Of a stretch of DNA of 64,000 bases, positions 1 through 64,000 are shown in pieces. Position numbers and translations under genes: made by a program. The number at the start of each line of letters is the position of its first letter. Position 1 is the first letter of the stretch. The stretch is from Labilibacter sediminis (GTDB taxonomy: Bacteria; Bacteroidota; Bacteroidia; Bacteroidales; Marinilabiliaceae): positions 248,001 through 312,000 of the forward strand of contig NZ_VCHY01000006.1 of assembly GCF_005877885.1 (NCBI RefSeq). The letters are read 5' to 3'. The notes under the pieces were generated by a model. The model was given only the letters and a program-made list of their open reading frames with translations, searched no databases and was not told the DNA's origin.

Positions 1-347
1 ATCTTACTCCAGGTGGAGGGTTTGCAGGTGGTGTTTTGGTGGCTGGTTCATTCATTCTCCTTATACTGGCTTATGGAAGCGATGTACTTATGCTAAGGAA
101 GGAAGAGACAGAGAGTTCGGTTACAGAAAGCAGCGCAATTCTGATTGTGTTAATCCTGGCTGTTATTGGAATGTTTGCCGGAGGTGCAGCTTTTATGAAT
201 AATTATTTCCAGTTTGGAGAAGTCGGAGAATTGATTAGTGCCGGTGTAATCCCACTTTACAACATATTTATTGGTATGGAAGTCGCATCAGCATTACTAA
301 CTATATTTCTGGCATTTGTAATTTATAAAAAAGAAGTATTGAAATGA
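1..347 (+). CDS. mrpB: Mrp/Mnh cation:proton antiporter subunit B, C-terminal part (5' end outside window)
   Basis: Membrane subunit of the multi-subunit Mrp (Mnh) Na+/H+ antiporter, MnhB family. The reading frame is open from the first base (frame 3) and begins inside the gene: the residues before the first possible start (TTG at 36) read LTPGGGFAGGV, the glycine-rich signature of MnhB proteins, so 36 is not the true start. About 115 residues are visible, with hydrophobic segments near the start, middle and end. The stop codon overlaps the ATG of mrpC in an ATGA junction, which indicates translational coupling. The six visible Mrp genes run in the order B-C-D-E-F-G. Identification rests on the motif and on gene order. 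Confidence 0.9.
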   Translation, partial: LTPGGGFAGGVLVAGSFILLILAYGSDVLMLRKEETESSVTESSAILIVLILAVIGMFAGGAAFMNNYFQFGEVGELISAGVIPLYNIFIGMEVASALLTIFLAFVIYKKEVLK

Positions 348-682
348 TGGCTTATATCTTATGTTTCATATTATTTCTTGTAGGGCTCTATGGTGTGTTA
401 ACCAAAAGGAATTTGATAAAGATCGTTATTGGATTTTCTATCATGGAGTTTAGTGTATTTCTTTTTCTGGTAATGATAGGATATATAGATGGAGCGCAGG
501 CGCCTATACTTATTGAAGGAATGAAAAATACTGAATTTGTAGATCCGTTGCCCCAGGCCATGGTATTAACGGCTATTGTAATCGGACTGGCTACAACAGC
601 TATGCTATTGGCTATTGCTATCCGCATCTATAAAAAATACGGAACATTTGATATCACAAAAATCAATAATCTAAGAGGGTAG
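344..682 (+). CDS. mrpC: Mrp/Mnh antiporter subunit C (NuoK-like)
   Basis: A 112-residue, three-helix membrane protein of the NuoK/MnhC family, which forms part of the ion path in Mrp antiporters and complex I. Three hydrophobic segments are visible (about residues 1-20, 27-48 and 70-95). A glutamate in the second helix (within FSIMEFSVF) is at the place of the conserved membrane glutamate of NuoK-like proteins. Length is normal for the family. The start overlaps the stop of mrpB by 4 bp, and mrpD begins 2 bp after its stop, so the three genes are a tight operon. Confidence 0.93.
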   Translation: MMAYILCFILFLVGLYGVLTKRNLIKIVIGFSIMEFSVFLFLVMIGYIDGAQAPILIEGMKNTEFVDPLPQAMVLTAIVIGLATTAMLLAIAIRIYKKYGTFDITKINNLRG

Positions 683-684
683 TT

Positions 685-2223
685 ATGGATAATCTGGTCA
701 TTTTATTTGTTATAGTACCTCTGGGAAGTGCATTTTTGATTCCTATTATCGGAAAATTTATACCACATTTCCAGAAAGCACTTTCATTGCTTGCTTTATT
801 ATTTCTTTGTACCCTTATCCTGAACTATCTATTTACCGGAAATTCACAATGTATTATTTATAAAGTAGCCGGATGGGAGGCAGTGGAAAATGTTCCCATA
901 GGAATTTATCTGGTTCTCGACGGATTAAGCGCATTTCTGTTGTTGATTATTAACTCCATTGGTTTCTTAGTAGTTTTTTACTCTTTCTCTTATATGAGAA
1001 AATACACCGCCGAAAATTATTTCTATACCTTATTGTGTTTAATGATTGCCGGGATGAATGGTGTAGTGTTGACCGGAGATTTGTTTAATCTTTATGTTTT
1101 TCTTGAAATAGCAGTGATTGCATCTTATGCATTAGTTGCATTCGGAATAGAGAAAGACGAGTTGGAAGCCTCGTTTAAATATCAGGTTTTAGGTGGGATT
1201 GCTTCGTTATTAATCCTCTTAGGTATTTCTTTACTTTACTGGCAAACCAAAACTTTAAACATGGCAGATATTTCCCATGTAATTTCAACTCAAGCTGATA
1301 GCAAAACAACTTTATTTATTCAAATCATTTTAATCACCGGATTCGGAATTAAGGGGGCAATGATTCCTTTTCATGCCTGGCTTCCGGATGCACATTCGTC
1401 AGCTCCATCCCCTATCTCTTCAATGCTTTCCGGCGTACTTATTAAAGCTATTGGTATATATGCCATCATCAGGTTATTTTATAATATGTTCGCCATTACC
1501 TACGAAATAGCATTGATAATTACCGTTATTGGAACCCTCTCGATGGTTATAGGAGGGTTACTGGCCATAGGTCAATGGGATCTTAAACGTTTACTTGCTT
1601 ATAGCAGCATCAGCCAGATGGGATATGTAGTAATAGGAATTGGAATGGGTATGCTTATTTTAATCAGCAATGGAGATAAAATGGTTGCATCTATGGCTGT
1701 AGCCGGTGGATTATTCCACCTGATAAATCATGCTGTTTTTAAAGGACTCTTGTTTTTAAATGCCGGGGCTATTGAATATGCAACAGGTACAAGAGATTTA
1801 AAGCAAATGGGGGGATTAGCCAAAGATATGCCTGTAACTTCATCAACGTCTATGAGTGCTTCAATGGCTATTTCCGGAATACCTCCATTTAATGGTTTTT
1901 TTAGCAAGCTGCTTATTATTATAGCTGCAATAAAGGGACAATATTATCTTCTTGCAGCATTGGCTGTACTAGTAAGCATCATTACCCTCGCTTATTTTTT
2001 GAAATTTCAACGATATGCATTTTTTAATAAAACAAAGTATACCGGTAGTGCACTTGTAAAAGAAGTACCCTTTACAATGGCTTTTTCAATGATTGTAATG
2101 GGCGTTTTATGTTTGGTGCTTAGTCTTTTAATATTTCCCGGGATCAGGGAAATAATTCTTTCACCTGCAGTGGAAGTATTGATGGAAACAACTGAATATT
2201 CAAGTAAAATAATAGGATTGTAG
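685..2223 (+). CDS. mrpD: Mrp/Mnh antiporter subunit D (proton-translocating NuoM/N-like)
   Basis: A 512-residue polytopic membrane protein of the Proton_antipo_M family, homologous to NuoL/M/N of complex I, that carries protons across the membrane. About 14 hydrophobic helices are visible. Family landmarks include the glutamate in NLYVFLEIAVIASYAL (about residue 141) and the segment GIKGAMIPFHAWLPDAHS (about 221-238) followed by PSPISSMLSG, with the lysine of GIKG at the expected functional position. Length is typical. It follows mrpC by 2 bp. The rest of the operon (mrpE onward) resumes only after a 572-bp non-coding gap, which is unusual for this compact operon type. Confidence 0.94.
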   Translation: MDNLVILFVIVPLGSAFLIPIIGKFIPHFQKALSLLALLFLCTLILNYLFTGNSQCIIYKVAGWEAVENVPIGIYLVLDGLSAFLLLIINSIGFLVVFYSFSYMRKYTAENYFYTLLCLMIAGMNGVVLTGDLFNLYVFLEIAVIASYALVAFGIEKDELEASFKYQVLGGIASLLILLGISLLYWQTKTLNMADISHVISTQADSKTTLFIQIILITGFGIKGAMIPFHAWLPDAHSSAPSPISSMLSGVLIKAIGIYAIIRLFYNMFAITYEIALIITVIGTLSMVIGGLLAIGQWDLKRLLAYSSISQMGYVVIGIGMGMLILISNGDKMVASMAVAGGLFHLINHAVFKGLLFLNAGAIEYATGTRDLKQMGGLAKDMPVTSSTSMSASMAISGIPPFNGFFSKLLIIIAAIKGQYYLLAALAVLVSIITLAYFLKFQRYAFFNKTKYTGSALVKEVPFTMAFSMIVMGVLCLVLSLLIFPGIREIILSPAVEVLMETTEYSSKIIGL

Positions 2224-2795
2224 TATGAAATGAATGTGATAATAGCTTATCGCGGAGGCGGATAGCAAAACCTTGTTAGATTATTAGTAAAGGCGCTATT
2301 TACGAAACGTGACCAATGACCTCCCGAAGAAAATAAACTAATAGGTGTCGGGATATGGCTTTGTTCTAAATGGTTAATAACCAATCTCTAAAGGTTTATA
2401 GCTAAATAATATTATTAAGGTAAGAATTTGAAAAATGTTGGAGCGGTAAGTAAAAAGAAGCGTAGGCCAGAGCAATAGACCGGCCAGAGTTGGCGAGAGG
2501 CCTTCTAGGGCGCACTTGAGGGGGATGTGTGCCGGTAGGAATTGAAGGCAGGTGCGGGGAGAAGGATTCTATTGGTCTAGACTTTTTTGCTTCGTTTTTG
2601 GTGCGATGCCAAAAATGAAGTAGGGTTTGGGACAACGTCCCAATATTAAGAAATTCACAAAGTGAATTTCTTAACTTAATTACATTGAATAGCTAAAAGC
2701 TATTCTAAATTGGATATGGAAAACTCAGTGTCTTTGTATCCCCGCCTGCTGTTAAGTGGATTTGTATTCATTAATTTGATACTAATTTTTTAGGT
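2224..2795. other. Structured non-coding block interrupting the Mrp operon
   Basis: This 572-bp gap between mrpD and mrpE holds no credible gene. Roughly 2430-2610 is clearly more GC-rich than its surroundings and purine-rich. A 77-codon minus-strand frame spans 2402-2635, but its composition (Pro, Arg, Ser) and lack of a domain suggest a chance frame of a dispersed element. I recall similar low-complexity predicted proteins from other Bacteroidota, so a repeat or structured RNA is likely (recollection, not a search). 2224-2400 also has hairpin-forming stretches (TCCCGA near 2322 with TCGGGA near 2348). It may be an inserted element or RNA; function unknown. Confidence 0.6.
2627..2704. repeat. 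Three consecutive perfect tri-loop hairpins
   Basis: Three perfect inverted repeats follow one another: arms 2627-2633/2637-2643 (7 bp, loop AAC), 2646-2658/2662-2674 (13 bp, loop AAA) and 2688-2694/2698-2704 (7 bp, loop AAA). None is followed by a T-run, so they are not ordinary rho-independent terminators. They form the downstream edge of the GC-rich block between mrpD and mrpE and probably belong to the same element. They could be RNA-processing or stability signals, or a structured end of a mobile repeat. Confidence 0.7.
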
Positions 2796-3281
2796 ATGAA
2801 ATATATTGTATTATTTATTTTTTCTTTAGGTTTTTGGTTATTGTTAACTTTTAGTCTTAGTATCCAGAATATAATTGTTGGTGTTGTTGCAGCTTTGCTT
2901 ACTGTTTTATTTTTTGGGAATCTTTTTCCAGACAAAGTAGTAAAGCTACTCCAGCCACAACGGTATTTTTGGCTTATTGTATACCTGTTTGTATTTATAT
3001 GGGAATGCCTTAAAGCCAATTTTGATGTGGCATATCGTGTGCTGCATCCTGCAATGCCCATTAAACCCGGAATAGTTAAAGTAAAACTATCGCTTAAAAC
3101 TGATCTGGCACGTACATTTCTGGCCAATTCTATAACCATGACCCCGGGAACAATCTCGGTAGATATGATCGATGATTTATTATACGTACATTGGATTTAT
3201 GTTAGTTCTACAGATCCTGAGGTATATAGTAAAAAAGTAGCAGGAAGATTTGAGAAATATATTAAAAAGATATTCGAATGA
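2796..3281 (+). CDS. mrpE: Mrp/Mnh antiporter subunit E
   Basis: A 161-residue MnhE-family protein. The N-terminal 65 residues contain two or three membrane helices, and the rest is a cytoplasmic domain that ends with the family pattern TPGTISVDMIDDLLYVHWIYV (about residues 116-136). This subunit is needed for assembly and activity of Mrp complexes. Length is normal. The start ATG follows a long non-coding gap, while its stop overlaps mrpF by 4 bp, so E-F-G form the second block of the operon and may have their own transcription start in the gap. Confidence 0.93.
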   Translation: MKYIVLFIFSLGFWLLLTFSLSIQNIIVGVVAALLTVLFFGNLFPDKVVKLLQPQRYFWLIVYLFVFIWECLKANFDVAYRVLHPAMPIKPGIVKVKLSLKTDLARTFLANSITMTPGTISVDMIDDLLYVHWIYVSSTDPEVYSKKVAGRFEKYIKKIFE

Positions 3282-3544
3282 GTGAATTGTTAGATATATT
3301 ACTGTACATACAGATAGCACTTTGTGTATTTTGTCTTTACAGAATAATTCGGGGACCTTCAATACCTGATAGAATGGTCGGGATTGATATATTCGGAATT
3401 TTAGTAGTTGGAATTTGTGCCATCCTGAGTATAACTACCGGGAAGACATTTATTATTGATATTGGAATAGCATGGGTAATTCTAAGCTTTATAGGAACCC
3501 TTACCTTGGCTAAATACCTGGGAGGTAGTAACCTGAATGAATAA
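3278..3544 (+). CDS. mrpF: Mrp/Mnh antiporter subunit F
   Basis: An 88-residue MrpF/PhaF family protein with three hydrophobic helices. The loop after helix 1 carries the family signature RGPSIPDRMVGIDIFG (about residues 25-40), with the conserved Arg-x-x-Gly-Pro and Asp-Arg. It is a small core subunit of the antiporter. ATGA overlap with the mrpE stop and a 6-bp gap to mrpG show one transcript. Confidence 0.93.
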   Translation: MSELLDILLYIQIALCVFCLYRIIRGPSIPDRMVGIDIFGILVVGICAILSITTGKTFIIDIGIAWVILSFIGTLTLAKYLGGSNLNE

Positions 3545-3550
3545 GGCATT

Positions 3551-3874
3551 ATGGAAACGATAAGCGTAATATTAATAGCCATAGGAATACTTTTTAATCT
3601 GTTTGGATGTATCGGTCTTATTCGCTTACCCGATGTATACAACAGGTTACAATCTGCAACAAAGTGTGTTACACTGGGAACATGTAGTATTTTGCTTGGC
3701 GTATTATTTTACTATGGTTTTATTGATATTGGAGTAAAAGCACTCATAACTATTGTGATATTGTTTTTTACTGCTACCGTAGCAGCTCATGCACTGGTTA
3801 AAGGAGCCTATAAATTTGGAGTTAAATTAGGTGATAAAAGTGTTAAGGACGATTATAAGGAGGTTAAAAAATGA
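3551..3874 (+). CDS. mrpG: Mrp/Mnh antiporter subunit G
   Basis: A 107-residue PhaG/MnhG family membrane protein with three hydrophobic helices. The motif GLIRLPDVYNRLQSATK (about residues 23-39) is the hallmark of the family. It has a charged cytoplasmic C-terminus (KSVKDDYKEVKK). It overlaps the ferredoxin gene downstream by 4 bp (ATGA), tying the antiporter to redox subunits, as in hydrogenase- or complex I-linked Mrp modules and unlike stand-alone Mrp antiporters. Confidence 0.93.
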   Translation: METISVILIAIGILFNLFGCIGLIRLPDVYNRLQSATKCVTLGTCSILLGVLFYYGFIDIGVKALITIVILFFTATVAAHALVKGAYKFGVKLGDKSVKDDYKEVKK

Positions 3875-4485
3875 AGTATCCGAAACTGCGCGAAATAAAA
3901 GAAGCTGTGATATCCCTGTTTTCACCGGTATATACTACCAAATTTCCGGCAGAACCGCATCAACCCTTTGATAATTATAGGGGTAAGCCGGTTGTGGATG
4001 ATGAAAACTGTGTAGGATGCGAAACATGTGCTAATGTTTGTCCATCGCAAGCTATTACATTCGAAGATGACAAGGAAAATAAAATACGACAGATAAAAAG
4101 AGACTATGGTAAATGCATTTTTTGCGGTCAATGCGAGGAACATTGCATCACTGGAAAAGGAGTAAAACTATCAGATAAGATCTATGATATTGCATCTTTT
4201 GATAGAGATGAAAATATCGAATACCAGGAAAAAGAACTGCTGATCTGTAAAAATTGTGAAGCTGTAATTACTACCAAAGAACATATTATGTTTATGCACA
4301 AAAAGCTGGGTCCCAAAGCTTATTCTTCACTCATGAACCTGAATATGATAAACGAAAAATTGAAATTAGCTTCAGAGGAAGATACTAAATTAGAGATTCT
4401 GGACCACATGAAACGGAAAGATATGTTTAATGTTTTGTGTCCGAATTGTTTAAGAGAAGTACTGGTTAATAATCTTAGAAAATGA
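3871..4485 (+). CDS. 2x[4Fe-4S] ferredoxin subunit, NuoI/MbhN/HycF-like
   Basis: A 204-residue electron-transfer protein. Two classical [4Fe-4S] motifs are visible: Cys 47, 50, 53, 57 (CVGCETCANVCP) and Cys 82, 85, 88, 92 (CIFCGQCEEHC). The N-terminus resembles NuoI-type subunits that dock to a membrane arm. An unusual C-terminal extension has two further CxxC pairs (126/129 and 190/193), suggestive of a rubredoxin-like metal site. In membrane-bound group 4 [NiFe]-hydrogenases and formate hydrogenlyase this subunit passes electrons from ferredoxin to the hydrogenase. The 4-bp overlaps with mrpG and with the next gene, a hydrogenase protease, support that role here. The catalytic subunits are not in the window. 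Confidence 0.85.
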   Translation: MKYPKLREIKEAVISLFSPVYTTKFPAEPHQPFDNYRGKPVVDDENCVGCETCANVCPSQAITFEDDKENKIRQIKRDYGKCIFCGQCEEHCITGKGVKLSDKIYDIASFDRDENIEYQEKELLICKNCEAVITTKEHIMFMHKKLGPKAYSSLMNLNMINEKLKLASEEDTKLEILDHMKRKDMFNVLCPNCLREVLVNNLRK

Positions 4486-4949
4486 TCAAAGACTTACAGG
4501 AGTTAATCGGTCAGAATAAAAAAATCCTTTTTACCGGGATCGGTAACGTGCTTAAAAGAGACGATGGGGTAGGTGTATTCATTAGTAACCGCATTCTCAA
4601 TTCCGCAAATGTAGGTACATTAACGGTTGAAGTGAGTATCGAAAACTATATTGGTAAGATTAATTCATTGGCACCCGATATTCTGGTCTTAATAGATTGT
4701 GTGCATTTTAATCGACACCCTGGTTATTTTGAACTGCTCGAAGTGGATAGAATACAGGATTTTACTACCAATACCCATAATATCTCATTAAAAAAAATCA
4801 ATGAACTTTTTAACATGCCTGCTATACTTGTACTTGGTATACAACCCAGGTCTGTACATTTCGGAGAAGAAATGTCGGTAGAAGTACAACACGCTGCAAA
4901 CCGGATTATTGACCTAATCAATACAAAAGCAGAGATGAAAATTGACTAA
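4482..4949 (+). CDS. [NiFe]-hydrogenase maturation protease (HycI/HyaD family)
   Basis: A 155-residue peptidase M52-family protein that cleaves the C-terminal tail of the hydrogenase large subunit after Ni-Fe insertion. The N-terminal signature TGIGNVLKRDDGVG (residues 18-31) is diagnostic. Asp72 (VLIDCVHF) and His99 (TTNTHNISL), with an acidic residue near 50-54, are the probable nickel-sensing ligands. It overlaps the ferredoxin gene by 4 bp and is 14 bp from the NuoE-like gene. Its presence is the strongest sign in the window that the Mrp/ferredoxin genes belong to a hydrogenase operon extending upstream. Confidence 0.9.
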   Translation: MIKDLQELIGQNKKILFTGIGNVLKRDDGVGVFISNRILNSANVGTLTVEVSIENYIGKINSLAPDILVLIDCVHFNRHPGYFELLEVDRIQDFTTNTHNISLKKINELFNMPAILVLGIQPRSVHFGEEMSVEVQHAANRIIDLINTKAEMKID

Positions 4950-4963
4950 ATGTTGGTGAAGTT

Positions 4964-5188
4964 ATGGAAACGGCTTGTTGTGACCGTGGAGCAGAAAAAG
5001 TGTTGGATGAGTTTAAGCACCTATTAAATGTTAAGGTTGGACAAAAAACTCCCGACGGTAAATTTTCTGTGAGTAGTTTACGTTGTGTAGGAGCATGTGG
5101 TTTGGCTCCTTTGGTAACAGTAGGTGAAAAAGTATACGGACGAGTAGCTCCGGAAAGTGTAAAAGACATTCTTGCGGAGTATAACTAA
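4964..5188 (+). CDS. Short NuoE/HydC-like [2Fe-2S] thioredoxin-fold protein, N-terminally truncated
   Basis: A 74-residue protein matching only the C-terminal [2Fe-2S] thioredoxin-like half of NuoE or hydrogenase HydC subunits: the visible segments TACCDRGAEKVLDEF, TPDGKFS and RCVGACGLAP match the family strongly. Three ligand-type cysteines are present (Cys5, Cys41, Cys45), but the first cysteine of the usual C-x4-C pair would fall one residue before the start Met. Upstream in-frame codons read Val and then reach a TGA at 4943, with no Cys. Cys6 is extra and might substitute. The gene may encode a stand-alone small cluster protein or be a relic of a bifurcating-hydrogenase NuoE. It is last in the operon, just before a terminator. 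Confidence 0.75.
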   Translation: METACCDRGAEKVLDEFKHLLNVKVGQKTPDGKFSVSSLRCVGACGLAPLVTVGEKVYGRVAPESVKDILAEYN

Positions 5189-5210
5189 AGAATATAACAC
5201 TTAATTATTA

Positions 5211-5244
5211 AAACCCATCTGGATGATTTCAGGTGGGTTTTTTT
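5211..5244 (+). terminator. Rho-independent terminator after the hydrogenase/Mrp operon
   Basis: Inverted repeat AACCCATCT / AGGTGGGTT (one G-U pair) with a short loop and a T7 tract, 23 bp after the NuoE-like stop codon. It ends Region 1. Confidence 0.85.
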
Positions 5245-5337
5245 GTGGGTTTAAATAAATGTCAAGAATTAAAAAGAAACTCAAATGTTAGTTTGTTGTT
5301 TTTGTTAGAGTTCTGATTATGAGTGTTTAGGGTGGTG

Positions 5338-5382
5338 TTGTATAGGTGCTGTATAGGTGTTGTAGTAGTTCTGTTTTATGGC
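5338..5382 (+). promoter_or_regulatory. Tandem 11-bp operator repeats (TGTATAGGTG) upstream of the first PUL gene
   Basis: Units starting at 5339, 5350, 5361 and 5372 are exactly 11 bp apart; the first two read TGTATAGGTG, the next two TGTAGTAGTT and TGTTTTATGG. An 11-bp period places each unit on the same DNA face. A -7-like TATATTTT lies at 5429-5436, about 79 to 90 bp downstream of the two good units. Similar boxes precede 8942, 10248 and 40350. Probably activator sites; the cognate regulator is inferred to be one of the propeller/HTH proteins. Confidence 0.55.
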
Positions 5383-5475
5383 TGAAAGCTTTGGATAGGT
5401 GTTAAAATTGATTAAATCTTGAAGCCCATATATTTTTACATCAGTTAATCATTTATCAATTTAAAATTTACTCTT

Positions 5476-6330
5476 ATGAAAAAATTATTACTTTTTGTAG
5501 TTATAGCTATTGTGGCTAATACTTTAAATGCGCAAGTTACGATTTGTGATTTTGAATCTCCATTAGCAAATGGACCAGTTATAATAGGGGGAAGTGGAAC
5601 TCAAACAGGTACTGTGGTTGTTAATCCAGAACCTGATGCAGTAAATTCTTCAGCAAATGTTTTAAAAACTACTATGAATGCAATTGGAGGTAATCCTGCC
5701 GGTAATAAGATTGATGCAGTTATGTTTCAACTTCCTGCCGGTGTTTCTTTTAAAGCAGGAGATTATGATGCAATAAAAGTTAATATTTATGTAACTGGAG
5801 GAACGCCTGCAACCATACTAAAACCAAGAGGTAAAGCAGGAATCTGGTTAGATGATGCTACTTCGCCAGCTCCTGGTACATGGATTGGAGTTGTAAAAAA
5901 TAGAGTTAATGGAGAAGATGGTTTAGCTACAGATCAAACCGAAGGATGGATGGAGTGTTATTTTGATATCTCTGGTAAAACTCAAACAGATGATTATAAT
6001 TCTATTCAAATTCAAATGGATTGGAATGATGCAAGACCAAATGCCTTAGAAATTTATTTTGATGATTTTGTGCTAGTTAATGAGATTCCAACAGGTATTG
6101 AATCTTTAGAAGAAAATGCTGCAAGTATTTATTATGCAAATGGATTGGTTCATGTTAAGTCAGAAGCTGCAGTTAATGAAATTACCGTTTCTGATATTAC
6201 AGGGAGAAAAGTAAAACAAGCGGTAGGTTCTAATCTTGAGCAAATTAGTATTTCAGATCTAAGTGAAGGTATTTATGTTGTAACAGTGAAGGGTTCAGGT
6301 TTGGTATATTCTCAAAAAATTATGAAATAA
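5476..6330 (+). CDS. Secreted T9SS protein with carbohydrate-binding-like beta-sandwich
   Basis: A 284-residue protein with an N-terminal signal peptide (to about residue 19, ...NTLNA-Q). Residues 20-205 form a predicted beta-sandwich that begins CDFES, contains a VVxNP...NSSANVLK segment and ends with YFDDFVLV. The same layout recurs in the C-terminal domains of three sulfatases and in the 8942 protein. Residues 210-284 are a T9SS type A sorting domain (ends EGIYVVTVKG...SQKIMK). No catalytic residues are recognised. It probably binds the target polysaccharide outside the cell. It stands alone between two terminators, behind an operator array. Function as a binding protein is inference. Confidence 0.75.
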   Translation: MKKLLLFVVIAIVANTLNAQVTICDFESPLANGPVIIGGSGTQTGTVVVNPEPDAVNSSANVLKTTMNAIGGNPAGNKIDAVMFQLPAGVSFKAGDYDAIKVNIYVTGGTPATILKPRGKAGIWLDDATSPAPGTWIGVVKNRVNGEDGLATDQTEGWMECYFDISGKTQTDDYNSIQIQMDWNDARPNALEIYFDDFVLVNEIPTGIESLEENAASIYYANGLVHVKSEAAVNEITVSDITGRKVKQAVGSNLEQISISDLSEGIYVVTVKGSGLVYSQKIMK

Positions 6331-6357
6331 TTCCTTTAAAATTACAATCATTATCAT

Positions 6358-6387
6358 GAAGGACTAGCTATATGTTAGTCCTTTTTT
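6358..6387 (+). terminator. Rho-independent terminator
   Basis: Stem GGACTA / TAGTCC (6361-6366 / 6376-6381) followed by a T-run, 28 bp after the stop of the T9SS binding-like gene. Confidence 0.75.
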
Positions 6388-6408
6388 GTCAACAATAAAT
6401 AAAAGTAT

Positions 6409-8688
6409 ATGACGATTTCGACAAAGAGTATTTTATTAATTGTTCTTAGTTTGTTGTATTTAGGTTTAGCTCAAGCGCAAAAGCCCAATATACTTATTAT
6501 CATGTCGGATGATCAGGCTAATAGGAGTATTAGTGCTTATGGAGCAGGTATTAATAATACTCCTGGAATGGATAGGGTTGCAAATGAAGGGGCAATATTT
6601 ATGAATAGTTACTGTGCCAATTCCATTTGTCAACCAAGTAGGGCGGCTATTCTTACAGGGAAACATAGTCACAAGAATGGAGTTTTTGGCAATGGATCCA
6701 CTTATGATAATACTCAACAGCAGCTTCCGGGTATACTTCAGGATAATGGATATAAAACAGCTGTTATTGGAAAATGGCATTTAAAAGGAGAAAATCCTGG
6801 CGCCTATTTCGACCATTGGAATATCTTAACAGAAGGTGGGGGACAAGGGTACTACTATAATCCAACATTTATTTCCCATACCGGAACCAGAGAGCAAATA
6901 GAGGGTTACTCGGCAGATTTAATTACTGATCAGTCGTTGGCATGGTTAAATAGCAATAGTGCTGATCCATTTTGTTTGATGGTTCATTTTAAAGGGCCTC
7001 ATGTGACACGGATGCCTATGATCCGCAACTTAAATTTATTTGAAGGTGAGGAAATACCTGAGCCGGCTACATTGTATGATGATTATTCATCGCGTGAAAT
7101 ATATGCATCTACAGCAATAAACCGTTTGCGATTTGATATTGAAACTACTGCCTATAATTACTTTCCGGCATATGGACAATATACTTTGTCAGATTATAAG
7201 CTGTTAGAGCGTATGACCGAGGAACAGCGTATTGCATATCATTCTTATTATGACGCAGCCAATAAGGAATATGATGACCTGGTTGCAGCAGGAACTGTTG
7301 TACCGGGGCAAAAGAGTGGTAAAGCTTATGCATATCAGCGATTTATAAAAGATTACCTAAAGGTAGTTGCAGGGATAGATCAAAATGTTGAAAGAATATT
7401 GACTTACTTGGATGACAATAATTTAACAGATAATACCATTGTAATATATTGTTCAGATCAAAGTTATTTTACCGGTCAGCATGGTTATTATGAAAAACGT
7501 TTTATTTATGAGGATGGAATGAAAATGCCGCTATTGATGCGTTATCCTGGACATATTACTCCCAATACTACAGTGAACGAAATGGTTCAGAATATTGATT
7601 TTGCACCAACCTTACTCGATTATCTGGGGATTGAAATTCCTGAGGATATGCAAGGTGAGTCATTTAGAAATGTTGTAGAAGGAAATGTGCCAAGTGATTG
7701 GAGAGAATCAGTATATTATCATTATTACGATCATGGCAAACATGGTATACCTAGACATGAAGGAATAAGAACGCATCAATATAAGTTGATTAATTTTTAT
7801 ACAGATGATGCCTGGGAGTTGTATGATTTAATAGCAGATCCCGACGAAATTAGTAATTTATATAAAGATCAAGCCTATGTAGATATTATCAAAAATTTAA
7901 AGCTTGAGCTGGCCATATTAAAACGTAAGTATGAAGTTCCAGGATCAGAGGAACGAGCTGAAGATTTTGAAGGTGGAGATTATTATAACAGCAGGGCAAA
8001 GTTAAATTGGGAGGTATTAAACTCGGGAGATGTTAGCTTTTCTGTGAGAAATAACCCTCAGGTAGCAGATATAAATCAAAGTGTAAAATCTGGTAAGGTT
8101 GTAAAAAATGTTGATACAGAAGCGGCAAGTGTTGCTGTTAATCTTAACAATGAATTTTGGGATTTAACTACATCTCAAAAAGCAAGTATCCAGTTAAAAA
8201 CAACAGTTAATACAAATGTGGCATTATGTTTTTCTAAGGCTGGTAATGATAAACAGTATTTTGGGATACAAACAATAAATGATAACCAATGGCATGAATA
8301 TATTATAGATTTATCATCAATCCCTTATGACCAGTTGCAAAATACTTTTAATCAGCTTGAACTTGTTTTTGGATATAATGATAATTCTAAAACAGGGACT
8401 TTATGGTTTGATAATTTATTATTTCAAGATAATTTATCTACGGACTTAAAGCAGATATCGTATGATGAATTAATGGTTTACCCTAATCCGACGCAAGGTT
8501 TAATTTCATTTTCTATGGATAATGAAGTTAGTAAAGTAGAGGTGTTTGATATACAGGGTAACCTTATGTTAGTTCAGACAGGAAATGATATTAGAAATAT
8601 TTCTCTTCATGAATTATCCAGAGGAAATTATTTAGTGCGTGTGTGGTCAAAAGGTAACTATTCAATCGCTAAGATATGTAAGAAATAG
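6409..8688 (+). CDS. Secreted S1-type sulfatase with CBM-like domain and T9SS tail
   Basis: A 759-residue protein hydrolysing sulfate esters. It has a signal peptide (to about residue 24), then a type I sulfatase domain (about 26-515). Metal ligands are in IIMSDDQ (Asp34, Asp35); the formylglycine motif is C74-Q-P-S-R78 followed by AAILTG; GKWHLKG and YCSDQ are further landmarks. Residues about 520-680 form a beta-sandwich ending LWFDNLLF, similar to the modules in 5476 and 8942; the last 80 residues are a T9SS type A sorting domain. The catalytic half resembles the sulfatase at 54904 (shared YYNP and late VQNIDFA/MQG motifs), which looks like the N-acetylglucosamine-6-sulfatase type; substrate remains unproven. 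It has its own terminator. Confidence 0.88.
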   Translation: MTISTKSILLIVLSLLYLGLAQAQKPNILIIMSDDQANRSISAYGAGINNTPGMDRVANEGAIFMNSYCANSICQPSRAAILTGKHSHKNGVFGNGSTYDNTQQQLPGILQDNGYKTAVIGKWHLKGENPGAYFDHWNILTEGGGQGYYYNPTFISHTGTREQIEGYSADLITDQSLAWLNSNSADPFCLMVHFKGPHVTRMPMIRNLNLFEGEEIPEPATLYDDYSSREIYASTAINRLRFDIETTAYNYFPAYGQYTLSDYKLLERMTEEQRIAYHSYYDAANKEYDDLVAAGTVVPGQKSGKAYAYQRFIKDYLKVVAGIDQNVERILTYLDDNNLTDNTIVIYCSDQSYFTGQHGYYEKRFIYEDGMKMPLLMRYPGHITPNTTVNEMVQNIDFAPTLLDYLGIEIPEDMQGESFRNVVEGNVPSDWRESVYYHYYDHGKHGIPRHEGIRTHQYKLINFYTDDAWELYDLIADPDEISNLYKDQAYVDIIKNLKLELAILKRKYEVPGSEERAEDFEGGDYYNSRAKLNWEVLNSGDVSFSVRNNPQVADINQSVKSGKVVKNVDTEAASVAVNLNNEFWDLTTSQKASIQLKTTVNTNVALCFSKAGNDKQYFGIQTINDNQWHEYIIDLSSIPYDQLQNTFNQLELVFGYNDNSKTGTLWFDNLLFQDNLSTDLKQISYDELMVYPNPTQGLISFSMDNEVSKVEVFDIQGNLMLVQTGNDIRNISLHELSRGNYLVRVWSKGNYSIAKICKK

Positions 8689-8713
8689 AATTAGATTAAT
8701 AATTTAATATTAC

Positions 8714-8756
8714 ACAAAAAGAGGCGGTTAGAAATTTCTAACTGCCTCTTTTTGTA
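8714..8756 (+). terminator. Strong rho-independent terminator
   Basis: Long stem formed by AAAAAGAGGCGGTTAGAAA and its near-perfect complement with almost no loop, ending in T5. It lies 26 bp after the sulfatase stop codon and could act in both directions. Confidence 0.9.
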
Positions 8757-8814
8757 TAGAGTTTTGTTTAGGTTTAGTCTTATAATGATAACAATTATAG
8801 GCGTTTGTGGTGAT

Positions 8815-8904
8815 TGTATAGTTTTTGTATGGGTGGTTTTGGGTATTGTTCAACTTGTGTATTGGTTGTTTGATGTGAGGAAAAACTGTAATCGCATAGA
8901 TTTG
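8815..8904 (+). promoter_or_regulatory. Operator pair and -7 box of the 8942 promoter
   Basis: Two boxes, TGTATAGTTTT (8815-8825) and TGTATGGGTGG (8826-8836), are in 11-bp tandem. TAGATTTG at 8897-8904 matches the Bacteroidota -7 consensus TAnnTTTG. Box-to-minus-7 distances are 82 and 71 bp, in register with the distances at 10248 and 40350. No clear -33 element is seen, as expected for an activated promoter. Confidence 0.5.
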
Positions 8905-8941
8905 GTGTAATTAATTTATTAACACTAATTAGTATTTTATT

Positions 8942-9697
8942 ATGAAAAAAATTACCCTTTTATTAGTAATGATTGGTATTGTTACCATGGGAAATGCGCA
9001 AGATTTGAATTTTGAAACTCCCGGGACTTCTGCCACATTTACTGGCTTTGCAGGTGCAGTAGTTAGTATTGTGAATAATCCTGTGCAAAATGTAAAGAAT
9101 CCTTCATCTAAAGTTCTACAATTTACAATCCCAACAGGAACAGGAGGGGATTTATGGGCCGGTGCGTGGTCTTCACATAGTGTTACAGTGTCAGGTTCTG
9201 GGCTTGTTAGGCTTAAGGCGTATAAGCCAGTGAAGAGTGGTTTAATATTTAAATTGGAATATGCTAGTGGTAATGATCCTAATAATGAGGAGATTAGTAT
9301 GGAAAATTCTTTGGTGGATGAATGGGAAACCATAGAGTATGATTTTTCAGGAAAAGATGGAATTGTATACCCAACAATAGTGATAATGCCTGATTGGACA
9401 TCTCCAAGGTCTTCAGAAACCGTGGTGTATATTGATGATATTGAATTCTTTCCAGTAGTTACTTCTGTTTATCAGGAGGAGTTAGATGATAGTAAGGTAT
9501 ATAAATCAGGAGATAAAGTAATTTATAAGTCTACTGCCAACATTACAGAAGTGTCAGTAGTTAATATCGGAGGAAGTACAGTATTAAAAGATACGCAGTT
9601 AAATGGAGAGCTGAACATTTCTTCATTGCAAAAAGGAGTGTATTTAGTTGTGTTAAAATCAGGTAAAACAAGCAGTGCATTTAAGATTGTAAAGTAG
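8942..9697 (+). CDS. Secreted T9SS protein with carbohydrate-binding-like beta-sandwich (second copy)
   Basis: A 251-residue protein with a signal peptide (ends GNA-Q at about residue 20). Residues 21-170 form the same module as in 5476: it starts DLNFE, has VVSIVNNPVQN...SSKVLQF and ends VYIDDIEFF. A GAW motif (about residue 75) is shared with the first module of the 32147 sulfatase (WAGAWAS). The C-terminal 75 residues are a T9SS type A sorting domain (KGVYLVVLKSG...FKIVK). It is monocistronic with its own operators and a terminator. A role in polysaccharide binding at the cell surface or outside is inferred; no enzyme motif is seen. Confidence 0.75.
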   Translation: MKKITLLLVMIGIVTMGNAQDLNFETPGTSATFTGFAGAVVSIVNNPVQNVKNPSSKVLQFTIPTGTGGDLWAGAWSSHSVTVSGSGLVRLKAYKPVKSGLIFKLEYASGNDPNNEEISMENSLVDEWETIEYDFSGKDGIVYPTIVIMPDWTSPRSSETVVYIDDIEFFPVVTSVYQEELDDSKVYKSGDKVIYKSTANITEVSVVNIGGSTVLKDTQLNGELNISSLQKGVYLVVLKSGKTSSAFKIVK

Positions 9698-9716
9698 TGC
9701 ATAGTATTTTTTTGTG

Positions 9717-9749
9717 TCCCGCATTTCTCTGAGATTTGCGGGATTTTTT
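9717..9749 (+). terminator. Rho-independent terminator
   Basis: TCCCGCA...TGCGGGA stem, two internal mismatches, then T6; starts 20 bp after the stop of the 8942 gene. The remainder of the gap to 10248 holds no gene. Confidence 0.85.
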
Positions 9750-10115
9750 ATGCCTTTTTCAAAGTCCTTCAGGATAACAGCACATGCTTATATTATAATG
9801 GATACAACGTTTAAGCCTTAAAGGTTTACTTCATGTGTTTAATTGATAAGAAAAAGTCTTTAATTTTTAGTATTTTAAGTTACGCGGTATTAATGCTAAC
9901 AAGATTCCTTTTTAGTTGGTTTTAATTCCTTTTTATGTGTTGTTATAAAAGAAATACCTGACCTGACTTTAAATTAATAATCTTAAAACATGTTTAAATA
10001 TTCCTATATATCCAAGGTATACCCTGTGTAATTACAAAAAAAAATGCAAATGCTGCATGATTTTATTTAAGTAAAGTGAAATTTTGAGGTGTTGTAATGG
10101 ATTTTAAGACAGTGT

Positions 10116-10216
10116 CTTATGGAGGTTGTATGGTTGGGATTGAGGTGTGTTTTTAGCTTGTGCAATTTGAGTTGTGGCCACTTAATCTTTATTAACAGTT
10201 AAGAACAATAATTTTG
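10116..10216 (+). promoter_or_regulatory. Operator and -7 box upstream of the first SusC gene
   Basis: TGTATGGTTGG at 10127-10137 is preceded (10116, CTTATGGAGGT) and followed (10138) by weaker 11-bp units. TAATTTTG at 10209-10216 fits the TAnnTTTG -7 box, 82 bp downstream of the best unit, the same spacing as at 8942. The leader from there to the ATG is about 30 bp. Confidence 0.45.
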
Positions 10217-10247
10217 AATTGAAGAATTTTAATAAACTATTGTAACT

Positions 10248-13200
10248 ATGAAAAAAACGCTATTTGTAATTCTATTGGGAATTATGCAGTGTACGTTTCT
10301 TTTAGCACAGGAGCAAATGACTGTGCAAGGTAAAGTAACAGATTCCAGTAATGAGGGAATACCTGGTGTTTCTGTTGTGATAAAAGGAACTACACAAGGA
10401 ACAATAACAGATTTTGAAGGTAACTATTCAATTAGTGCTTTGTCAGATGCAATGCTAATTTTTAGCTTTATTGGTTATGAAAGTCAGGAAGTACCTGTAA
10501 ATAGTCAATCAGCAATTAATGTAATTCTGCAGGAATCGACAGAGTCATTAGATGAAGTTGTAGTTGTAGGGTATGGATCTCAAAAGGTTAAAGACCTTAC
10601 TTCAGCAATTACTACCGTTGCTTCTGAAGAATTAGCTAAAACTCCAGCTGCTACAGCTATGCAGGCTTTGCAAGGTAAAGTAGGAGGTATGCAGGTGGTA
10701 AGTTCTGGACAACCGGGTAACCAACCAACAGTAAGAGTTAGAGGTATTGGTTCTTTTCAATCTGCTGGACAAAATCCTTTATATGTGGTCGATGGGATGT
10801 TTTATGATAATATTGATTTTTTAAATATCTCTGAGATTGAATCTATTTCTGTATTAAAAGATGCATCGGCAGCTGCCATATATGGTGTAAGGGCTGCTAA
10901 TGGGGTAATCTTAATTGAGACAAAATCAGGTCAACAAGGAAAAACTGAAATAGAGTATGATGGCTACTATGGTTACCAGGTGGCACAAAATGTGCTTAAA
11001 ATGGCCAATGCCGAGCAATTCACAAATATGGCTTTGGAATCAGGTTCTGCTGTGGATTATGATTTTGTTTTAAACGCCATGCAAAAATATGGACGTAGTA
11101 GAGTTAATCCCAACGTTCCAAATGTAAATACCGACTGGTATAATGAAATTTTACGCCCGGCTCCTATTCAAAATCATAGCCTTAGTGCTCGAGGGGGTAG
11201 CGAAAAGATGACTTATGCTTTAGGAACGAGTTATTTTAAGCAAGATGGGATAATGGATGTGGAAAACTATTATGAAAGGTTTAATCTCACAGCTAAAATA
11301 GATGCTAAAGCGGGTGACCGTTTGTCTTATGGTGGAAACATAATTTTTAGTAATGCCATAAAAAAAGATCCAAATAACGATGCCTGGAAACAAGCATATC
11401 TAGCGGTACCAATATTACCAGTATACGATGAAGATTACAAAGGTATTTCTACTCCTGACAATTTTGCAGATGCTAAATTGTTAGGCTATAGAGGTCATCA
11501 AAATCCATTTCCAACGATGTTGTATAATGACAAGAAGATGGATATAATGAAGGTAAATGCCAATTTTTACGCTAAAATCGATCTAATTCCTTCAAAATTA
11601 TCTTTTAAAACTTCATACAACCATGCATACACTGCACTGAATAGTCGAGATGTTAATTTTCCATTTTATATGAATGACAATTGGTTTAGGGAGTTCTATA
11701 CTGAAGGAGAAGAAGAGGCTACAGCTTATAGGTCAGATTTTGTTAAAGTAAAAAAGGAAAACAAAACCTACTCAAATAAAATCTGGGATAATGTACTAAC
11801 ATATACAGATAATTTTGGTGCGCATAATATTAGTGTGATGGCTGGGTCATCATACCGACAAGAGTATAGTCATAATTTATGGGGCTCAGCAGAGGATATA
11901 CCAGCAGAAGAAGAGCAATATTGGTATATTGATGCAGGTCAAAATAAAGACTCTCACTTAACAGGTGATGGAGGAGCTAAGTACTACGGTCAATCTTACT
12001 TTAGTCGTTTATCGTACAATTTTAATAGCAAGTACATGTTGTATGCGACAATGCGTGCTGATGGTAGTAATAAATTTGAAAATACCTGGGCTTACTTCCC
12101 GGCAGTAGGTGCTGGATGGGTGTTATCGGAGGAAAACTTTTTGCAAAATGTTAGCGCTTTAGATTTTCTTAAATTAAGATTTGGTTGGGGACAGTTGGGT
12201 AATGATAAAATACCTCGTTCCGATGGTTCCGCTGCTACACAAATTAATTATGTAGCCCTTAATGATCAGCGTGTTTCGGGTACAGTAACCACAAACAATA
12301 TAAATGTTTTACGTTGGGAAGTTACTGAAGAAACAAACATAGGTTTGAGTGCCAATATGTTTAATAATCGTTTGGATATTGAGGCTGATTATTATGTGCG
12401 AGATACAAAAGATGCAGCTATTTATGTTAATACACCTGTTATAATGGGTGGCGGATTAAAGAGTGCTGGTGTTATTCGTAATTCAGGATTTGAATTAGCA
12501 TTAAGTTGGGATGATAACATTACTAGTGATCTAAGTTATGTTGTTGGAGCCACCTTATCAACCAATAAAAATGAAGTACGCGAATTGTATGGTCAGGATT
12601 ATATTGATGGAGGTTCTGCTGAATTTCGTCAACGTACAATTGTAGGAGAACCTTTATTGGCTTTCTATGGTTGGGAAACTGCTGGTGTTTATCAAAATAT
12701 GGATGAAATAAATGCCGACCCCATTGCTTTAGCCAATGGACTTGAACCAGGTGATTTCAAATATAAGGATCAGCAGTCTGAAGGAGAAGAAGGGTATGGT
12801 GTTATTGATGATAACGACCGTGTAGTGTTAGGTTCTTATTTCCCTACTTTAATGTATGGTGCTAACCTAGGTCTTAGATATAAAAACCTTCAGTTTACAA
12901 CCAATATTATGGGACAAACAGGTAATAAGATCCTAAATCGCAAAAGAGGAGAAGTTATTTGGACCAACGATACAAACTGGGATGCTGATTTAGCGACTAA
13001 CCGTTGGCACGGTGAAGGAACTTCTAACAAATACCCTTCATCAAAAGGGCTCAGAAAATCATGGAATCAAAAAATGAGCGATTACCTGGTTGAGGATGGT
13101 TCTTTCTTTAGAATCCAAAATATTCAGTTGGCTTATACGCTTTCAAATAAGGAGGTACTAGGAATTGAGATGCCGGCTACACGTATTTCATTTACAGCAG

Positions 13201-13319
13201 AGCGACCATTAACAATGTTTAGTTACAATGGATTTAGTCCAGAAGTAAATAATGGTGTAGACAACAAAGTACACCCTATTCCAGCTATTTACACTGTTGG
13301 CTTAAATGTTAAATTTTAA
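10248..13319 (+). CDS. susC: SusC-family TonB-dependent outer-membrane oligosaccharide transporter (pair 1)
   Basis: A 1023-residue outer-membrane barrel that imports oligosaccharides with TonB energy. It has a signal peptide (to about residue 21), then a carboxypeptidase D regulatory-like domain (about 24-100, VQGKVTDSSNEGIPGVSV), the TonB-box-like SLDEVVVVGYG (about 100-111), a plug domain with LYVVDGMFYD and VLKDASAAAIYGVRAANGVILIE, and a C-terminal beta-barrel ending in VGLNVKF (terminal Phe). Length is normal for SusC. The SusD partner follows directly, and the gene lies behind a candidate TGTATRGG-controlled promoter. It is likely expressed together with the following lipoprotein and GH144 genes. 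Confidence 0.95.
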   Translation: MKKTLFVILLGIMQCTFLLAQEQMTVQGKVTDSSNEGIPGVSVVIKGTTQGTITDFEGNYSISALSDAMLIFSFIGYESQEVPVNSQSAINVILQESTESLDEVVVVGYGSQKVKDLTSAITTVASEELAKTPAATAMQALQGKVGGMQVVSSGQPGNQPTVRVRGIGSFQSAGQNPLYVVDGMFYDNIDFLNISEIESISVLKDASAAAIYGVRAANGVILIETKSGQQGKTEIEYDGYYGYQVAQNVLKMANAEQFTNMALESGSAVDYDFVLNAMQKYGRSRVNPNVPNVNTDWYNEILRPAPIQNHSLSARGGSEKMTYALGTSYFKQDGIMDVENYYERFNLTAKIDAKAGDRLSYGGNIIFSNAIKKDPNNDAWKQAYLAVPILPVYDEDYKGISTPDNFADAKLLGYRGHQNPFPTMLYNDKKMDIMKVNANFYAKIDLIPSKLSFKTSYNHAYTALNSRDVNFPFYMNDNWFREFYTEGEEEATAYRSDFVKVKKENKTYSNKIWDNVLTYTDNFGAHNISVMAGSSYRQEYSHNLWGSAEDIPAEEEQYWYIDAGQNKDSHLTGDGGAKYYGQSYFSRLSYNFNSKYMLYATMRADGSNKFENTWAYFPAVGAGWVLSEENFLQNVSALDFLKLRFGWGQLGNDKIPRSDGSAATQINYVALNDQRVSGTVTTNNINVLRWEVTEETNIGLSANMFNNRLDIEADYYVRDTKDAAIYVNTPVIMGGGLKSAGVIRNSGFELALSWDDNITSDLSYVVGATLSTNKNEVRELYGQDYIDGGSAEFRQRTIVGEPLLAFYGWETAGVYQNMDEINADPIALANGLEPGDFKYKDQQSEGEEGYGVIDDNDRVVLGSYFPTLMYGANLGLRYKNLQFTTNIMGQTGNKILNRKRGEVIWTNDTNWDADLATNRWHGEGTSNKYPSSKGLRKSWNQKMSDYLVEDGSFFRIQNIQLAYTLSNKEVLGIEMPATRISFTAERPLTMFSYNGFSPEVNNGVDNKVHPIPAIYTVGLNVKF

Positions 13320-13337
13320 TTGCTTAATAAGAATAAT

Positions 13338-14909
13338 ATGAAATTAAATAAAAATCATATAACAAAATTTTTGGCTATAACCTTTGTGGTTTTTTCAATT
13401 ACAGCTTGCCATGATGTGTTAGATGAGCCATTTGAAAATAGAGTGCCAACAGAAGGGGTTGATTATACTGTTGCACAAGATATGATCTTGCCATTGTATG
13501 GTGCTTATTCTCAATTTTATCAAAAAAGAGGTTGGGAAGGTATTCCTTTACTTTCTGTTAGAGGTGATGATGTCAATGCCGGAGGGTATGGTGATGCACA
13601 ACCCTTTTTTATGACTGACAGGTATGTTTATGATCAGGGGTATTGGATGTATAATTCATTATGGGGATTAGAATATACCACTATTTTTCGCATGTTTGAT
13701 GCGGTTGAACAAATTGAATTATATAGAGAGAATTCAGGAAACCCAAATGCTGATCAGTATATTGCCGAAACCAAAGTATTAAAAGGTTGGTTATTGCGTA
13801 ATCTGGCACGTACATGGGGGGATATTTTAATTCCCAAAACGTCAGACCCGGCCGATATGCTTGTTGCTGAAGTTTCATCTTATGATGAAGTAATGCTGTA
13901 TATATCAGATTTAATGGATGAAGCTATTGATGATTTACCGGATATGCATCCAAATCAACGAACTGATGTAGCCGGAGGTGTTACTAAATATGCAGCGCTG
14001 GCTTTAAAAGCAATGGTTAATCTGGAGCTAAAAAACTTTCAGAAAGTAGCAGATGCAACTTCTCAAATAATCAAGTCCAATAAATTTTCATTGTATTCGG
14101 ATTACTATGAGTTATTTAAAAAAGATGGTGAGCTATGTTCTGAAAACATATTTGAGTTGCAGTTTTCGGATTATGGGCAAAGCTCAGGTCCTCAAGAGTC
14201 TTATCTTTTCGCTTTTTATGGTACGCAAAACTGGACACCTAAAGTTGAAGGAGCAAAAAGTGGTTGGGGCTTTTGGGAACCAAGTATTAAATGGATTAAG
14301 TTTATGCTTGACCGCGGTGAAAATGAGCGTTTACAAACAAGTGTATTATTCACCAACAAAGGTATTAACAAAATTAAGGAAGATCCTAACTATTCATCTT
14401 TGCCTGCTTGGATAAGCAGCACGACTCCATCTGGTGATATTATTAATGATTATCCTCGTGGTAATTTCGGTAGTGGTAAACATTATTTACCATCAGATCA
14501 GTTAACTCCTGGACGCACTAATTACGGTAATGGAAAGAACTATACATTAATCAGATATGCTGAAATTCTTTTAATACATGCCGAAGCTTTAACACAAGGA
14601 GCTACCAGTACAGAGATGTCAGCTGATGAGGCTGTTAATTTAGTACGAAGTAGAGCAAGTTTAACTCCTATTAGTGGAGTTAGTCTTGAACAAGTTCTTG
14701 ATGAAAAGTTTGCAGAATTAGCTATGGAATTTGGATCGCGTTATTACGATATGGTAAGGTATGAAAAGTATGACGAATTAAGCTATAGTGATCGATATGA
14801 TGAATCTGATGGCGTTCGTGAGTTTAATGCTGAAAAAGTGTTTTTACCATACCCATTAGCTCAATTAGATCAATTACCAAATCTAAGAGCGCATGCAAAT
14901 GGTAAGTAG
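13338..14909 (+). CDS. susD: SusD-family surface glycan-binding lipoprotein (pair 1)
   Basis: A 523-residue lipoprotein that caps the SusC barrel and captures glycan at the cell surface. The ATG at 13338 was chosen over a TTG at 13320 because it gives a clean lipoprotein signal (lipobox ITAC, Cys at about residue 24, followed by HDVLDEP). Helical tetratricopeptide-like SusD features include YTLIRYAEILLIHAEAL, VRSRASL and the late SRYYDMVRYE region typical of the RagB/SusD C-terminus. It begins 18 bp after susC. The binding specificity cannot be read from the sequence. Confidence 0.94.
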   Translation: MKLNKNHITKFLAITFVVFSITACHDVLDEPFENRVPTEGVDYTVAQDMILPLYGAYSQFYQKRGWEGIPLLSVRGDDVNAGGYGDAQPFFMTDRYVYDQGYWMYNSLWGLEYTTIFRMFDAVEQIELYRENSGNPNADQYIAETKVLKGWLLRNLARTWGDILIPKTSDPADMLVAEVSSYDEVMLYISDLMDEAIDDLPDMHPNQRTDVAGGVTKYAALALKAMVNLELKNFQKVADATSQIIKSNKFSLYSDYYELFKKDGELCSENIFELQFSDYGQSSGPQESYLFAFYGTQNWTPKVEGAKSGWGFWEPSIKWIKFMLDRGENERLQTSVLFTNKGINKIKEDPNYSSLPAWISSTTPSGDIINDYPRGNFGSGKHYLPSDQLTPGRTNYGNGKNYTLIRYAEILLIHAEALTQGATSTEMSADEAVNLVRSRASLTPISGVSLEQVLDEKFAELAMEFGSRYYDMVRYEKYDELSYSDRYDESDGVREFNAEKVFLPYPLAQLDQLPNLRAHANGK

Positions 14910-14940
14910 TAGTTATGGTCATATATTAAATAAGAGTAAG

Positions 14941-16020
14941 ATGAAACTATTTAAGAATTTATTATACAGTGTTACAATTATTTTAATGCTGCAATCATGT
15001 AATGAAGGCATTGATTCAATTACACCGGTTGAACCTGGTCCAGATGAATTAGCACCTACTGTATCTATTAGTTCACCAGAAGATGGGGACCAGCTCATTG
15101 TCGCTGCTAGTGCTGGTGTACCCATTAAACTTGAGGCAATCGATGATATTGAATTAGAATCAGTATCAATCATAATAAATGATGAAGAGGCAGATCAAGT
15201 GATAGACTTTAGAGATTACCGCAGATATGCTCCACTTCAAGGTCATTTTTTAGATTTAGAGGCAGGAGAATATACAATGCAGATTACTGCAAATGACAAA
15301 TCAGGCAAAAGTGTTACCTCGGATTTAATCAGTTTCAGTGTTGTTAAAATGGGAGATTTTGAACCATTATTCGGTGAGTCATTTTATATGAGTTTTCAGA
15401 ATCACTTTTTAGATCATGCAACAGTTGAAAGTGCACAAATATCCGGTTTCCCAGGTTTTGAAGCGAATGGAGTAGTAGGAGCTGCTTATCAGGGAGCTAC
15501 AGATTCATACCTTTCTTTTCCAGTTGCGGATGTATTGGAAGGAACTGAGATAAGTGCGGCTTTCTGGTATAATATTGCTCAGCAAGGACGTTCTGGAATA
15601 TTGTCAGCAAGCCCTACAGGTAGTAATAATAACCGTGTTGCTGGTTTCAGGTTATTCCGTGAAGGAGGAGATGATGCACAAACTATTAAGCTTAATGTAG
15701 GAAATGGAGATTATGACCAATGGTTTGATGGAGGAGCTGCTGCTACGGTTAACCCTATGGTAACAGATTGGATACACGTTGCTATATCAATATCCGGATC
15801 AGAAGCTGTAGTATATATCGATGGTGAAATTGCTGCCCAAGGACCTCTGGATGCACCTATTAGCTGGAACAATTGCGAAGATCTTTACATTGCTTCCGGT
15901 GGCCCGCATTTTAGTAGCTGGGGGCATGCGTATGATCTGAGTCAATATGACGAATTAAGATTATTCAAGAAAGCGCTCAGTCAGGATGAGGTAAAATCCA
16001 TTATTGCTGCTGAGGAATAA
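14941..16020 (+). CDS. Surface lipoprotein with Ig-like and LamG/concanavalin-type lectin domains
   Basis: A 359-residue lipoprotein (lipobox LQSC near residue 20) whose ATG at 14941 starts a proper signal; the frame's upstream start at 14893 would overlap susD and lacks one. Residues about 35-135 look like an Ig-like domain (PTVSISSPEDGDQL, with YTMQITANDKSGKSV). Residues 140-355 form a laminin-G-like jelly roll, with the motif WIHVAISISGSEAVVYIDGEIAAQG and the ending YDELRLFKKALSQDEV typical of LamG/Laminin_G_3 proteins. Its position after SusC/D is where surface glycan-binding proteins sit, so it probably supplies extra substrate binding. Confidence 0.85.
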   Translation: MKLFKNLLYSVTIILMLQSCNEGIDSITPVEPGPDELAPTVSISSPEDGDQLIVAASAGVPIKLEAIDDIELESVSIIINDEEADQVIDFRDYRRYAPLQGHFLDLEAGEYTMQITANDKSGKSVTSDLISFSVVKMGDFEPLFGESFYMSFQNHFLDHATVESAQISGFPGFEANGVVGAAYQGATDSYLSFPVADVLEGTEISAAFWYNIAQQGRSGILSASPTGSNNNRVAGFRLFREGGDDAQTIKLNVGNGDYDQWFDGGAAATVNPMVTDWIHVAISISGSEAVVYIDGEIAAQGPLDAPISWNNCEDLYIASGGPHFSSWGHAYDLSQYDELRLFKKALSQDEVKSIIAAEE

Positions 16021-16096
16021 CATATACATAACAACAATACTATATTAAATAAAGGCTGTCTTGTTTCGACGAGATGGCCTTATTAAACTGCTTATT

Positions 16097-18058
16097 ATGA
16101 TCACCCGAAATTTGAATATTATCGTTCTTATCTTTGTACTAATATCATCTTGCAAGAAGGATGAGTCTGTTACACCTTTTGTATTAGAGAGGATGTATAT
16201 TAACTCTGATGAGTTGGATTTATCTAACACCTATGTAGATGATGTCCCTGTTACTCCTGTAATCAGGTTGGTGTTTTCTACTTCTTTAGATACTGAAACT
16301 GTCACAGAAGGTGTTATTCTATTGGAGGGAGATCAAGTAGTAAATGTTAACTATGGTTTTTCATCAGAGGATAAAATTTTAAGTATCACTCCTACAAATA
16401 AGCTCGATTATTTTACAAACTATAAACTAATTCTTACTAACGAACTAAAGGGGTATGCCGGTCAATCAAACGAACCTAGGGAATTGGGTTTTAAAACTGT
16501 TGCAGGAGAATTGGAGTTAGTTAGTTTACTGATAGACAATAGTGATGTCAAAAATATTGATGTTGTTCCGAATGTTCCCCTAACATTGGATTTAACAATG
16601 GAATTTACAGTGCCTGTAAATCGTAATTCACTCCAAAGTGCAGTAAGTGTATCTGGCGCTGATCTAGCAAACCTAAATTACACTTATTCAAATAATGACC
16701 AAACCGTTACATTAACTAGTACATCACCCTTACAATATTTAAGTAAATATGCATTTAAAATTTCCAAAAATTTAGAAAGTGTCAATGGTGCTTCTTTTGG
16801 TGGTTTTTCCAATAAACTGTTTACAGTATTAGATTCTACATATAAATTTCCTGAAATATCAGATGAAGAATTATTAACTAAGGTACAACAACAAACATTT
16901 AAATACTTCTGGGACTTTGCACATCCGGCTTCAGGTTTAGCACGCGAACGCAGTACCTCTAACAACCTGGTAACCATTGGCGGCTCAGGTTTTGGTGTAA
17001 TGACAATTCCTGTGGCTATTGAACGTGGGTTTATTACGCGTGGTGAGGGTGTTGAGCGCTTAGCTAAAATTGTGGATTTTTTAGGTACAGCTGATCGTTT
17101 CCATGGGGTATGGCCACATTGGCTCGAAGGTAATACAGGTAAAACAAAACCATTTAGTCAAAAGGATGATGGAGGGGATATTGTTGAAACAGCTTTTATG
17201 ATTGAAGGTTTGTTGACGGTAAGGCAATACCTTGATCCAGCGGTTGCAGAAGAAAATGAAATAATAAATAAAATAACCACCTTATGGGAAGAGGTTGAGT
17301 GGGATTGGTATACCCAAGGAGAAAATTCAATTACATGGCATTGGTCACCTAATTACGGTTTTGAAAAAAATATGAAGGTTGGTGGCTGGAATGAGGCCTT
17401 AATAGTATACGTACTCGCAGCAGCATCACCTACTCACAGTATTTCTTCTACAGTATATCACCAAGGTTGGGCACGAAATGGAAATTTGGTCAATGGTAAT
17501 ACATACTATAATATTAAATTGCCTTTAGGTCATGCTTATGGGGGACCACTTTTCTTTGAACATTATTCTTTTGTGGGACTTGATCCAAGAAATCTTTCAG
17601 ACCAATATGCGAACTACTGGGAGCAAGCTCGTGCTCATACTTTAATAAACAAGGAGTATTGCGTGGATAATCCACACGGTTATGTTGGTTATAGCGATAT
17701 ATGTTGGGGACTAACTGCGAGCGATAATCATGAGGGTTATTCAGCTCATTCACCAACTAACGATAAAGGAGTAATTACTCCAACAGCAGCATTATCTTCT
17801 ATCCCATTTACTCCTGATGAATCTATGGAGGCTTTAAAGCATTTTTATTATCATTTAGGGGATCGTCTTTGGGGAGACTACGGATTTTATGATGCTTTTA
17901 ATATTACTCAGGAATGGACTGCAAGTTCTTTCCTGGCGATTGATCAGGGCCCCATTGTAGTCATGATCGAAAACTATAGAACAGCTCTTTGTTGGGACTT
18001 ATTTATGCAAGATACAGAAGTACAGAATGGGTTAACAAAGCTAGGTTTTACTTATTAA
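16097..18058 (+). CDS. GH144-like (glycoamylase-fold) glycoside hydrolase with two Ig-like domains, lipoprotein
   Basis: A 653-residue lipoprotein; ATG 16097 gives lipobox ISSC followed by KKDES, a likely surface-export signal, and replaces the TTG at 16061. Two SbsA-like Ig domains (about 30-130 and 135-245) precede a glycoamylase-like catalytic domain (PF10091 type, about 255-650). The acidic cluster KDDGGDIVE (Asp357, Asp358, Asp361, Glu364) matches the D-x3-D-x2-E arrangement of GH144 endo-beta-1,2-glucanases. Other landmarks are GGSGFGVM, WPHWLEG, WHWSPNYGFE and the late AIDQGPIVVMIENYRTAL. It likely cleaves the glucan backbone at the cell surface; activity on a sulfated chain is unknown. 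Confidence 0.85.
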   Translation: MITRNLNIIVLIFVLISSCKKDESVTPFVLERMYINSDELDLSNTYVDDVPVTPVIRLVFSTSLDTETVTEGVILLEGDQVVNVNYGFSSEDKILSITPTNKLDYFTNYKLILTNELKGYAGQSNEPRELGFKTVAGELELVSLLIDNSDVKNIDVVPNVPLTLDLTMEFTVPVNRNSLQSAVSVSGADLANLNYTYSNNDQTVTLTSTSPLQYLSKYAFKISKNLESVNGASFGGFSNKLFTVLDSTYKFPEISDEELLTKVQQQTFKYFWDFAHPASGLARERSTSNNLVTIGGSGFGVMTIPVAIERGFITRGEGVERLAKIVDFLGTADRFHGVWPHWLEGNTGKTKPFSQKDDGGDIVETAFMIEGLLTVRQYLDPAVAEENEIINKITTLWEEVEWDWYTQGENSITWHWSPNYGFEKNMKVGGWNEALIVYVLAAASPTHSISSTVYHQGWARNGNLVNGNTYYNIKLPLGHAYGGPLFFEHYSFVGLDPRNLSDQYANYWEQARAHTLINKEYCVDNPHGYVGYSDICWGLTASDNHEGYSAHSPTNDKGVITPTAALSSIPFTPDESMEALKHFYYHLGDRLWGDYGFYDAFNITQEWTASSFLAIDQGPIVVMIENYRTALCWDLFMQDTEVQNGLTKLGFTY

Positions 18059-18090
18059 TACAATTAATTCATCATTAGCCATTAAATTAA

Positions 18091-18282
18091 ATGAAACGAG
18101 CCATGAGAGCATACTTCTCACAAAGGAGGGTGATTAAATTTGGCGAGTTCCATGTGACAATCAAAATCAAGTTTAGACACATGAAACGACCATGCAAATT
18201 TGAATATCCATATTGACACACAGGCGGATGATCAAATTTATTTGGGAGTTCCATCTGATCATTTAAAAATAAATTTAAACAG
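18091..18282 (+). repeat. Two tandem hairpin repeat units (types X and Y) ending at a start codon
   Basis: Unit 18091-18180 (90 bp, type X) and unit 18181-18282 (102 bp, type Y) each start with ATGAAACGA and end with CAC or CAG just before the next ATGAAA. Inside each unit GTTCCATSTG pairs with CASATGAAA at the junction (18147-18156 with 18178-18187; 18248-18257 with 18280-18288), making hairpins with about 21-nt loops. The last junction contains the ATG of the 18283 gene. Relatives lie at 19645-19835, 31854-31952 (minus) and 49870-49960. Confidence 0.85.
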
Positions 18283-19635
18283 ATGAAATTACTTATATAT
18301 ATATCAATTGTAATGTTGATGTTAACATCTTGTTTATCAAAAAATAAACAAGGTGAATCAACAACATTATCAAGTCAAACCAGGACAGAAGAAACCTTGT
18401 TAGATACCATTCAATATCAGACCATTCAATATTTCTGGGAAGGGGCTGAGCCAAACAGTGGAATGGCTTGTGAACGTATTCATCTGGATGGTTTTTACCC
18501 CAAAGATGATTCTGATGTTGTTACTTTAGGAGGTTCAGGATTTGGAGTAATGGCCATATTAGTGGGAATTGAACGAGGTTTTATTCAACGCGAAGAGGCT
18601 TTAACTCGCTATCAACAGATTGTAGCTTTTCTAAAAGAGGCTGATCGTTTTCACGGTGTGTGGCCGCATTGGCTTAATGGCAAAACAGGTAAGGTTGCTC
18701 CCTTTAGTAAGAAAGATGACGGAGGAGATTTGGTGGAGACTGCTTTTATGATTCAGGGATTACTGACCGTTGCTGAGTATTTTAAAGATGGTAATGAGAC
18801 CGAGCAACAGCTGGTAGCTGACATAACACAATTATGGCACGAAGTAGAGTGGGATTGGTACACCAAAAATGGTGAGGATGTGTTGTATTGGCATTGGTCG
18901 CCCAATTATGGTTGGGAAATGAATTTTGCTGTGGGAGGCTATAATGAATGCCTGATTATGTATGTATTGGCAGCTTCATCACCAACTCATCCGGTTAAAC
19001 CATCAGTGTATCACCAGGGCTGGACAGTACAGGGAAATATAACAAAAGATACGGTTTATTATGAGTTACCAACCGTTTTAAACTATTACCAGCATAGTGA
19101 TGACCCTATTGGTCCTCTTTTCTGGTCTCATTATTCATATTTAGGTCTTAACCCTAAAGGTTTAAAAGATCGATATGCTGATTATTGGGAGTTAACCACG
19201 AATCATGCAAAAATACATTACAACTATTGTGTGGATAATCCTAAACAGTTTAAGGGATATGGACCAAATCAATGGGGGTTAACATCAAGTTATTCCATGA
19301 AAGGTTATGCTGGCCATCATCCTGGAGATAGTGATTTGGGCGTAATTTCTCCAACAGCCGCTTTAAGTTCTTTTCCTTATACTCCGAAAGAGTCTATGCA
19401 GTTTCTTCAATATTTATATCAGGATGCTGATTCGTTAGTTGGTAAATATGGTCCTTACGATGCCTACAGCCACACGGCAAATTGGTGTAATCCACATTAT
19501 CTGGCTATCGATCAGGGACCTATTCCTGTGATGATTGAAAACCATCGAACAGGCCTTCTATGGAACTTATTTATGGGCAATAAAGATGTTGTAAAAGGCT
19601 TGAAAAGCCTGGATTTTACTGTTAACCCTAAATAA
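18283..19635 (+). CDS. GH144-like glycoside hydrolase, lipoprotein
   Basis: A 450-residue single-domain glycoamylase-fold enzyme. Lipobox LTSC with Cys17 marks a lipoprotein. The acidic cluster KKDDGGDLVE (Asp145, Asp146, Asp149, Glu152) conserves the GH144 pattern. It shares FWEGAEPNSG, LGGSGFGVM, RFHGVWPHWLNG, WHWSPNYGWE and the terminal AIDQGPIPVMIENHRTGLLW with the 16097 and 22659 enzymes. The start codon lies in the 3' arm of a repeat hairpin, which could restrict translation. It probably acts as an endo-glucanase on beta-1,2-type linkages; substrate is inferred from family only. Confidence 0.86.
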   Translation: MKLLIYISIVMLMLTSCLSKNKQGESTTLSSQTRTEETLLDTIQYQTIQYFWEGAEPNSGMACERIHLDGFYPKDDSDVVTLGGSGFGVMAILVGIERGFIQREEALTRYQQIVAFLKEADRFHGVWPHWLNGKTGKVAPFSKKDDGGDLVETAFMIQGLLTVAEYFKDGNETEQQLVADITQLWHEVEWDWYTKNGEDVLYWHWSPNYGWEMNFAVGGYNECLIMYVLAASSPTHPVKPSVYHQGWTVQGNITKDTVYYELPTVLNYYQHSDDPIGPLFWSHYSYLGLNPKGLKDRYADYWELTTNHAKIHYNYCVDNPKQFKGYGPNQWGLTSSYSMKGYAGHHPGDSDLGVISPTAALSSFPYTPKESMQFLQYLYQDADSLVGKYGPYDAYSHTANWCNPHYLAIDQGPIPVMIENHRTGLLWNLFMGNKDVVKGLKSLDFTVNPK

Positions 19636-19644
19636 AGAAATTAT

Positions 19645-19835
19645 ATGAAACGAGCATGTAAATTTGATTATCCAAATTGACATACAGGGTAATAATTAAA
19701 ATTTATTGTGAGTTCCATCTGACCATTGAAAAATAAATTTAACAGATGAAACGAGCCATGAGAATTACTTCACACACACAGAAGTATGATTAATTTGGCG
19801 AGTTCCATGTGGCAATAAAAAGCAAGATATAACAC
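19645..19835 (+). repeat. Two tandem hairpin repeat units (types Y and X) ending at a start codon
   Basis: Unit 19645-19745 (101 bp, type Y) and 19746-19835 (90 bp, type X) are the same two units as at 18091 but in the reverse order. Pairing arms are 19712-19721/19743-19752 and 19802-19811/19833-19842. The last arm contains the ATG of the sulfatase at 19836. Confidence 0.85.
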
Positions 19836-21188
19836 ATGAAAAGACCATTTTATTACTTAGCATTTTGTCTTTGTTTAATTAGTAATGTGATAAGTGCACA
19901 ATTACAAAAGGATGTGCCTAATGTAATTATCATATTAGCTGATGACCTGGGCTATAACGATGTGGGTTATATGGGAGGAGAAGAAGCATCAACTCCTAAT
20001 ATCGACAATATTGCAAAAAACGGTGTTTATTTTACCAATGGATATACCACATGCCCGGTTTGTGCACCAAGCCGGGCGGGGCTATTAACCGGGCGCTACC
20101 AAAATCGATTTGGTTTTGAGGATAATCCAGGGCCTTTCCGTCGAACAAAAGAAACGATACCTGGCATACCTTTGCGTGAAACAACTTTAGGCGAGTATTT
20201 CAAAGATTTGGGGTATAATACTTCTCTAATTGGCAAATGGCACGAAGAAAACGTACCAATGCGGAACCCCTCAAAACGTGGTTTCGATTATTTTTTTGGT
20301 TTTATTAATGGTGCTTCAGGTTATTACATCAATAACAATGAAAGGGGAACTTTAATGCGCGGCTTAAAGCCTGTTGTATCAGAAAATGCGTATCTCACCA
20401 ATGCTTTTGGCAGAGAAGCCTCCTTATTTATTGAAAGAAATGCAGCTCGTCAACATCCATTTTTACTGTACCTGCCATTTAATGCACCACACGGTCCGTT
20501 TGAGGCACCTGATGAATATATTGATCAGTTTAAGCATGTAAAAGATATTAAGCGAAGAACGTTTTTGGCTATGATCAAATGCATGGATGATAACATTGGA
20601 CGTGTATTAGGAACTGTAGAACAATCGGGGATAGAGGATAATACACTGATCATTTTTTATAGCGATAATGGAGGTGAGTGTGAACGTTCAGATAACGGTT
20701 TACTGCGTGAGTGTAAGGGAAGTATTTACGAGGGTGGTATACGTGTACCATTCTGTATGCAATGGAAAGGAAAGCTGCCGTCTAACAAGTGCATCGACTT
20801 TCCTGTTATTTCTCTTGATATATTGCCAACAGCAATTGCCGCGACAGGGAATAAGGTTAATCGTGAGTGGTTTCTTGATGGTGTTAACCTCTTACCTTAC
20901 TTAAGAGGCGAAGAGCAAGGAGAGCCACATCAGTTTTTATATTGGCGCTTTCTTTGGCATCATGCAGTGCGCAAAGGCGATTGGAAACTGGTTAAACATC
21001 GTGATCATGCTGACTGGGAACTGTACAATTTGACTGATGATATAAGCGAACAAAAAGATTTGAGCAAGCAAAACCCGGAAAAGTTCAAAGAGTTGATGCA
21101 TATCTATGAAGATATGTCGGATCAGATGTTACAGCCTCAATGGGGGTGGCAACCAGATTATTGTGGAAGTTTTAAAGTTAGTAAGTAA
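19836..21188 (+). CDS. S1-type sulfatase with an altered GKWH loop
   Basis: A 450-residue periplasmic or secreted sulfatase with a signal peptide (to about residue 21, ISA-Q). Metal ligands lie in LADDLGYND (Asp36, Asp37); the formylglycine motif is C76-A-P-S-R80 followed by AGLLTG; YSDNGGE is the C-terminal metal site. The usual GKWHLG is GKWHEENVP here: the Lys and His remain, but the Leu-Gly turn is lost. The RYQNRFGFEDNPGPFR stretch is shared with sulfatases at 32147 and 56893. The start codon is provided by a repeat hairpin. It lies 15 bp before the next sulfatase, likely one operon. Sulfate position and sugar are not deducible. Confidence 0.87.
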   Translation: MKRPFYYLAFCLCLISNVISAQLQKDVPNVIIILADDLGYNDVGYMGGEEASTPNIDNIAKNGVYFTNGYTTCPVCAPSRAGLLTGRYQNRFGFEDNPGPFRRTKETIPGIPLRETTLGEYFKDLGYNTSLIGKWHEENVPMRNPSKRGFDYFFGFINGASGYYINNNERGTLMRGLKPVVSENAYLTNAFGREASLFIERNAARQHPFLLYLPFNAPHGPFEAPDEYIDQFKHVKDIKRRTFLAMIKCMDDNIGRVLGTVEQSGIEDNTLIIFYSDNGGECERSDNGLLRECKGSIYEGGIRVPFCMQWKGKLPSNKCIDFPVISLDILPTAIAATGNKVNREWFLDGVNLLPYLRGEEQGEPHQFLYWRFLWHHAVRKGDWKLVKHRDHADWELYNLTDDISEQKDLSKQNPEKFKELMHIYEDMSDQMLQPQWGWQPDYCGSFKVSK

Positions 21189-21203
21189 CATAAAAGTCAA
21201 GAA

Positions 21204-22544
21204 ATGAATATTAAATTAAAAATCATATTTGCTTGCTTTGTGTTAGTTAGCAATGTTCTTCAAGCCAAAGAAAAAACAAAGTTACCCAATATTGTTATTA
21301 TCTATGCCGATGACATGGGTTGGGGTGATGTTGGCTACCATGGTATCGATGATATAATTACACCTAATATTGATGCATTGGCCGAAAGCGGAGTGCAGTT
21401 CACGCAAGGGTATGTCTCGTCATCCATCTGTTCTCCTTCGCGATGTGGAATGCTTTCAGGTGTATACCAGCAACGCTTTACCAATGGTCAGAATTCAAGA
21501 GACGAAGATATTAATCTGGAGAAATTTAAAGAGCAACCTATGTTGCCTGAGATTCTTAAACCAGCTGGTTACTATACAGGTGTTATTGGGAAATGGCATT
21601 TGGGAGCTCAGGAAGATCTGCGACCTTTACAAAGAGGATGGGATGAGTTTTATGGTTTCCTGAATGGTTCGCATTCATTTTTTAAGGCAGAAAAGAAATT
21701 TACACGTATTCGCGAATATTGGCCAATTTTTAGAGGCAATGAGATGGTGGACTATGAGGGGTATACAACAGAGGTTTTTACCGATGAAGCTATAGATTTT
21801 ATTCAGCGCAACCACCCTGAGAAAACCGGGAATCCATTTTGTTTATACCTGGCTTATAACGCTGTGCATTATCCCTGGGAAGTACCAGATAAATATATGG
21901 AGCGCTTACCTAATATAAAAAGCAGGAATCGTCGACTTTTTGCAGGTATGGTGTTGGCTATGGATGATGGTATAGGCCATGTATTGAAAATGTTAGAACA
22001 ACAAGGTTTATCAGATAATACAGTTGTATTCTTTATTAGTGATAATGGCTCACCTAAAGGGCAAAAAGGAGATATGTCATCGACCGGACCCTTTAGAGGA
22101 TGGAAAGGTGATTGTTTAGAGGGTGGCATACGAATTCCTTTTATCATTAAGTGGCCTGGGCAGATAGAACCAGGAACTGTATATAACCATCCGGTTAGTA
22201 ATTTGGATGTGGTGCCGACTATTGCTTCGTTCATAGGACTTAAAGAAAATCAGAATTACCCATTTGATGGAGTTAACCTATTGCCTTATTTAAAAGGAAC
22301 AAAGGACAATAATGAACGGCCTCACCAAACCTTATATTGGAAACGAGGAAAAGATATGGCCATCCGACATGGCGATTGGAAACTTGTTATAGAAGATCAA
22401 AATGCACCAAAGGATACCATGTTGTTAAACCTGGCTAAGGATAAGGGAGAACGTATTGATTTATACAAGACAAACCCTGTAAAGGTAAATGAATTAAGAC
22501 TTTTATTTAATCGATGGGAAAGTGAATTGGCACCTCAACAATAA
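21204..22544 (+). CDS. S1-type sulfatase
   Basis: A 446-residue protein with a signal peptide (to about residue 21). Catalytic features are complete: YADDMGWGD (Asp36, Asp37), the C76-S-P-S-R80 formylglycine motif followed by CGMLSG, GKWHLG, and FISDNGSPKG for the second metal-binding cluster. It ends shortly after the typical C-terminal subdomain (WELV-type strand, KLVIEDQNAP). No lipobox or T9SS tail is seen, so it is probably periplasmic. It follows the 19836 sulfatase by 15 bp, suggesting two sequential desulfation steps on the same oligosaccharide. Confidence 0.88.
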   Translation: MNIKLKIIFACFVLVSNVLQAKEKTKLPNIVIIYADDMGWGDVGYHGIDDIITPNIDALAESGVQFTQGYVSSSICSPSRCGMLSGVYQQRFTNGQNSRDEDINLEKFKEQPMLPEILKPAGYYTGVIGKWHLGAQEDLRPLQRGWDEFYGFLNGSHSFFKAEKKFTRIREYWPIFRGNEMVDYEGYTTEVFTDEAIDFIQRNHPEKTGNPFCLYLAYNAVHYPWEVPDKYMERLPNIKSRNRRLFAGMVLAMDDGIGHVLKMLEQQGLSDNTVVFFISDNGSPKGQKGDMSSTGPFRGWKGDCLEGGIRIPFIIKWPGQIEPGTVYNHPVSNLDVVPTIASFIGLKENQNYPFDGVNLLPYLKGTKDNNERPHQTLYWKRGKDMAIRHGDWKLVIEDQNAPKDTMLLNLAKDKGERIDLYKTNPVKVNELRLLFNRWESELAPQQ

Positions 22545-22658
22545 AGGAGTGGATAATAGTGGCAGTTACCTTAAAATGTAATGTTTAGAGGTATGATAAT
22601 GATTCATTTTTTCTAGTTAATGCTTAATAGTACGTTGCCATAATTTGAAATATAGGTT

Positions 22659-24842
22659 ATGAAAAAGATTATTCTACTCATTTTTAGTTTTTATCTGGCA
22701 CTGGTTGGTATAGCACAAGTGGCAGAAAGAGAATATGATTACATATTTTTCGAAAACAATAACTTGCCAGGTGCTTACTTTTTTTCAGAGGTGAACTATA
22801 CTGAAGGAAGTTATGTAAAAAATATTGGGCACAGGCTACCTGTTTGTGACGAACAGTTTTTTACACCTCCCAACTCTCTTGAATTAGCATACTCTAATGG
22901 AAAAGGGAACTGGGAAGCGAATATTGAATTCGAAAAAATTAGGGGGAATGATTATTTTAAAAAATCTGATTATTTAGCATTTTGGCTGTTCAATGAATCT
23001 GACCGAACAGACCATTTGCCAAGAGTTGCACTTAGACTATTTGCAAGGCAACGTTATTCAGATCTTCTTATTAATGATAAGCGCTCTGTTTCACTTTCCA
23101 TTAGTGATTTTGTAACAGGTATTAAGCAAAATGGCTGGGTTTGGGTTAAAATTCCTTTAGAGAAATTTGAGGATTTTCGTGCCAGACCTAATGCCATTGT
23201 TTTTTCAAACAATGATGCATCAGGAGAGGGTAAAATCTTAATTGATCAATTGGAATTATTGCCTGCAGATTTAATAGGTAAGTTAGCAAAACCGCATAAT
23301 ATCAAAGCTAAAGGTTATGAGTTACACGTTGATGTAGAGTGGCAGCCCGTCGAGCAGCAAAATATTAAATACATTAAAATCTATCGATCAGAAGATAACA
23401 AGGCCTTTAAACCAGTTGGTATTCAACGTCCGTATTTTAATCGTTACACCGATTTTACAGGAGAGACCGATAAGACTTATTATTACAAAATAACATATAT
23501 CGATTACGAATATAATGAAACGGTTGCGTCAGATATTGCAAAGGCAAGTACCAGAGAGTTGGATGATGAGGAATTACTAAATATGGTACAGGAAGCTTCT
23601 TTCAGGTATTACTGGGAAGGAGCAGAACCCAATAGTGGATTAGCACTTGAGAATATTCCAGGACGTAAAAATATGATAGCTACCGGGGCATCCGGATTCG
23701 GAATAATGGCTATTGTTGTTGCTGCTGAGCGTGGTTTTATAACACGCGAGCAAGCAGTTAAAAGGATGCTTAAGATTACGTCCTTCCTTAAGAAATGTGA
23801 TAAATTTCATGGAGCTGTTTCTCACTTTATTGATGGCCCTACAGCTAAAGTTGAACCGTTTTTCGGTGAACGCGATAATGGAGGTGACCTGGTGGAAACA
23901 TCATTCATGTTCCAGGGATTGCTGGTGGCCAGACAATATTTTGATCAAAACACTACCGAAGAAAATAAAATTCGGGATTCTATAACAAAACTATGGGAAG
24001 CTGTTGAATGGAACTGGTACGACCGCGAAAAAGAAAACAAATACCTAACCTGGCACTGGTCGCCCGATAAAGAATGGATAATTGACCATAAGCTCATTGG
24101 CTGGAACGAAACTATGATCACCTATATTCTGGCTATGGCATCACCAACGCATCCAGTCCCAGTTTCAATGTATTACAACGGCTGGGCTAGTCAGGAAGAA
24201 AGGGCTGTAAAGTACCGTAAAGACTGGGGCAAAACCAATGATGGCTCGTTTTATACTAACGGAAATTATTACCATGGCATTCAGCTCCCTGTGGGGGTAT
24301 CCAATGGCGGACCGCTGTTCTTTGTTCATTATTCCTATATGGGACTCGATCCACATAAACTTACAGATAACTACACTAACTACTTTGAAAACAACCGAAA
24401 TATCGCTTTGATCAACTGGCGTTATTGTTCCGAAAACCCTAAGAATTACAAAGGAATGGGCAAAGACTTCTGGGGTTTGACGGCCAGCGACGGTCCCTGG
24501 GGCTACCAGGCTATTGAACCGAACGTAGAAAATGATAACGGAACCATAGCTCCAACCGGTGCTCTGGCATCCTTTCCTTACACGCCCCAACAATCAATGG
24601 CTGCTTTAAAAAATATGTATCGTAATCACGGTCGATATCTTTGGGGAGAGTATGGATTTAAAGATGCAGTTAATTTGGACCAAAATTGGCAAGCAAAAAT
24701 TTATATGGGCTTAAATCAGGCACCCGTTACAGTAATGATCGAAAATTATCGTACCGGGCTAATCTGGGACTTATTTATGAAAAATGAAGAAATAAAAGAA
24801 CAGATTAATAAAATGAATCCAGCACTTAAAAAGAAAAATTAA
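22659..24842 (+). CDS. Modular GH144-like glycoside hydrolase with N-terminal CBM-like and Fn3 domains
   Basis: A 727-residue protein with signal peptide (ends GIA-Q at 20). Residues about 25-203 are a beta-sandwich resembling CBM11-type modules (NSLELAYSNGKGNW, WVWVKIPLEKF, ILIDQLELLP). Residues 208-297 form a fibronectin type III-like domain (VEWQPVEQQNIKYIKIYRS). Residues 300-720 are the glycoamylase-fold catalytic domain with acidic cluster RDNGGDLVE (Asp406, Asp410, Glu413), where Asn replaces the second Asp seen in its paralogues. WHWSPDKEW and LNQAPVTVMIENYRTGLIW are conserved. It is the longest of the six family members and probably attaches to polymer. Only 6 bp separate it from the next sulfatase gene. 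Confidence 0.85.
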   Translation: MKKIILLIFSFYLALVGIAQVAEREYDYIFFENNNLPGAYFFSEVNYTEGSYVKNIGHRLPVCDEQFFTPPNSLELAYSNGKGNWEANIEFEKIRGNDYFKKSDYLAFWLFNESDRTDHLPRVALRLFARQRYSDLLINDKRSVSLSISDFVTGIKQNGWVWVKIPLEKFEDFRARPNAIVFSNNDASGEGKILIDQLELLPADLIGKLAKPHNIKAKGYELHVDVEWQPVEQQNIKYIKIYRSEDNKAFKPVGIQRPYFNRYTDFTGETDKTYYYKITYIDYEYNETVASDIAKASTRELDDEELLNMVQEASFRYYWEGAEPNSGLALENIPGRKNMIATGASGFGIMAIVVAAERGFITREQAVKRMLKITSFLKKCDKFHGAVSHFIDGPTAKVEPFFGERDNGGDLVETSFMFQGLLVARQYFDQNTTEENKIRDSITKLWEAVEWNWYDREKENKYLTWHWSPDKEWIIDHKLIGWNETMITYILAMASPTHPVPVSMYYNGWASQEERAVKYRKDWGKTNDGSFYTNGNYYHGIQLPVGVSNGGPLFFVHYSYMGLDPHKLTDNYTNYFENNRNIALINWRYCSENPKNYKGMGKDFWGLTASDGPWGYQAIEPNVENDNGTIAPTGALASFPYTPQQSMAALKNMYRNHGRYLWGEYGFKDAVNLDQNWQAKIYMGLNQAPVTVMIENYRTGLIWDLFMKNEEIKEQINKMNPALKKKN

Positions 24843-24848
24843 ATAACA

Positions 24849-26231
24849 ATGATGAAATATATCCCTATAGTATTTGTGGTTTTGCTGATGTGTTATTCCT
24901 GCGATAGCAACAAGAAAACAAAGGAGATTCGTAAACCTAATATTGTAATCATCTTAGCCGATGATCTTGGCTATGCTGATGTTGGCTATAACGGCTGTAA
25001 AGATATACCGACACCAAATATTGATGCAATGGCTAAAGAAGGAATCATCTTTACCAATGGCTACGTTACAGGTGCAGTTTGTGGGCCTACCCGGGCTGGA
25101 TTGGTTACCGGGAGATATCAGCAGCGTTTTGGTTCTGAATTTCTTCCAGGTCCGAGAAAACGAAGCGAAAATGTTAAAGTTGGTGTGCCACTAACAGAAA
25201 CATTTGTTTCAACAAGATTGAAGAAGTTAGGATACAATACCGCCTGCTTTGGTAAATGGCATTTAGGTGGTGAATCTGGTGATCAGGATTTGTTTCCTCT
25301 GAATAGGGGATTTGATAAGTTCTTTGGTTTTTTAGAAGGTGCTGCGTTGTATGATGATGTAAATAATAAAGAACGCAAGTACATGAGAGGTAATGAAGAA
25401 TTGGTTATGGAACAGGAGTATTACACAGATGCTATAACTAGAGAAGCCTTGACTTTTATTGACGAGAATAAAGATCATCCTTTTTTCCTGTATTTACCTT
25501 ACAACGCAGTTCATGCTCCATTGCAGGCTCCAGCAAAGTATTTGAAACAATTTGATCACATCCAGCACCCCAAAAGAAAATTGCTGGCCGCAATGAACTA
25601 TGCATTGGACCTAAGTATAGGTGAAGTGTTAACAGAGATCAAGGAAAAAGGACTAGAGGAAAATACTCTGATTTTCTTTCTAAGCGATAATGGAGGAAAA
25701 CCCAAAGGTAATTATTCATATAACTTGCCATTACGAGGTGAGAAAGGTCAACATTACGAAGGAGGCGTACATATACCGTTTACCGTAAAATGGAAAAACA
25801 ATATTCCTGAGAATATCACCTATGATAAACCAATTTCTTCATTAGATATTGTTCCTACTATTTTGGCTGCAGTAGGAGAACCGATACAGGAAGAATGGAA
25901 TCTGGACGGAGTAAATCTGTTACCTTACATCAAGGGAGATGATAATATGACTCCTCATGAAACATTGTTTTGGAGAGAGGGAAATAAATCAGCCATGCGT
26001 ACTCTGGACTGGAAGTTTGTGAAGGTTGATGATAAAGTTGAATTGTTTAATATTTCTAATGATCCATATGAAACAACAGATCTGGCTGCTATTCATCCAG
26101 AAAAGTTAGAAGAACTCATGAAGTTATATGATGAGTGGAATGCTAATAATATTCCGGCTCAATATGGCAGAAACCCAAAAGAATTTCCAATTGAAGTTAT
26201 CAGAACACGAAGAACTGAGTTGCCAAGGTAA
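24849..26231 (+). CDS. S1-type sulfatase with a CGPTR formylglycine motif, probable lipoprotein
   Basis: A 460-residue sulfatase; a second ATG at 24852 is equally possible. An N-terminal hydrophobic stretch followed by CYSCDSN suggests a lipoprotein. ILADDLGYAD carries metal ligands. The formylglycine motif is C78-G-P-T-R82: Thr replaces the usual Ser but the C-x-P-x-R core needed by maturases is kept. GKWHLGGESGDQ and FLSDNGG are intact. It resembles the 19836, 32147 and 56893 sulfatases (RYQQRFGSEFLPGP, GFLEGAA). It sits between the modular GH144-like gene (6 bp upstream) and another sulfatase (26 bp downstream). Confidence 0.86.
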   Translation: MMKYIPIVFVVLLMCYSCDSNKKTKEIRKPNIVIILADDLGYADVGYNGCKDIPTPNIDAMAKEGIIFTNGYVTGAVCGPTRAGLVTGRYQQRFGSEFLPGPRKRSENVKVGVPLTETFVSTRLKKLGYNTACFGKWHLGGESGDQDLFPLNRGFDKFFGFLEGAALYDDVNNKERKYMRGNEELVMEQEYYTDAITREALTFIDENKDHPFFLYLPYNAVHAPLQAPAKYLKQFDHIQHPKRKLLAAMNYALDLSIGEVLTEIKEKGLEENTLIFFLSDNGGKPKGNYSYNLPLRGEKGQHYEGGVHIPFTVKWKNNIPENITYDKPISSLDIVPTILAAVGEPIQEEWNLDGVNLLPYIKGDDNMTPHETLFWREGNKSAMRTLDWKFVKVDDKVELFNISNDPYETTDLAAIHPEKLEELMKLYDEWNANNIPAQYGRNPKEFPIEVIRTRRTELPR

Positions 26232-26257
26232 ATAATTAGACATTAAAATTTTAACTC

Positions 26258-27862
26258 ATGCGTAAAAGTATATTTCTACTATTATTAACTGTTATTCTCA
26301 CTCAATGTACAGTTAAGCAGGATTCTGAAAAATTACCTAATGTGATCTTTATTTTAGCCGATGATATTGGTTATGGTGATTTAGGTTGTTATGGAGGTAA
26401 ACTGCCTACGCCAAATCTGGATAAATTGGCTGCCAATGGTATACGTTTTACTGATGCACATTCACCGGCAGCTTTGTGCGCTCCATCCAGGTTTAGTATG
26501 CTTACAGGTAGTTATCCATACCGTTCCTATAGTGCAGGTGGTGCCTGGAATACTAATAGCCCTTCTATTTTTACTGACCCATTTAAACATACAAAAGTTG
26601 GCCATAAAGTAACAGTAGCAGAAGTAATGCAAAAAGCGGGCTACAGAACAGCTTTTTTTGGAAAATCGCATTTAGGTGGTGACATTCAGGATAAGCATGG
26701 CAATATTATACGCGATCAGGATAAAATAGTTGAAATGGACTTTAGTAAAGGAGTTCATAACTCTATCAATGAGTTTGGATTTGACTATTCATATTTCTTA
26801 CCTAGCGGGATTCAACATGAACCTTTTGCATTTTTTGAGAATGGAAATTTTGCTCCTTTCGACCCACAGAAACCTGCAGATGACAGAACGACCAAACTTT
26901 GGATTAATGGTCGTTATAAGATGAAAAATGGTACATCAGAAATTGTTGAACACAAAAAAAATCCTGGTAAAGGTGATGTTGATTATAACTCTAGCCAAAC
27001 AGGTATAATGATGATAAATAAGGCCATAGAATTTATTGATAGGCATAAGCATCAAAACAAAATAAATGACCAGGATAATCCATTCTTAATCTATTTTGCA
27101 TCACAAGCCATTCATGTTCCACATACACCCCCAAACGATTTTGACGGAGATGATTCAGAAATTAATGAACCAATAAATGGTGTAACAGGAGGTAGAACGG
27201 GAGATTTTATTGTTGAATTAGATACGCAAGTTGGCAAGCTTCTTCAAAAACTACAGGATGAAGGCATGAGTGATAATACCATGGTGTTTTTTACCAGTGA
27301 TAATGGAGCATTATGGCCGGGAGTATGTGATTTTGGTCATCCTGAACATGATAATAATGGACCTTTCAGAGATTATAAGGCATCTGTTTATGAAGGAGGA
27401 CACCGTGTACCCTTTATTATTTCATGGCCGGATAAAATTGTACCTAACCAGGTATCAGATGAATTGGTATTAACGCAAGATTGGGTGGCAACTATGTACG
27501 AGATCACGCAGCAAGATATGGATGAAAACCAGGCAATGGACTGCAGTTCATTATTACCAATAATTACAGGTAGTTACACAGAAAATAAGCCTTTACACCC
27601 TTTTGTTATTTATCAGGCAGGTTTTGCTTATGACGGAGCCATACGAAAAGATAATTGGGTTCTGCTTGTTAATCGCGAAAATAAAGCTACCGAACTATAC
27701 AACCTTAAAACTGATTTGGCACAGGAAACAAATCTGATTGAATCACCTGAACATTCTGATTTAATTCAGAAACTTCATAATACATTTTTAACCCATAATG
27801 ACCATAAAAATGAAACATTGGAGCCAAGAACAACAAAGGCATTTAAGGTGAAGAGAAATTAA
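26258..27862 (+). CDS. S1-type arylsulfatase-like lipoprotein
   Basis: A 534-residue protein, likely a lipoprotein (lipobox LTQC, Cys17). Conserved parts are LADDIGYGD (Asp35, Asp36), formylglycine motif C74-A-P-S-R78 with FSMLTG, GKSHLGG, HVPHTPP and FTSDNGA. It is longer than the neighbouring 450-residue sulfatases owing to an insertion around residues 140-240 (FGFDYSYFLPSGIQHEPFAF), typical of another S1 subfamily, so a different sulfate position is plausible. GKSHLG replaces GKWHLG. The GH3 gene starts 65 bp downstream. Confidence 0.87.
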   Translation: MRKSIFLLLLTVILTQCTVKQDSEKLPNVIFILADDIGYGDLGCYGGKLPTPNLDKLAANGIRFTDAHSPAALCAPSRFSMLTGSYPYRSYSAGGAWNTNSPSIFTDPFKHTKVGHKVTVAEVMQKAGYRTAFFGKSHLGGDIQDKHGNIIRDQDKIVEMDFSKGVHNSINEFGFDYSYFLPSGIQHEPFAFFENGNFAPFDPQKPADDRTTKLWINGRYKMKNGTSEIVEHKKNPGKGDVDYNSSQTGIMMINKAIEFIDRHKHQNKINDQDNPFLIYFASQAIHVPHTPPNDFDGDDSEINEPINGVTGGRTGDFIVELDTQVGKLLQKLQDEGMSDNTMVFFTSDNGALWPGVCDFGHPEHDNNGPFRDYKASVYEGGHRVPFIISWPDKIVPNQVSDELVLTQDWVATMYEITQQDMDENQAMDCSSLLPIITGSYTENKPLHPFVIYQAGFAYDGAIRKDNWVLLVNRENKATELYNLKTDLAQETNLIESPEHSDLIQKLHNTFLTHNDHKNETLEPRTTKAFKVKRN

Positions 27863-27927
27863 TTGTAAAAGGGAAATAAGCTAAAGTATAATATTAAAGA
27901 ACAACAATAAAATTTAAACATATAATT

Positions 27928-30249
27928 ATGATGAGGGTAAAGTACTACTTGGGGTTTATTTTGGTTATGATTCTGGTAGCCGGATGCAATAACAATAAAC
28001 TGCAGTCGAAATGGAAAAGTTATAGCGGAGATTCTGTAATTGAGCATAAGGTTGATTCAGTGTTGAACCTTATGACTTTAGAGGAAAAAATTGGTCAGAT
28101 GAATCAGTATTCAGCTAATTTTGCATCCACAGGTGAGGTGAATGAAAATCAATCAGGAGAATATCTAAAGAAAGGTATGATTGGAAGTACATTTAATGCT
28201 TTCGGTGCCGAAAAAGTACGTATGTTGCAGGAGCAAAACCTGAAATATTCGCGTCTGAAAATTCCAATGTTATTTGCAGCTGATGTGATTCATGGTCTTG
28301 AGACTACCTTTCCAATTCCTTTAGCTGAAGCTTGTTCGTGGGATTTGGATCTGATGGAAACTACAGCTCGTATAGCAGCTGAAGAAGCCACAGCTTCGGG
28401 TATTGCCTGGAACTTTGCACCAATGATTGACATCAGTAGAGATCCTCGTTGGGGAAGAGTGATGGAAGGAGCCGGTGAAGACGTATATTATGGTTCATTA
28501 GTTGCCAAAGCACGAGTTAAAGGATTTCAGGGCATAAGTAATTATAAAGATTTTTCAAAACCTAATACCTTAATGGCGTGTGCCAAACATTTTGTGGGTT
28601 ATGGTGCTGCTCAGGCTGGTCGTGATTATCATTCTGTTGATCTTTCCGACCTTACTTTGCATGAAACCTACCTGCCTCCATTTAAAGCAGCTATTGATGA
28701 GGGGGTAGCTTCATTTATGACTGCCTTTAATGATTTAAATGGTGTTCCTTGTACCGCTAATAAGCATATTTTTACTGATATACTTCGCGATCAATGGCAG
28801 TTTGGTGGCATGGTAGTTACTGATTATACAGCTATTATGGAGCTTGTACACCATGGTTTTGCAAAAGATCTGAAACATGCTGCTCAATTAACCTTAGATG
28901 CCGGGATTGATATGGATATGATCAGCGAGGGATTTGTGAAATACCTTAAGGTATTGGTTGAAGAAGGTCAGGTTTCTGAATCACAGATTGACATAGCCGT
29001 TTCAAGAATTCTGGAGATGAAATTTCTGTTAGGGTTATTTGATGATCCTTTCCGTTATTGCGATGTTAATCGTGAAAAAGAAATAGTAATGAACCCTGAG
29101 TACGTTAAGAAAGCGCAAGAAGCAGCACAACGTTCTATTGTTCTTCTGAAAAATGAAAATAAGGTATTGCCACTCGCAAAAACAGAAACTAAGAAAGTGG
29201 CTTTAATTGGGCCGTTTGTTGATGAGCGTCAAAGTTTGAATGGAGAATGGGCCATTAAAGGTGATCGAAAAAAATCTGTGACTTTACGTGAAGGATTAGA
29301 TGCAAAATACGCAGGTTCTAAGGTGAAGTTTAGCTTTGCTAAAGGTACTGATTTACCTTTGCTTGATCGTAAAACCCAAAAGGTTTCTACCGTTAAAGTT
29401 CCTAATAACAAAGGTTTTGCTAAAGCTGTTAGCGTTGCTCGTAATAGTGATGTTATTCTTGTGGCAATGGGAGAAAATTATCATTGGTCAGGTGAGGCAG
29501 CCAGTCGTACCGATATAACTTTACCCGGTAATCAGCGTGAGCTGTTAAAAGAACTAAAGAAAACAGGAAAACCTATTGTTCTGGTTCTTTTCAATGGTCG
29601 TCCGCTCGATTTATCCTGGGAGGCTGAGAATGTTGACGCTATTGTTGAAGCATGGTATCCTGGTTTAATGGCCGGTCATGCTGTGGCTGATGTGTTATCT
29701 GGTGATTATAATCCGTCAGCCAAGTTGGTCATGACATTTCCTCGTAATGTAGGTCAGGTTCCAATCTTTTATAACACAAAAAATACCGGCCGTCCATTTG
29801 ATGAAGATGCTCCAGCTGATTATAAATCATCCTATATTGATGTAGCTAATACTCCTTTATATCCTTTTGGTTATGGATTAAGTTATACGGAGTTTGAGTA
29901 TTCAAATATCAACTTAAGTGATTCTATTTTGCGTGAAACGGAAAAAATAACTGCTTCTATAAAGGTGATGAATACTGGAAAAACTGATGGTGAAGAAGTG
30001 GTTCAATTGTATATTCAAGATATCACCGGATCGGTAACTCGTCCGCTAAAAGAGCTAAAAAACTTTAAGAAAGTTTTTATTCCGCAAGGTCAGGAGGTAG
30101 AAGTAAAATTTGATATTACAGCTGAAGATTTGGCATTCTACCATAGTGATTTATCCTATAAAAGTGAAGCTGGAGATTTTAACCTTTTTATTGGTGCTAA
30201 TTCTCAAGATGTTAAAACAACTTCATTTGTACTAAAAGAATCTAATTAA
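27928..30249 (+). CDS. GH3 beta-glucosidase-like lipoprotein (copy 1)
   Basis: A 773-residue retaining glycoside hydrolase of family 3 that releases terminal glucose-type residues. Lipobox VAGC (Cys20) marks a lipoprotein. The N-terminal (alpha/beta)8-like domain carries the nucleophile Asp299 in VVTDY; the second domain carries the probable acid/base Glu523 in WSGEAASRTD; a fibronectin III-like domain closes the C-terminus. GH3 partners of GH144 in described Bacteroidota beta-1,2-glucan loci cleave sophorose-type beta-1,2 linkages; the pairing here is consistent with that. It is very similar in layout and motifs to the GH3 at 52637. A hairpin follows at 30289. Confidence 0.92.
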   Translation: MMRVKYYLGFILVMILVAGCNNNKLQSKWKSYSGDSVIEHKVDSVLNLMTLEEKIGQMNQYSANFASTGEVNENQSGEYLKKGMIGSTFNAFGAEKVRMLQEQNLKYSRLKIPMLFAADVIHGLETTFPIPLAEACSWDLDLMETTARIAAEEATASGIAWNFAPMIDISRDPRWGRVMEGAGEDVYYGSLVAKARVKGFQGISNYKDFSKPNTLMACAKHFVGYGAAQAGRDYHSVDLSDLTLHETYLPPFKAAIDEGVASFMTAFNDLNGVPCTANKHIFTDILRDQWQFGGMVVTDYTAIMELVHHGFAKDLKHAAQLTLDAGIDMDMISEGFVKYLKVLVEEGQVSESQIDIAVSRILEMKFLLGLFDDPFRYCDVNREKEIVMNPEYVKKAQEAAQRSIVLLKNENKVLPLAKTETKKVALIGPFVDERQSLNGEWAIKGDRKKSVTLREGLDAKYAGSKVKFSFAKGTDLPLLDRKTQKVSTVKVPNNKGFAKAVSVARNSDVILVAMGENYHWSGEAASRTDITLPGNQRELLKELKKTGKPIVLVLFNGRPLDLSWEAENVDAIVEAWYPGLMAGHAVADVLSGDYNPSAKLVMTFPRNVGQVPIFYNTKNTGRPFDEDAPADYKSSYIDVANTPLYPFGYGLSYTEFEYSNINLSDSILRETEKITASIKVMNTGKTDGEEVVQLYIQDITGSVTRPLKELKNFKKVFIPQGQEVEVKFDITAEDLAFYHSDLSYKSEAGDFNLFIGANSQDVKTTSFVLKESN

Positions 30250-30288
30250 TACAGATATCCCAAAAAAATCAGAATCATCATAAGGAAA

Positions 30289-30328
30289 AAGAATTACGCT
30301 GATTAGTGTTTTAATTGGCGTAATTCTT
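30289..30328. terminator. Perfect 11-bp hairpin after the GH3 gene
   Basis: Arms AAGAATTACGC (30289-30299) and GCGTAATTCTT (30318-30328) are perfectly complementary with an 18-nt loop. No T-run follows on the + strand; a short one precedes on the - strand sense. It may be a weak terminator or an mRNA-stabilising stem between GH3 and the next gene. Confidence 0.45.
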
Positions 30329-30410
30329 ATCAGTAAGCCATATAATATTAAATCATTAGTAAGGTAATCTGGTGTTTGTAAAAACATTCAGGCTAAAAAC
30401 TTTTTATCTC

Positions 30411-31733
30411 ATGAAATTACTTAAACCATTAATTATCATTTTGTTTTTTGGGGGATTGTCCTCCGCCTGTATTTTCAATAAAAAGGAAATGTCATCAACC
30501 GGTTCATCAAACCTTACCTTTAAAGATCTTTCAGAAAGTGATCAGAAGTTGCTTGATGAAATTCAAAGAAAGGCCTTTGATTTTTTCTGGGATGGATATC
30601 ATCCTGTTACAGGATTAATAGGAGATGCTGCCGATCCTGAATCACTAAGAGGAAGTATTGCCTCAGTAGGTTTTGGTTTATCAGCTTACTGTATAGGTGA
30701 AAAACGTGGCTGGGTGTCTCATGAAGAAGTATATCAAAGGGTATTAACTATTTTAAATAGTTTTTATTGTGATCCCAATGATAAGTTTGATTTTTGCGTT
30801 GAAGGCAAAAACGGATTGTTTTATCATTTTATCAATACGGCAACTGGTGCCCGCCATGGAAAATGTGAAGTTTCAACCATTGATTCTGCTATACTTATGG
30901 CAGGAGTGTTGCACGTAATGACTCATTTTAAAGGAACAGAAATTGAGGAATTGGCTCAAAAGGTATACAATAATGCGCAGTGGGATTGGTATACTCTAGA
31001 GAACGGTGCCATTGCCGGAGGTTGGAAGCCGGAAAAAGGAATTGAAGGTGAATATAAAGGTTATAACGAATATAGCTTAGTGTACTTAGTGGCTATGGGT
31101 TCGCCTACTCATCCTATGCCGAAACAAAGTTGGGATGCGTACTCCAGCGGTTTCGGTTATGAGTATATGAAATCCTATGACCATATAGGCAAGTTTTTAA
31201 CACCACATGGTATATTTCAGCCATTGGCTTATTTGTATCAATTTCCTGCATGTTGGATCGATTTTAGAAATAAGCAAGATGCCTATGTTAATCATTGGGA
31301 AGTGGCACAAAACGCTCTATTGGCCAACCGTGAATACTGCGTTAACTGGGGTAATGAGTTTGGTGTTAGTTCAGAACTTTGGGGTTGGACAGCTTGTGTA
31401 GGTAAAGATGGATATCAAGGATTTATGCAACCATATAACGGAACTTTAGCACCATCAGCTGTTGTGGCCTCGTTGCCTTTTATACCTAAGGAGTCGATGC
31501 CAACCATTAGGTATATGTATGATAATTATAAAGATAAAATATGGGGTAAATATGGATTTGTAGATTCGTTTAATCCGATACAAAATTGGTATGATGATGG
31601 TTTTTTAGGTATTGACCAGGGCAACACAGTATTAATGATAGAGAATTTTAGAACCGGTTATGTATGGGAGGAATGTATGCAAAATCCAATTATACAGAAA
31701 GGAATGGAAATAGCTCAGTTTAAAGAACTGTAA
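30411..31733 (+). CDS. Divergent glycoamylase-fold (GH144-related) lipoprotein with S-T-I-D signature
   Basis: A 440-residue lipoprotein (lipobox SSAC); ATG 30411 is preferred to GTG 30372, which would place 13 extra residues before the signal. The fold is recognisable from FDFFWDGYHPVTGLIGD, ASVGFGLSAY, WDWYTLENGAIAGGWKPEKG and GIDQGNTVLMIENFRTGYVW. In place of the GH144 D-x3-D-x2-E cluster it has CEVSTIDSAILMAGV: the central Asp is Ser and the Glu is Asp. This signature is shared with the 38247 and 49961 proteins. It is probably an active glycoside hydrolase of another specificity in the same structural superfamily; inactive or binding-only function cannot be excluded. Confidence 0.78.
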   Translation: MKLLKPLIIILFFGGLSSACIFNKKEMSSTGSSNLTFKDLSESDQKLLDEIQRKAFDFFWDGYHPVTGLIGDAADPESLRGSIASVGFGLSAYCIGEKRGWVSHEEVYQRVLTILNSFYCDPNDKFDFCVEGKNGLFYHFINTATGARHGKCEVSTIDSAILMAGVLHVMTHFKGTEIEELAQKVYNNAQWDWYTLENGAIAGGWKPEKGIEGEYKGYNEYSLVYLVAMGSPTHPMPKQSWDAYSSGFGYEYMKSYDHIGKFLTPHGIFQPLAYLYQFPACWIDFRNKQDAYVNHWEVAQNALLANREYCVNWGNEFGVSSELWGWTACVGKDGYQGFMQPYNGTLAPSAVVASLPFIPKESMPTIRYMYDNYKDKIWGKYGFVDSFNPIQNWYDDGFLGIDQGNTVLMIENFRTGYVWEECMQNPIIQKGMEIAQFKEL

Positions 31734-31853
31734 TCAATAGCTTTCAAAAACAATTGATGGCTTATTTAGAATTATGAGACTTGTTCTCATTTTACTTTTT
31801 TACCCCAAAGAATATGATGAAGAGTAATGGTAATCATATATAAAACTTTTCAT

Positions 31854-31952
31854 GTGTTTAAATTTATTTTCATTTGTCACATGGAACTCTAAATAAATTC
31901 AATCATTCTCTTGTGTGTAATTTGAATAATTGATTTTACATGTTCGTTTCAT
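31854..31952 (-). repeat. Hairpin repeat unit in reverse orientation
   Basis: On the minus strand this 99-bp unit starts ATGAAACGAACATG and ends AAACAC before ATGAAAAG (complement 31846-31853). It has the same GTTCCATGTG...CACATGAAA pairing arms (31878-31887 and 31847-31856) as the units at 18091 and 19645. The ATG following it opens only a 17-codon frame, so here the repeat leads no gene; a relic of a lost gene is possible. Confidence 0.8.
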
Positions 31953-31965
31953 CTGATCCCATAAA

Positions 31966-32009
31966 AATATTCGTTTAAATAGAACAGGTTTTCTATTTAA
32001 ACGAATATT
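31966..32009. repeat. Perfect 19-bp inverted repeat
   Basis: Arms 31966-31984 and 31991-32009 are perfectly complementary, with a 6-nt loop. On the minus strand it is followed by T5 and then by the reverse repeat unit, so it could be a minus-strand terminator or the edge of a mobile repeat. A second small stem (TCCCGA/TCGGGA) follows at about 32020-32040. The rest of the 31734-32146 gap holds no gene. Confidence 0.7.
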
Positions 32010-32146
32010 CTCTCTCCACTCCCGATCCATATTCGGGATAATCAACACTTTTTTAATAACATCCAACCTGAGAAAAGTTTTAAATCGGGTTTTATTAAGT
32101 ATAAAAAGTGTAAAGCAAAAAAAATATAATTAATAAACTACCAACA

Positions 32147-34945
32147 ATGAAAAAGAATTTTAAAAACAGATTAATTTTTGCAGTTTTATTCATCTGTTGC
32201 TTTACGTATATAAAAGCTGCAGAGACAAAACCTAATATTATAATAATTGTAGCCGATGATTTAGGAAATGCTGATGTAGGCTATAATAATCAGCAGTCGG
32301 ATGTAGCCACTCCAAATATTGATAATTTGGCTTTAAACGGAGTGAAGTTTACATCCGGTTACGTAACAGCTCCTGTTTGCGGACCGTCAAGAGCTGGTTT
32401 GCTGACAGGGGTTTATCAACAACGTTTTGGATTTGAGGATAATCCCGGACCTTTTAGAGCAACAGAAGATGTAGTGCCGGGGATTCCTTTGAGCCAAAAA
32501 ACAGTGGCCGAATATTTTAAACCTCTGGGTTATACAACAGCTTGTTTTGGAAAATGGCATGTAGGTGGAGAAGAGGGCGATGAATTATTGCCAAGCAACA
32601 GAGGTTTTGATGAGTTTTATGGTTTTTTAGGTGGTGCATCAAGTTATTTCCCCGGAGATAATACTGATGAAAAACTATTTCATAACCTTACTCCGGTAGA
32701 AATGGAGCCAGATTATTTAACAGATGCTTTGGCACGCGAAACAATGGAATTTATAACCAGTAATCAAAGTAATCCTTTCTTAATTTATCTGGCTTTTAAT
32801 GCGGTGCACGGACCTCTTCAGGCTCCCCAGGAAATAATTGATATGTATGCACATATTGAACCAATACAGCGCAGGAAACTTTGCGCAATGCAACATATCA
32901 TGGATTTGAATATAGGTTTGGTTGTGAGTAAATTAGATGAGCTTAACTTGTCTGATAATACCCTTATTTTCTTTGTGAGTGATAATGGAGGAAAGTATGA
33001 GGATAACTATTCGTATAACTATCCTTACAGAGGTGAAAAAGGAACCCTTTACGAAGGAGGGATTCGTTTGCCTTTTTTAATGAAATGGCCAGGTCATATC
33101 ACCCCAAATACAGAATATGCCAAAGCCGTTTCCGCTTTAGATATTGTTCCTACAGCATTGTCTGCAGCAGGTGAAGATCTAAGCACTTATGAAGCTTTTG
33201 ATGGGGTTGATTTAATACCATATATCACGGGAAGTAATACCAATGTACCCCATGATTACATGTATTGGAAATTAAACAGCACTAAGTGGGCAATCAGAGA
33301 TGCCCAATATAAACTGGTATATAGTGGAGAAGGGGATCAACCTTTATTGTTTGACATCGAGGCTGATAAGAGTGAGGAAAACGATTTGTATGATGCAATG
33401 CCTGCAAAAGCTGCTGATTTACTGGCTGAATTCGATAGTTGGAAAAGTGGTGTTTTACCTCCGCAATGGGGATGGCAACCTTCGATTGGCGAATATGTTA
33501 AGCATGCCGATGAGGAGTTTGAAAATGTAGTAAAACTTCAGTTTAAACAGTTAGGTAATGGAATTCCGGAAGTGGTAGAAAATCCAAGTAAAACAGGCAT
33601 TAATACCAGTAATAATGTTCTAAAAATAACCTTGTCTGAAAATGCTCAGGATTGGGCTGGAGCATGGGCTAGTGTTCCTCGTTTTCAAAAGAAAAAGAGG
33701 TATGCGCATGTTAAAGTACTTAAGGAGCGAATTTCTCCAATGCGTTTTAAAGTTGAAGGTGATAACAGTGCCAGTTATACAGCTTTAAATATGAACGACT
33801 ATACAACTCCCGGAGTATGGCAGGATATTGTATTTGATATTGATTTTTATAGTGCCGTAACTAAAATGAATTTTCAGCCTGATTTTATGGTTGGTTCGGC
33901 AACTGTGGTATATATTGATGATATTTGGTATAGTGACGACCCAACACCACGAGGAGCTCCTTTTACAGAGTACAAGCCAATAGGTTTATCGGTATCTGAA
34001 ATTAGTGATACCCAACTTACCCTTTCATGGGATGCTTTAACTAATGCTGTATCGTATAAAGTTTATAAAGATGAGGTTGAGATAGCTGTAGTGAGTACCA
34101 ATAGCTGTCAGGTATCTGATTTGACCAGTGATGGGGTATATGATTTTAAGGTAGTGGGTGTAAACGCAAGTGATGAATTATCATTATTTAGTGATAATTA
34201 TAAGGTGATGATGCCGGATTACTCTTATATAATTTGTGATTTCGATACCAAAGTAGAATCCTTTAATCAGTTAGGAACTTCTTCTTTTGAGGTAGTCAGT
34301 AACCCGGATAATTCAGGTTTAAATAAGAGTGCCAATGTGTTAAAGATAATAAGAGCAGAAGGGAATACGGTTAACTATTCCGGTGTTTGGAGCGATGTTC
34401 AGGATTTTGACCGTCAGCTTCGTTATGTACATATGATGGTATATAAAGAGAGGATTTCAGTAGTGCGTTTTAAACTGGAAGGGAGTTCTTCGCTGGTAAA
34501 GGAAAGCACAAGTGCTCAAACAAAAACCGGGGAATGGGAAGATATGGTGTTTGATTTTAATACCTTAAACACTACAGTTAATAAAATAAATATACAGCCA
34601 GATTATACAAACACAGGAGTAGCACAGATCATGTATATTGATGATATCATCATGAGTAATTCTGCAGAGCCCAGAACGGTATTAAATACTTCATCGGGCA
34701 AAAGAATAAGTTCTGACGATACTTTTAATATTTATCCTGTTCCGGTTAGAGATGTTTTAAATATTAGTCATCCCGAATACGTGGAAGGCGGTATTACTAT
34801 TTATAATATATCGGGCAAAGTTGTATTGCAAAGTAATTCACAGTCAGCATATAGTGGTATTTCAATTCAGTCATTGGGTAAAGGGATTTACTTTTTAAAA
34901 TGTAAGTACAACGGAAAAATACGAACAGCTCAATTTGTGAAGTAA
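32147..34945 (+). CDS. Large secreted S1-type sulfatase with two CBM-like modules, Fn3 and T9SS tail
   Basis: A 932-residue extracellular sulfatase with a signal peptide (to about residue 25). The catalytic domain (about 28-440) has VADDLGNADVGY (Asp37, Asp38), formylglycine motif C78-G-P-S-R82, GKWHVGG and FVSDNGG. It is followed by module 1 (about 460-600, ends VVYIDDIWYSD), an Fn3 domain (about 612-690, LTLSWDALTNAVSYKVYKD), module 2 (about 700-845, ends IMYIDDIIMSN) and a T9SS type A sorting domain (last 80 residues). The two modules share VVxNP, NxSxNVLKI and KERIS-type segments. Its catalytic domain is very like 56893. It probably removes sulfate from intact polymer outside the cell. 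Confidence 0.9.
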   Translation: MKKNFKNRLIFAVLFICCFTYIKAAETKPNIIIIVADDLGNADVGYNNQQSDVATPNIDNLALNGVKFTSGYVTAPVCGPSRAGLLTGVYQQRFGFEDNPGPFRATEDVVPGIPLSQKTVAEYFKPLGYTTACFGKWHVGGEEGDELLPSNRGFDEFYGFLGGASSYFPGDNTDEKLFHNLTPVEMEPDYLTDALARETMEFITSNQSNPFLIYLAFNAVHGPLQAPQEIIDMYAHIEPIQRRKLCAMQHIMDLNIGLVVSKLDELNLSDNTLIFFVSDNGGKYEDNYSYNYPYRGEKGTLYEGGIRLPFLMKWPGHITPNTEYAKAVSALDIVPTALSAAGEDLSTYEAFDGVDLIPYITGSNTNVPHDYMYWKLNSTKWAIRDAQYKLVYSGEGDQPLLFDIEADKSEENDLYDAMPAKAADLLAEFDSWKSGVLPPQWGWQPSIGEYVKHADEEFENVVKLQFKQLGNGIPEVVENPSKTGINTSNNVLKITLSENAQDWAGAWASVPRFQKKKRYAHVKVLKERISPMRFKVEGDNSASYTALNMNDYTTPGVWQDIVFDIDFYSAVTKMNFQPDFMVGSATVVYIDDIWYSDDPTPRGAPFTEYKPIGLSVSEISDTQLTLSWDALTNAVSYKVYKDEVEIAVVSTNSCQVSDLTSDGVYDFKVVGVNASDELSLFSDNYKVMMPDYSYIICDFDTKVESFNQLGTSSFEVVSNPDNSGLNKSANVLKIIRAEGNTVNYSGVWSDVQDFDRQLRYVHMMVYKERISVVRFKLEGSSSLVKESTSAQTKTGEWEDMVFDFNTLNTTVNKINIQPDYTNTGVAQIMYIDDIIMSNSAEPRTVLNTSSGKRISSDDTFNIYPVPVRDVLNISHPEYVEGGITIYNISGKVVLQSNSQSAYSGISIQSLGKGIYFLKCKYNGKIRTAQFVK

Positions 34946-35043
34946 ATAAAATTACCGGATAAAAGTCAAAAAGGGAAAAATTCAGGTTAGCCTTTATTAC
35001 ACACTTTTTGATTTAATATCTGATTCAATAGTGGAGAAAATTT

Positions 35044-35092
35044 AAAGATCGATCTTTATAAGCATAGCCTTGTATTGATCGATCTTTTTTTT
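35044..35092. terminator. Bidirectional terminator between convergent genes
   Basis: Perfect 11-bp arms AAAGATCGATC (35044-35054) and GATCGATCTTT (35077-35087), then T8 on the + strand, between the 32147 sulfatase and the minus-strand regulator. Confidence 0.85.
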
Positions 35093-35138
35093 CTTAAAAA
35101 GTTGTGCCAAACTTCGGAAGTTTACAGGATGGGTCTCT

Positions 35139-38018
35139 TTAGAACTGCATCATTATTTCAACCAAATTGTCATTCGGTTCTAATTCTAATTTTTTTCTAA
35201 TACGATAACGATGTACTTCCACACTTCTTATGCTAATATTTAATAGTGGCGCAATTTCTTTCGATGATAAGTTCATTTTTAGATATGCACATAACCTAAG
35301 ATCTTTAGGCGTAAGCTTGGGGTACTTTTCTTTTAAACGATTAAAAAAGTTGATATGGGCATCATCAAAGTGAGTTTCGAAAGTTTCCCAGTCACTTTTA
35401 TGCTCAAGGTTTCTGTCAATCAATTTAATGACAGAATCCAGGTAGCTATCTGGTAATCGGCCATCCAAGGTTCTTTTCTTTTTTTCTACTTCTTCTTTAA
35501 TCTCAAGTAAAGATTCGTTTTTCCGTATAATAGCCATAGTTGAACTGGCAAGCTGACTGCTCTGATGTTCTACTTTATTTTGTAATATGGCTTGTTCGGT
35601 TTTATAGTGTTGTTCTTTTTCTTTTTCTGCAATAATCTTTTCCTGATCTTCCTGTAGTTTTCGTTTGTGAATTTTAATGTATTGTTTAATTCCATATGGT
35701 AACGATACAAAAAAGGCAATCCACAAAAGAATAAAAATCGTGAGCGAGAGTTTACGTAAGTACCATGGAGGTAAAACCTCAAAAGCATAGGATGTCATAG
35801 GAATGTCTTTGCCATATTCATCAATTCCTTTTATAAGAAGGGTGTATTCTCCATGTCGTAGTTTCTGGTAGCTGGCATTCATTTTATTTGACAACTCACT
35901 CCAATTTTCATCCAGGCCTTCAAGTTTATATTGAAAAAGGGAATTTTTTCCGGGAGAGCTCATTGTACTAAATTGGAATTCGATTTGTTTTATCGGATGT
36001 TTTAATTTCTCTGTCCCACTTTGTAAAAGCAAGATTTTACTTTGGTCTTTATTGTTTTTTCTTTTTATATGGTTGATGTGAATGGGGTAGGAGAACTCAT
36101 TGGATTTAATAGAGTCATTTTGAGGATTATAAATAGCTATTCCGTTTTCTAAGCAGATAATGGCTTGTCCGTTTTCTAAAGGTACAATTCGTTCATAATT
36201 CTCTACAAGACCAGTACCTGGTTTGCGGAAATCATATTCAAATACTTTTTTAAGCGAATCAAAATCGGTTTTAAAATAGCCAATTCTGGAACCATTAATA
36301 AACCAATAACTGTTAGATGGTCCTTTATATAAGTGACTTGATGTGGAAAATTTACCCAGCTGCCCGTTAAGCTTTGAATAACTTATAATGGTATCTTTTA
36401 AGGCATCATATGCATAAAAACCCTTAGGAGTGGCAAATACAATACTATTAAAAATTTTATATACATTGTTTCCAAAGTCACTGGGGAGACCTTTATTTAC
36501 GCCATATTTTTCATAAACTACTTCATCTGTATTAGAGGCCTTTATTTTTAGTTTATAAATACTTTTCTTAATAAAATGACTGGCCCATATAAAGTTGTTG
36601 TGATCAACTTCTATGTTTTTAACTCCAAAATTAAATCCTTGCAAAGCTTTTTCATATTCCCAGCGATTGGAACTGTTTTTTTTGAGAACCAGCAAATCAT
36701 AATGGGTACTTAGTAATAGTCTTTTTTCGTTATTAACCAGAATATGTTTAAAATTATATCCGGCATTTTTTTCAGTTAGTTTTATAAACTTGTTCTTTTC
36801 AATTAAAAAAGTTCCCTTGCTGTGTCCGCACAGTAGTTGGTTTTCAATAGCCTCAATGTGCCAGGCCTGACCATTTGATCCCTTTATTAATTTAAAATCT
36901 GATAATTTAATATTCTCAAGTTGTATTGAATTGTAGGGGTGACTATAAACACCCTGGTCGGTGGCAAGGTAAATTGTATTTTCAAAAACAGTAGAAGAAT
37001 ATACCATGCCAATATTTACTTTTGCATCGGTAACAACTATATGTGGGAAGTTAAATTCAATATAACCAACGCCTGCATTACCACTATACCACAATCGTTT
37101 CTTTTTATCAAGCTTTATGTCGTATATGGTATTGGTGTTTAAGTAATTTTTTGTGTTTAGATGATGTATAATTTTTCCATTTGCGTCAAAAACATAAATA
37201 CCACCTTTAAGGGTTCCAAAATAATAGAGATTACCATCAAATAGGGCAACATTAATATCTTTGTCAGAGATTTCTTTCTGAATGGGAGCATCCCATGTTT
37301 TAAATCCATCTTTGTTCCATATGGTTAGCCCTTTGTTTGAACCTATGATGAAATCATTTTCTTTAAAAGGAGAGATGGTTCTTAGTGGTATTCCCGTTTT
37401 AAATGTTTTTTGTGGTATTTCAGTAAATGAATCATTCTTAAATTCTAAAAAGTCATCATAAAAAGATTTGGCAAAATACCTCCCTCTGGCTTCAAGTAAA
37501 AATAAAATTGGATCATCGGTTGGTAAGATCTTAACTTGTCCGTCTTTATAAATAAAAATTTCATCAAAGGATTGAAAAAGAATATTTCCTTTTGCATCCT
37601 CATATATTTTCCAAACTTCATTATTATGAAATGAAAAATCTTTAATTTTTTCTTTTAAAGTATGATAATGAAGTAATCCATATTCGTCTTTCTTAAAATA
37701 GCCAAACTCCTCAAATGAACCTACATATATTCTACCATCTGAAGCTACATGAACTGAGCGAACAATTCCGTAGTTAGGAAGTTGGTATAACTGCCAATGA
37801 GCACCATTAAATGTTAGTAAACCTGCACTATTTCCAAAGTAAGCATTGCCTTCTTCATCAAAATCTACCGACCAGTTTTTACTATAAGCTCCATATACAT
37901 CTTTAGTAAAGGAAACTACATTAATAGTGTTACCATAAGTGTAACCGCATTTAGCCAAAAGTAAAAGATGAATGATAATCAAATTAATGATATAGTTAGT
38001 GTGCTTAGCAATAGTCAT
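35139..38018 (-). CDS. Membrane one-component regulator: beta-propeller sensor, Y_Y_Y domain, TM, LuxR-type HTH
   Basis: A 959-residue protein with an N-terminal signal/anchor. About 700 residues of Reg_prop-like beta-propeller repeats follow (starting YGAYSKNWSVDFDEEGNAYFG), then a Y_Y_Y domain (around FQYKLEGLDENWSELSN, about 695-780), a single membrane helix (about 790-812), a coiled coil (KLQEDQEKIIAEKEKEQ) and a C-terminal LuxR-type helix-turn-helix (LTPKDLRLCAYLKMNLSSKEIAP, SVEVHRYRIRKKL). No histidine kinase or receiver domain is present, so sensing and DNA binding are joined in one chain, unlike hybrid two-component PUL regulators. Two paralogues lie at 58899 and 61896. It likely controls this locus. 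Confidence 0.9.
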   Translation of the reverse strand: MTIAKHTNYIINLIIIHLLLLAKCGYTYGNTINVVSFTKDVYGAYSKNWSVDFDEEGNAYFGNSAGLLTFNGAHWQLYQLPNYGIVRSVHVASDGRIYVGSFEEFGYFKKDEYGLLHYHTLKEKIKDFSFHNNEVWKIYEDAKGNILFQSFDEIFIYKDGQVKILPTDDPILFLLEARGRYFAKSFYDDFLEFKNDSFTEIPQKTFKTGIPLRTISPFKENDFIIGSNKGLTIWNKDGFKTWDAPIQKEISDKDINVALFDGNLYYFGTLKGGIYVFDANGKIIHHLNTKNYLNTNTIYDIKLDKKKRLWYSGNAGVGYIEFNFPHIVVTDAKVNIGMVYSSTVFENTIYLATDQGVYSHPYNSIQLENIKLSDFKLIKGSNGQAWHIEAIENQLLCGHSKGTFLIEKNKFIKLTEKNAGYNFKHILVNNEKRLLLSTHYDLLVLKKNSSNRWEYEKALQGFNFGVKNIEVDHNNFIWASHFIKKSIYKLKIKASNTDEVVYEKYGVNKGLPSDFGNNVYKIFNSIVFATPKGFYAYDALKDTIISYSKLNGQLGKFSTSSHLYKGPSNSYWFINGSRIGYFKTDFDSLKKVFEYDFRKPGTGLVENYERIVPLENGQAIICLENGIAIYNPQNDSIKSNEFSYPIHINHIKRKNNKDQSKILLLQSGTEKLKHPIKQIEFQFSTMSSPGKNSLFQYKLEGLDENWSELSNKMNASYQKLRHGEYTLLIKGIDEYGKDIPMTSYAFEVLPPWYLRKLSLTIFILLWIAFFVSLPYGIKQYIKIHKRKLQEDQEKIIAEKEKEQHYKTEQAILQNKVEHQSSQLASSTMAIIRKNESLLEIKEEVEKKKRTLDGRLPDSYLDSVIKLIDRNLEHKSDWETFETHFDDAHINFFNRLKEKYPKLTPKDLRLCAYLKMNLSSKEIAPLLNISIRSVEVHRYRIRKKLELEPNDNLVEIMMQF

Positions 38019-38246
38019 AGATGTTGAACCGGCTATATTGATTTAATAAAAAAGTTTAAACAAAGTAAGTTGCTACTCTTGCTGAGAAGATGGTTAACTC
38101 AAAAATGTTGATCAGAATTGCTCCTGATACGAATATAACAAATAAATGACGCAATTAGATTCTTCCGGCAGGAACTTTTTGTGGTATAAAATAACGGTTA
38201 AGGGTTTCCTTTATAAAAAAATAAAATAGCCGAGCCGTTATTGCAC

Positions 38247-39779
38247 TTATTCAACAATTACTTTTTTTACGACAGTTTGGCCGGATTGTAGTTTTATATG
38301 AACCAGGTATAATCCATTTTGAAAGTTTTGTGTAGGTATGTGAATTATATTTTGGTTGAAGCATTCTGGTTGTCGTATTAGCTGGCCGGTTGAATCATAT
38401 ATGCTTATTTGTTTCCATTGGTCGTTATTTAAGTGGAGCGTAAAATTATTTCCTTTTACCAGATTCGGGAATATATGAATGATATCATCATCTTTTTTCT
38501 CCCTATAGTTATACGTTGGCATATAATTAAGGTCGTTATATGTCTGAAAGAATTCAGGTCCTAAGTATTCAGGCAGCGATGCTAATCCAAATAATAAGGT
38601 TGATTGATCAATTCCCTGAATGCTATTGGGTTTCCAATTTGGATTAGCTAAACTGTATCGCCATAATGTTTTTTGGGAAGGATTGTCAGGTAAACTATAT
38701 AAGCCTTTGTTGTTGTTATATAATGAAAATAGGTGGGTTTTAGCATTGGCCTCAATTGGAATGAATCCGGCAATAATATGTGGAGAAACAGTTTGGTAAG
38801 TATTGTTATTGATTTTATTGGCTGAGTATCCATCTACATCAATACCCGCACCATTTCCCCATTCGTATTCAGCTCCTTTATCCGACCAATAAGCTAATTC
38901 AGCGTCTTTTGCATTAGTGTAAAATTGCATATGTTCTGAGGAAAGAGAGAAGTAGTTGATATAGTAGTAATTAAACTGGTGGGTGAAAGCGGATAAGAAG
39001 CGAATTTCACCATGGTCATCAGTTAAAACAGGAAGGTTGTTATATGTGCTTTGCGGTAGGTTGTTTGGATTGGAATACCATGTATTCCAAAGATCCTCAG
39101 CTTGATTTGTATTGTGGTTATTGTCGTTTAATGCTAACCAGGCACATAACATATATTCGTTATATACTTTGGTAACATTAGAACCTCCCGTTCCATCGGC
39201 ATTCATGGTCAGAAAGATAGTGCCTTCTGCTGGATTTTTAATACAAGCTGTGAAATCAATAGAATTCCATAATTCGTTGACTAAAGAGGTAATGGTTGAA
39301 TTATTGTAGAAGTAGTTTTTGCAAATGATGGCACCTATCATTAAAATATCGGTATCAATTGTACTAAATTCTGAGTTCCATTCCTGATCACCGGTTTCCA
39401 TGTTAATAAAGTGTCTGAAATAGCCGTTTGAAGTGCGCTCTGGTGTAAAGCCTGGAGTATGCCCATTGATGCTGTTTAATGTAATGGTTGCTTTGTCTGC
39501 AGCATTTGCATCCCATCCCATAGCATCTGCAATACAAAGACTAACCAGGCCAACACCTATGTTTGCTACCGATGCAGGATGAAAGTCATTTCCACCATCA
39601 ATGATTTTCGAGTCCCGATAGATACCTTTGTCGTTACGCATTAATTCATAGAGGTGATAAGTGTCTTCAAAGAGTTTTGTGAGCGTGGGATTTTCGTTTT
39701 GAGAAAAGATTGAGGAGTTTAAGAAAATACTTACAGATAAGGTTAGCAGGAGAATTTTTAACGAATATTTTTTTTTCAT
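38247..39779 (-). CDS. Secreted glycoamylase-fold (GH144-related) enzyme with T9SS tail, S-T-I-D subclass
   Basis: A 510-residue protein; the ATG at 39779 gives a clean signal peptide (MKKKYSLKILLL, ends SIFS-Q), whereas the frame's start at 39845 does not. The catalytic region (about 30-420) shows SVANIGVGLVSLCIADAMGW, RHFINMETGDQEWNSEFST, IDTDILMIG, NEYMLCAWLAL and GIDQSTLLFGLASLPEYLG. The position of the GH144 acidic cluster reads STIDTD. Its closest relative in the window is 49961. A T9SS type A domain (last 80 residues, IFPNLVKGNNFTLH ... KVIVE) sends it outside the cell. It is transcribed divergently from the second SusC/D operon. Confidence 0.82.
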   Translation of the reverse strand: MKKKYSLKILLLTLSVSIFLNSSIFSQNENPTLTKLFEDTYHLYELMRNDKGIYRDSKIIDGGNDFHPASVANIGVGLVSLCIADAMGWDANAADKATITLNSINGHTPGFTPERTSNGYFRHFINMETGDQEWNSEFSTIDTDILMIGAIICKNYFYNNSTITSLVNELWNSIDFTACIKNPAEGTIFLTMNADGTGGSNVTKVYNEYMLCAWLALNDNNHNTNQAEDLWNTWYSNPNNLPQSTYNNLPVLTDDHGEIRFLSAFTHQFNYYYINYFSLSSEHMQFYTNAKDAELAYWSDKGAEYEWGNGAGIDVDGYSANKINNNTYQTVSPHIIAGFIPIEANAKTHLFSLYNNNKGLYSLPDNPSQKTLWRYSLANPNWKPNSIQGIDQSTLLFGLASLPEYLGPEFFQTYNDLNYMPTYNYREKKDDDIIHIFPNLVKGNNFTLHLNNDQWKQISIYDSTGQLIRQPECFNQNIIHIPTQNFQNGLYLVHIKLQSGQTVVKKVIVE

Positions 39780-40212
39780 TTTGATTTTTATAGGCTGATA
39801 AAAAAGTAGGTATACAAGTGTACATTGAAAATGGGAAAACACCAATGTTCTGGATGCAATTTGAGCAATACATATCCGTAGTTTTAATTATTTGTATAGT
39901 TGTGTTTGGTTTGGAGAAATATCAATACCTCAACTTTAACTATACTAATGTATGGGAAGCGCCATGTTTTAAAGGGTGTTATTTTCTTGAAAGTGCGCCG
40001 TGTATTTTTTTTAAAAAAGGTTAAAAGGGTATATGTTTTTTTTTGAGTCTTATTGCTGATCTTTTCTTTTTATTCTATTAAGGTGTGAAAATGTTTAATG
40101 AAATTGGTTAAAATTTGAACCATACATTTATGTTAATAGTGAATATTTGTTATTTTTTGTGTAAATATTTAAAGCAACGTAAGATGTTGAAAAATAGCTT
40201 ATAGGGTTTTGT

Positions 40213-40324
40213 TGTTTTGTGTATGTATGGGTAAAATAGTGTAAAAAAGATGTGTTTTTTAGAAGGGATGAAAGTTGTTGAGTGGTCGTTTTTATAGCAA
40301 ACCGAACAATTGATTATAGATTTG
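40213..40324 (+). promoter_or_regulatory. Operator and -7 box of the second SusC/D operon
   Basis: TGTTTTGTGTA (40213) and TGTATGGGTAA (40224-40234) are in 11-bp tandem. TAGATTTG at 40317-40324 matches TAnnTTTG and is identical to the -7 box at 8942; the distance from 40224 is 93 bp, one 11-bp turn more than at 8942 and 10248. The rest of the 39780-40349 divergent gap is AT-rich and holds no gene; TACACTTG (complement 39815-39822) is a weak candidate -7 box for the 38247 gene. Confidence 0.5.
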
Positions 40325-40349
40325 TTAACACAAAGCAAAAAAAATATCT

Positions 40350-41744
40350 ATGATCAGTTTATTGAACAACAAAAACAAGTTATGGTATGTAATCATATTC
40401 ATAATTGGAGGTGGCACCTTTAGTAGGTGCACTACTTTCCTGGATGACTCAAAATATAGCGGACCACCTACTTCGTTACGTTATATGAGTGTTGATACTT
40501 TAAGTATAGGATCTGAGTTTGTAACTCTTCGTCCAACTGTTTTAGGTGGTGAAAATGCTACTTTTTCTTTAGATTGGGTTCAAGGACCTGGTTCAGAAGA
40601 AATATTATCTGAAGCATTTATTTCTGAATCGTTTTCTATAGATGAATCGGATGGTTATATAACGGTAAATGAGTTTTCGCAACTTGAGCCTGGTTTTTAT
40701 TCGTTTGATGTAAAAGTATCAAATCCTGCAGGTTCAGATGTTTTTCCTGGAGTCTTTTCATTTGAAGCCAAAAAAGTTGCGCCAACTAAAATTAAGTATA
40801 TCCCTTCAATTTACTCTTTTTATAGTGACGAGGTTGGTGTAAGCACGGATGCTGCCTTTGTAAATGGAGGAGGACCATATTCATTTGTTTTAGATGATCC
40901 CTTAAATTATTTTTCTATTGATCCTGAAACAGGGTCAATAACAAAGGATCAGGTTGTTGATGTAGATCCGGGAGATCCTTTAGAGAAAGTGTATGATGTT
41001 TCTGTATCTAATGAGTTAGGAAGTTATACTCAAAACGATGCAATTACTATTGAAATTATTGACCCAACTATGGGGAAGATTGTTCATAACAATGAACTTA
41101 CAACTCCTTCTGTAACTAATTTAGGTTTACTTAATGCTCATGCTATATCAATATATGGCGAGTATACTGCAACAATAAATGATGAAGAATATACAACTAC
41201 TCTTGTACAGGGAGTTAATACCGGAGGGTATAAGGGATCAAGACATTACAATATTTGGCATTCTTATGGATTAGATATAAAGCTTGATAGAACAGGTAAT
41301 GGAGCAAAAGAAAACAGGCAGTTTTTAAGCTTTAAAACAGCCAGTAGTAAAACTGAATGTGTTGCATGGGTTGTTACAGACTCTATAGATTTAACCAATG
41401 CAACTTCTGCAACAACTGAAATTCAGGCGTATAAAAGGTTTATAGATAATGATTTTAACCAAAGGTTTGCTTTGTTAATTTGTGACAATGCAGACTATGT
41501 TGAAGGAGAAATAGATCCAATTTGGTATGAAATGGAATATAATATTGCACCAGAGATGTTAAAATGGGCAAGTCCATTTTCAGAAAGTGACTTACAGAAT
41601 GGAAGGCAAGAGTTTGAAATTCCGTTTGAATTTTTAGGGAAGAAAGTAAGGTTGGCTTTACAGGCAGAACATTTAAATTCCTCTCTTGGAAACCTTGGAA
41701 GAGAAACCTATATATATAAATGGCAGGTTAGAGCTAAAAACTAA
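40350..41744 (+). CDS. Putative surface glycan-binding lipoprotein upstream of SusC (pair 2)
   Basis: A 464-residue protein with an N-terminal hydrophobic signal and a candidate lipoprotein cysteine (TFSRC, then TTFLDD). Residues about 45-145 and 150-245 look like two cadherin/Ig-like repeats: each ends in a block of the type ISIDESDGYITV...GFYSFDVKVSNPAGSD or FSIDPETGSITKDQ...VYDVSVSNELGSY. The C-terminal 220 residues form an unclassified beta-rich domain ending in YIYKWQVRAKN. It is the first gene of the second SusC/D operon, 48 bp before susC. Together with 46670 it probably presents glycan to the transporter. No enzyme motif is seen. Confidence 0.65.
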   Translation: MISLLNNKNKLWYVIIFIIGGGTFSRCTTFLDDSKYSGPPTSLRYMSVDTLSIGSEFVTLRPTVLGGENATFSLDWVQGPGSEEILSEAFISESFSIDESDGYITVNEFSQLEPGFYSFDVKVSNPAGSDVFPGVFSFEAKKVAPTKIKYIPSIYSFYSDEVGVSTDAAFVNGGGPYSFVLDDPLNYFSIDPETGSITKDQVVDVDPGDPLEKVYDVSVSNELGSYTQNDAITIEIIDPTMGKIVHNNELTTPSVTNLGLLNAHAISIYGEYTATINDEEYTTTLVQGVNTGGYKGSRHYNIWHSYGLDIKLDRTGNGAKENRQFLSFKTASSKTECVAWVVTDSIDLTNATSATTEIQAYKRFIDNDFNQRFALLICDNADYVEGEIDPIWYEMEYNIAPEMLKWASPFSESDLQNGRQEFEIPFEFLGKKVRLALQAEHLNSSLGNLGRETYIYKWQVRAKN

Positions 41745-41792
41745 TATCCATTTATGGTATCATATTGTCTATGAAAAGTAAAAAATAAACAC

Positions 41793-44700
41793 ATGAAGAA
41801 TAAAATAAATATAAGTTTTTGTGCATGGTGGGTTTTAATCCTAATGATAGGGGTTTTTATTCCGCAGGAAGTATTGGCACAAAAAAAATGGAAGAATGTA
41901 ACAGGTACTGTTATTGACGAGGGAACGGGAGATGCACTACCAGGTGTTACTATACGTGTAAAAGGAAAAACAGAAGGGACCATTACAGATTATAATGGAA
42001 ATTACTCTGTTAGGGTAAGCGAGAAAGATGTTCTGGTTTTTTCATTTATTGGTATGGTGTCACAAGAAGTGCCAGTTGGATTAAAAAAAATTATTAATGT
42101 TAATTTAAAGAGTGATCTTGAACAGTTAGAAGAAATTGTTGTAACAGGTTATGGTACTACAAAAGCTAAAGATGTAACAGGATCAATAAAGTCTATTAAA
42201 TTAGAAAATATTGAGGATAATGCATCAGCCTCCGTTGATGAAATGCTTCAAGGTCGTTTAGCCGGAGTTAGGTTGAGCAAAGCAGAAGGAGCTCCCGGGC
42301 AGGCAATGACTTTTGAAATTAGAGGAAGTAACTCTATAACCGGAAATTCTGATCCTTTATATATTGTTGATGGTTTTCCCATTGACGATCCAACTTATAT
42401 TACAACAATAGCGCCAGAGGATATTGAGCGAATCGATATTTTAAAAGATGCTTCTGCTACAGCTATATATGGTTCCAGGGGATCAAATGGTGTTGTAATA
42501 ATAACTACAAAAAGCGGCTCGGATGATTCGATTACCAAAATTACTGTTAATGCCCAAAGTGGTGTAAGTATAATTCCGGAAGATAGACATCTAGGAGTTT
42601 TATCGGCATACGAGTTTGTTAAATTACAACAGGAATTAGGTAGCAATGCATATGGAAATGCCGAAGAATATAGAGGAGTTGATGGAATAAACTGGCAGGA
42701 AGAAATCTTTGAGCCGGGAATGTTTAACCGTGTAAACGCTTCTATGCGTGCAGGTAATGACCTTACAAAGTTATTTTCATCAGTTGGGTATGTAAACGAA
42801 GGAGGTACACTTATAAATAGTGGTTTTGAAAGATATACCGGAAGGTTAAAAGTGGACCACAAAATAAGTAAGTCTGTTGATGTAGGAATTAATACTGCAT
42901 ACACACACACAGAATATACTGGCATGAAAGTTTCTACTGCATCAGTAAGTGCAATTAAGAGTGCTATTATGTTTCGACCTGTGTTGCCTATATCAGAAGA
43001 TGATCAGGAAGATTTAGAAGAAGAGATAAATGCAGGGTATTACCCTCCGGATAAAACCTTAGAGAATACGGATCGTTTAGACACAAGAGATGTAATTCAA
43101 CTAAATACTTTCCTTAATATAAAATTAGCTAAGCAACTTAAGTTCAGAACAACTTTTGGATACACTGTTGATTTTCAAAGCCAAAAGTTATTCTATAATC
43201 TGGGTACTAATCAGGCAGATAGAACAAGTGATGGTATTAGAGGATCAATAAAGGATTCTAAACGCACTAAATGGATAAATGAAAATACACTTACCTATAA
43301 TCTGAACAGAAAAAACCATAAACTAAATGTTTTAGCTGGATTTACTTTGCAAGATGACAGAAGGTTTAATACTGGTCTGGAAAATACTCAATTTCCATTT
43401 GATGACTTTGGATATTATGATATGAGTTTAGGAAATAGTCCTAAAATACCAACAAGTGGTTTAACAAATACGCGTTTAATGTCCGGGTTAGGAAGGATAA
43501 ATTATACCTATAAAGATAAATACCTACTAACCGCATCTATTAGGGCAGATGGTTCTTCAAAGTTCCCAACAAACAATAAATTCGGTTATTTCCCTTCTTT
43601 TGCTTTTGCCTGGAGAGCTATAGAGGAAGGCTTTATCCAGAATCTTGATGTGTTTTCTAATTTAAAGTTTAAGGTAGGCTTTGGTACTACAGGTAATAAC
43701 AGGGTTGGAGCATTTGACCATTTGGTTACTTATACTACGGGAAATGGATACTATTTTGGAAATAGCAATTATTATAATGGAGTATATCAAGGTAGTCTTT
43801 CTAACACAAATCTAAAATGGGAAACTACGCAGCAATACAATGCCGGTGTAGAAATGGGTTTCTTTAAAAATAGAGTTATTGTTGATGCGGAAGTGTATTA
43901 CAAACTTACTGATGACCTGTTATTGGATGCACTTATTCCTTTATCTATTGGCTTTTCAGGAGTAAAAGAAAACCAAGGGTCAATTTCAAACCGTGGTTTA
44001 GAACTGTCGTTACAAACGGTTAATATTCATAACAAAAACTTTAAATGGACATCTAGTTTTAATATTTCATTTAACAGGAATGAAGTTCGTAAGCTAAGTG
44101 AAGGAGAAACAGAAAGACTATATAACCCTAATGTAGGGGGTATTTACTCAGAAGAAAATATTTATGGGTTATTTGTTGGTGAACCGGTTGGTTTAATGTA
44201 CGGATATAAAATGGATGGTATTTATCAGGTGGATGATTTTATACAAGATCCAGCCACAGGTGAGATTAGGTTAAAAGAAGGTGTAACAGATATACAACAT
44301 ACGGCCGGAACATTAGGGCCTGGATTACCAAAATATGCCGATTTAAATAAAGATGGTATTGTAAATGAAGATGACAGGACAATAATCGGAAATCCAAATC
44401 CACTGCATCATGGAGGTTTTCAAAATAGCTTTACGTATAAAAATATAGATCTTGCGTTCCTGTTTACGTGGTCATATGGGAATGATATATTTAACGGTAA
44501 CAGAGCTGTTTTCGGTGTTTCAGGTACGCAAAGAAACAGGAATCTTCTGGATGAAGTAGCAAATCGATGGACCTATGATAATCCAATAGAATATGGAGTT
44601 TGGGCAGTTCCTAATAATACACACTCGTACTTAACTGTACACGCCGGTAAAAAAATGAGTGACTTTTGGATTGAAGATGGTTCATATTTAAGATTAAAAA

Positions 44701-44921
44701 ATATTGCTTTAGGATATTCTTTGCCTAAGAGATTGCTTAAGAATTCACCTATAGAGTCTGTTCGTTTTTCTGCAACAGTTGATAATCTGTTTGTTTTAAC
44801 AAAATATTCTGGATATGACCCTGAGGTTTCGGTTAAAAATGAAGCACTTAAAAAAGGAATTGATTACTCTGCGTACCCGAAAGGGCAAACATTTACTTTC
44901 GGACTAAATATGACATTCTAA
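41793..44921 (+). CDS. susC: SusC-family TonB-dependent outer-membrane oligosaccharide transporter (pair 2)
   Basis: A 1042-residue outer-membrane transporter with a signal peptide (ends VLA-Q, about 30), a carboxypeptidase D regulatory-like domain (about 35-110, VTGTVIDEGTGDALPGVTIRVKG), the TonB-box-like LEEIVVTGYG, a plug with PLYIVDGFPIDDP and ILKDASATAIYGSRGSNGVVIITTK, and a barrel ending GLNMTF. It is clearly different in sequence from pair 1, so the two transporters likely take up different oligosaccharide sizes or sulfation states. SusD follows 12 bp downstream. Confidence 0.95.
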   Translation: MKNKINISFCAWWVLILMIGVFIPQEVLAQKKWKNVTGTVIDEGTGDALPGVTIRVKGKTEGTITDYNGNYSVRVSEKDVLVFSFIGMVSQEVPVGLKKIINVNLKSDLEQLEEIVVTGYGTTKAKDVTGSIKSIKLENIEDNASASVDEMLQGRLAGVRLSKAEGAPGQAMTFEIRGSNSITGNSDPLYIVDGFPIDDPTYITTIAPEDIERIDILKDASATAIYGSRGSNGVVIITTKSGSDDSITKITVNAQSGVSIIPEDRHLGVLSAYEFVKLQQELGSNAYGNAEEYRGVDGINWQEEIFEPGMFNRVNASMRAGNDLTKLFSSVGYVNEGGTLINSGFERYTGRLKVDHKISKSVDVGINTAYTHTEYTGMKVSTASVSAIKSAIMFRPVLPISEDDQEDLEEEINAGYYPPDKTLENTDRLDTRDVIQLNTFLNIKLAKQLKFRTTFGYTVDFQSQKLFYNLGTNQADRTSDGIRGSIKDSKRTKWINENTLTYNLNRKNHKLNVLAGFTLQDDRRFNTGLENTQFPFDDFGYYDMSLGNSPKIPTSGLTNTRLMSGLGRINYTYKDKYLLTASIRADGSSKFPTNNKFGYFPSFAFAWRAIEEGFIQNLDVFSNLKFKVGFGTTGNNRVGAFDHLVTYTTGNGYYFGNSNYYNGVYQGSLSNTNLKWETTQQYNAGVEMGFFKNRVIVDAEVYYKLTDDLLLDALIPLSIGFSGVKENQGSISNRGLELSLQTVNIHNKNFKWTSSFNISFNRNEVRKLSEGETERLYNPNVGGIYSEENIYGLFVGEPVGLMYGYKMDGIYQVDDFIQDPATGEIRLKEGVTDIQHTAGTLGPGLPKYADLNKDGIVNEDDRTIIGNPNPLHHGGFQNSFTYKNIDLAFLFTWSYGNDIFNGNRAVFGVSGTQRNRNLLDEVANRWTYDNPIEYGVWAVPNNTHSYLTVHAGKKMSDFWIEDGSYLRLKNIALGYSLPKRLLKNSPIESVRFSATVDNLFVLTKYSGYDPEVSVKNEALKKGIDYSAYPKGQTFTFGLNMTF

Positions 44922-44933
44922 AAAAGTACTACA

Positions 44934-46649
44934 ATGAATAAGATATTAAATAAAACATATTCAAAATACTTAATCCTGATAACAATAATTTTAGGATTAG
45001 TATCCTGCGAATTTCTTGATGTAGAACCGGAAGATCAGTTCGAAAGGGTAGCATATTATGAGAATAACCGACATGCAGAAATGGCGTTAGCCGGAGTGTA
45101 TGGAAAACTAAAGAACTTGTATGAAAGGAATATGTCTATCGTATTAAATTCTGGAACAGATGAATTTCTGTTTTCTCTTTCAAATACAAGCCAAAAAGGG
45201 GGTGAGTTATCAGTATTTACATATACTGCTTTTGATACTAACCTGAAAAACATATGGCAAAATCATTACACCTTAATTTCAAGGGCAAATGATTTTATTT
45301 ATAACATTGAAGGAAGAGATTCTATTGAAGGACTTTCTCCGGAAAGAAGACAAAATATGCTGGGAGAAGCGTTAACGCTTAGAGCCTTAAGTTATCTTAA
45401 TTTGGTAAGAATGTTTGAGTATATACCACTCAGAAAAGAACCATTTGTGGATGTAGCAGAAGGTGGTGAAGATATTCACCTGGCAGGTTCAGATCCCAAA
45501 GATATATATAATCTGATAATTGCAGATTTACAGGCTGCAATTGGTGTACTGCCGGTAAACTCTAAAGAATACAACAGGGTATCAAAGTATGCAGCACATG
45601 GGTTATTGGCACGTACTTTCTTGCATTTGGCAGGCGATCGGGTTAATGGTGGAGATTATACATTAGAGGAGTGTTATGATCAGGTAGTTAGTAATTGCGA
45701 TGCAATCATAAATAGTGGAGAACATGGTTTATTGTCAGATTACGTGGATGTTTTCATGAATCAGATTAAGCAAATAGAGAGTGACCGGGAAATGATTTGG
45801 GAAGTTAGTTTTGTTTATACCGTGGAGCGCAATATGGGAGGTAAAATAGGTAATGATAATGGACCTAAAGTTGCAGAAACAAACTCTAATACAAATCCGG
45901 TTGGAAATCCGTCTGTCAAGGCAGCTATATCATTAAATAGATTATATGGATTAGATTATGAACATGATCCGGCTGGTAATCCTGATTTAAGACATGGTTG
46001 GAATATTGTTAATTATAATATCAACTACAACAAAACAAATCTTGAGTATACTTTTCCGGGTGACATTGCAAGCAGTTTAGATTGGTACGGAGGTAAGTGG
46101 AGAAGAGTATTAAGAGCAGAAGAAACTGATGAGGAAGGAAATGTATCTTATAATGCAGAATACCTTGAAATTGGAGGAATGTATGATAAGTGGAATACAT
46201 CAATTAACTTTCCATTACTGCGCTATTCAGATGTTCTTTTAATGAAGGCTGAAGCCCTGAATGAATTGCATGGTCCAATAATGGATGCTGTTGATTTAGT
46301 TGATCAGATTAGGGAAAGAGCGGGAGCAAGTGATGTTCAGACTCTGCTTGTTGAACAGGGAGATGGTTTGTCACAGGAAACTTTTTTTGAGGTAATTAAA
46401 GATGAAAGAAGCCGAGAATTGTGCTTTGAAGGATTACGACGTTTCGACTTAGTACGTTGGGGGTTACTTGTGGATGTTATGAGGGTACAAAATGAACTGA
46501 TGATCAACCATCCGGATTATAATGCTTCAAATGATGAAGTTTTGATTGTACCGGGAAATGAGGTAGATGAAAAGCATAATGTATTCCCTATTCCAAATGA
46601 TGAGCTTACACTGAATACGAAAATCAGTCAACATCCATTGTGGAATTAA
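44934..46649 (+). CDS. susD: SusD-family surface glycan-binding lipoprotein (pair 2)
   Basis: A 571-residue lipoprotein (lipobox LVSC, then EFLDVEPEDQ, near residue 26). Typical RagB/SusD features are visible: RRQNMLGEALTLRALSYLNLVRMF in the N-terminal TPR region, FPLLRYSDVLLMKAEALNE, and the C-terminal VIKDERSRELCFEGLRRFDLVRWG. It starts 12 bp after susC and ends 20 bp before the next lipoprotein gene, consistent with one operon 40350-48100. Confidence 0.95.
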   Translation: MNKILNKTYSKYLILITIILGLVSCEFLDVEPEDQFERVAYYENNRHAEMALAGVYGKLKNLYERNMSIVLNSGTDEFLFSLSNTSQKGGELSVFTYTAFDTNLKNIWQNHYTLISRANDFIYNIEGRDSIEGLSPERRQNMLGEALTLRALSYLNLVRMFEYIPLRKEPFVDVAEGGEDIHLAGSDPKDIYNLIIADLQAAIGVLPVNSKEYNRVSKYAAHGLLARTFLHLAGDRVNGGDYTLEECYDQVVSNCDAIINSGEHGLLSDYVDVFMNQIKQIESDREMIWEVSFVYTVERNMGGKIGNDNGPKVAETNSNTNPVGNPSVKAAISLNRLYGLDYEHDPAGNPDLRHGWNIVNYNINYNKTNLEYTFPGDIASSLDWYGGKWRRVLRAEETDEEGNVSYNAEYLEIGGMYDKWNTSINFPLLRYSDVLLMKAEALNELHGPIMDAVDLVDQIRERAGASDVQTLLVEQGDGLSQETFFEVIKDERSRELCFEGLRRFDLVRWGLLVDVMRVQNELMINHPDYNASNDEVLIVPGNEVDEKHNVFPIPNDELTLNTKISQHPLWN

Positions 46650-46669
46650 TTGTAGTATAATTATTAAAG

Positions 46670-48100
46670 ATGAATGAGATGAAGCAATATATCATACTTA
46701 TAATAATGACTCTGGGCTTGTTTTCGTGCCTAGAGGAAAAGGAAACGCTGGAATTAAATATTAAACCAACGGTGTTGCATTACCATCAATATACACCTTA
46801 TGCTTTGCCTGGACAATACTGGGAGTCAGGTACTCCAATAGTTAGAGGAGATGAAGGTTTCTTATACGATTTGTTAAGCGTTACATTTGCAGAAGAAGTA
46901 TTAGATACTACCTATTTTAATATCGATGAAAATGGAGTTGTATTTCTTGAGGAAGGAAATGAGCATGTTGTGGGACAATACACTTTAGCAATCGAAGTTA
47001 AGAATGAATACGGATCGTTTGTAAATGAAGAAGCCATTGTTTTAACAATTACAGATTCATTTATGCCTGAAATTACCATTAATACTAAAACTGGTACTAA
47101 CAAAGATACATTATACATTAATCCGGGAGGCCAGCCAGTGGATGAACTTGGAAATGAGATTGAAGGTATTTTACCAGGTGTTACCATTACGTTTACCGAT
47201 ATGTCTATCGGTGAAGTCTTAATGACGCCTTCTGATTTATTTTTGTTTGATAGAGAATCAAGTCATGTAGAAGGTGGATCAAGTGAAGTTGGTGTAGTTG
47301 AAATGGTTGGACCTTTTGAGCCGGGAACAGTTACATTAAAATTTAATGGAGCAATCAGTCAACCAGAAGAGGACTCTTTGATTTTAGAAATTGTAAGATT
47401 AAACCTTCCGTATGATAAGGATATTTTTGAGTTTGATTTATCCAATGAAGCAGAGGGGCCTCGTAATGGTATAATAGAAGCATTAATAGGAGGTATGCAA
47501 ACCTTTATGGTTTATGGTGATTTGGTTTCAGGAAAACCTTTATGGAATGTGAAGGCTGATCCAGTAGCGCATCCGGTAGATTCTTTAAAATCAGATAGGA
47601 TTTTGAGATGGTTGTCATTTAATAGTGATTTTGGCTATGATAATGATTTGTCTAATAAGTCACAGGTAATTATAACAACTGGAGAAACAGCAGATCTGGG
47701 AAATGCAGTATTCGTAAATATAAAAGGTTCTTTCTTGAGTAATAAAGCAGCTAATTTAAGTACTGAGCAATATCGTTGTGATGTACGAATGGTATCAGAA
47801 GAAGATTATCAGGCTATGCTACAATTAGGTACGCAAGCTGAAATGAGAGATGCTGTTAATAGCTGGAAGAGAGTATATACCTCGTATGGAGACACTCCGG
47901 CTGCAGGAGTTGCAGATAATAGCGGATCAGGTTTTTATAGATTTGAGCATACCGTTAATAAAGCGGATTTTCCATCGTCAGCATCGGGGCAATATAGATT
48001 CTTATTTCACATGGTTGCAGATAAGGAAAACACTAAAAACGTTGGTTACATTGCTCCACAAACCTTTACAGTTGATGGAACCTTTATCGATCAGGACTAA
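46670..48100 (+). CDS. Putative surface glycan-binding lipoprotein after SusD (pair 2)
   Basis: A 476-residue lipoprotein (lipobox LFSC, then LEEKE, near residue 19; a start at 46679 is also possible). Residues about 30-125 resemble a cadherin-like repeat (YFNIDENGVVFLEEGNEHVVGQYTLAIEVKNEYGS), as in the 40350 protein. The following region has strands TITFTDMSIGEVL and VTLKFNGAIS, and the last 200 residues are an unclassified beta-rich domain. Position at the end of the SusC/D operon is that of SusE/F or SGBP proteins. Sequence does not show which sugar it binds. Confidence 0.65.
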   Translation: MNEMKQYIILIIMTLGLFSCLEEKETLELNIKPTVLHYHQYTPYALPGQYWESGTPIVRGDEGFLYDLLSVTFAEEVLDTTYFNIDENGVVFLEEGNEHVVGQYTLAIEVKNEYGSFVNEEAIVLTITDSFMPEITINTKTGTNKDTLYINPGGQPVDELGNEIEGILPGVTITFTDMSIGEVLMTPSDLFLFDRESSHVEGGSSEVGVVEMVGPFEPGTVTLKFNGAISQPEEDSLILEIVRLNLPYDKDIFEFDLSNEAEGPRNGIIEALIGGMQTFMVYGDLVSGKPLWNVKADPVAHPVDSLKSDRILRWLSFNSDFGYDNDLSNKSQVIITTGETADLGNAVFVNIKGSFLSNKAANLSTEQYRCDVRMVSEEDYQAMLQLGTQAEMRDAVNSWKRVYTSYGDTPAAGVADNSGSGFYRFEHTVNKADFPSSASGQYRFLFHMVADKENTKNVGYIAPQTFTVDGTFIDQD

Positions 48101-48116
48101 CAATTTCCGTTTCATG

Positions 48117-48164
48117 GTTGAAGGAGGAGGAATTGATTTTCTTATTTCTTTTCCTTCAACTTTT
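48117..48164 (+). terminator. Probable terminator of the second SusC/D operon
   Basis: Arms GTTGAAGGA (48117-48125) and TCCTTCAAC (48152-48160) are perfectly complementary, followed by T4. The loop is about 26 nt, so strength is uncertain. Confidence 0.55.
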
Positions 48165-48327
48165 ATAAATATCAGAGCATCAGAGGAGATTGTGTTTTTT
48201 TAGAGTGTGGAAGTTGATGCTTGTTGGATTTTCTCAACAAAACATAAAGACATTGCACACAAAAATACAAGTGAATTTGGATTAATAGTAGTGAGTTTTT
48301 AAAGGTGAGTAAAGTAAAGATAAATTT

Positions 48328-49851
48328 ATGAAAAATATAGTATTGGTTTTTATATGCCTGATGGCATTTGTAGGTGGTATAAATGCTCAAAAGAGTCAGT
48401 TAAATATATTGCTGTTTACAGCAGATGATTTGGGGTATGAGGCGTGTGGAACATTTGGTAGAGATATACCGGACTTAACGCCTCAATTAGATGAGTTTGC
48501 AAAACAGGGAGTAATTTTTGAGAATGGATATACCAATACGCCAATTTGTATGCCTAGTCGTAGTATTATGGCAACAGGCTTATATGGAGTGAGTAGTGGT
48601 ATGATGGGCTTTATGCACATGAAAAAAGAAGTGCCTACTACTATGCAAACCTTTCAGGATAATGGTTACCTGACAGGTATCCTGGGAAAGGTAAATCATT
48701 CAACCCCCAATATGAAGTTTAAATGGGACTTTGTTCATGATTATGCCGAGTTAGGAGCAGGTCGCAGCCCTTCAAAATATGCCGCTTTTTCAACAGAGTT
48801 TTTCAATCAATGTAAAGCAGAAGGAAAGCCATTTTATTTTATGGTGAATTCTCATGATCCTCATCGTCCTTTCTTTGATAAGGATAAGATGAAAAAGGGA
48901 GAAGAGCTTCCTTCAAAAGTATATACTCCGGAAGAGGTTGAGGTACCGGGTTACTTACCAGATATTCCTCAGGTACGATATGAGTTAAGTTGTTACTACG
49001 GTTCTGTTCGACGATTAAATGATACTTTTTCTGCAGTTATAAAGGCGCTTAAGGATGCCGGTATGTACAAGAATACTATGATTGTTTTCTTATCAGATAA
49101 TGGATCTCCATTTCCTTTTGCCAAGGCAAATACTTATGTAAGTAGTACAAAAACACCTTTCTATGTTCATCATCCAAATATGAAAGCAGGTCATGTTGAT
49201 AAGGATCACATGGTTTCTGAGGTTGATCTATTTTCAACATTTCTTGATGCCACAGGGATTACTGTGGATGCTAAGCTTGATGGAGAAACATTTATGCCTC
49301 TTTTAAAAGGCAAAACCCAAAAGAACAGAAACTATCATTTTGGAGAAATTGATTATAAAATTGGAGGTAAAGCTACACCAATGCGTTCGGTTGATAACAA
49401 ACGATTCCGTTACATATTTAATCCTTGGCATATGGCCGAATACCGTTATGCCAATTCAAACGAAGGAGAGATTCTTAAAATAATTGAAAAGGATCCTGAA
49501 TACAAAGAGTATCTGGATTGGGCAAAGATGTACAGGTATCGCGTGCCTGAAGAGTTGTATGATGTAGTTAATGATCCGGATGGAACCAACAATTTAATTG
49601 ATGATCCCAAATATAAGGATGAGCTTAAAGCGTTAAAGAAGGTATTACGTAACTGGATGGTGGAGAAGAATGATGTGGCCTTGGTGATGTTTGACAATAT
49701 GGATAATAAGCAAAAGGTTGCAAATTATTTAGAAAATGATTTTCCAACGAAAAGAGCTTTAATGCCACAGGAACAATTAGATGAGATAAAGAAAAAGGCT
49801 GAGTTAAAGAAAAAGAAAAAAGCGGAAGCTAAAGCCAAAAAGAAGCACTAA
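48328..49851 (+). CDS. S1-type sulfatase resembling N-sulfoglucosamine sulfohydrolase (SGSH-like)
   Basis: A 507-residue secreted sulfatase; signal peptide to about residue 20. Metal ligands are in TADDLGYEA, and the formylglycine motif is C74-M-P-S-R78. The segments VNSHDPHRPF, YTPEEVEVPGYLPDIPQVR, and FLSDNGSPFPFAKANTY align well from memory with human SGSH (heparan N-sulfatase), unlike the other eight sulfatases here. The active-site loop is GKVNHSTP. This does not prove N-sulfatase activity, since the subfamily includes bacterial O-sulfatases. The C-terminus is a lysine/alanine-rich tail (KKKKKAEAKAKKKH), which is odd for a sulfatase. It precedes the 49961 enzyme. Confidence 0.85.
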   Translation: MKNIVLVFICLMAFVGGINAQKSQLNILLFTADDLGYEACGTFGRDIPDLTPQLDEFAKQGVIFENGYTNTPICMPSRSIMATGLYGVSSGMMGFMHMKKEVPTTMQTFQDNGYLTGILGKVNHSTPNMKFKWDFVHDYAELGAGRSPSKYAAFSTEFFNQCKAEGKPFYFMVNSHDPHRPFFDKDKMKKGEELPSKVYTPEEVEVPGYLPDIPQVRYELSCYYGSVRRLNDTFSAVIKALKDAGMYKNTMIVFLSDNGSPFPFAKANTYVSSTKTPFYVHHPNMKAGHVDKDHMVSEVDLFSTFLDATGITVDAKLDGETFMPLLKGKTQKNRNYHFGEIDYKIGGKATPMRSVDNKRFRYIFNPWHMAEYRYANSNEGEILKIIEKDPEYKEYLDWAKMYRYRVPEELYDVVNDPDGTNNLIDDPKYKDELKALKKVLRNWMVEKNDVALVMFDNMDNKQKVANYLENDFPTKRALMPQEQLDEIKKKAELKKKKKAEAKAKKKH

Positions 49852-49869
49852 AACCAAAATAAGGAAGTC

Positions 49870-49960
49870 GCCAGGGATTTTAAGTCATCTAAATCATAGC
49901 ACAGGCAGATGGTTTAATTTCCCGGTATTCCATTGATATTAAAAAGCAAGATATAAACAC
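49870..49960 (+). repeat. Decayed hairpin repeat unit upstream of 49961
   Basis: The 3' part (TTCCATTGATATTAAAAAGC..., ending AAACAC before ATGAAAAGAG) closely matches the end of the unit at 19746-19835. The 5' part is poorly preserved and the pairing arm is damaged (CCATTG instead of CCATGTG). As in the intact copies, the unit ends exactly at the start codon of a PUL gene. Confidence 0.65.
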
Positions 49961-51304
49961 ATGAAAAGAGTTAAAATATTTTTGGTGCTGCTGTTATCAT
50001 TGTCAGTATCGCTGCAATCGCAAAAAACAGATGATGAAATTCTTGAAAAGCTATTTCACGACACCTATAAGTTTTATCAGGCCTTAAGGCATACCAATGG
50101 TGCTTATTACGATATGGTTAAGCTTGATGGTGAAACTACCCGGGGATCATCAGCGAATATAGGTATGGGCTTGATGTCGCTATGTGTAGGTCATGCCATG
50201 AATTGGGAACCTGATGCAGAAGCAAAGGTTTTGCAAACACTTAAAGCCATACTGGGAAAAGAGTCCGGTTTTGCTTTGGCTCGTAATGGCAAAGGGTGTT
50301 TTATTCATTTTTATGACATTAACACAGGTAAAGCCAGAGGGACCAATTGGAGCCCTATAGATTCTGATTTAATGATAGGGGGGGCACTCTTTGCCAAAAA
50401 ATATTTTTCGGATAATAAGGAGATCGCTGCTTTGGCCGATGAAATCTTCTCAACTACAGATCATTCTGTTTTTGTTGGTGATATAAATAAAGGACAGATA
50501 GCTCTTGGAATGCAAGCCGATGGAACACCTAAAGGAACATGGACCGTACCTTTTAATGAATATATGATTGTTGCCTGGTTTGCCATGAATCAGGCCAATA
50601 ATCCAAAGTCGAATGCTCAAAAGTTATGGGACAAGCATTTTGCTTCAGCGCAGAGTTTACGCAAGGCTGTATATAAAGGCAAAAATGGTGATATATCTGT
50701 ATTATCACCTTCAAAATCAAGGTTTACATCCATGTTTACCTTCATGTTTAACCATAATTTCGTACATCATTTTTCTTCAAATAAGGAATATATCTACGAA
50801 ATGAATAATGCCATGAAGGCTGATTCTGCGTGGTGGTCTGACAGAGGTGATGCCGGAGATATTGATTTAAAAGCCAAAGGCTGGCAACCTTATGAGTGGG
50901 GAACGGGTGCTGGAGTTGGTGCTCCCAATAGTAAATACCAGGTAGATAGAATTTGTATGCCTGTGAATATGGGAACTTCAAAAGACCAAAATCCTAACGT
51001 TAATGTATCACCACATATTTTAGCCGGATTTTCTCCTGCCGATCCTAAGCGGGTTAGAGAAGATATATTGGCCATGTACAAAGATCCTCGAAATATAGGA
51101 AAAGTGTCGTTGGCTCCCGGAGATACTATTTTATGGAAGTATAGTTATACAGATTTAAACTGGAAGCCTAATAAGGTTGAAGGTGTTGATTATTCATGCA
51201 TGTTCTTTGGACTGGCATCTTTACCTCAATTTTTAGGAACAGAATTCTTTAATAAATACAATAATTTCTTTGAAGGACAGTCCAAAAAGAAAAAGAGGAA
51301 ATAG
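49961..51304 (+). CDS. Glycoamylase-fold (GH144-related) enzyme, S-P-I-D subclass
   Basis: A 447-residue protein with a signal peptide (ends LQS-Q, about 21). It resembles 38247: LFHDTYKFYQALRHTNGAYYD, SSANIGMGLMSLCVGHAMNWEP, IHFYDINTGKARGTNWSPIDSD, FNEYMIVAWFAMNQ and FFGLASLPQFLGTEFFNKYN. The GH144 acidic-cluster site reads NWSPIDSDLM. The C-terminus ends with a short basic tail (SKKKKRK). No T9SS tail or lipobox is seen, so it is probably periplasmic. It follows an SGSH-like sulfatase and precedes a serine hydrolase and a GH3, as if forming an oligosaccharide-finishing set. Activity is unknown. Confidence 0.78.
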   Translation: MKRVKIFLVLLLSLSVSLQSQKTDDEILEKLFHDTYKFYQALRHTNGAYYDMVKLDGETTRGSSANIGMGLMSLCVGHAMNWEPDAEAKVLQTLKAILGKESGFALARNGKGCFIHFYDINTGKARGTNWSPIDSDLMIGGALFAKKYFSDNKEIAALADEIFSTTDHSVFVGDINKGQIALGMQADGTPKGTWTVPFNEYMIVAWFAMNQANNPKSNAQKLWDKHFASAQSLRKAVYKGKNGDISVLSPSKSRFTSMFTFMFNHNFVHHFSSNKEYIYEMNNAMKADSAWWSDRGDAGDIDLKAKGWQPYEWGTGAGVGAPNSKYQVDRICMPVNMGTSKDQNPNVNVSPHILAGFSPADPKRVREDILAMYKDPRNIGKVSLAPGDTILWKYSYTDLNWKPNKVEGVDYSCMFFGLASLPQFLGTEFFNKYNNFFEGQSKKKKRK

Positions 51305-51353
51305 TGATTCCTTTTTATGAATGAAAATGTATAAGAAACGCAATTGAGAATAA

Positions 51354-52550
51354 ATGAAGATTAGAAATAAAATACTTTGGATTTGCACGGCGTTTTGTTT
51401 AACGACTCAGTTTGTTGTATCTCAATCTGGCTCAAGTGATGGTGTGGCAGAAGAAAATGCCATTGTAACAGCCAGGTCTAAAACCAAAACGGCAGATAAA
51501 AAAGATTTTAATTTAAGAACGAATTATCAATATTCTCAACCAGAAAACTTAAAAGATGGTATTAAAGTGGGCAATATCAAAAATGTTCACGTTGATGCTT
51601 CTGCCATCTTTTCTTTGATTCGCAATATTGAGCAAAATAATTTGGCATGGTTTCAAAACGCAACCGGTTCCAATGTAAAAAAAGGATGTGTTGATAGCTT
51701 TCTTTTATTTAAAGATGGAAAATTGGTTGTTGAAGAATATTTTGCAGATGCAGCCAGGGATAAGATGCATTTTCAGATGTCTATAACCAAAAGTGTTACA
51801 GCCTTGGCAATGGGAGTTATGCTCGATCACGGTTATGTTAAAAATGTAAATGAAACGGCCATTACTTATCTGCCAGAGGTTGATTTGTCTAAAGTTCCTG
51901 CTGAGGTTGCCAATATAAAAATTAAAGACTTGCTTTCAATGCAGTCTGGCATTCGGGTAAATGATACATATAAAGCACCCAATAATGTTCAAATAGATAA
52001 AAGAATCCCTCAAATATTAGAGAATTGTACCATGGTTAAACCAGGTACAGAATATAAATATCAGGGTGTCGATCCGGAGATAGTGTCACATATCATATAC
52101 AATGTAAGCGGGAAAACGGTTGAAGAGATAGTTGAGCAATATTTATTCTCACCAATGGGTATTAGCCCTTATAAGTTTGATAGTAGTAGTTGTGGTTTGA
52201 CTAAAACAGCTGCAGGTATGGCATTACGATCAAGAGATATGTTGAAGTTGGGAATGCTTAATATAAATCAGGGGATGTGGATTAATAAGGAGATAGTGTC
52301 TTCAGGATGGATTGAGCAGATTAATACGAGTGTGGTGGATAATGGTCGTCATCAATATGGGTATTTCTGGTGGCAGCATAAGGTTAATTATAAAGGCAAA
52401 AGGTATGAGGTTAAGTCGTGCAGAGGGGCTTTTGGACAGTTTATTTTTATTATTCCGGAACTCAATGCCATTACCGTATTTACGAGTTACGGAACTCGTA
52501 ACCCTTTTAAATATCTCGAAGAAACAATAATACCTGCCATGGCAGGCTAA
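51354..52550 (+). CDS. Serine hydrolase of the beta-lactamase/class C (EstB-like) family
   Basis: A 398-residue secreted protein with a signal peptide (to about residue 24). The S-x-x-K catalytic motif is S143-I-T-K146 (HFQMSITKSV), with the downstream LLSMQSGI motif usual in this family. The Tyr motif region reads EYKYQGVDPEI, lacking a classical Y-x-N, and the third motif region reads CRGAFGQFIFIIPE instead of H/K-x-G. Such proteins in PULs are usually esterases or of unknown role, not antibiotic resistance. It might remove acyl groups from the polysaccharide (inference). It is 49 bp after 49961 and 86 bp before GH3. Confidence 0.8.
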   Translation: MKIRNKILWICTAFCLTTQFVVSQSGSSDGVAEENAIVTARSKTKTADKKDFNLRTNYQYSQPENLKDGIKVGNIKNVHVDASAIFSLIRNIEQNNLAWFQNATGSNVKKGCVDSFLLFKDGKLVVEEYFADAARDKMHFQMSITKSVTALAMGVMLDHGYVKNVNETAITYLPEVDLSKVPAEVANIKIKDLLSMQSGIRVNDTYKAPNNVQIDKRIPQILENCTMVKPGTEYKYQGVDPEIVSHIIYNVSGKTVEEIVEQYLFSPMGISPYKFDSSSCGLTKTAAGMALRSRDMLKLGMLNINQGMWINKEIVSSGWIEQINTSVVDNGRHQYGYFWWQHKVNYKGKRYEVKSCRGAFGQFIFIIPELNAITVFTSYGTRNPFKYLEETIIPAMAG

Positions 52551-52636
52551 TCAGGTAAAGATGATGAGAACTATGATGGGTTTTCATGGAATGAAATGGG
52601 AAAATGTAAATAATTAAGAATTTAAAATAAGACAAA

Positions 52637-54892
52637 ATGAACAGGTTAAGCTATTTATTCATATTAATGTTGCTGGCTGTTATAATGCCATCTGAAGCAA
52701 AAAAGAAAAAAGGTAGTAGTGTCGCCCCTAAAGGCATTAGCGAAAGGGTAGATAGTTTATTACAATTAATGACATTAGAGGAGAAAATTGGTCAAACAGT
52801 TTTATTTACCAGTCGTTGGGATGTAACAGGGCCGGTATTGCGCGATGGAGAAGAGGATGCCATTAAGTCAGGACAGTGTGGAAATATTTTTAATGCACAT
52901 ACTGCGGAGTATACGCGGAAACTTCAAAAAATGGCTGTTGAGGAAACGCGTTTGGGAATTCCTTTACTTTTTGGATATGATGTTATTCACGGGCACCAAA
53001 CATTGGCTCCTATTTCATTAGGGGAGTCAGCAAGCTGGGATTTAGAGTTGATTGAAAAAAGTGCTCGTATGGCTGCACGTGAGGCTGCAGCTTGTGGCCT
53101 TCACTGGACTTTTGCGCCTATGGTTGATATTGGTCGTGATCCTCGTTGGGGACGCGTTTCTGAAGGAGCCGGTGAAGATCCTTATTTAGGAATAGAGATT
53201 GCAAAAGCACGAGTTAAAGGGTTTCAGGGTGACGATCTGGCCGACAAAGAAACGGTTTTGGCCTGTGTAAAACATATGGCGGCATACGGAGCAGCGCAAG
53301 CCGGACGTGACTACAATAGTGTTGATATGTCGGAACGTGTATTACGTGAAACATATTTGCCTGCATATAAAGCTGCTATTGATGCAGGAGCCAGAACGGT
53401 CATGACTTCTTTTAATGATTTAGATGGAGTTCCGGCAACAGCTAATTCATTTCTATTAAAAGATATTCTTCGTGATGAATGGGGGTTTGATGGAATGGTA
53501 GTGACAGATTATACTGCCATCAATGAGTTGATACCTCATGGTGTTGCAAAAGATGAGTATGATGCAGGTGTACTTGCTATGAAGGCCGGTGTGGATATGG
53601 ATATGGAAGGTGGCATTTATATGGACCATCTTAAAAAAGCCATAGAAAATGGAGATGTTGCAATGGAGGAGTTGGATAATGCTGTTCGTAACGTGCTAGC
53701 TTTAAAATTTGAGTTGGGGATTATGGATGATCCATATAGATATTGCGATGAAGAAAGGGAAAAAGAGGAGGTTTTAAGTGCGCAAAATCGTGAAACAGCC
53801 TATCAAATGGCGGCTAAGTCATGTGTGTTATTGAAGAACGATAATTCAGCTCTTCCAATAAATGCAAATGAAAAGGTTGCAGTAATAGGTCCTTTGGCTA
53901 ATTCTAAACGCGATTTACTTGGTTCGTGGAAAGCAGCAGGTAAGCCACAAAGTGTTCAAGCTACTATATTAGATGCTATCATTAAAAACGGAGGTAGCGA
54001 AAATGTTACCTTTTCTAAAGGTTGCGACATCAATACAGATAATAAGGCAGGATTTGCAAAGGCTATAGAGCAGGCTAAAAAAGCAGATAAAGTAATCATG
54101 GTGATGGGTGAAAAGTGGAGTATGTCAGGAGAAGCTGCATGTCGTACAAATCTGGATTTTCCAGGGGTGCAACCTGAATTAATTCAGGAAATTACCGCTC
54201 TGGGTAAGCCGGTTGTGTTGGTGTTTATGACAGGTAGGGCTATGACAATTCAAAAAGAAAGCGAATCAGTTGATGCTTTGTTAAATGTATGGTATCCAGG
54301 TGTAGAAGGAGGAAGGGCTGTTGCTGATATTTTATATGGTAAGGAAAATCCTTCAGGGAAACTAACAATGACATTCCCAAGAAACGTAGGTCAAATTCCA
54401 ATCTTTTATAGTTATAAAAGAACAGGGCGACCATTTGATCCTTCAAAACCAAAAGATACTTATAAGTCAAGATATTTAGATGTGCAGAATACACCACTTT
54501 TTCCATTTGGTTATGGATTAAGTTATACTCAGTTTGAATATTCTGATATTACTATTAGTAATTCGGAGTTAGTCAGCGGAAATTCAATTGAGGTTAGTGT
54601 TTCTGTAACCAACTCAGGTAATTATGATGGCGAAGAAGTGGTGCAACTTTATATCTGGGATCAGGTAGCTTCCGTAACTCGTCCGGTTAAAGAATTAAAA
54701 GGATTTAAAAAAGTAAAAATTAATAAAGGAGATACACAAAAAGTAAACTTTACTATTAATGAAGAAGATCTGAAGTTTTATCGAAAAGATATGACTTTTG
54801 GTGCTGAAGATGGTCAATTCACCATTTATATAGGAAGTGATTCAGATGCTTCTAACAGTGTTGAATTTTCATTAACAGGAGTAAAACTTTAA
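52637..54892 (+). CDS. GH3 beta-glucosidase-like enzyme (copy 2)
   Basis: A 751-residue family 3 glycoside hydrolase with a signal peptide (ends PSEA, about 21) followed by a lysine patch (KKKKGSS). The nucleophile is Asp291 in VVTDYTAINEL; the probable acid/base is Glu499 in SMSGEAACRTN; the C-terminal Fn3-like domain begins around VSVSVTNSGNYDGEEVVQLYI. It is clearly a paralogue of the 27928 GH3 (LTLEEKIGQ, DPRWGRV.EGAGED, ACxKHxxxYGAAQAGRDY), but lacks its lipobox, so it is likely soluble periplasmic. It lies between the serine hydrolase and, 11 bp downstream, a sulfatase. Confidence 0.92.
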   Translation: MNRLSYLFILMLLAVIMPSEAKKKKGSSVAPKGISERVDSLLQLMTLEEKIGQTVLFTSRWDVTGPVLRDGEEDAIKSGQCGNIFNAHTAEYTRKLQKMAVEETRLGIPLLFGYDVIHGHQTLAPISLGESASWDLELIEKSARMAAREAAACGLHWTFAPMVDIGRDPRWGRVSEGAGEDPYLGIEIAKARVKGFQGDDLADKETVLACVKHMAAYGAAQAGRDYNSVDMSERVLRETYLPAYKAAIDAGARTVMTSFNDLDGVPATANSFLLKDILRDEWGFDGMVVTDYTAINELIPHGVAKDEYDAGVLAMKAGVDMDMEGGIYMDHLKKAIENGDVAMEELDNAVRNVLALKFELGIMDDPYRYCDEEREKEEVLSAQNRETAYQMAAKSCVLLKNDNSALPINANEKVAVIGPLANSKRDLLGSWKAAGKPQSVQATILDAIIKNGGSENVTFSKGCDINTDNKAGFAKAIEQAKKADKVIMVMGEKWSMSGEAACRTNLDFPGVQPELIQEITALGKPVVLVFMTGRAMTIQKESESVDALLNVWYPGVEGGRAVADILYGKENPSGKLTMTFPRNVGQIPIFYSYKRTGRPFDPSKPKDTYKSRYLDVQNTPLFPFGYGLSYTQFEYSDITISNSELVSGNSIEVSVSVTNSGNYDGEEVVQLYIWDQVASVTRPVKELKGFKKVKINKGDTQKVNFTINEEDLKFYRKDMTFGAEDGQFTIYIGSDSDASNSVEFSLTGVKL

Positions 54893-54903
54893 ACACACTA
54901 CCC

Positions 54904-56457
54904 ATGCAAAAAATAGCTAAAATATTATTTACGGTCGCTTTATTTGTTTCGGCAATAAACCTGACCTCATGTGAAGCTGTTGCTGAGAAGAAACAGCCCA
55001 ATATAATACTGATTACTTCAGATGATCATGCCATACAAGCCATTGGTGCCTATGGTCATGAATTGTCTAAGTTGGCACCAACGCCAAATATCGATCGTAT
55101 TGCTACCAATGGTGCTTTATTTACTAAAGCTTTTTGTACTAATTCGTTATGCGGTCCAAGTAGAGCAACTATATTAACAGGTAAGTTTAGTCATATAAAT
55201 GGCTTTACCCGTAACCGCGACAAGTTTGATCAAAATCAACCAACTTTTCCTAAGTATTTACAAAAGGCAGGTTACGAAACAGCGTTGGTTGGAAAATGGC
55301 ATTTAAAAGGAGTGCCAACCCAGGGATTTGATTACTGGAGTGTGTTAAATGATCAGGGTGAGTATTATAACCCGGACTTTATTACCGGAAAAGATACTGT
55401 GATGAATATGGGGTATGCAACGGATTTAATTACAGATAAATCTTTGAACTGGTTGCAGAAACAAAGAGATACAGATAAGCCGTTTATGTTGATGGTGCAA
55501 AATAAGGCTCCACATCGTAACTGGTGGCCTGCTGAGCGTCATTATAATATGTACGATTCCGTTTCATTCCCGGTACCGGATACTTATTTTGATGATTATA
55601 AAGGCAGAGTTGCTGCCAAAAGGCAAAAGATGAATATCTATAGAGATATGTATGAGGGACATGATTTAAAAATGACTGTTTCGGCAGGAGTAGATAGTTT
55701 TAGGTATGATCCCTGGCCTCACTTATTTAACAGGGCGACAGAAGAACAAAAAGAGCGTTTTTGGAACGCCTATCGACCAATAAATGAAGCTTTCCATAAA
55801 ATGGACTTGAATGAAAAGGAACTCGCCTTATGGAAGTATCAGCGTTATTTACAGGATTATATGGCTACTATTGCTTCAGTAGATGAAAATGTAGGTAGAA
55901 TATTAGATTATCTGGAAGAAAGTGGATTGGCAGAAAATACGATTGTGATTTATACATCCGACCAGGGATTTTATTTAGGAGAGCATGGATTCTTTGATAA
56001 GAGATTTATGTATGAAGAGTCGTTTAGAACTCCGCTTTTAATACAATACCCTAAAACAGTTGAGCCGGGTATTGTCATTGATAAAATGGTTCAGAATTTA
56101 GATTTTGCTGAAACTATTCTTGATTATTGTGGAATTGAAATTCCTAAAGATATGCAAGGTGTATCTTTAAAACCTCTTTTGCAACAGGAGGAAGTTGATC
56201 AATGGCGCGATGCTTTGTACTATCACTTTTATGAGTTTCCTGGTTTTCATGCTGTTCGTCGTCACTACGGTGTGCGCACAGAACGTTATAAACTAATGTA
56301 TTTCTATCATCAAATGGAGAAATGGGAATTGTATGATTTAGAGTCGGATCCATCAGAAGTTAACAACCTGTATGGTAAGCCTGGGTATGAAACCATTACC
56401 CGAGAACTGAAAAAGAAGTTGTCGGAACTTCAAAAACAATACAAAGAAAATATATAA
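54904..56457 (+). CDS. S1-type sulfatase, GlcNAc-6-sulfatase-like, lipoprotein
   Basis: A 517-residue lipoprotein (lipobox LTSC, Cys23). The formylglycine motif is C83-G-P-S-R87 (ATILTGKFSH); TSDDHAIQAIGAYG carries the metal ligands; GKWHLKG, NKAPHRNWWP and YTSDQGFYLGEHGFFDKR are further landmarks. The layout with LNDQGEYYNPDF and MVQNLDFAETILDYCGIEIP is typical of bacterial sulfatases related to N-acetylglucosamine-6-sulfatase (from memory), suggesting 6-O-desulfation. It is related to the catalytic half of the 6409 sulfatase. The stop codon overlaps the first base of an inverted-repeat element at 56457. Confidence 0.87.
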   Translation: MQKIAKILFTVALFVSAINLTSCEAVAEKKQPNIILITSDDHAIQAIGAYGHELSKLAPTPNIDRIATNGALFTKAFCTNSLCGPSRATILTGKFSHINGFTRNRDKFDQNQPTFPKYLQKAGYETALVGKWHLKGVPTQGFDYWSVLNDQGEYYNPDFITGKDTVMNMGYATDLITDKSLNWLQKQRDTDKPFMLMVQNKAPHRNWWPAERHYNMYDSVSFPVPDTYFDDYKGRVAAKRQKMNIYRDMYEGHDLKMTVSAGVDSFRYDPWPHLFNRATEEQKERFWNAYRPINEAFHKMDLNEKELALWKYQRYLQDYMATIASVDENVGRILDYLEESGLAENTIVIYTSDQGFYLGEHGFFDKRFMYEESFRTPLLIQYPKTVEPGIVIDKMVQNLDFAETILDYCGIEIPKDMQGVSLKPLLQQEEVDQWRDALYYHFYEFPGFHAVRRHYGVRTERYKLMYFYHQMEKWELYDLESDPSEVNNLYGKPGYETITRELKKKLSELQKQYKENI

Positions 56458-56719
56458 CCTGAGTTCGATTAAAATTAAAGAGCTCAGATTTCATTAGATG
56501 ATTAATTTACAATGTAAATTTTCGAGACATAGCGAGCTATGGTGAGAAAATTTAAAGCAGTAAATGGATTATTTAATGAAAAGCGCACAGATTCCACTTA
56601 TAAACATCCATTTTCTGCGTCATATTTGTTAGTCATAGCCCGCTATGTCGTCACAAATATTTCTTGAAACTAAATGTTTATAAGCAGTCTGAGCCAATAA
56701 TTTTATATCGAACTCAGGT
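56457..56719. mobile_element. MITE-like element with terminal inverted repeats
   Basis: A 263-bp non-coding element. The left end starts ACCTGAGTTCGAT then TAAAATTA; the right end is its complement with one extra base (ATCGAACTCAGGT). ATATA flanks both sides and may be a target duplication. Inside are several nested hairpins, for example CATAGC-GAG-CTATG near 56530, CATAGC-CC-GCTATG near 56640, and paired ATATTTGT/ACAAATAT and CTTATAAACAT/ATGTTTATAAG. No reading frame is present. The left end supplies the last base of the upstream gene's TAA. Confidence 0.75.
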
Positions 56720-56757
56720 ATATAGGTAAAATACCTTGTATATGGTGGGTAAACTAT

Positions 56758-56800
56758 CAAAGGCAGATTGATTGTTTTAAGGACAATCAGTTTGTCTTTG
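56758..56800. other. Long imperfect hairpin upstream of the 56893 sulfatase
   Basis: Arms 56758-56775 (CAAAGGCAGATTGATTGT) and 56783-56800 (ACAATCAGTTTGTCTTTG) pair over about 16 of 18 positions with a 7-nt loop. No T-run follows. It may belong to the 5' leader of the downstream sulfatase mRNA. Confidence 0.55.
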
Positions 56801-56892
56801 AACAATAAGCGTTATATTATTAGTTAAGTAGGTGCTTATTGAGTTTATTTTAATTGCCTTTAAAATAATGCATGTAAAGCAATTCGAAACTT

Positions 56893-58677
56893 ATGAAAAA
56901 TTCTATTTTTTTATTCCTGTTTATATGGGTTTTAGCTATCCAGGCAAGTGCTCAACAAAAGCCTAATATTATCGTTATTTTGGCCGATGATTTAGGAAAT
57001 GCTGACGTTGGATACCATGATCAGTTAAAAGATATACCTACTCCAAATATCGATCAATTGGCAAAATCAGGCGTTCGGTTTGATGCAGGTTATGTAACAG
57101 CTCCGGTTTGTGGCCCATCACGAGCAGGGTTACTATCAGGTCAGTATCAACAATCTTTCGGATTTGATGATAATCCTGGTCCTTTTAGAGCAGGAAAAGG
57201 GATACACGCTGGTATACCTACATCGGTTTCTATCATTCCGGAGTATTTAAAACCTTTGGGTTATCAAACAGCCTGTATTGGTAAATGGCATGTGGGACAC
57301 GAAACAGATGAGCACTTTCCAACCAATCGCGGATTCGACTATTTTTTTGGTTTTTTAGGTGGGGCAGCTAATTATTATCCGGAAAATAATGTTGAAAGAA
57401 CGCTTTTTAAAAATACAAAACCTGTTGAAAAAGAAGATGAGTATTTAACAGATGCATTTGGAAGGGAAGCAGCTGAATATATCAATACAAATAAGGACAA
57501 GCCTTTTTTTATATATGTAGCGTTTAATGCGGTACATGGCCCTCTTCAAACTCCGCCGGAAAATTATACAAAGGAATTTGCGCATATGCCTGAAGGTAAA
57601 AGAGCAATACTTTGTGCCATGCAATATGCCATGGATGTAAATGTGGGTAAAATTATAACAGCACTTGATGATAATGACTTGCGCGAAAATACCTTGGTGT
57701 TTTTTGTGAGCGATAACGGAGGTAAAATCAAAGGAAATTATTCATATAACAATCCCTATAAGGGTGAAAAAGGAACCTTGTACGAAGGAGGTATTCGATT
57801 ACCGTTTTGTGTTTCCTGGCCTCAGGCATTTCCTAAGGGAATTACATATGAGCACCCGGTATCTACTTTAGATATTTTACCAACAATTTTAAGCGCTGTT
57901 GATGGTCAAATTAATGAAGGTTTGAATGGTGTTAACCTGGAGCCTTATCTTAATAATAAAATCGAATCAACTCCGCATAACTATATGTACTGGCGCATAA
58001 ATAACAAGTGGGCAGTTCGAAATAGAGAATGGAAGTTGGTGTACAATGATAAAAATGCAGATCCGGAGTTGTATCATATAATTATGGATAAATCAGAAAC
58101 GAATGAGTGTTCTGCAGAATATCCCCAAGTGGTAGAGGAATTAAAGGCTAAGTATGACGTGTGGTCGAAAAAAGCAGGCAGTCCAAAATGGGGATGGAAT
58201 CCAAAAGTGGGGAAGATTGTTCGTCATCCAAATGAAGATTTTGAGGGAATTAGTACAGAGCATTTTGTTGCTAAAGGATCCGGTGTTTCAGTTGTCTATT
58301 CAAAAAATCCTTTTGTTAAAGTAGGCAATGAAAGCGAAAATGTGTTAGAAATTATTCCCGGATCGAAAAAAAACATAAATGAATTTGGCACTTCAGCTAG
58401 GGTTATGCAGTTTCAAAAGCGTTATCGGTATATGTGTGCTAAAATACATTTAACTGAGCAATGTGATATTTATGCAGTATTAAAAGGTAAAAATGTTTTG
58501 AAGGTAAAAAGTATGAATAAAAACATTGAAGAAAATGCCTGGCAAAACGTAGTCTTTGATTTTCGTGAATTTAAAGGACCTGTAAATAATTTAAGTATAT
58601 TGTTTAAAACTAAAAAAGGAGAAAAAATGTCATCAATTTATATTGATGATGTTCATTTTTGTGATAATATTAAATGA
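56893..58677 (+). CDS. S1-type sulfatase with C-terminal CBM-like module
   Basis: A 594-residue protein with a signal peptide (ends ASA-Q, about 21). The catalytic domain (about 23-435) has LADDLGNADVGY, formylglycine motif C73-G-P-S-R77 (AGLLSG), GKWHVGH and FVSDNGGK. The C-terminal module (about 450-594) starts HPNEDFEGI, contains VVYSKNPF...ESENVLEI and ends IYIDDVHFCD, the same layout as the modules in 32147, 5476 and 8942. Unlike 32147, there is no T9SS tail, so it is probably periplasmic. The shared catalytic sequence with 32147 (GFLGGAANYYPENN vs GFLGGASSYFPGDN) suggests a duplication that split into extracellular and intracellular forms. Confidence 0.88.
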   Translation: MKNSIFLFLFIWVLAIQASAQQKPNIIVILADDLGNADVGYHDQLKDIPTPNIDQLAKSGVRFDAGYVTAPVCGPSRAGLLSGQYQQSFGFDDNPGPFRAGKGIHAGIPTSVSIIPEYLKPLGYQTACIGKWHVGHETDEHFPTNRGFDYFFGFLGGAANYYPENNVERTLFKNTKPVEKEDEYLTDAFGREAAEYINTNKDKPFFIYVAFNAVHGPLQTPPENYTKEFAHMPEGKRAILCAMQYAMDVNVGKIITALDDNDLRENTLVFFVSDNGGKIKGNYSYNNPYKGEKGTLYEGGIRLPFCVSWPQAFPKGITYEHPVSTLDILPTILSAVDGQINEGLNGVNLEPYLNNKIESTPHNYMYWRINNKWAVRNREWKLVYNDKNADPELYHIIMDKSETNECSAEYPQVVEELKAKYDVWSKKAGSPKWGWNPKVGKIVRHPNEDFEGISTEHFVAKGSGVSVVYSKNPFVKVGNESENVLEIIPGSKKNINEFGTSARVMQFQKRYRYMCAKIHLTEQCDIYAVLKGKNVLKVKSMNKNIEENAWQNVVFDFREFKGPVNNLSILFKTKKGEKMSSIYIDDVHFCDNIK

Positions 58678-58710
58678 TTGTGTGAATTATCATGACGAAG
58701 CTACTTATTA

Positions 58711-58781
58711 AATAAACATACTAATATCACAAGTTTTTTGATTCATAAGGTTTAATATACTTGTGATTAAGTATGTTTATT
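58711..58781. terminator. Long inverted repeat, probable terminator
   Basis: Arms 58711-58734 and 58759-58781 (AATAAACATACT...CACAAGT and its complement) pair almost completely with a 24-nt loop, then TTT. It lies 34 bp after the 56893 sulfatase. A smaller repeated ACTTAAGT occurs just after it, before the regulator gene. Confidence 0.55.
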
Positions 58782-58898
58782 TTGTCTTGAACTTAAGTCG
58801 TAAACTTAAGTTTAATTAAAGCTTTAAAGCTCATATTTTATTTAGCCAGATTTTATTTAGCTTTATAGTTAAATCTACCATTGAAAAGAAATAAAAGA

Positions 58899-61781
58899 AT
58901 GCGAAATAAAAGTGCTTTATTTTTATTAGTTCTGTTTATGGGTGTGAATACCTGTATGTGGGCAAATAATTTTAAAATACCTCAAGTAACTACCTTCTAT
59001 AAACATCAATACCATGCAAGTAACCGTAACTGGGGGGTGGCTCATGGTAAAGATGGTTATGTATATATTGGCAACGAAAAAGGTTTGCTGAGTTTTGATG
59101 GTGTTAATTGGAAGTTATATGAACTTCCCAACCATTCACGCGTTCGTTCCATTTGCGTATCTTCAAAAGGAATAATTTATACAGGCTCTGCTGCTGAAAT
59201 AGGATATTGGAAGAGAGATAAAAGTGGGGAGTTAAAGTATACTTCTTTAAAACCTAAAATGGTTGGTCTTACCTTTCATAATCAGGATATATGGCGAATA
59301 TTTGAGGATGAGAAAAAGCAAATTATTTTTCAGGGATTTTCACTGATTCTTAAGTATAACGGGCATCAGGTGGCAAGTGTAGATATGGATGCGCCACCTT
59401 CATTAATGGTAGAATTTAATGATCGTCTCATTGGAGGAACACGAAGAGGAAATTTAGTAGAGTTAACTGAATTTGGGTTAAGTAATATTCTTCATTCTGA
59501 ATATTTACGAGGCTCGTTTGTTAAAGCTGTGTTGCCGCTTAGCAAGCAGGCATCAATAATTGCAACAAATAATAAAGGTTTCTTTATTTGGGAAAATAGT
59601 GAGTTAAAACCATGGCAATGCGAGGCCAATGATGTGATAGCTTCAGAGGGAATTAATTGTGCGCTTAGCCAAAATGGTTACTATTATATCGGAACAGTTA
59701 ACTCAGGTATTTATGTGGTAAATACAAAGGGTAAAATTTTGTATCAAATCAACAGTAAGAATCACTTACAGGATAATACCATTTTATTTATGCAATTTGA
59801 TGATCACCAGCGTTTATGGTTTACAATGAGTGTTGGTGTTGGGTATGCAGAGTTAAATAATCCGTTAAATTTAATCATAGATCATTCGCGTAATATAGGA
59901 GCTGTACATGATGTAGCGTTTTTTAATGATAAGCTCTATCTGGCCACCAACAAAGGGGTTTTTTATACAAATTTCCCCAAAGGAAGCACCTTAACGTCAT
60001 TCCGGGATTTTCATTCAATTCCGGAATTAATTGGTTTAGCATGGTCAATAAAGGTTATTGATAACCAGTTATTATGCGGACATAATAAAGGAACCTTTCT
60101 TATATCAGAAAAAGGTGTAAAAAGAATATCCCGAATAACGGGAGGAAAAAGTTATCAATTATTTAAAATTAAAAATAACTCGTATGTGGTACAAAATACG
60201 TATACTGAGTTGGTTGTATTTAAAAAAGATGAAAATAGGGAGTGGGTATTTAACTCTGTTATAAGTGGGTTTTATGAACCTACATTTGATATAGCGGTTG
60301 ATCATAAGAATCAAATTTGGGCACAACACATTCGTAAAAATGAACTTTATAGTCTTCGCTTACAAGAAAATTTAAGGGATGCATACAGTTACAATGTGTA
60401 TAGACAGGAGCAAGGACTTCCATTGGATATGAGCAGTCAGATTGCTGAATTCAATAATCGTATAGTTATTACTAGTTCTAATGGTTTGTATACTTACGAC
60501 CAGCTAAAGGATTCTATCGTTTATTATGATGAGATAAATAAGCAACTTGGAGAATATAAAAGTGCTTCTAAGATTAAAAAGCAAAGTGAGAACTTTTATT
60601 GGTTTATAAAGGGGGCAAGTATTGCATTATATGATTTTTCAACAGAAAACGCGGGTAAAATATTTCAGTATTCATTCGATGAACCTCATGTTGGTTTGGT
60701 AGAGCGTTTCGAAAATATTGTGTCAATAGAATCCATCGGAAGCTTTATATGTTTAGAGAATGGTATTGCGTTTATTAGTGATGATAATCTTAAATTGTTT
60801 AACCAAAAACAAAGTAGCGCTTCATTTGCGTTAAATGTAAGAGGTAGTTATAGTTTAAGAGGTAAGAAAGATGAGCATACACTTCGAATAAAGAATTCCA
60901 CAATATTGGAACTTCCATATAAACATAGTGAGGTTAAATTAAATATTGCTACGCTTGCAGCACCAGGTAAAATACTTCATTTAAAATATACTATTGAGAA
61001 TGATGAAGAAAAGGAAGTACATTATACAACAAACCCGGACGCCCTGTTGAATAGGTTAAAACCAGGTCGCTCAAAAGTAAGCATTGAAGTGGTGGATATG
61101 CAGAGAAACGACGTTGAACCGCTAACTTTTTTTATAGAAGTAGAAAAACCGTTTTATCTTAAGCTGAGATTTTTATTAATATTTGGGGTTGTTTTAGTGT
61201 TGGTGATTTTTACCTCGTATTATCGTTTTAAACGTAATCTTAATAAATACATAAAGGATCATAAAGCAGAAGGAAATAATTTAATTGAGCCGAAAAAAAT
61301 TGGAGTTGAGGATTTACTTCACCAGAAAGAGATGCTGGAGGAAAAAGTAAATGCACAAAATAACCAGATTGCTACGGGAGCTCTTAATAGCATTAGAAAT
61401 AAAGAGGTGCTTACCTTTTTAAAGAGTGAGTTAACGGAGCAAAAAGAAATATTAGGTGTCAGGTATCCGGATAAGTACTATAAAAAACTTGTTGATTTAA
61501 TAGATACCAATATTCATGTTGAAGATGACTGGGTTGTTTTTGAAAAACATTTTGATGAGGCAAATGGTAATTTCTTTAGCAAACTAAAAGAAGAGTTTCC
61601 TCAATTAACACCAAGAGACTTGCGTTTATGCGCTTATTTAAAGATGAACCTGTCGAGTAAAGAAATATCTCCTTTACTTAATATTTCAGAACGAAGTGTT
61701 GAAGTTCATCGATATCGTTTAAGGAAAAAACTAAATCTTTCTTCAAATAGTAATTTGTCGGATTTTATGATTGCATACTAA
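58899..61781 (+). CDS. Membrane one-component regulator: beta-propeller, Y_Y_Y, TM, LuxR-type HTH (paralogue 2)
   Basis: A 960-residue paralogue of 35139. The ATG at 58899 is preferred to TTG 58881 because it starts directly at the signal sequence. Propeller blades run from about residue 30 (ASNRNWGVAHGKDGYVYIGNE) to 690, a degenerate Y_Y_Y domain follows (LHLKYTIENDEEKEVHY), then a TM helix (about 765-785, LLIFGVVLVLVIF), a coiled coil and a LuxR-type HTH (LTPRDLRLCAYLKMNLSSKEISP, SVEVHRYRLRKKLNL). The recognition helix is nearly identical to that of 35139, so both probably read the same DNA motif while sensing different ligands. It is transcribed with the PUL strand. Confidence 0.9.
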   Translation: MRNKSALFLLVLFMGVNTCMWANNFKIPQVTTFYKHQYHASNRNWGVAHGKDGYVYIGNEKGLLSFDGVNWKLYELPNHSRVRSICVSSKGIIYTGSAAEIGYWKRDKSGELKYTSLKPKMVGLTFHNQDIWRIFEDEKKQIIFQGFSLILKYNGHQVASVDMDAPPSLMVEFNDRLIGGTRRGNLVELTEFGLSNILHSEYLRGSFVKAVLPLSKQASIIATNNKGFFIWENSELKPWQCEANDVIASEGINCALSQNGYYYIGTVNSGIYVVNTKGKILYQINSKNHLQDNTILFMQFDDHQRLWFTMSVGVGYAELNNPLNLIIDHSRNIGAVHDVAFFNDKLYLATNKGVFYTNFPKGSTLTSFRDFHSIPELIGLAWSIKVIDNQLLCGHNKGTFLISEKGVKRISRITGGKSYQLFKIKNNSYVVQNTYTELVVFKKDENREWVFNSVISGFYEPTFDIAVDHKNQIWAQHIRKNELYSLRLQENLRDAYSYNVYRQEQGLPLDMSSQIAEFNNRIVITSSNGLYTYDQLKDSIVYYDEINKQLGEYKSASKIKKQSENFYWFIKGASIALYDFSTENAGKIFQYSFDEPHVGLVERFENIVSIESIGSFICLENGIAFISDDNLKLFNQKQSSASFALNVRGSYSLRGKKDEHTLRIKNSTILELPYKHSEVKLNIATLAAPGKILHLKYTIENDEEKEVHYTTNPDALLNRLKPGRSKVSIEVVDMQRNDVEPLTFFIEVEKPFYLKLRFLLIFGVVLVLVIFTSYYRFKRNLNKYIKDHKAEGNNLIEPKKIGVEDLLHQKEMLEEKVNAQNNQIATGALNSIRNKEVLTFLKSELTEQKEILGVRYPDKYYKKLVDLIDTNIHVEDDWVVFEKHFDEANGNFFSKLKEEFPQLTPRDLRLCAYLKMNLSSKEISPLLNISERSVEVHRYRLRKKLNLSSNSNLSDFMIAY

Positions 61782-61895
61782 CCTCAAATTTTAAGAGTTG
61801 CAAGATGAAAAGTTGCGTTGGTTATTATGTAATGTAAGAACTCTTTTGTAGTTTAAGCGTTTATAAAAAATATAGTCGTTAGTAAACATTCCTTT

Positions 61896-64000
61896 ATGCA
61901 CCTGTTATTTAAATTCAGAAATGTTAAGTATGTTCTTCTTATAATTGCTGTTTCCTTTTGTTTGGTAGCTGAGTCTAAGGTAAATATAACCAGTATATTA
62001 AAAGATAAATATGGTGGTTTTAGTAAGAATTGGGCCATTGACGTTGATCATAAGGGAATGATATACTGCGGTAACGAAGCAGGACTGTTAACATATGATG
62101 GTTTAAAATGGGAACTATATAAAGTTCCCGGAAACCTTAGTGTTCGGTCTGTAATGGTCGATGGAGACAGAATTTATACTGGATCCTTTGAGCAATTTGG
62201 TTATTGGGAAAAATCAGAGAAAGGTGTTCTGACATACCATTCTTTGTCAGATTCAATTTTACGAAAAGATATTCATAATGATATGATTTGGAAAATAATT
62301 CCAAGTCTGCAAGGGGGGGTGATTTTTCAGTCCTTTAATACCTTATTTGTATTCAATGGTAAGGAAGTTTCACAGTTAAATATAAGAGGTGGTATTATTT
62401 TTTTACTTAGGGTAAAAGATAAGCTGGTGGCCCAGAGAACTAAGGGGAATCTAATACAGTATAAAGACGGGAAGTTGTCCGATGTTGAAGGAAGTGAGAT
62501 TCTTTATAATTCATATGTAAGGATGTTTCTTCCGTATGGAGAGGATGCTTATCTTATAGGATCAGGTACTAAAGGACTTTATATTTGGGATCAGAAAAAG
62601 GGTTTTTATGAATGGAACTGTTCAGCCCAGGAGATTATTAAAAATTATGAAATAAATGCCGGTTACTTTGACGGGCAAAACTACTATATCGCTACTCTTG
62701 ATAATGGAGTGTTTGTTGTTAATAAAAAAGGAGAAATTAAACATCACCTGAATATAGATAGTGGTCTTGAGAGTAATACCATTTTTGATGTCAGATGCGA
62801 TAGTAAAGGCAGGTTATGGGTAGCACTGAACATGGGATTGGCCATTGTTGAGTTTGATTTTCCAATTCATTATGTTACCAGCCGAACATCAAATTTAGGG
62901 GTCGTTCATGCGGCACAATTTCATGACAATAGATTTTACCTGGGAACAAATCGTGGTCTTTATTATCATGATAATCCATTGTTTGAAGGAGATCATATAC
63001 ATTTAGATGACTTTAAAACGATTGACCAGCTAAAAGGTCATATTTGGTCTTTAAAAAGTAAAGATGAGCGCTTGCTATGTGGTCATAATTCTGGTTCTTA
63101 TGAAATTTCCGGTAAAAATATTTCAAAGATCTCAAAGTTAGGAGGAGGTCAAAGTTTTGTGCCTTTTGTTATTAATAAAAGAGAGTATTTGCTGCAAAAT
63201 ACTTATACCTCATTGGCTTTGTTTGGAGAGAATTCACAAAAATCATATGAGCTACAATATGTACTAAAAGGCTTTTTTGAACCTTCTCGGGATTTAGAAG
63301 TTGGCCTGGAAAATGATATTTGGGTTTCTCATGTTCGTCGTAAAGAGGTATTTAAAGTAAAAGTAGTTGATGAAAATAAACCTTTGCAAAAAACAAACTA
63401 TGGCCGGGATAAAGGACTGCCTCAGGATTTTGGAAACAGGGTTTGTAAGTTTGAAGATCGTATTGTGTTTTCAACGCAGGAAGGTTTATTTACTTACGAT
63501 GAATTAAGAGATACTATAGTTAGCTACGATGATGTCAATAGTCAGTTAGGTGAGTATGCTATTTCAAACAATATTGTAAAAACAGATTTCAATAAATATT
63601 GGTTTACCTTGCCTCCCAAAGCTGCTATGTTCGAGGTAAATGAAGACAAGATTAATAAGCTTTTCGAGTATTCGTTTAATGATCCATATAGTTCTCTCGA
63701 CGAGAAATATCCTTTAATTGTACCCATAAATGATAGTATTACGGTATTTGGTCTGGACAATGGTTTTGCCTTCTTTAATGAGAATACATATCATAGAACA
63801 CAAGCGTCAGCAGATTCCATCTATTTTAAAAATATACTTTATCGTATGCCACCTGGTAGTATAAAAAGTTTACAGTCACAAAAAACATTTAGTATTCCAT
63901 ATAGAAATAACCGGATTGTTTTTGAGTATATGTCTATGGCTTCTGTTATAGGTGGTGTGAAATATGAATATATGCTTGAAGGTTTTGATAAGAAGTGGAA
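61896..64000 (+). CDS. Membrane one-component regulator, N-terminal part (paralogue 3, cut by window end)
   Basis: An open frame from ATG 61896 to the last base, at least 701 codons with no stop. The N-terminus is a signal/anchor (KYVLLIIAVSFCLVAES). The propeller start KYGGFSKNWAIDVDHKGMIYCGNEAGLLTYDG matches 35139 and 58899 closely. The visible end, VKYEYMLEGFDKKW, is the beginning of a Y_Y_Y domain. The TM helix and HTH would lie beyond the window. Three such sensors in one locus suggest distinct inducers or tuned responses. Confidence 0.88.
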   Translation, partial: MHLLFKFRNVKYVLLIIAVSFCLVAESKVNITSILKDKYGGFSKNWAIDVDHKGMIYCGNEAGLLTYDGLKWELYKVPGNLSVRSVMVDGDRIYTGSFEQFGYWEKSEKGVLTYHSLSDSILRKDIHNDMIWKIIPSLQGGVIFQSFNTLFVFNGKEVSQLNIRGGIIFLLRVKDKLVAQRTKGNLIQYKDGKLSDVEGSEILYNSYVRMFLPYGEDAYLIGSGTKGLYIWDQKKGFYEWNCSAQEIIKNYEINAGYFDGQNYYIATLDNGVFVVNKKGEIKHHLNIDSGLESNTIFDVRCDSKGRLWVALNMGLAIVEFDFPIHYVTSRTSNLGVVHAAQFHDNRFYLGTNRGLYYHDNPLFEGDHIHLDDFKTIDQLKGHIWSLKSKDERLLCGHNSGSYEISGKNISKISKLGGGQSFVPFVINKREYLLQNTYTSLALFGENSQKSYELQYVLKGFFEPSRDLEVGLENDIWVSHVRRKEVFKVKVVDENKPLQKTNYGRDKGLPQDFGNRVCKFEDRIVFSTQEGLFTYDELRDTIVSYDDVNSQLGEYAISNNIVKTDFNKYWFTLPPKAAMFEVNEDKINKLFEYSFNDPYSSLDEKYPLIVPINDSITVFGLDNGFAFFNENTYHRTQASADSIYFKNILYRMPPGSIKSLQSQKTFSIPYRNNRIVFEYMSMASVIGGVKYEYMLEGFDKKW

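Follow-up and report, generated by a model that had tools for sequence, protein, structure and literature searches.

The closest described systems are the GH144 polysaccharide utilization loci (PULs) of marine Bacteroidetes reported by Lapebie et al. (2019), for which one passage of that paper proposes an unknown sulfated polysaccharide and reads the addition of a sulfatase to GH144 as the mark of a sulfate-decorated version of a terrestrial glycan (PMC6499787). The core idea of a sulfated glycan as the target of GH144 PULs is already in print in that passage, which mentions Bacteroidetes and, in the singular, "a sulfatase gene". The locus described here has nine sulfatases of four groups, GH194 enzymes, a clade of sulfatases also represented in Gammaproteobacteria and a candidate position for the sulfate. 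The additions made here are the link to GH194, a clade of sulfatases nearly dedicated to such loci, the occurrence in a second phylum and the presence of nine sulfatases in one locus. The same enzyme combination as here occurs in a cluster of Maribacter dokdonensis (GH3, two GH144, susCD and sulfatase genes), although the passage on it, which predates GH194, refers to one GH3 and two GH144 enzymes and proposes glucosidase or endoglucanase activity alone (PMC8072126).

GH194 is a family of beta-1,2-glucanases described in 2025. According to the sections considered here of the report on PgSGL3 of Photobacterium gaetbulicola (PMC12102758), this enzyme was assayed on the unsulfated polymer and is specific for beta-1,2-glucan; its catalytic Asp appears there under two numbers, D148 and D149. 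The text of that report makes no mention of sulfatases, all seven occurrences of "sulfat" being reagents. Our literature searches found no published record of a sulfated beta-1,2-glucan. To our knowledge, such a polymer has been guessed at from genomes and never isolated, and we know of none. Uptake systems built on 1,2-beta-oligoglucan phosphorylase (SOGP) are also known. An earlier note on the present DNA neither named GH194 nor cited the 2019 precedent for GH144 PULs.

Organization of the Locus

The analyzed stretch, referred to as the window, comprises 64,000 nt of the marine-type bacterium Labilibacter sediminis (GCF_005877885.1, NZ_VCHY01000006.1, forward strand 248,001-312,000). Genes are named by their first window position and lie on the plus strand unless stated otherwise. 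The window encodes nine sulfatases, two GH3 enzymes and six proteins of clan GH-S (four GH144-type and two GH194); the domain scan, which covered 34 ORFs of the window, detected no further GH family. In addition to glycoside hydrolases, it holds the susC-susD pairs and sensor-regulators that define a SusC/D PUL, with two pairs and three sensors. We consider it quite likely that the region represents two adjoining PULs for a sulfated beta-1,2-glucan. Every gene in the runs 10248-34945 and 40350-58677 is on the plus strand, intergenic gaps are below 230 bp in 19 of 21 cases across the two runs, and sulfatases are interleaved with glucanases in both of these operon-like runs; because of these three features, the grouping appears to be more than chance.

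PUL A opens with a SusC-type TonB-dependent transporter (10248..13319; PF13715, PF07715) that has a 74% match in Carboxylicivirga mesophila, followed by a SusD-type lipoprotein (13320..14909; PF07980) and a probable surface glycan-binding lipoprotein with a LamG-type domain (14893..16020; PF13385, lipobox-like). The corresponding genes of PUL B are a probable surface glycan-binding protein that has no Pfam match over cut-off and is assigned from its position before SusC (40350..41744), a SusC-type transporter (41793..44921; PF07715, PF13715), a SusD-type lipoprotein (44934..46649; PF07980) and a further probable surface glycan-binding lipoprotein (46670..48100; lipobox-like) with relatives in three GH194 loci (L022, L023 and L024). 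The two PULs adjoin here, whereas they lie on separate contigs in three Carboxylicivirga genomes. Upstream are two small secreted proteins with T9SS tails (PF18962), namely one over the cut-off in which no catalytic domain was found and whose membership in the locus rests on position (5476..6330), and a second one at 8942..9697.

Propeller sensors with LuxR-type DNA-binding domains are encoded at 35139..38018 (minus strand; PF07494, PF07495, PF00196) and, according to domain matches, at 58881..61781. The count of three sensors given in the earlier note holds, with the qualification that the third (61896..64000) begins outside the region that the note had delimited, is cut by the window end and is possibly part of the cluster that follows. 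That cluster, directly downstream of the window, carries GH29, GH43 and six sulfatases.

Predicted Glucanases and Glucosidases

Judged from sequence, the enzymes expected to cut the backbone fall into two families of beta-1,2-glucanases and retain their catalytic residues (in 30372, the Glu column alone). The PF10091 catalytic domain exceeds the cut-off in four GH144-type proteins (190-267 bits), all of which keep the general-acid Glu column (E211 of CpSGL). These are a predicted GH144 beta-1,2-glucanase with Big_5 domains and a lipoprotein-like start (16061..18058; 267 bits; KDDGGDIVE), a predicted GH144 endo-beta-1,2-glucanase closest to CpSGL (18283..19635; 5gzh, phmmer E 1.7e-176; catalytic columns kept), a GH144-type glucanase with a long N-terminal region (22659..24842; RDNGGDLVE) and a GH144-type protein (30372..31733) that lacks DxxxDxxE and resembles XcSGL (8xul), an assayed GH144, in this part. 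The acidic cluster D-x3-D-x2-E is thus present in exactly three proteins (16061, 18283 and 22659), the number given in the earlier note.

No Pfam match was found for the predicted GH194 beta-1,2-glucanase at 49961..51304, which matches PgSGL3 (8xuk) with E 1.5e-104, or E 4.3e-129 when a four-row profile is used, indicating homology across the whole catalytic domain. Its D134 and E200 are invariant in the four rows and, via a chain offset of 20, align with the catalytic D148 and E214 of PgSGL3; the two enzymes are alike in family, subclade and catalytic Asp/Glu. A second GH194-type enzyme with a T9SS tail (38247..39845, minus strand; PF18962) is a paralogue with 37-38% identity to 49961. The six glycoamylase-fold proteins previously proposed are therefore recovered, four by PF10091, 49961 by its match to 8xuk and 38247 as a paralogue.

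Both GH3 enzymes exceed the NCBIfam cut-off for BglX-type beta-glucosidases: a lipoprotein-like one at 27928..30249 (NF011678, 815 bits against a cut-off of 666) and one at 52637..54892 (847 bits). Relatives of the latter include 5xxl and Lin1840. The former entry we take to be BT_3567, and both relatives presumably prefer beta-1,2 linkages. Next to 52637 lies a beta-lactamase-fold serine hydrolase (51354..52550; PF00144), possibly an esterase for an acyl substituent, with relatives in four other GH194 loci.

Sulfatases of the Locus

The nine S1-type sulfatases counted in the earlier note are all over the PF00884 cut-off and all carry C-x-P-[ST]-R. Family A comprises 19836..21188, 21204..22544 and 24849..26231, assigned by pairwise identity, together with 32147..34945, which has Fn3 and a T9SS tail, and 56893..58677, whose nearest solved relatives are S1_19 carrageenan sulfatases. 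The best solved matches of the family C member (48328..49851) are N-sulfoglucosamine sulfohydrolase and S1_8 entries, and those of the family D member (26258..27862) include S1_15 entries at moderate scores; a 69% match to the latter is retained in Carboxylicivirga linearis, within a stretch devoid of family A genes. For families A, C and D, the best solved matches are enzymes acting on carrageenan, heparan-type glycans or other glycans. A family B sulfatase of the E-K-R subtype with a T9SS tail (6409..8688; PF00884, PF18962) clusters with sulfatases flanking GH194 in Gammaproteobacteria, in an eight-row clade (100/98) with a long branch.

The family B1 sulfatase at 54904..56457 is S1_11-like, its closest characterized relatives being S1_11 enzymes. 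Top Foldseek matches were 7p24 (BT3177_S1_11, 49%), 5g2v (48%), 7ebp (an Akkermansia sulfatase, 42%) and BuS1_11 (35%), while by sequence an entry named "Putative sulfatase", 9s03, ranks first among solved matches. D365-K-R367 and H449, candidates for the His/Asp/Arg recognition triad of S1_11 enzymes, are invariant in ten orthologs and lie in a part where model confidence is low. According to the relevant part of PMC10154612, the S1_11 enzymes BT3177 (7p24) and BT4656 (5g2v) take GlcNAc or GlcNS 6-sulfate as substrate, whereas the predicted substrate of 54904 is O2-linked glucose.

Recurrence of Sulfatases Beside Glucanases

In a GH194 subclade whose 19 loci span Bacteroidota and Gammaproteobacteria, a sulfatase is nearby in 16 of 19 loci, compared with 2 of 35 outside it (Fisher p 6e-9), and when loci of at least 16 kb are considered the figures are 14/17 and 2/24 (p 2e-6); both p-values are nominal, because the subclade was picked from the tree and its rows are related. 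Local sulfatase density is above the genome rate (Poisson P <=0.018) in 10 of the 13 subclade loci with complete genome counts, whereas L026 has one sulfatase, within its genome rate (P 0.17). No sulfatase was found nearby in three of the 19 loci, one being the C88 copy of the strain's own genome. PgSGL3 itself falls within this subclade in the tree, where its neighbors include genes of P. lutimaris and P. rosenbergii that have sulfatases on their flanks.

On the sulfatase side, 54904 belongs to a 17-row clade (99/98), of which 16 members, from two phyla, lie in GH144 or GH194 loci; for the other, L152, no glucanase was found within 10 kb. In a reciprocal test in 345 Bacteroidota genomes, seven of the eight best non-self matches to 54904 were in GH144/GH3 loci, against none of 18 lower matches among the 69 matches listed.

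An island of Photobacterium rosenbergii combines two GH194 genes, 12 sulfatase ORFs, a SOGP-type phosphorylase, ABC transporter parts and an anaerobic sulfatase maturase, thereby resembling SOGP uptake systems in its SOGP domains and transporter parts. We take these domains to mark the beta-1,2-oligoglucan phosphorylase family. SOGP_N was detected in four of 15 genomes (two Photobacterium, Vibrio inusitatus and Endozoicomonas) and in none of the nine Bacteroidota genomes searched, including the strain's own, which instead have SusC/D and GH3.

Alternative Explanations

If the substrate were an ordinary unsulfated bacterial beta-1,2-glucan, the sulfatases would serve another glycan of a neighboring or hybrid locus. 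A sulfatase is absent from 49 of 60 Bacteroidota GH144 loci, the 11/60 that have one do not differ significantly from 1/20 control stretches (one-sided p 0.14), and five of these 11 carry a distant sulfatase subtype, the four placed in the tree all falling outside the clade of 54904. The GH29/GH43/six-sulfatase cluster next to the window would also fit a hybrid locus. However, both runs have sulfatases placed among the glucanases, such a layout is seen again in two phyla, and the clade of 54904 is nearly confined to glucanase loci; in the tree, the family B sulfatase from the cluster downstream lies outside that clade. We regard this explanation as unlikely.

The earlier note had left a choice between a sulfated glucan containing beta-1,2 linkages and a shift of the GH144-like enzymes to another sulfated backbone. 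The first is better supported, by two beta-1,2-glucanase families, the assayed PgSGL3 and the SOGP-domain phosphorylase of P. rosenbergii, and the second is less likely. A shift of both the GH144 and GH194 enzymes, which we hold to be decidedly improbable, could account for the missing acidic motif of 30372, the long uncharacterized N-terminal region of 22659 and the resemblance of sulfatase families A, C and D to enzymes for other glycans, but it agrees poorly with the match of 18283 to CpSGL, the alignment of D134/E200 with the PgSGL3 catalytic pair, the SOGP-domain protein of the Photobacterium island and the lack of other GH families among the ORFs scanned. Osmoregulated periplasmic glucans can be beta-1,2-linked and bear phosphoglycerol and succinyl groups, and enzymes with the FGly motif include phosphonate monoester hydrolases. 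The sulfatase-like proteins might then act as phosphodiesterases, stripping phosphoglycerol or similar groups from such a glucan, with 51354, whose relatives bring the number of GH194 loci with this hydrolase to five (window counted), removing acyl groups. This is very improbable, as 54904 shares 48-49% identity with two carbohydrate (GlcNAc) 6-O-sulfatases and 20-22% with phosphonate monoester hydrolases, and the Photobacterium island carries an anaerobic sulfatase maturase; the named sulfatase-positive strains, moreover, presumably belong to marine genera.

Proposed Function

The analysis shows the gene content, homologies and catalytic columns of the locus, the repeated coupling of sulfatases to glucanases and the near-dedicated clade of 54904. 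For the sulfation of the substrate, the sites that carry sulfate, the compartment of each step and the sequence in which the steps follow one another, we infer the following. Under the preferred reading of a sulfated beta-1,2-glucan, the polymer would be cut by secreted, T9SS-tailed GH194 and sulfatase enzymes together with surface lipoprotein GH144 enzymes, and sulfated sophoro-oligosaccharides would be imported through the SusC/D pairs. Exo-sulfatases of at least four families would remove sulfate at different positions; part of it is probably on glucose O6, and 54904 would remove this glucose 6-O-sulfate. The two GH3 enzymes would release glucose after desulfation, and the propeller sensors may induce the genes.

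More broadly, and with somewhat less confidence, we favor the view that an unrecognized marine polysaccharide exists in the form of a sulfated beta-1,2-glucan bearing glucose 6-O-sulfate along with other sulfates, and that at least two phyla feed on it. They would share a lineage of sulfatases and take up the glucan by separate routes: Bacteroidota would combine SusC/D with GH144, GH194 and GH3, and Vibrionaceae and Endozoicomonas would use an ABC transporter, a SOGP-type phosphorylase and GH194. If the preferred reading of the locus holds, the 2019 suggestion, in the form of a sulfated marine beta-1,2-glucan, becomes directly testable through a sulfatase lineage (54904 and orthologs), a bond position (glucose O6) and a crystallized glucanase of the same subclade, and the enzymes could act as probes for finding the polymer and its producer. 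Named strains with such loci belong to Carboxylicivirga, Saccharicrinis, Photobacterium, Vibrio and Endozoicomonas.

Enzyme content and organization of the locus

The window (C332:248001-312000 of the 6.36-Mb Labilibacter sediminis genome) begins with ion-antiporter, ferredoxin-type and hydrogenase-maturation proteins (685-4949) that lie upstream of the locus and look unrelated to it. From 6409 onward, Pfam recognized nine sulfatases (PF00884), two SusC/D pairs, two GH3 proteins, three propeller sensors and four PF10091 proteins. The GH3, SusC/D and sensor counts of the earlier note were thus reproduced, and the formylglycine motif C-x-P-[ST]-R that it had reported for nine sulfatases is present in 9/9. 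It had also counted six glycoamylase-fold proteins, and we considered whether this number was inflated, given that Pfam alone finds four. The protein encoded at 49961 had no Pfam match, even at E up to 5; it matched the solved structure 8xuk with an E value of 1.5e-104. This chain is PgSGL3, a Group 3 (GH194) beta-1,2-glucanase (Nakajima et al., 2025, PMC12102758). Searching the L. sediminis genome with 49961 revealed a second GH194 copy in the window (38247-39845, minus strand, 38% identical to 49961) and two further copies on contigs C88 (57%) and C110 (38%). The GH194 pair raises the total to six clan GH-S proteins, four of GH144 type (PF10091) and two of GH194 type, and inflation of the count was rejected.

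An acidic cluster had been claimed for three of the GH144 proteins, and those three indeed carry [KR]-D-x-G-G-D-x-V-E together with the general-acid Glu column. The fourth, 30372, is without the acidic motif and keeps the Glu column; its motif region resembles that of XcSGL, another assayed GH144. Both window GH194 proteins keep an Asp and a Glu aligning with D148 and E214 of PgSGL3, and both GH3 proteins score above the BglX threshold of NCBIfam. Rfam and tRNA scans of the window found nothing. Lipobox and compartment assignments were made by a crude motif scan. T9SS sorting tails were seen on two sulfatases (6409-8688 and 32147-34945) and on the GH194 protein 38247-39845, so desulfation and cutting may begin extracellularly. 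The protein at 51354-52550 is a beta-lactamase-fold serine hydrolase that may remove acyl groups; relatives encoded near GH194 are 50% identical to it in Carboxylicivirga, 38% in an Ichthyobacteriaceae MAG and 33% in a Colwellia MAG.

All genes of PUL A (10248-34945) and of PUL B (40350-58677) are on the plus strand, and 19/21 intergenic gaps in the two are shorter than 230 bp, with a maximum of 435 bp. In both loci sulfatase genes are interspersed with those for glucanases: the enzyme order is GH144, GH144, two sulfatases, GH144, two sulfatases, GH3, GH144 and sulfatase in PUL A, and sulfatase, GH194, serine hydrolase, GH3 and two sulfatases in PUL B. For the window GH194 gene, the nearest named-strain loci are those of Carboxylicivirga (Marinilabiliaceae; 74% identical). 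Carboxylicivirga mesophila and C. sediminis have PUL A in matching order, with proteins 61-81% identical to those of the window and an additional GH3 (35-39%); 24849 and 30372 had no match in the PUL A stretches examined in these two species. PUL A and PUL B are on different contigs in both, and are therefore separate loci there. Carboxylicivirga linearis has a smaller PUL A that includes a 69% match to 26258 and in which no group A sulfatase (groups are defined below) was seen. The side-by-side arrangement of PUL A and PUL B in the window fits a single substrate.

Directly after the window, at C332:312001-332000, comes a further cluster in which six sulfatases are accompanied by a GH29 fucosidase, a GH43 protein and a SASA esterase. 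We provisionally set aside the idea that this cluster is part of the same system, because its group B sulfatase groups with unlinked ones, although its group D sulfatase, 68% identical to 26258, may point the other way.

A GH3 gene, two GH144 genes, susCD and sulfatase genes occur together in Maribacter, according to PMC8072126. Among the sources searched, which left out most subscription papers and bioRxiv preprints, we found one relevant paper on GH194 and none joining "oligoglucan phosphorylase" with "sulfatase." From these searches and the comparison with Maribacter and with Lapebie et al. (2019; PMC6499787), the window locus is a larger variant of the published GH144-sulfatase loci and is new support for the published guess of Lapebie et al. 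that marine loci of this type target a sulfated polysaccharide.

Association of sulfatases with a GH194 subclade

A GH194 profile scan of species genomes yielded 50 loci, whose flanks were searched with profiles built from window proteins; the neighboring-sulfatase profile derives from the window's own nine and may have overlooked more divergent sulfatases. The GH194 tree had 56 rows (quick search, SH-aLRT support only). In it, 49961 belongs to a subclade of 20 rows (support 93) comprising Marinilabiliaceae, Prolixibacteraceae, Ichthyobacteriaceae, Colwellia, an Alteromonadaceae MAG, Endozoicomonas, Photobacterium, Vibrio and PgSGL3. A sulfatase lies nearby in 16/19 subclade loci vs. 2/35 outside, one of those two being 38247, the second window copy. 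This count covers 54 of the 56 rows (PgSGL3, which has no locus, and L037_14470, a weak fragment, were dropped), and the two rows from the window were scored positive manually, 38247 only through sharing the window. The subclade loci in which no sulfatase was found are L010 (L. sediminis contig C88), L031 (the Alteromonadaceae MAG) and L027 (a Breznakibacter MAG). In 10/13 subclade loci, sulfatases were denser locally than the rate for the whole genome predicts (P of 0.018 or less), the test leaving out loci of L. sediminis and of three other genomes (G395, G396 and G403) with at least about 67 PF00884 proteins each. Single loci gave P values of 0.018 (L028) and 0.17 (L026), and no sulfatase was found in L027 or L031. 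All p-values for this coupling are nominal, since the subclade was chosen on the tree and its rows are related.

PgSGL3, from Photobacterium gaetbulicola, ties the subclade to a chemistry: PMC12102758 reports it as specific for beta-1,2-glucan, and in our tree only short branches (about 0.02-0.03) part it from the sulfatase-flanked genes of P. lutimaris and P. rosenbergii next to it. The text of that paper is silent on sulfatases, 7/7 occurrences of "sulfat" being reagents.

L027 encodes, in order, SusD, GH3, a 267-aa relative of an esterase-like protein, a GH43-like protein and GH194. This order is shared with L025 of Sunxiuqinia, where, however, two sulfatases absent from L027 follow the GH3, making L027 a natural comparison pair with its sulfatase-bearing relatives. 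A GH43-like protein (assignment checked by Pfam in L025 and L030) adjoins GH194 in L025, L027, L029, L030 and L032 of the subclade and in three loci outside, which suggests that the glycan used by those organisms bears an additional sugar as a side chain. L010 (C88:1-20000) carries a GH194 with a long C-terminal extension (57% to 49961) and, near it, a GH94-type phosphorylase (PF17167, 544.6 bits); with no sulfatase found there, it is possibly a separate beta-glucan route.

Sulfatase groups and their distribution

By pairwise identity the window sulfatases form four groups: A (19836, 21204, 24849, 32147 and 56893; 39-54% identical to one another), B (6409 and 54904; 41%), C (48328 only) and D (26258 only). 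The best solved matches are carrageenan sulfatases of S1_19 type for 56893, a "Putative sulfatase" (9s03) followed by the S1_11 structures 7p24 and 5g2v for 54904, human N-sulfoglucosamine sulfohydrolase and S1_8 entries for 48328 and, with moderate scores, structures including S1_15 for 26258; only 54904 is closely related to solved enzymes. The presence of four groups suggests that more than one sulfate position is targeted. A phylum search with 56893, scoring up to three candidates per genome, gave one relative at E 1e-110 or better outside L. sediminis.

PF10091 occurs in 118/345 Bacteroidota genomes. A sulfatase was present in 11/60 GH144 loci vs. 1/20 control stretches, a weak difference that is not significant (one-sided p 0.14). 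The sample comprised one locus from each of 60 of the 118 genomes, the highest on the list, with places near contig starts passed over; for the controls, 20 of the same 60 were picked for long contigs, and G226 was scored negative with a sulfatase (found in L153) just beyond its 20-kb stretch. All 11 sulfatase-bearing loci hold a sulfatase nearest group B, of a distant subtype (34-37% identical) in 5/11. The reciprocal search with 54904 (345 genomes, up to four candidates scored in each) listed 81 matches: four from L. sediminis, eight best (56-63% identity, >640 bits) and 69 lower. Among those listed, 7/8 best non-self matches sit in GH144/GH3 loci, and the same profiles found no GH144, GH194 or GH3 within about 10 kb of any of 18 lower matches, a non-random sample of the higher-scoring among the 69.

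In a 48-row sulfatase tree (careful search; group B rows from L019, L047 and L086 left out), 54904 belongs to a 17-row clade (support 99/98) uniting GH194-linked sulfatases of Carboxylicivirga, Sunxiuqinia, Saccharicrinis, Endozoicomonas and Photobacterium with GH144-linked ones. Sixteen of the 17 are in glucanase loci; the lone exception is L152 of genome G335, a genome that has a GH144 locus on another contig. A second clade of eight rows (100/98) holds 6409, on a long branch, and GH194-flanking sulfatases of Gammaproteobacteria. One sulfatase lineage is thus tied to two glucanase families in two phyla, for which a single inherited operon would be no easy explanation.

Predicted target of 54904

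BT3177 and BT4656, both of S1_11, act on GlcNAc by taking off its 6-O-sulfate, a His contacting O3 and an Asp/Arg pair contacting O4, and in aquatic S1_11 members the same triad serves L-galactose (PMC10154612). 54904 is 49% identical to BT3177 and 48% to BT4656; its identity to the enzymes for L-galactose and porphyran is 34-36%. D365, R367 and H449 of 54904 are invariant in 10 orthologs and are candidates for this triad. On this basis, the chances that 54904 targets glucose 6-O-sulfate appear roughly even. The structure model used for fold search has a mean pLDDT of 74, with the loops of the active site poorly modelled, and we therefore base no residue claim on it.

Gammaproteobacterial counterparts

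An island of about 65 kb in P. rosenbergii (L172-L175) is a gammaproteobacterial counterpart of the window. It encodes two GH194 proteins, 12 sulfatase ORFs, two beta-lactamase-family proteins, a solute-binding protein and ABC ATPase (Pfam), two putative permease-like ORFs and an ORF over the anaerobic sulfatase maturase cut-off (first 270 residues scanned). A further protein has SOGP domains over their cut-offs and no NCBIfam match; by domain match only, it is a putative phosphorylase, SOGP standing for 1,2-beta-oligoglucan phosphorylase. In the 15 genomes searched, SOGP_N was not found in Colwellia, the Alteromonadaceae genomes or nine Bacteroidota including L. sediminis. The four genomes of the 15 in which it was found are those of the two Photobacterium, Vibrio inusitatus and Endozoicomonas; the coordinates put it some 8 to 48 kb away from the GH194 gene, presumably on the same contigs.
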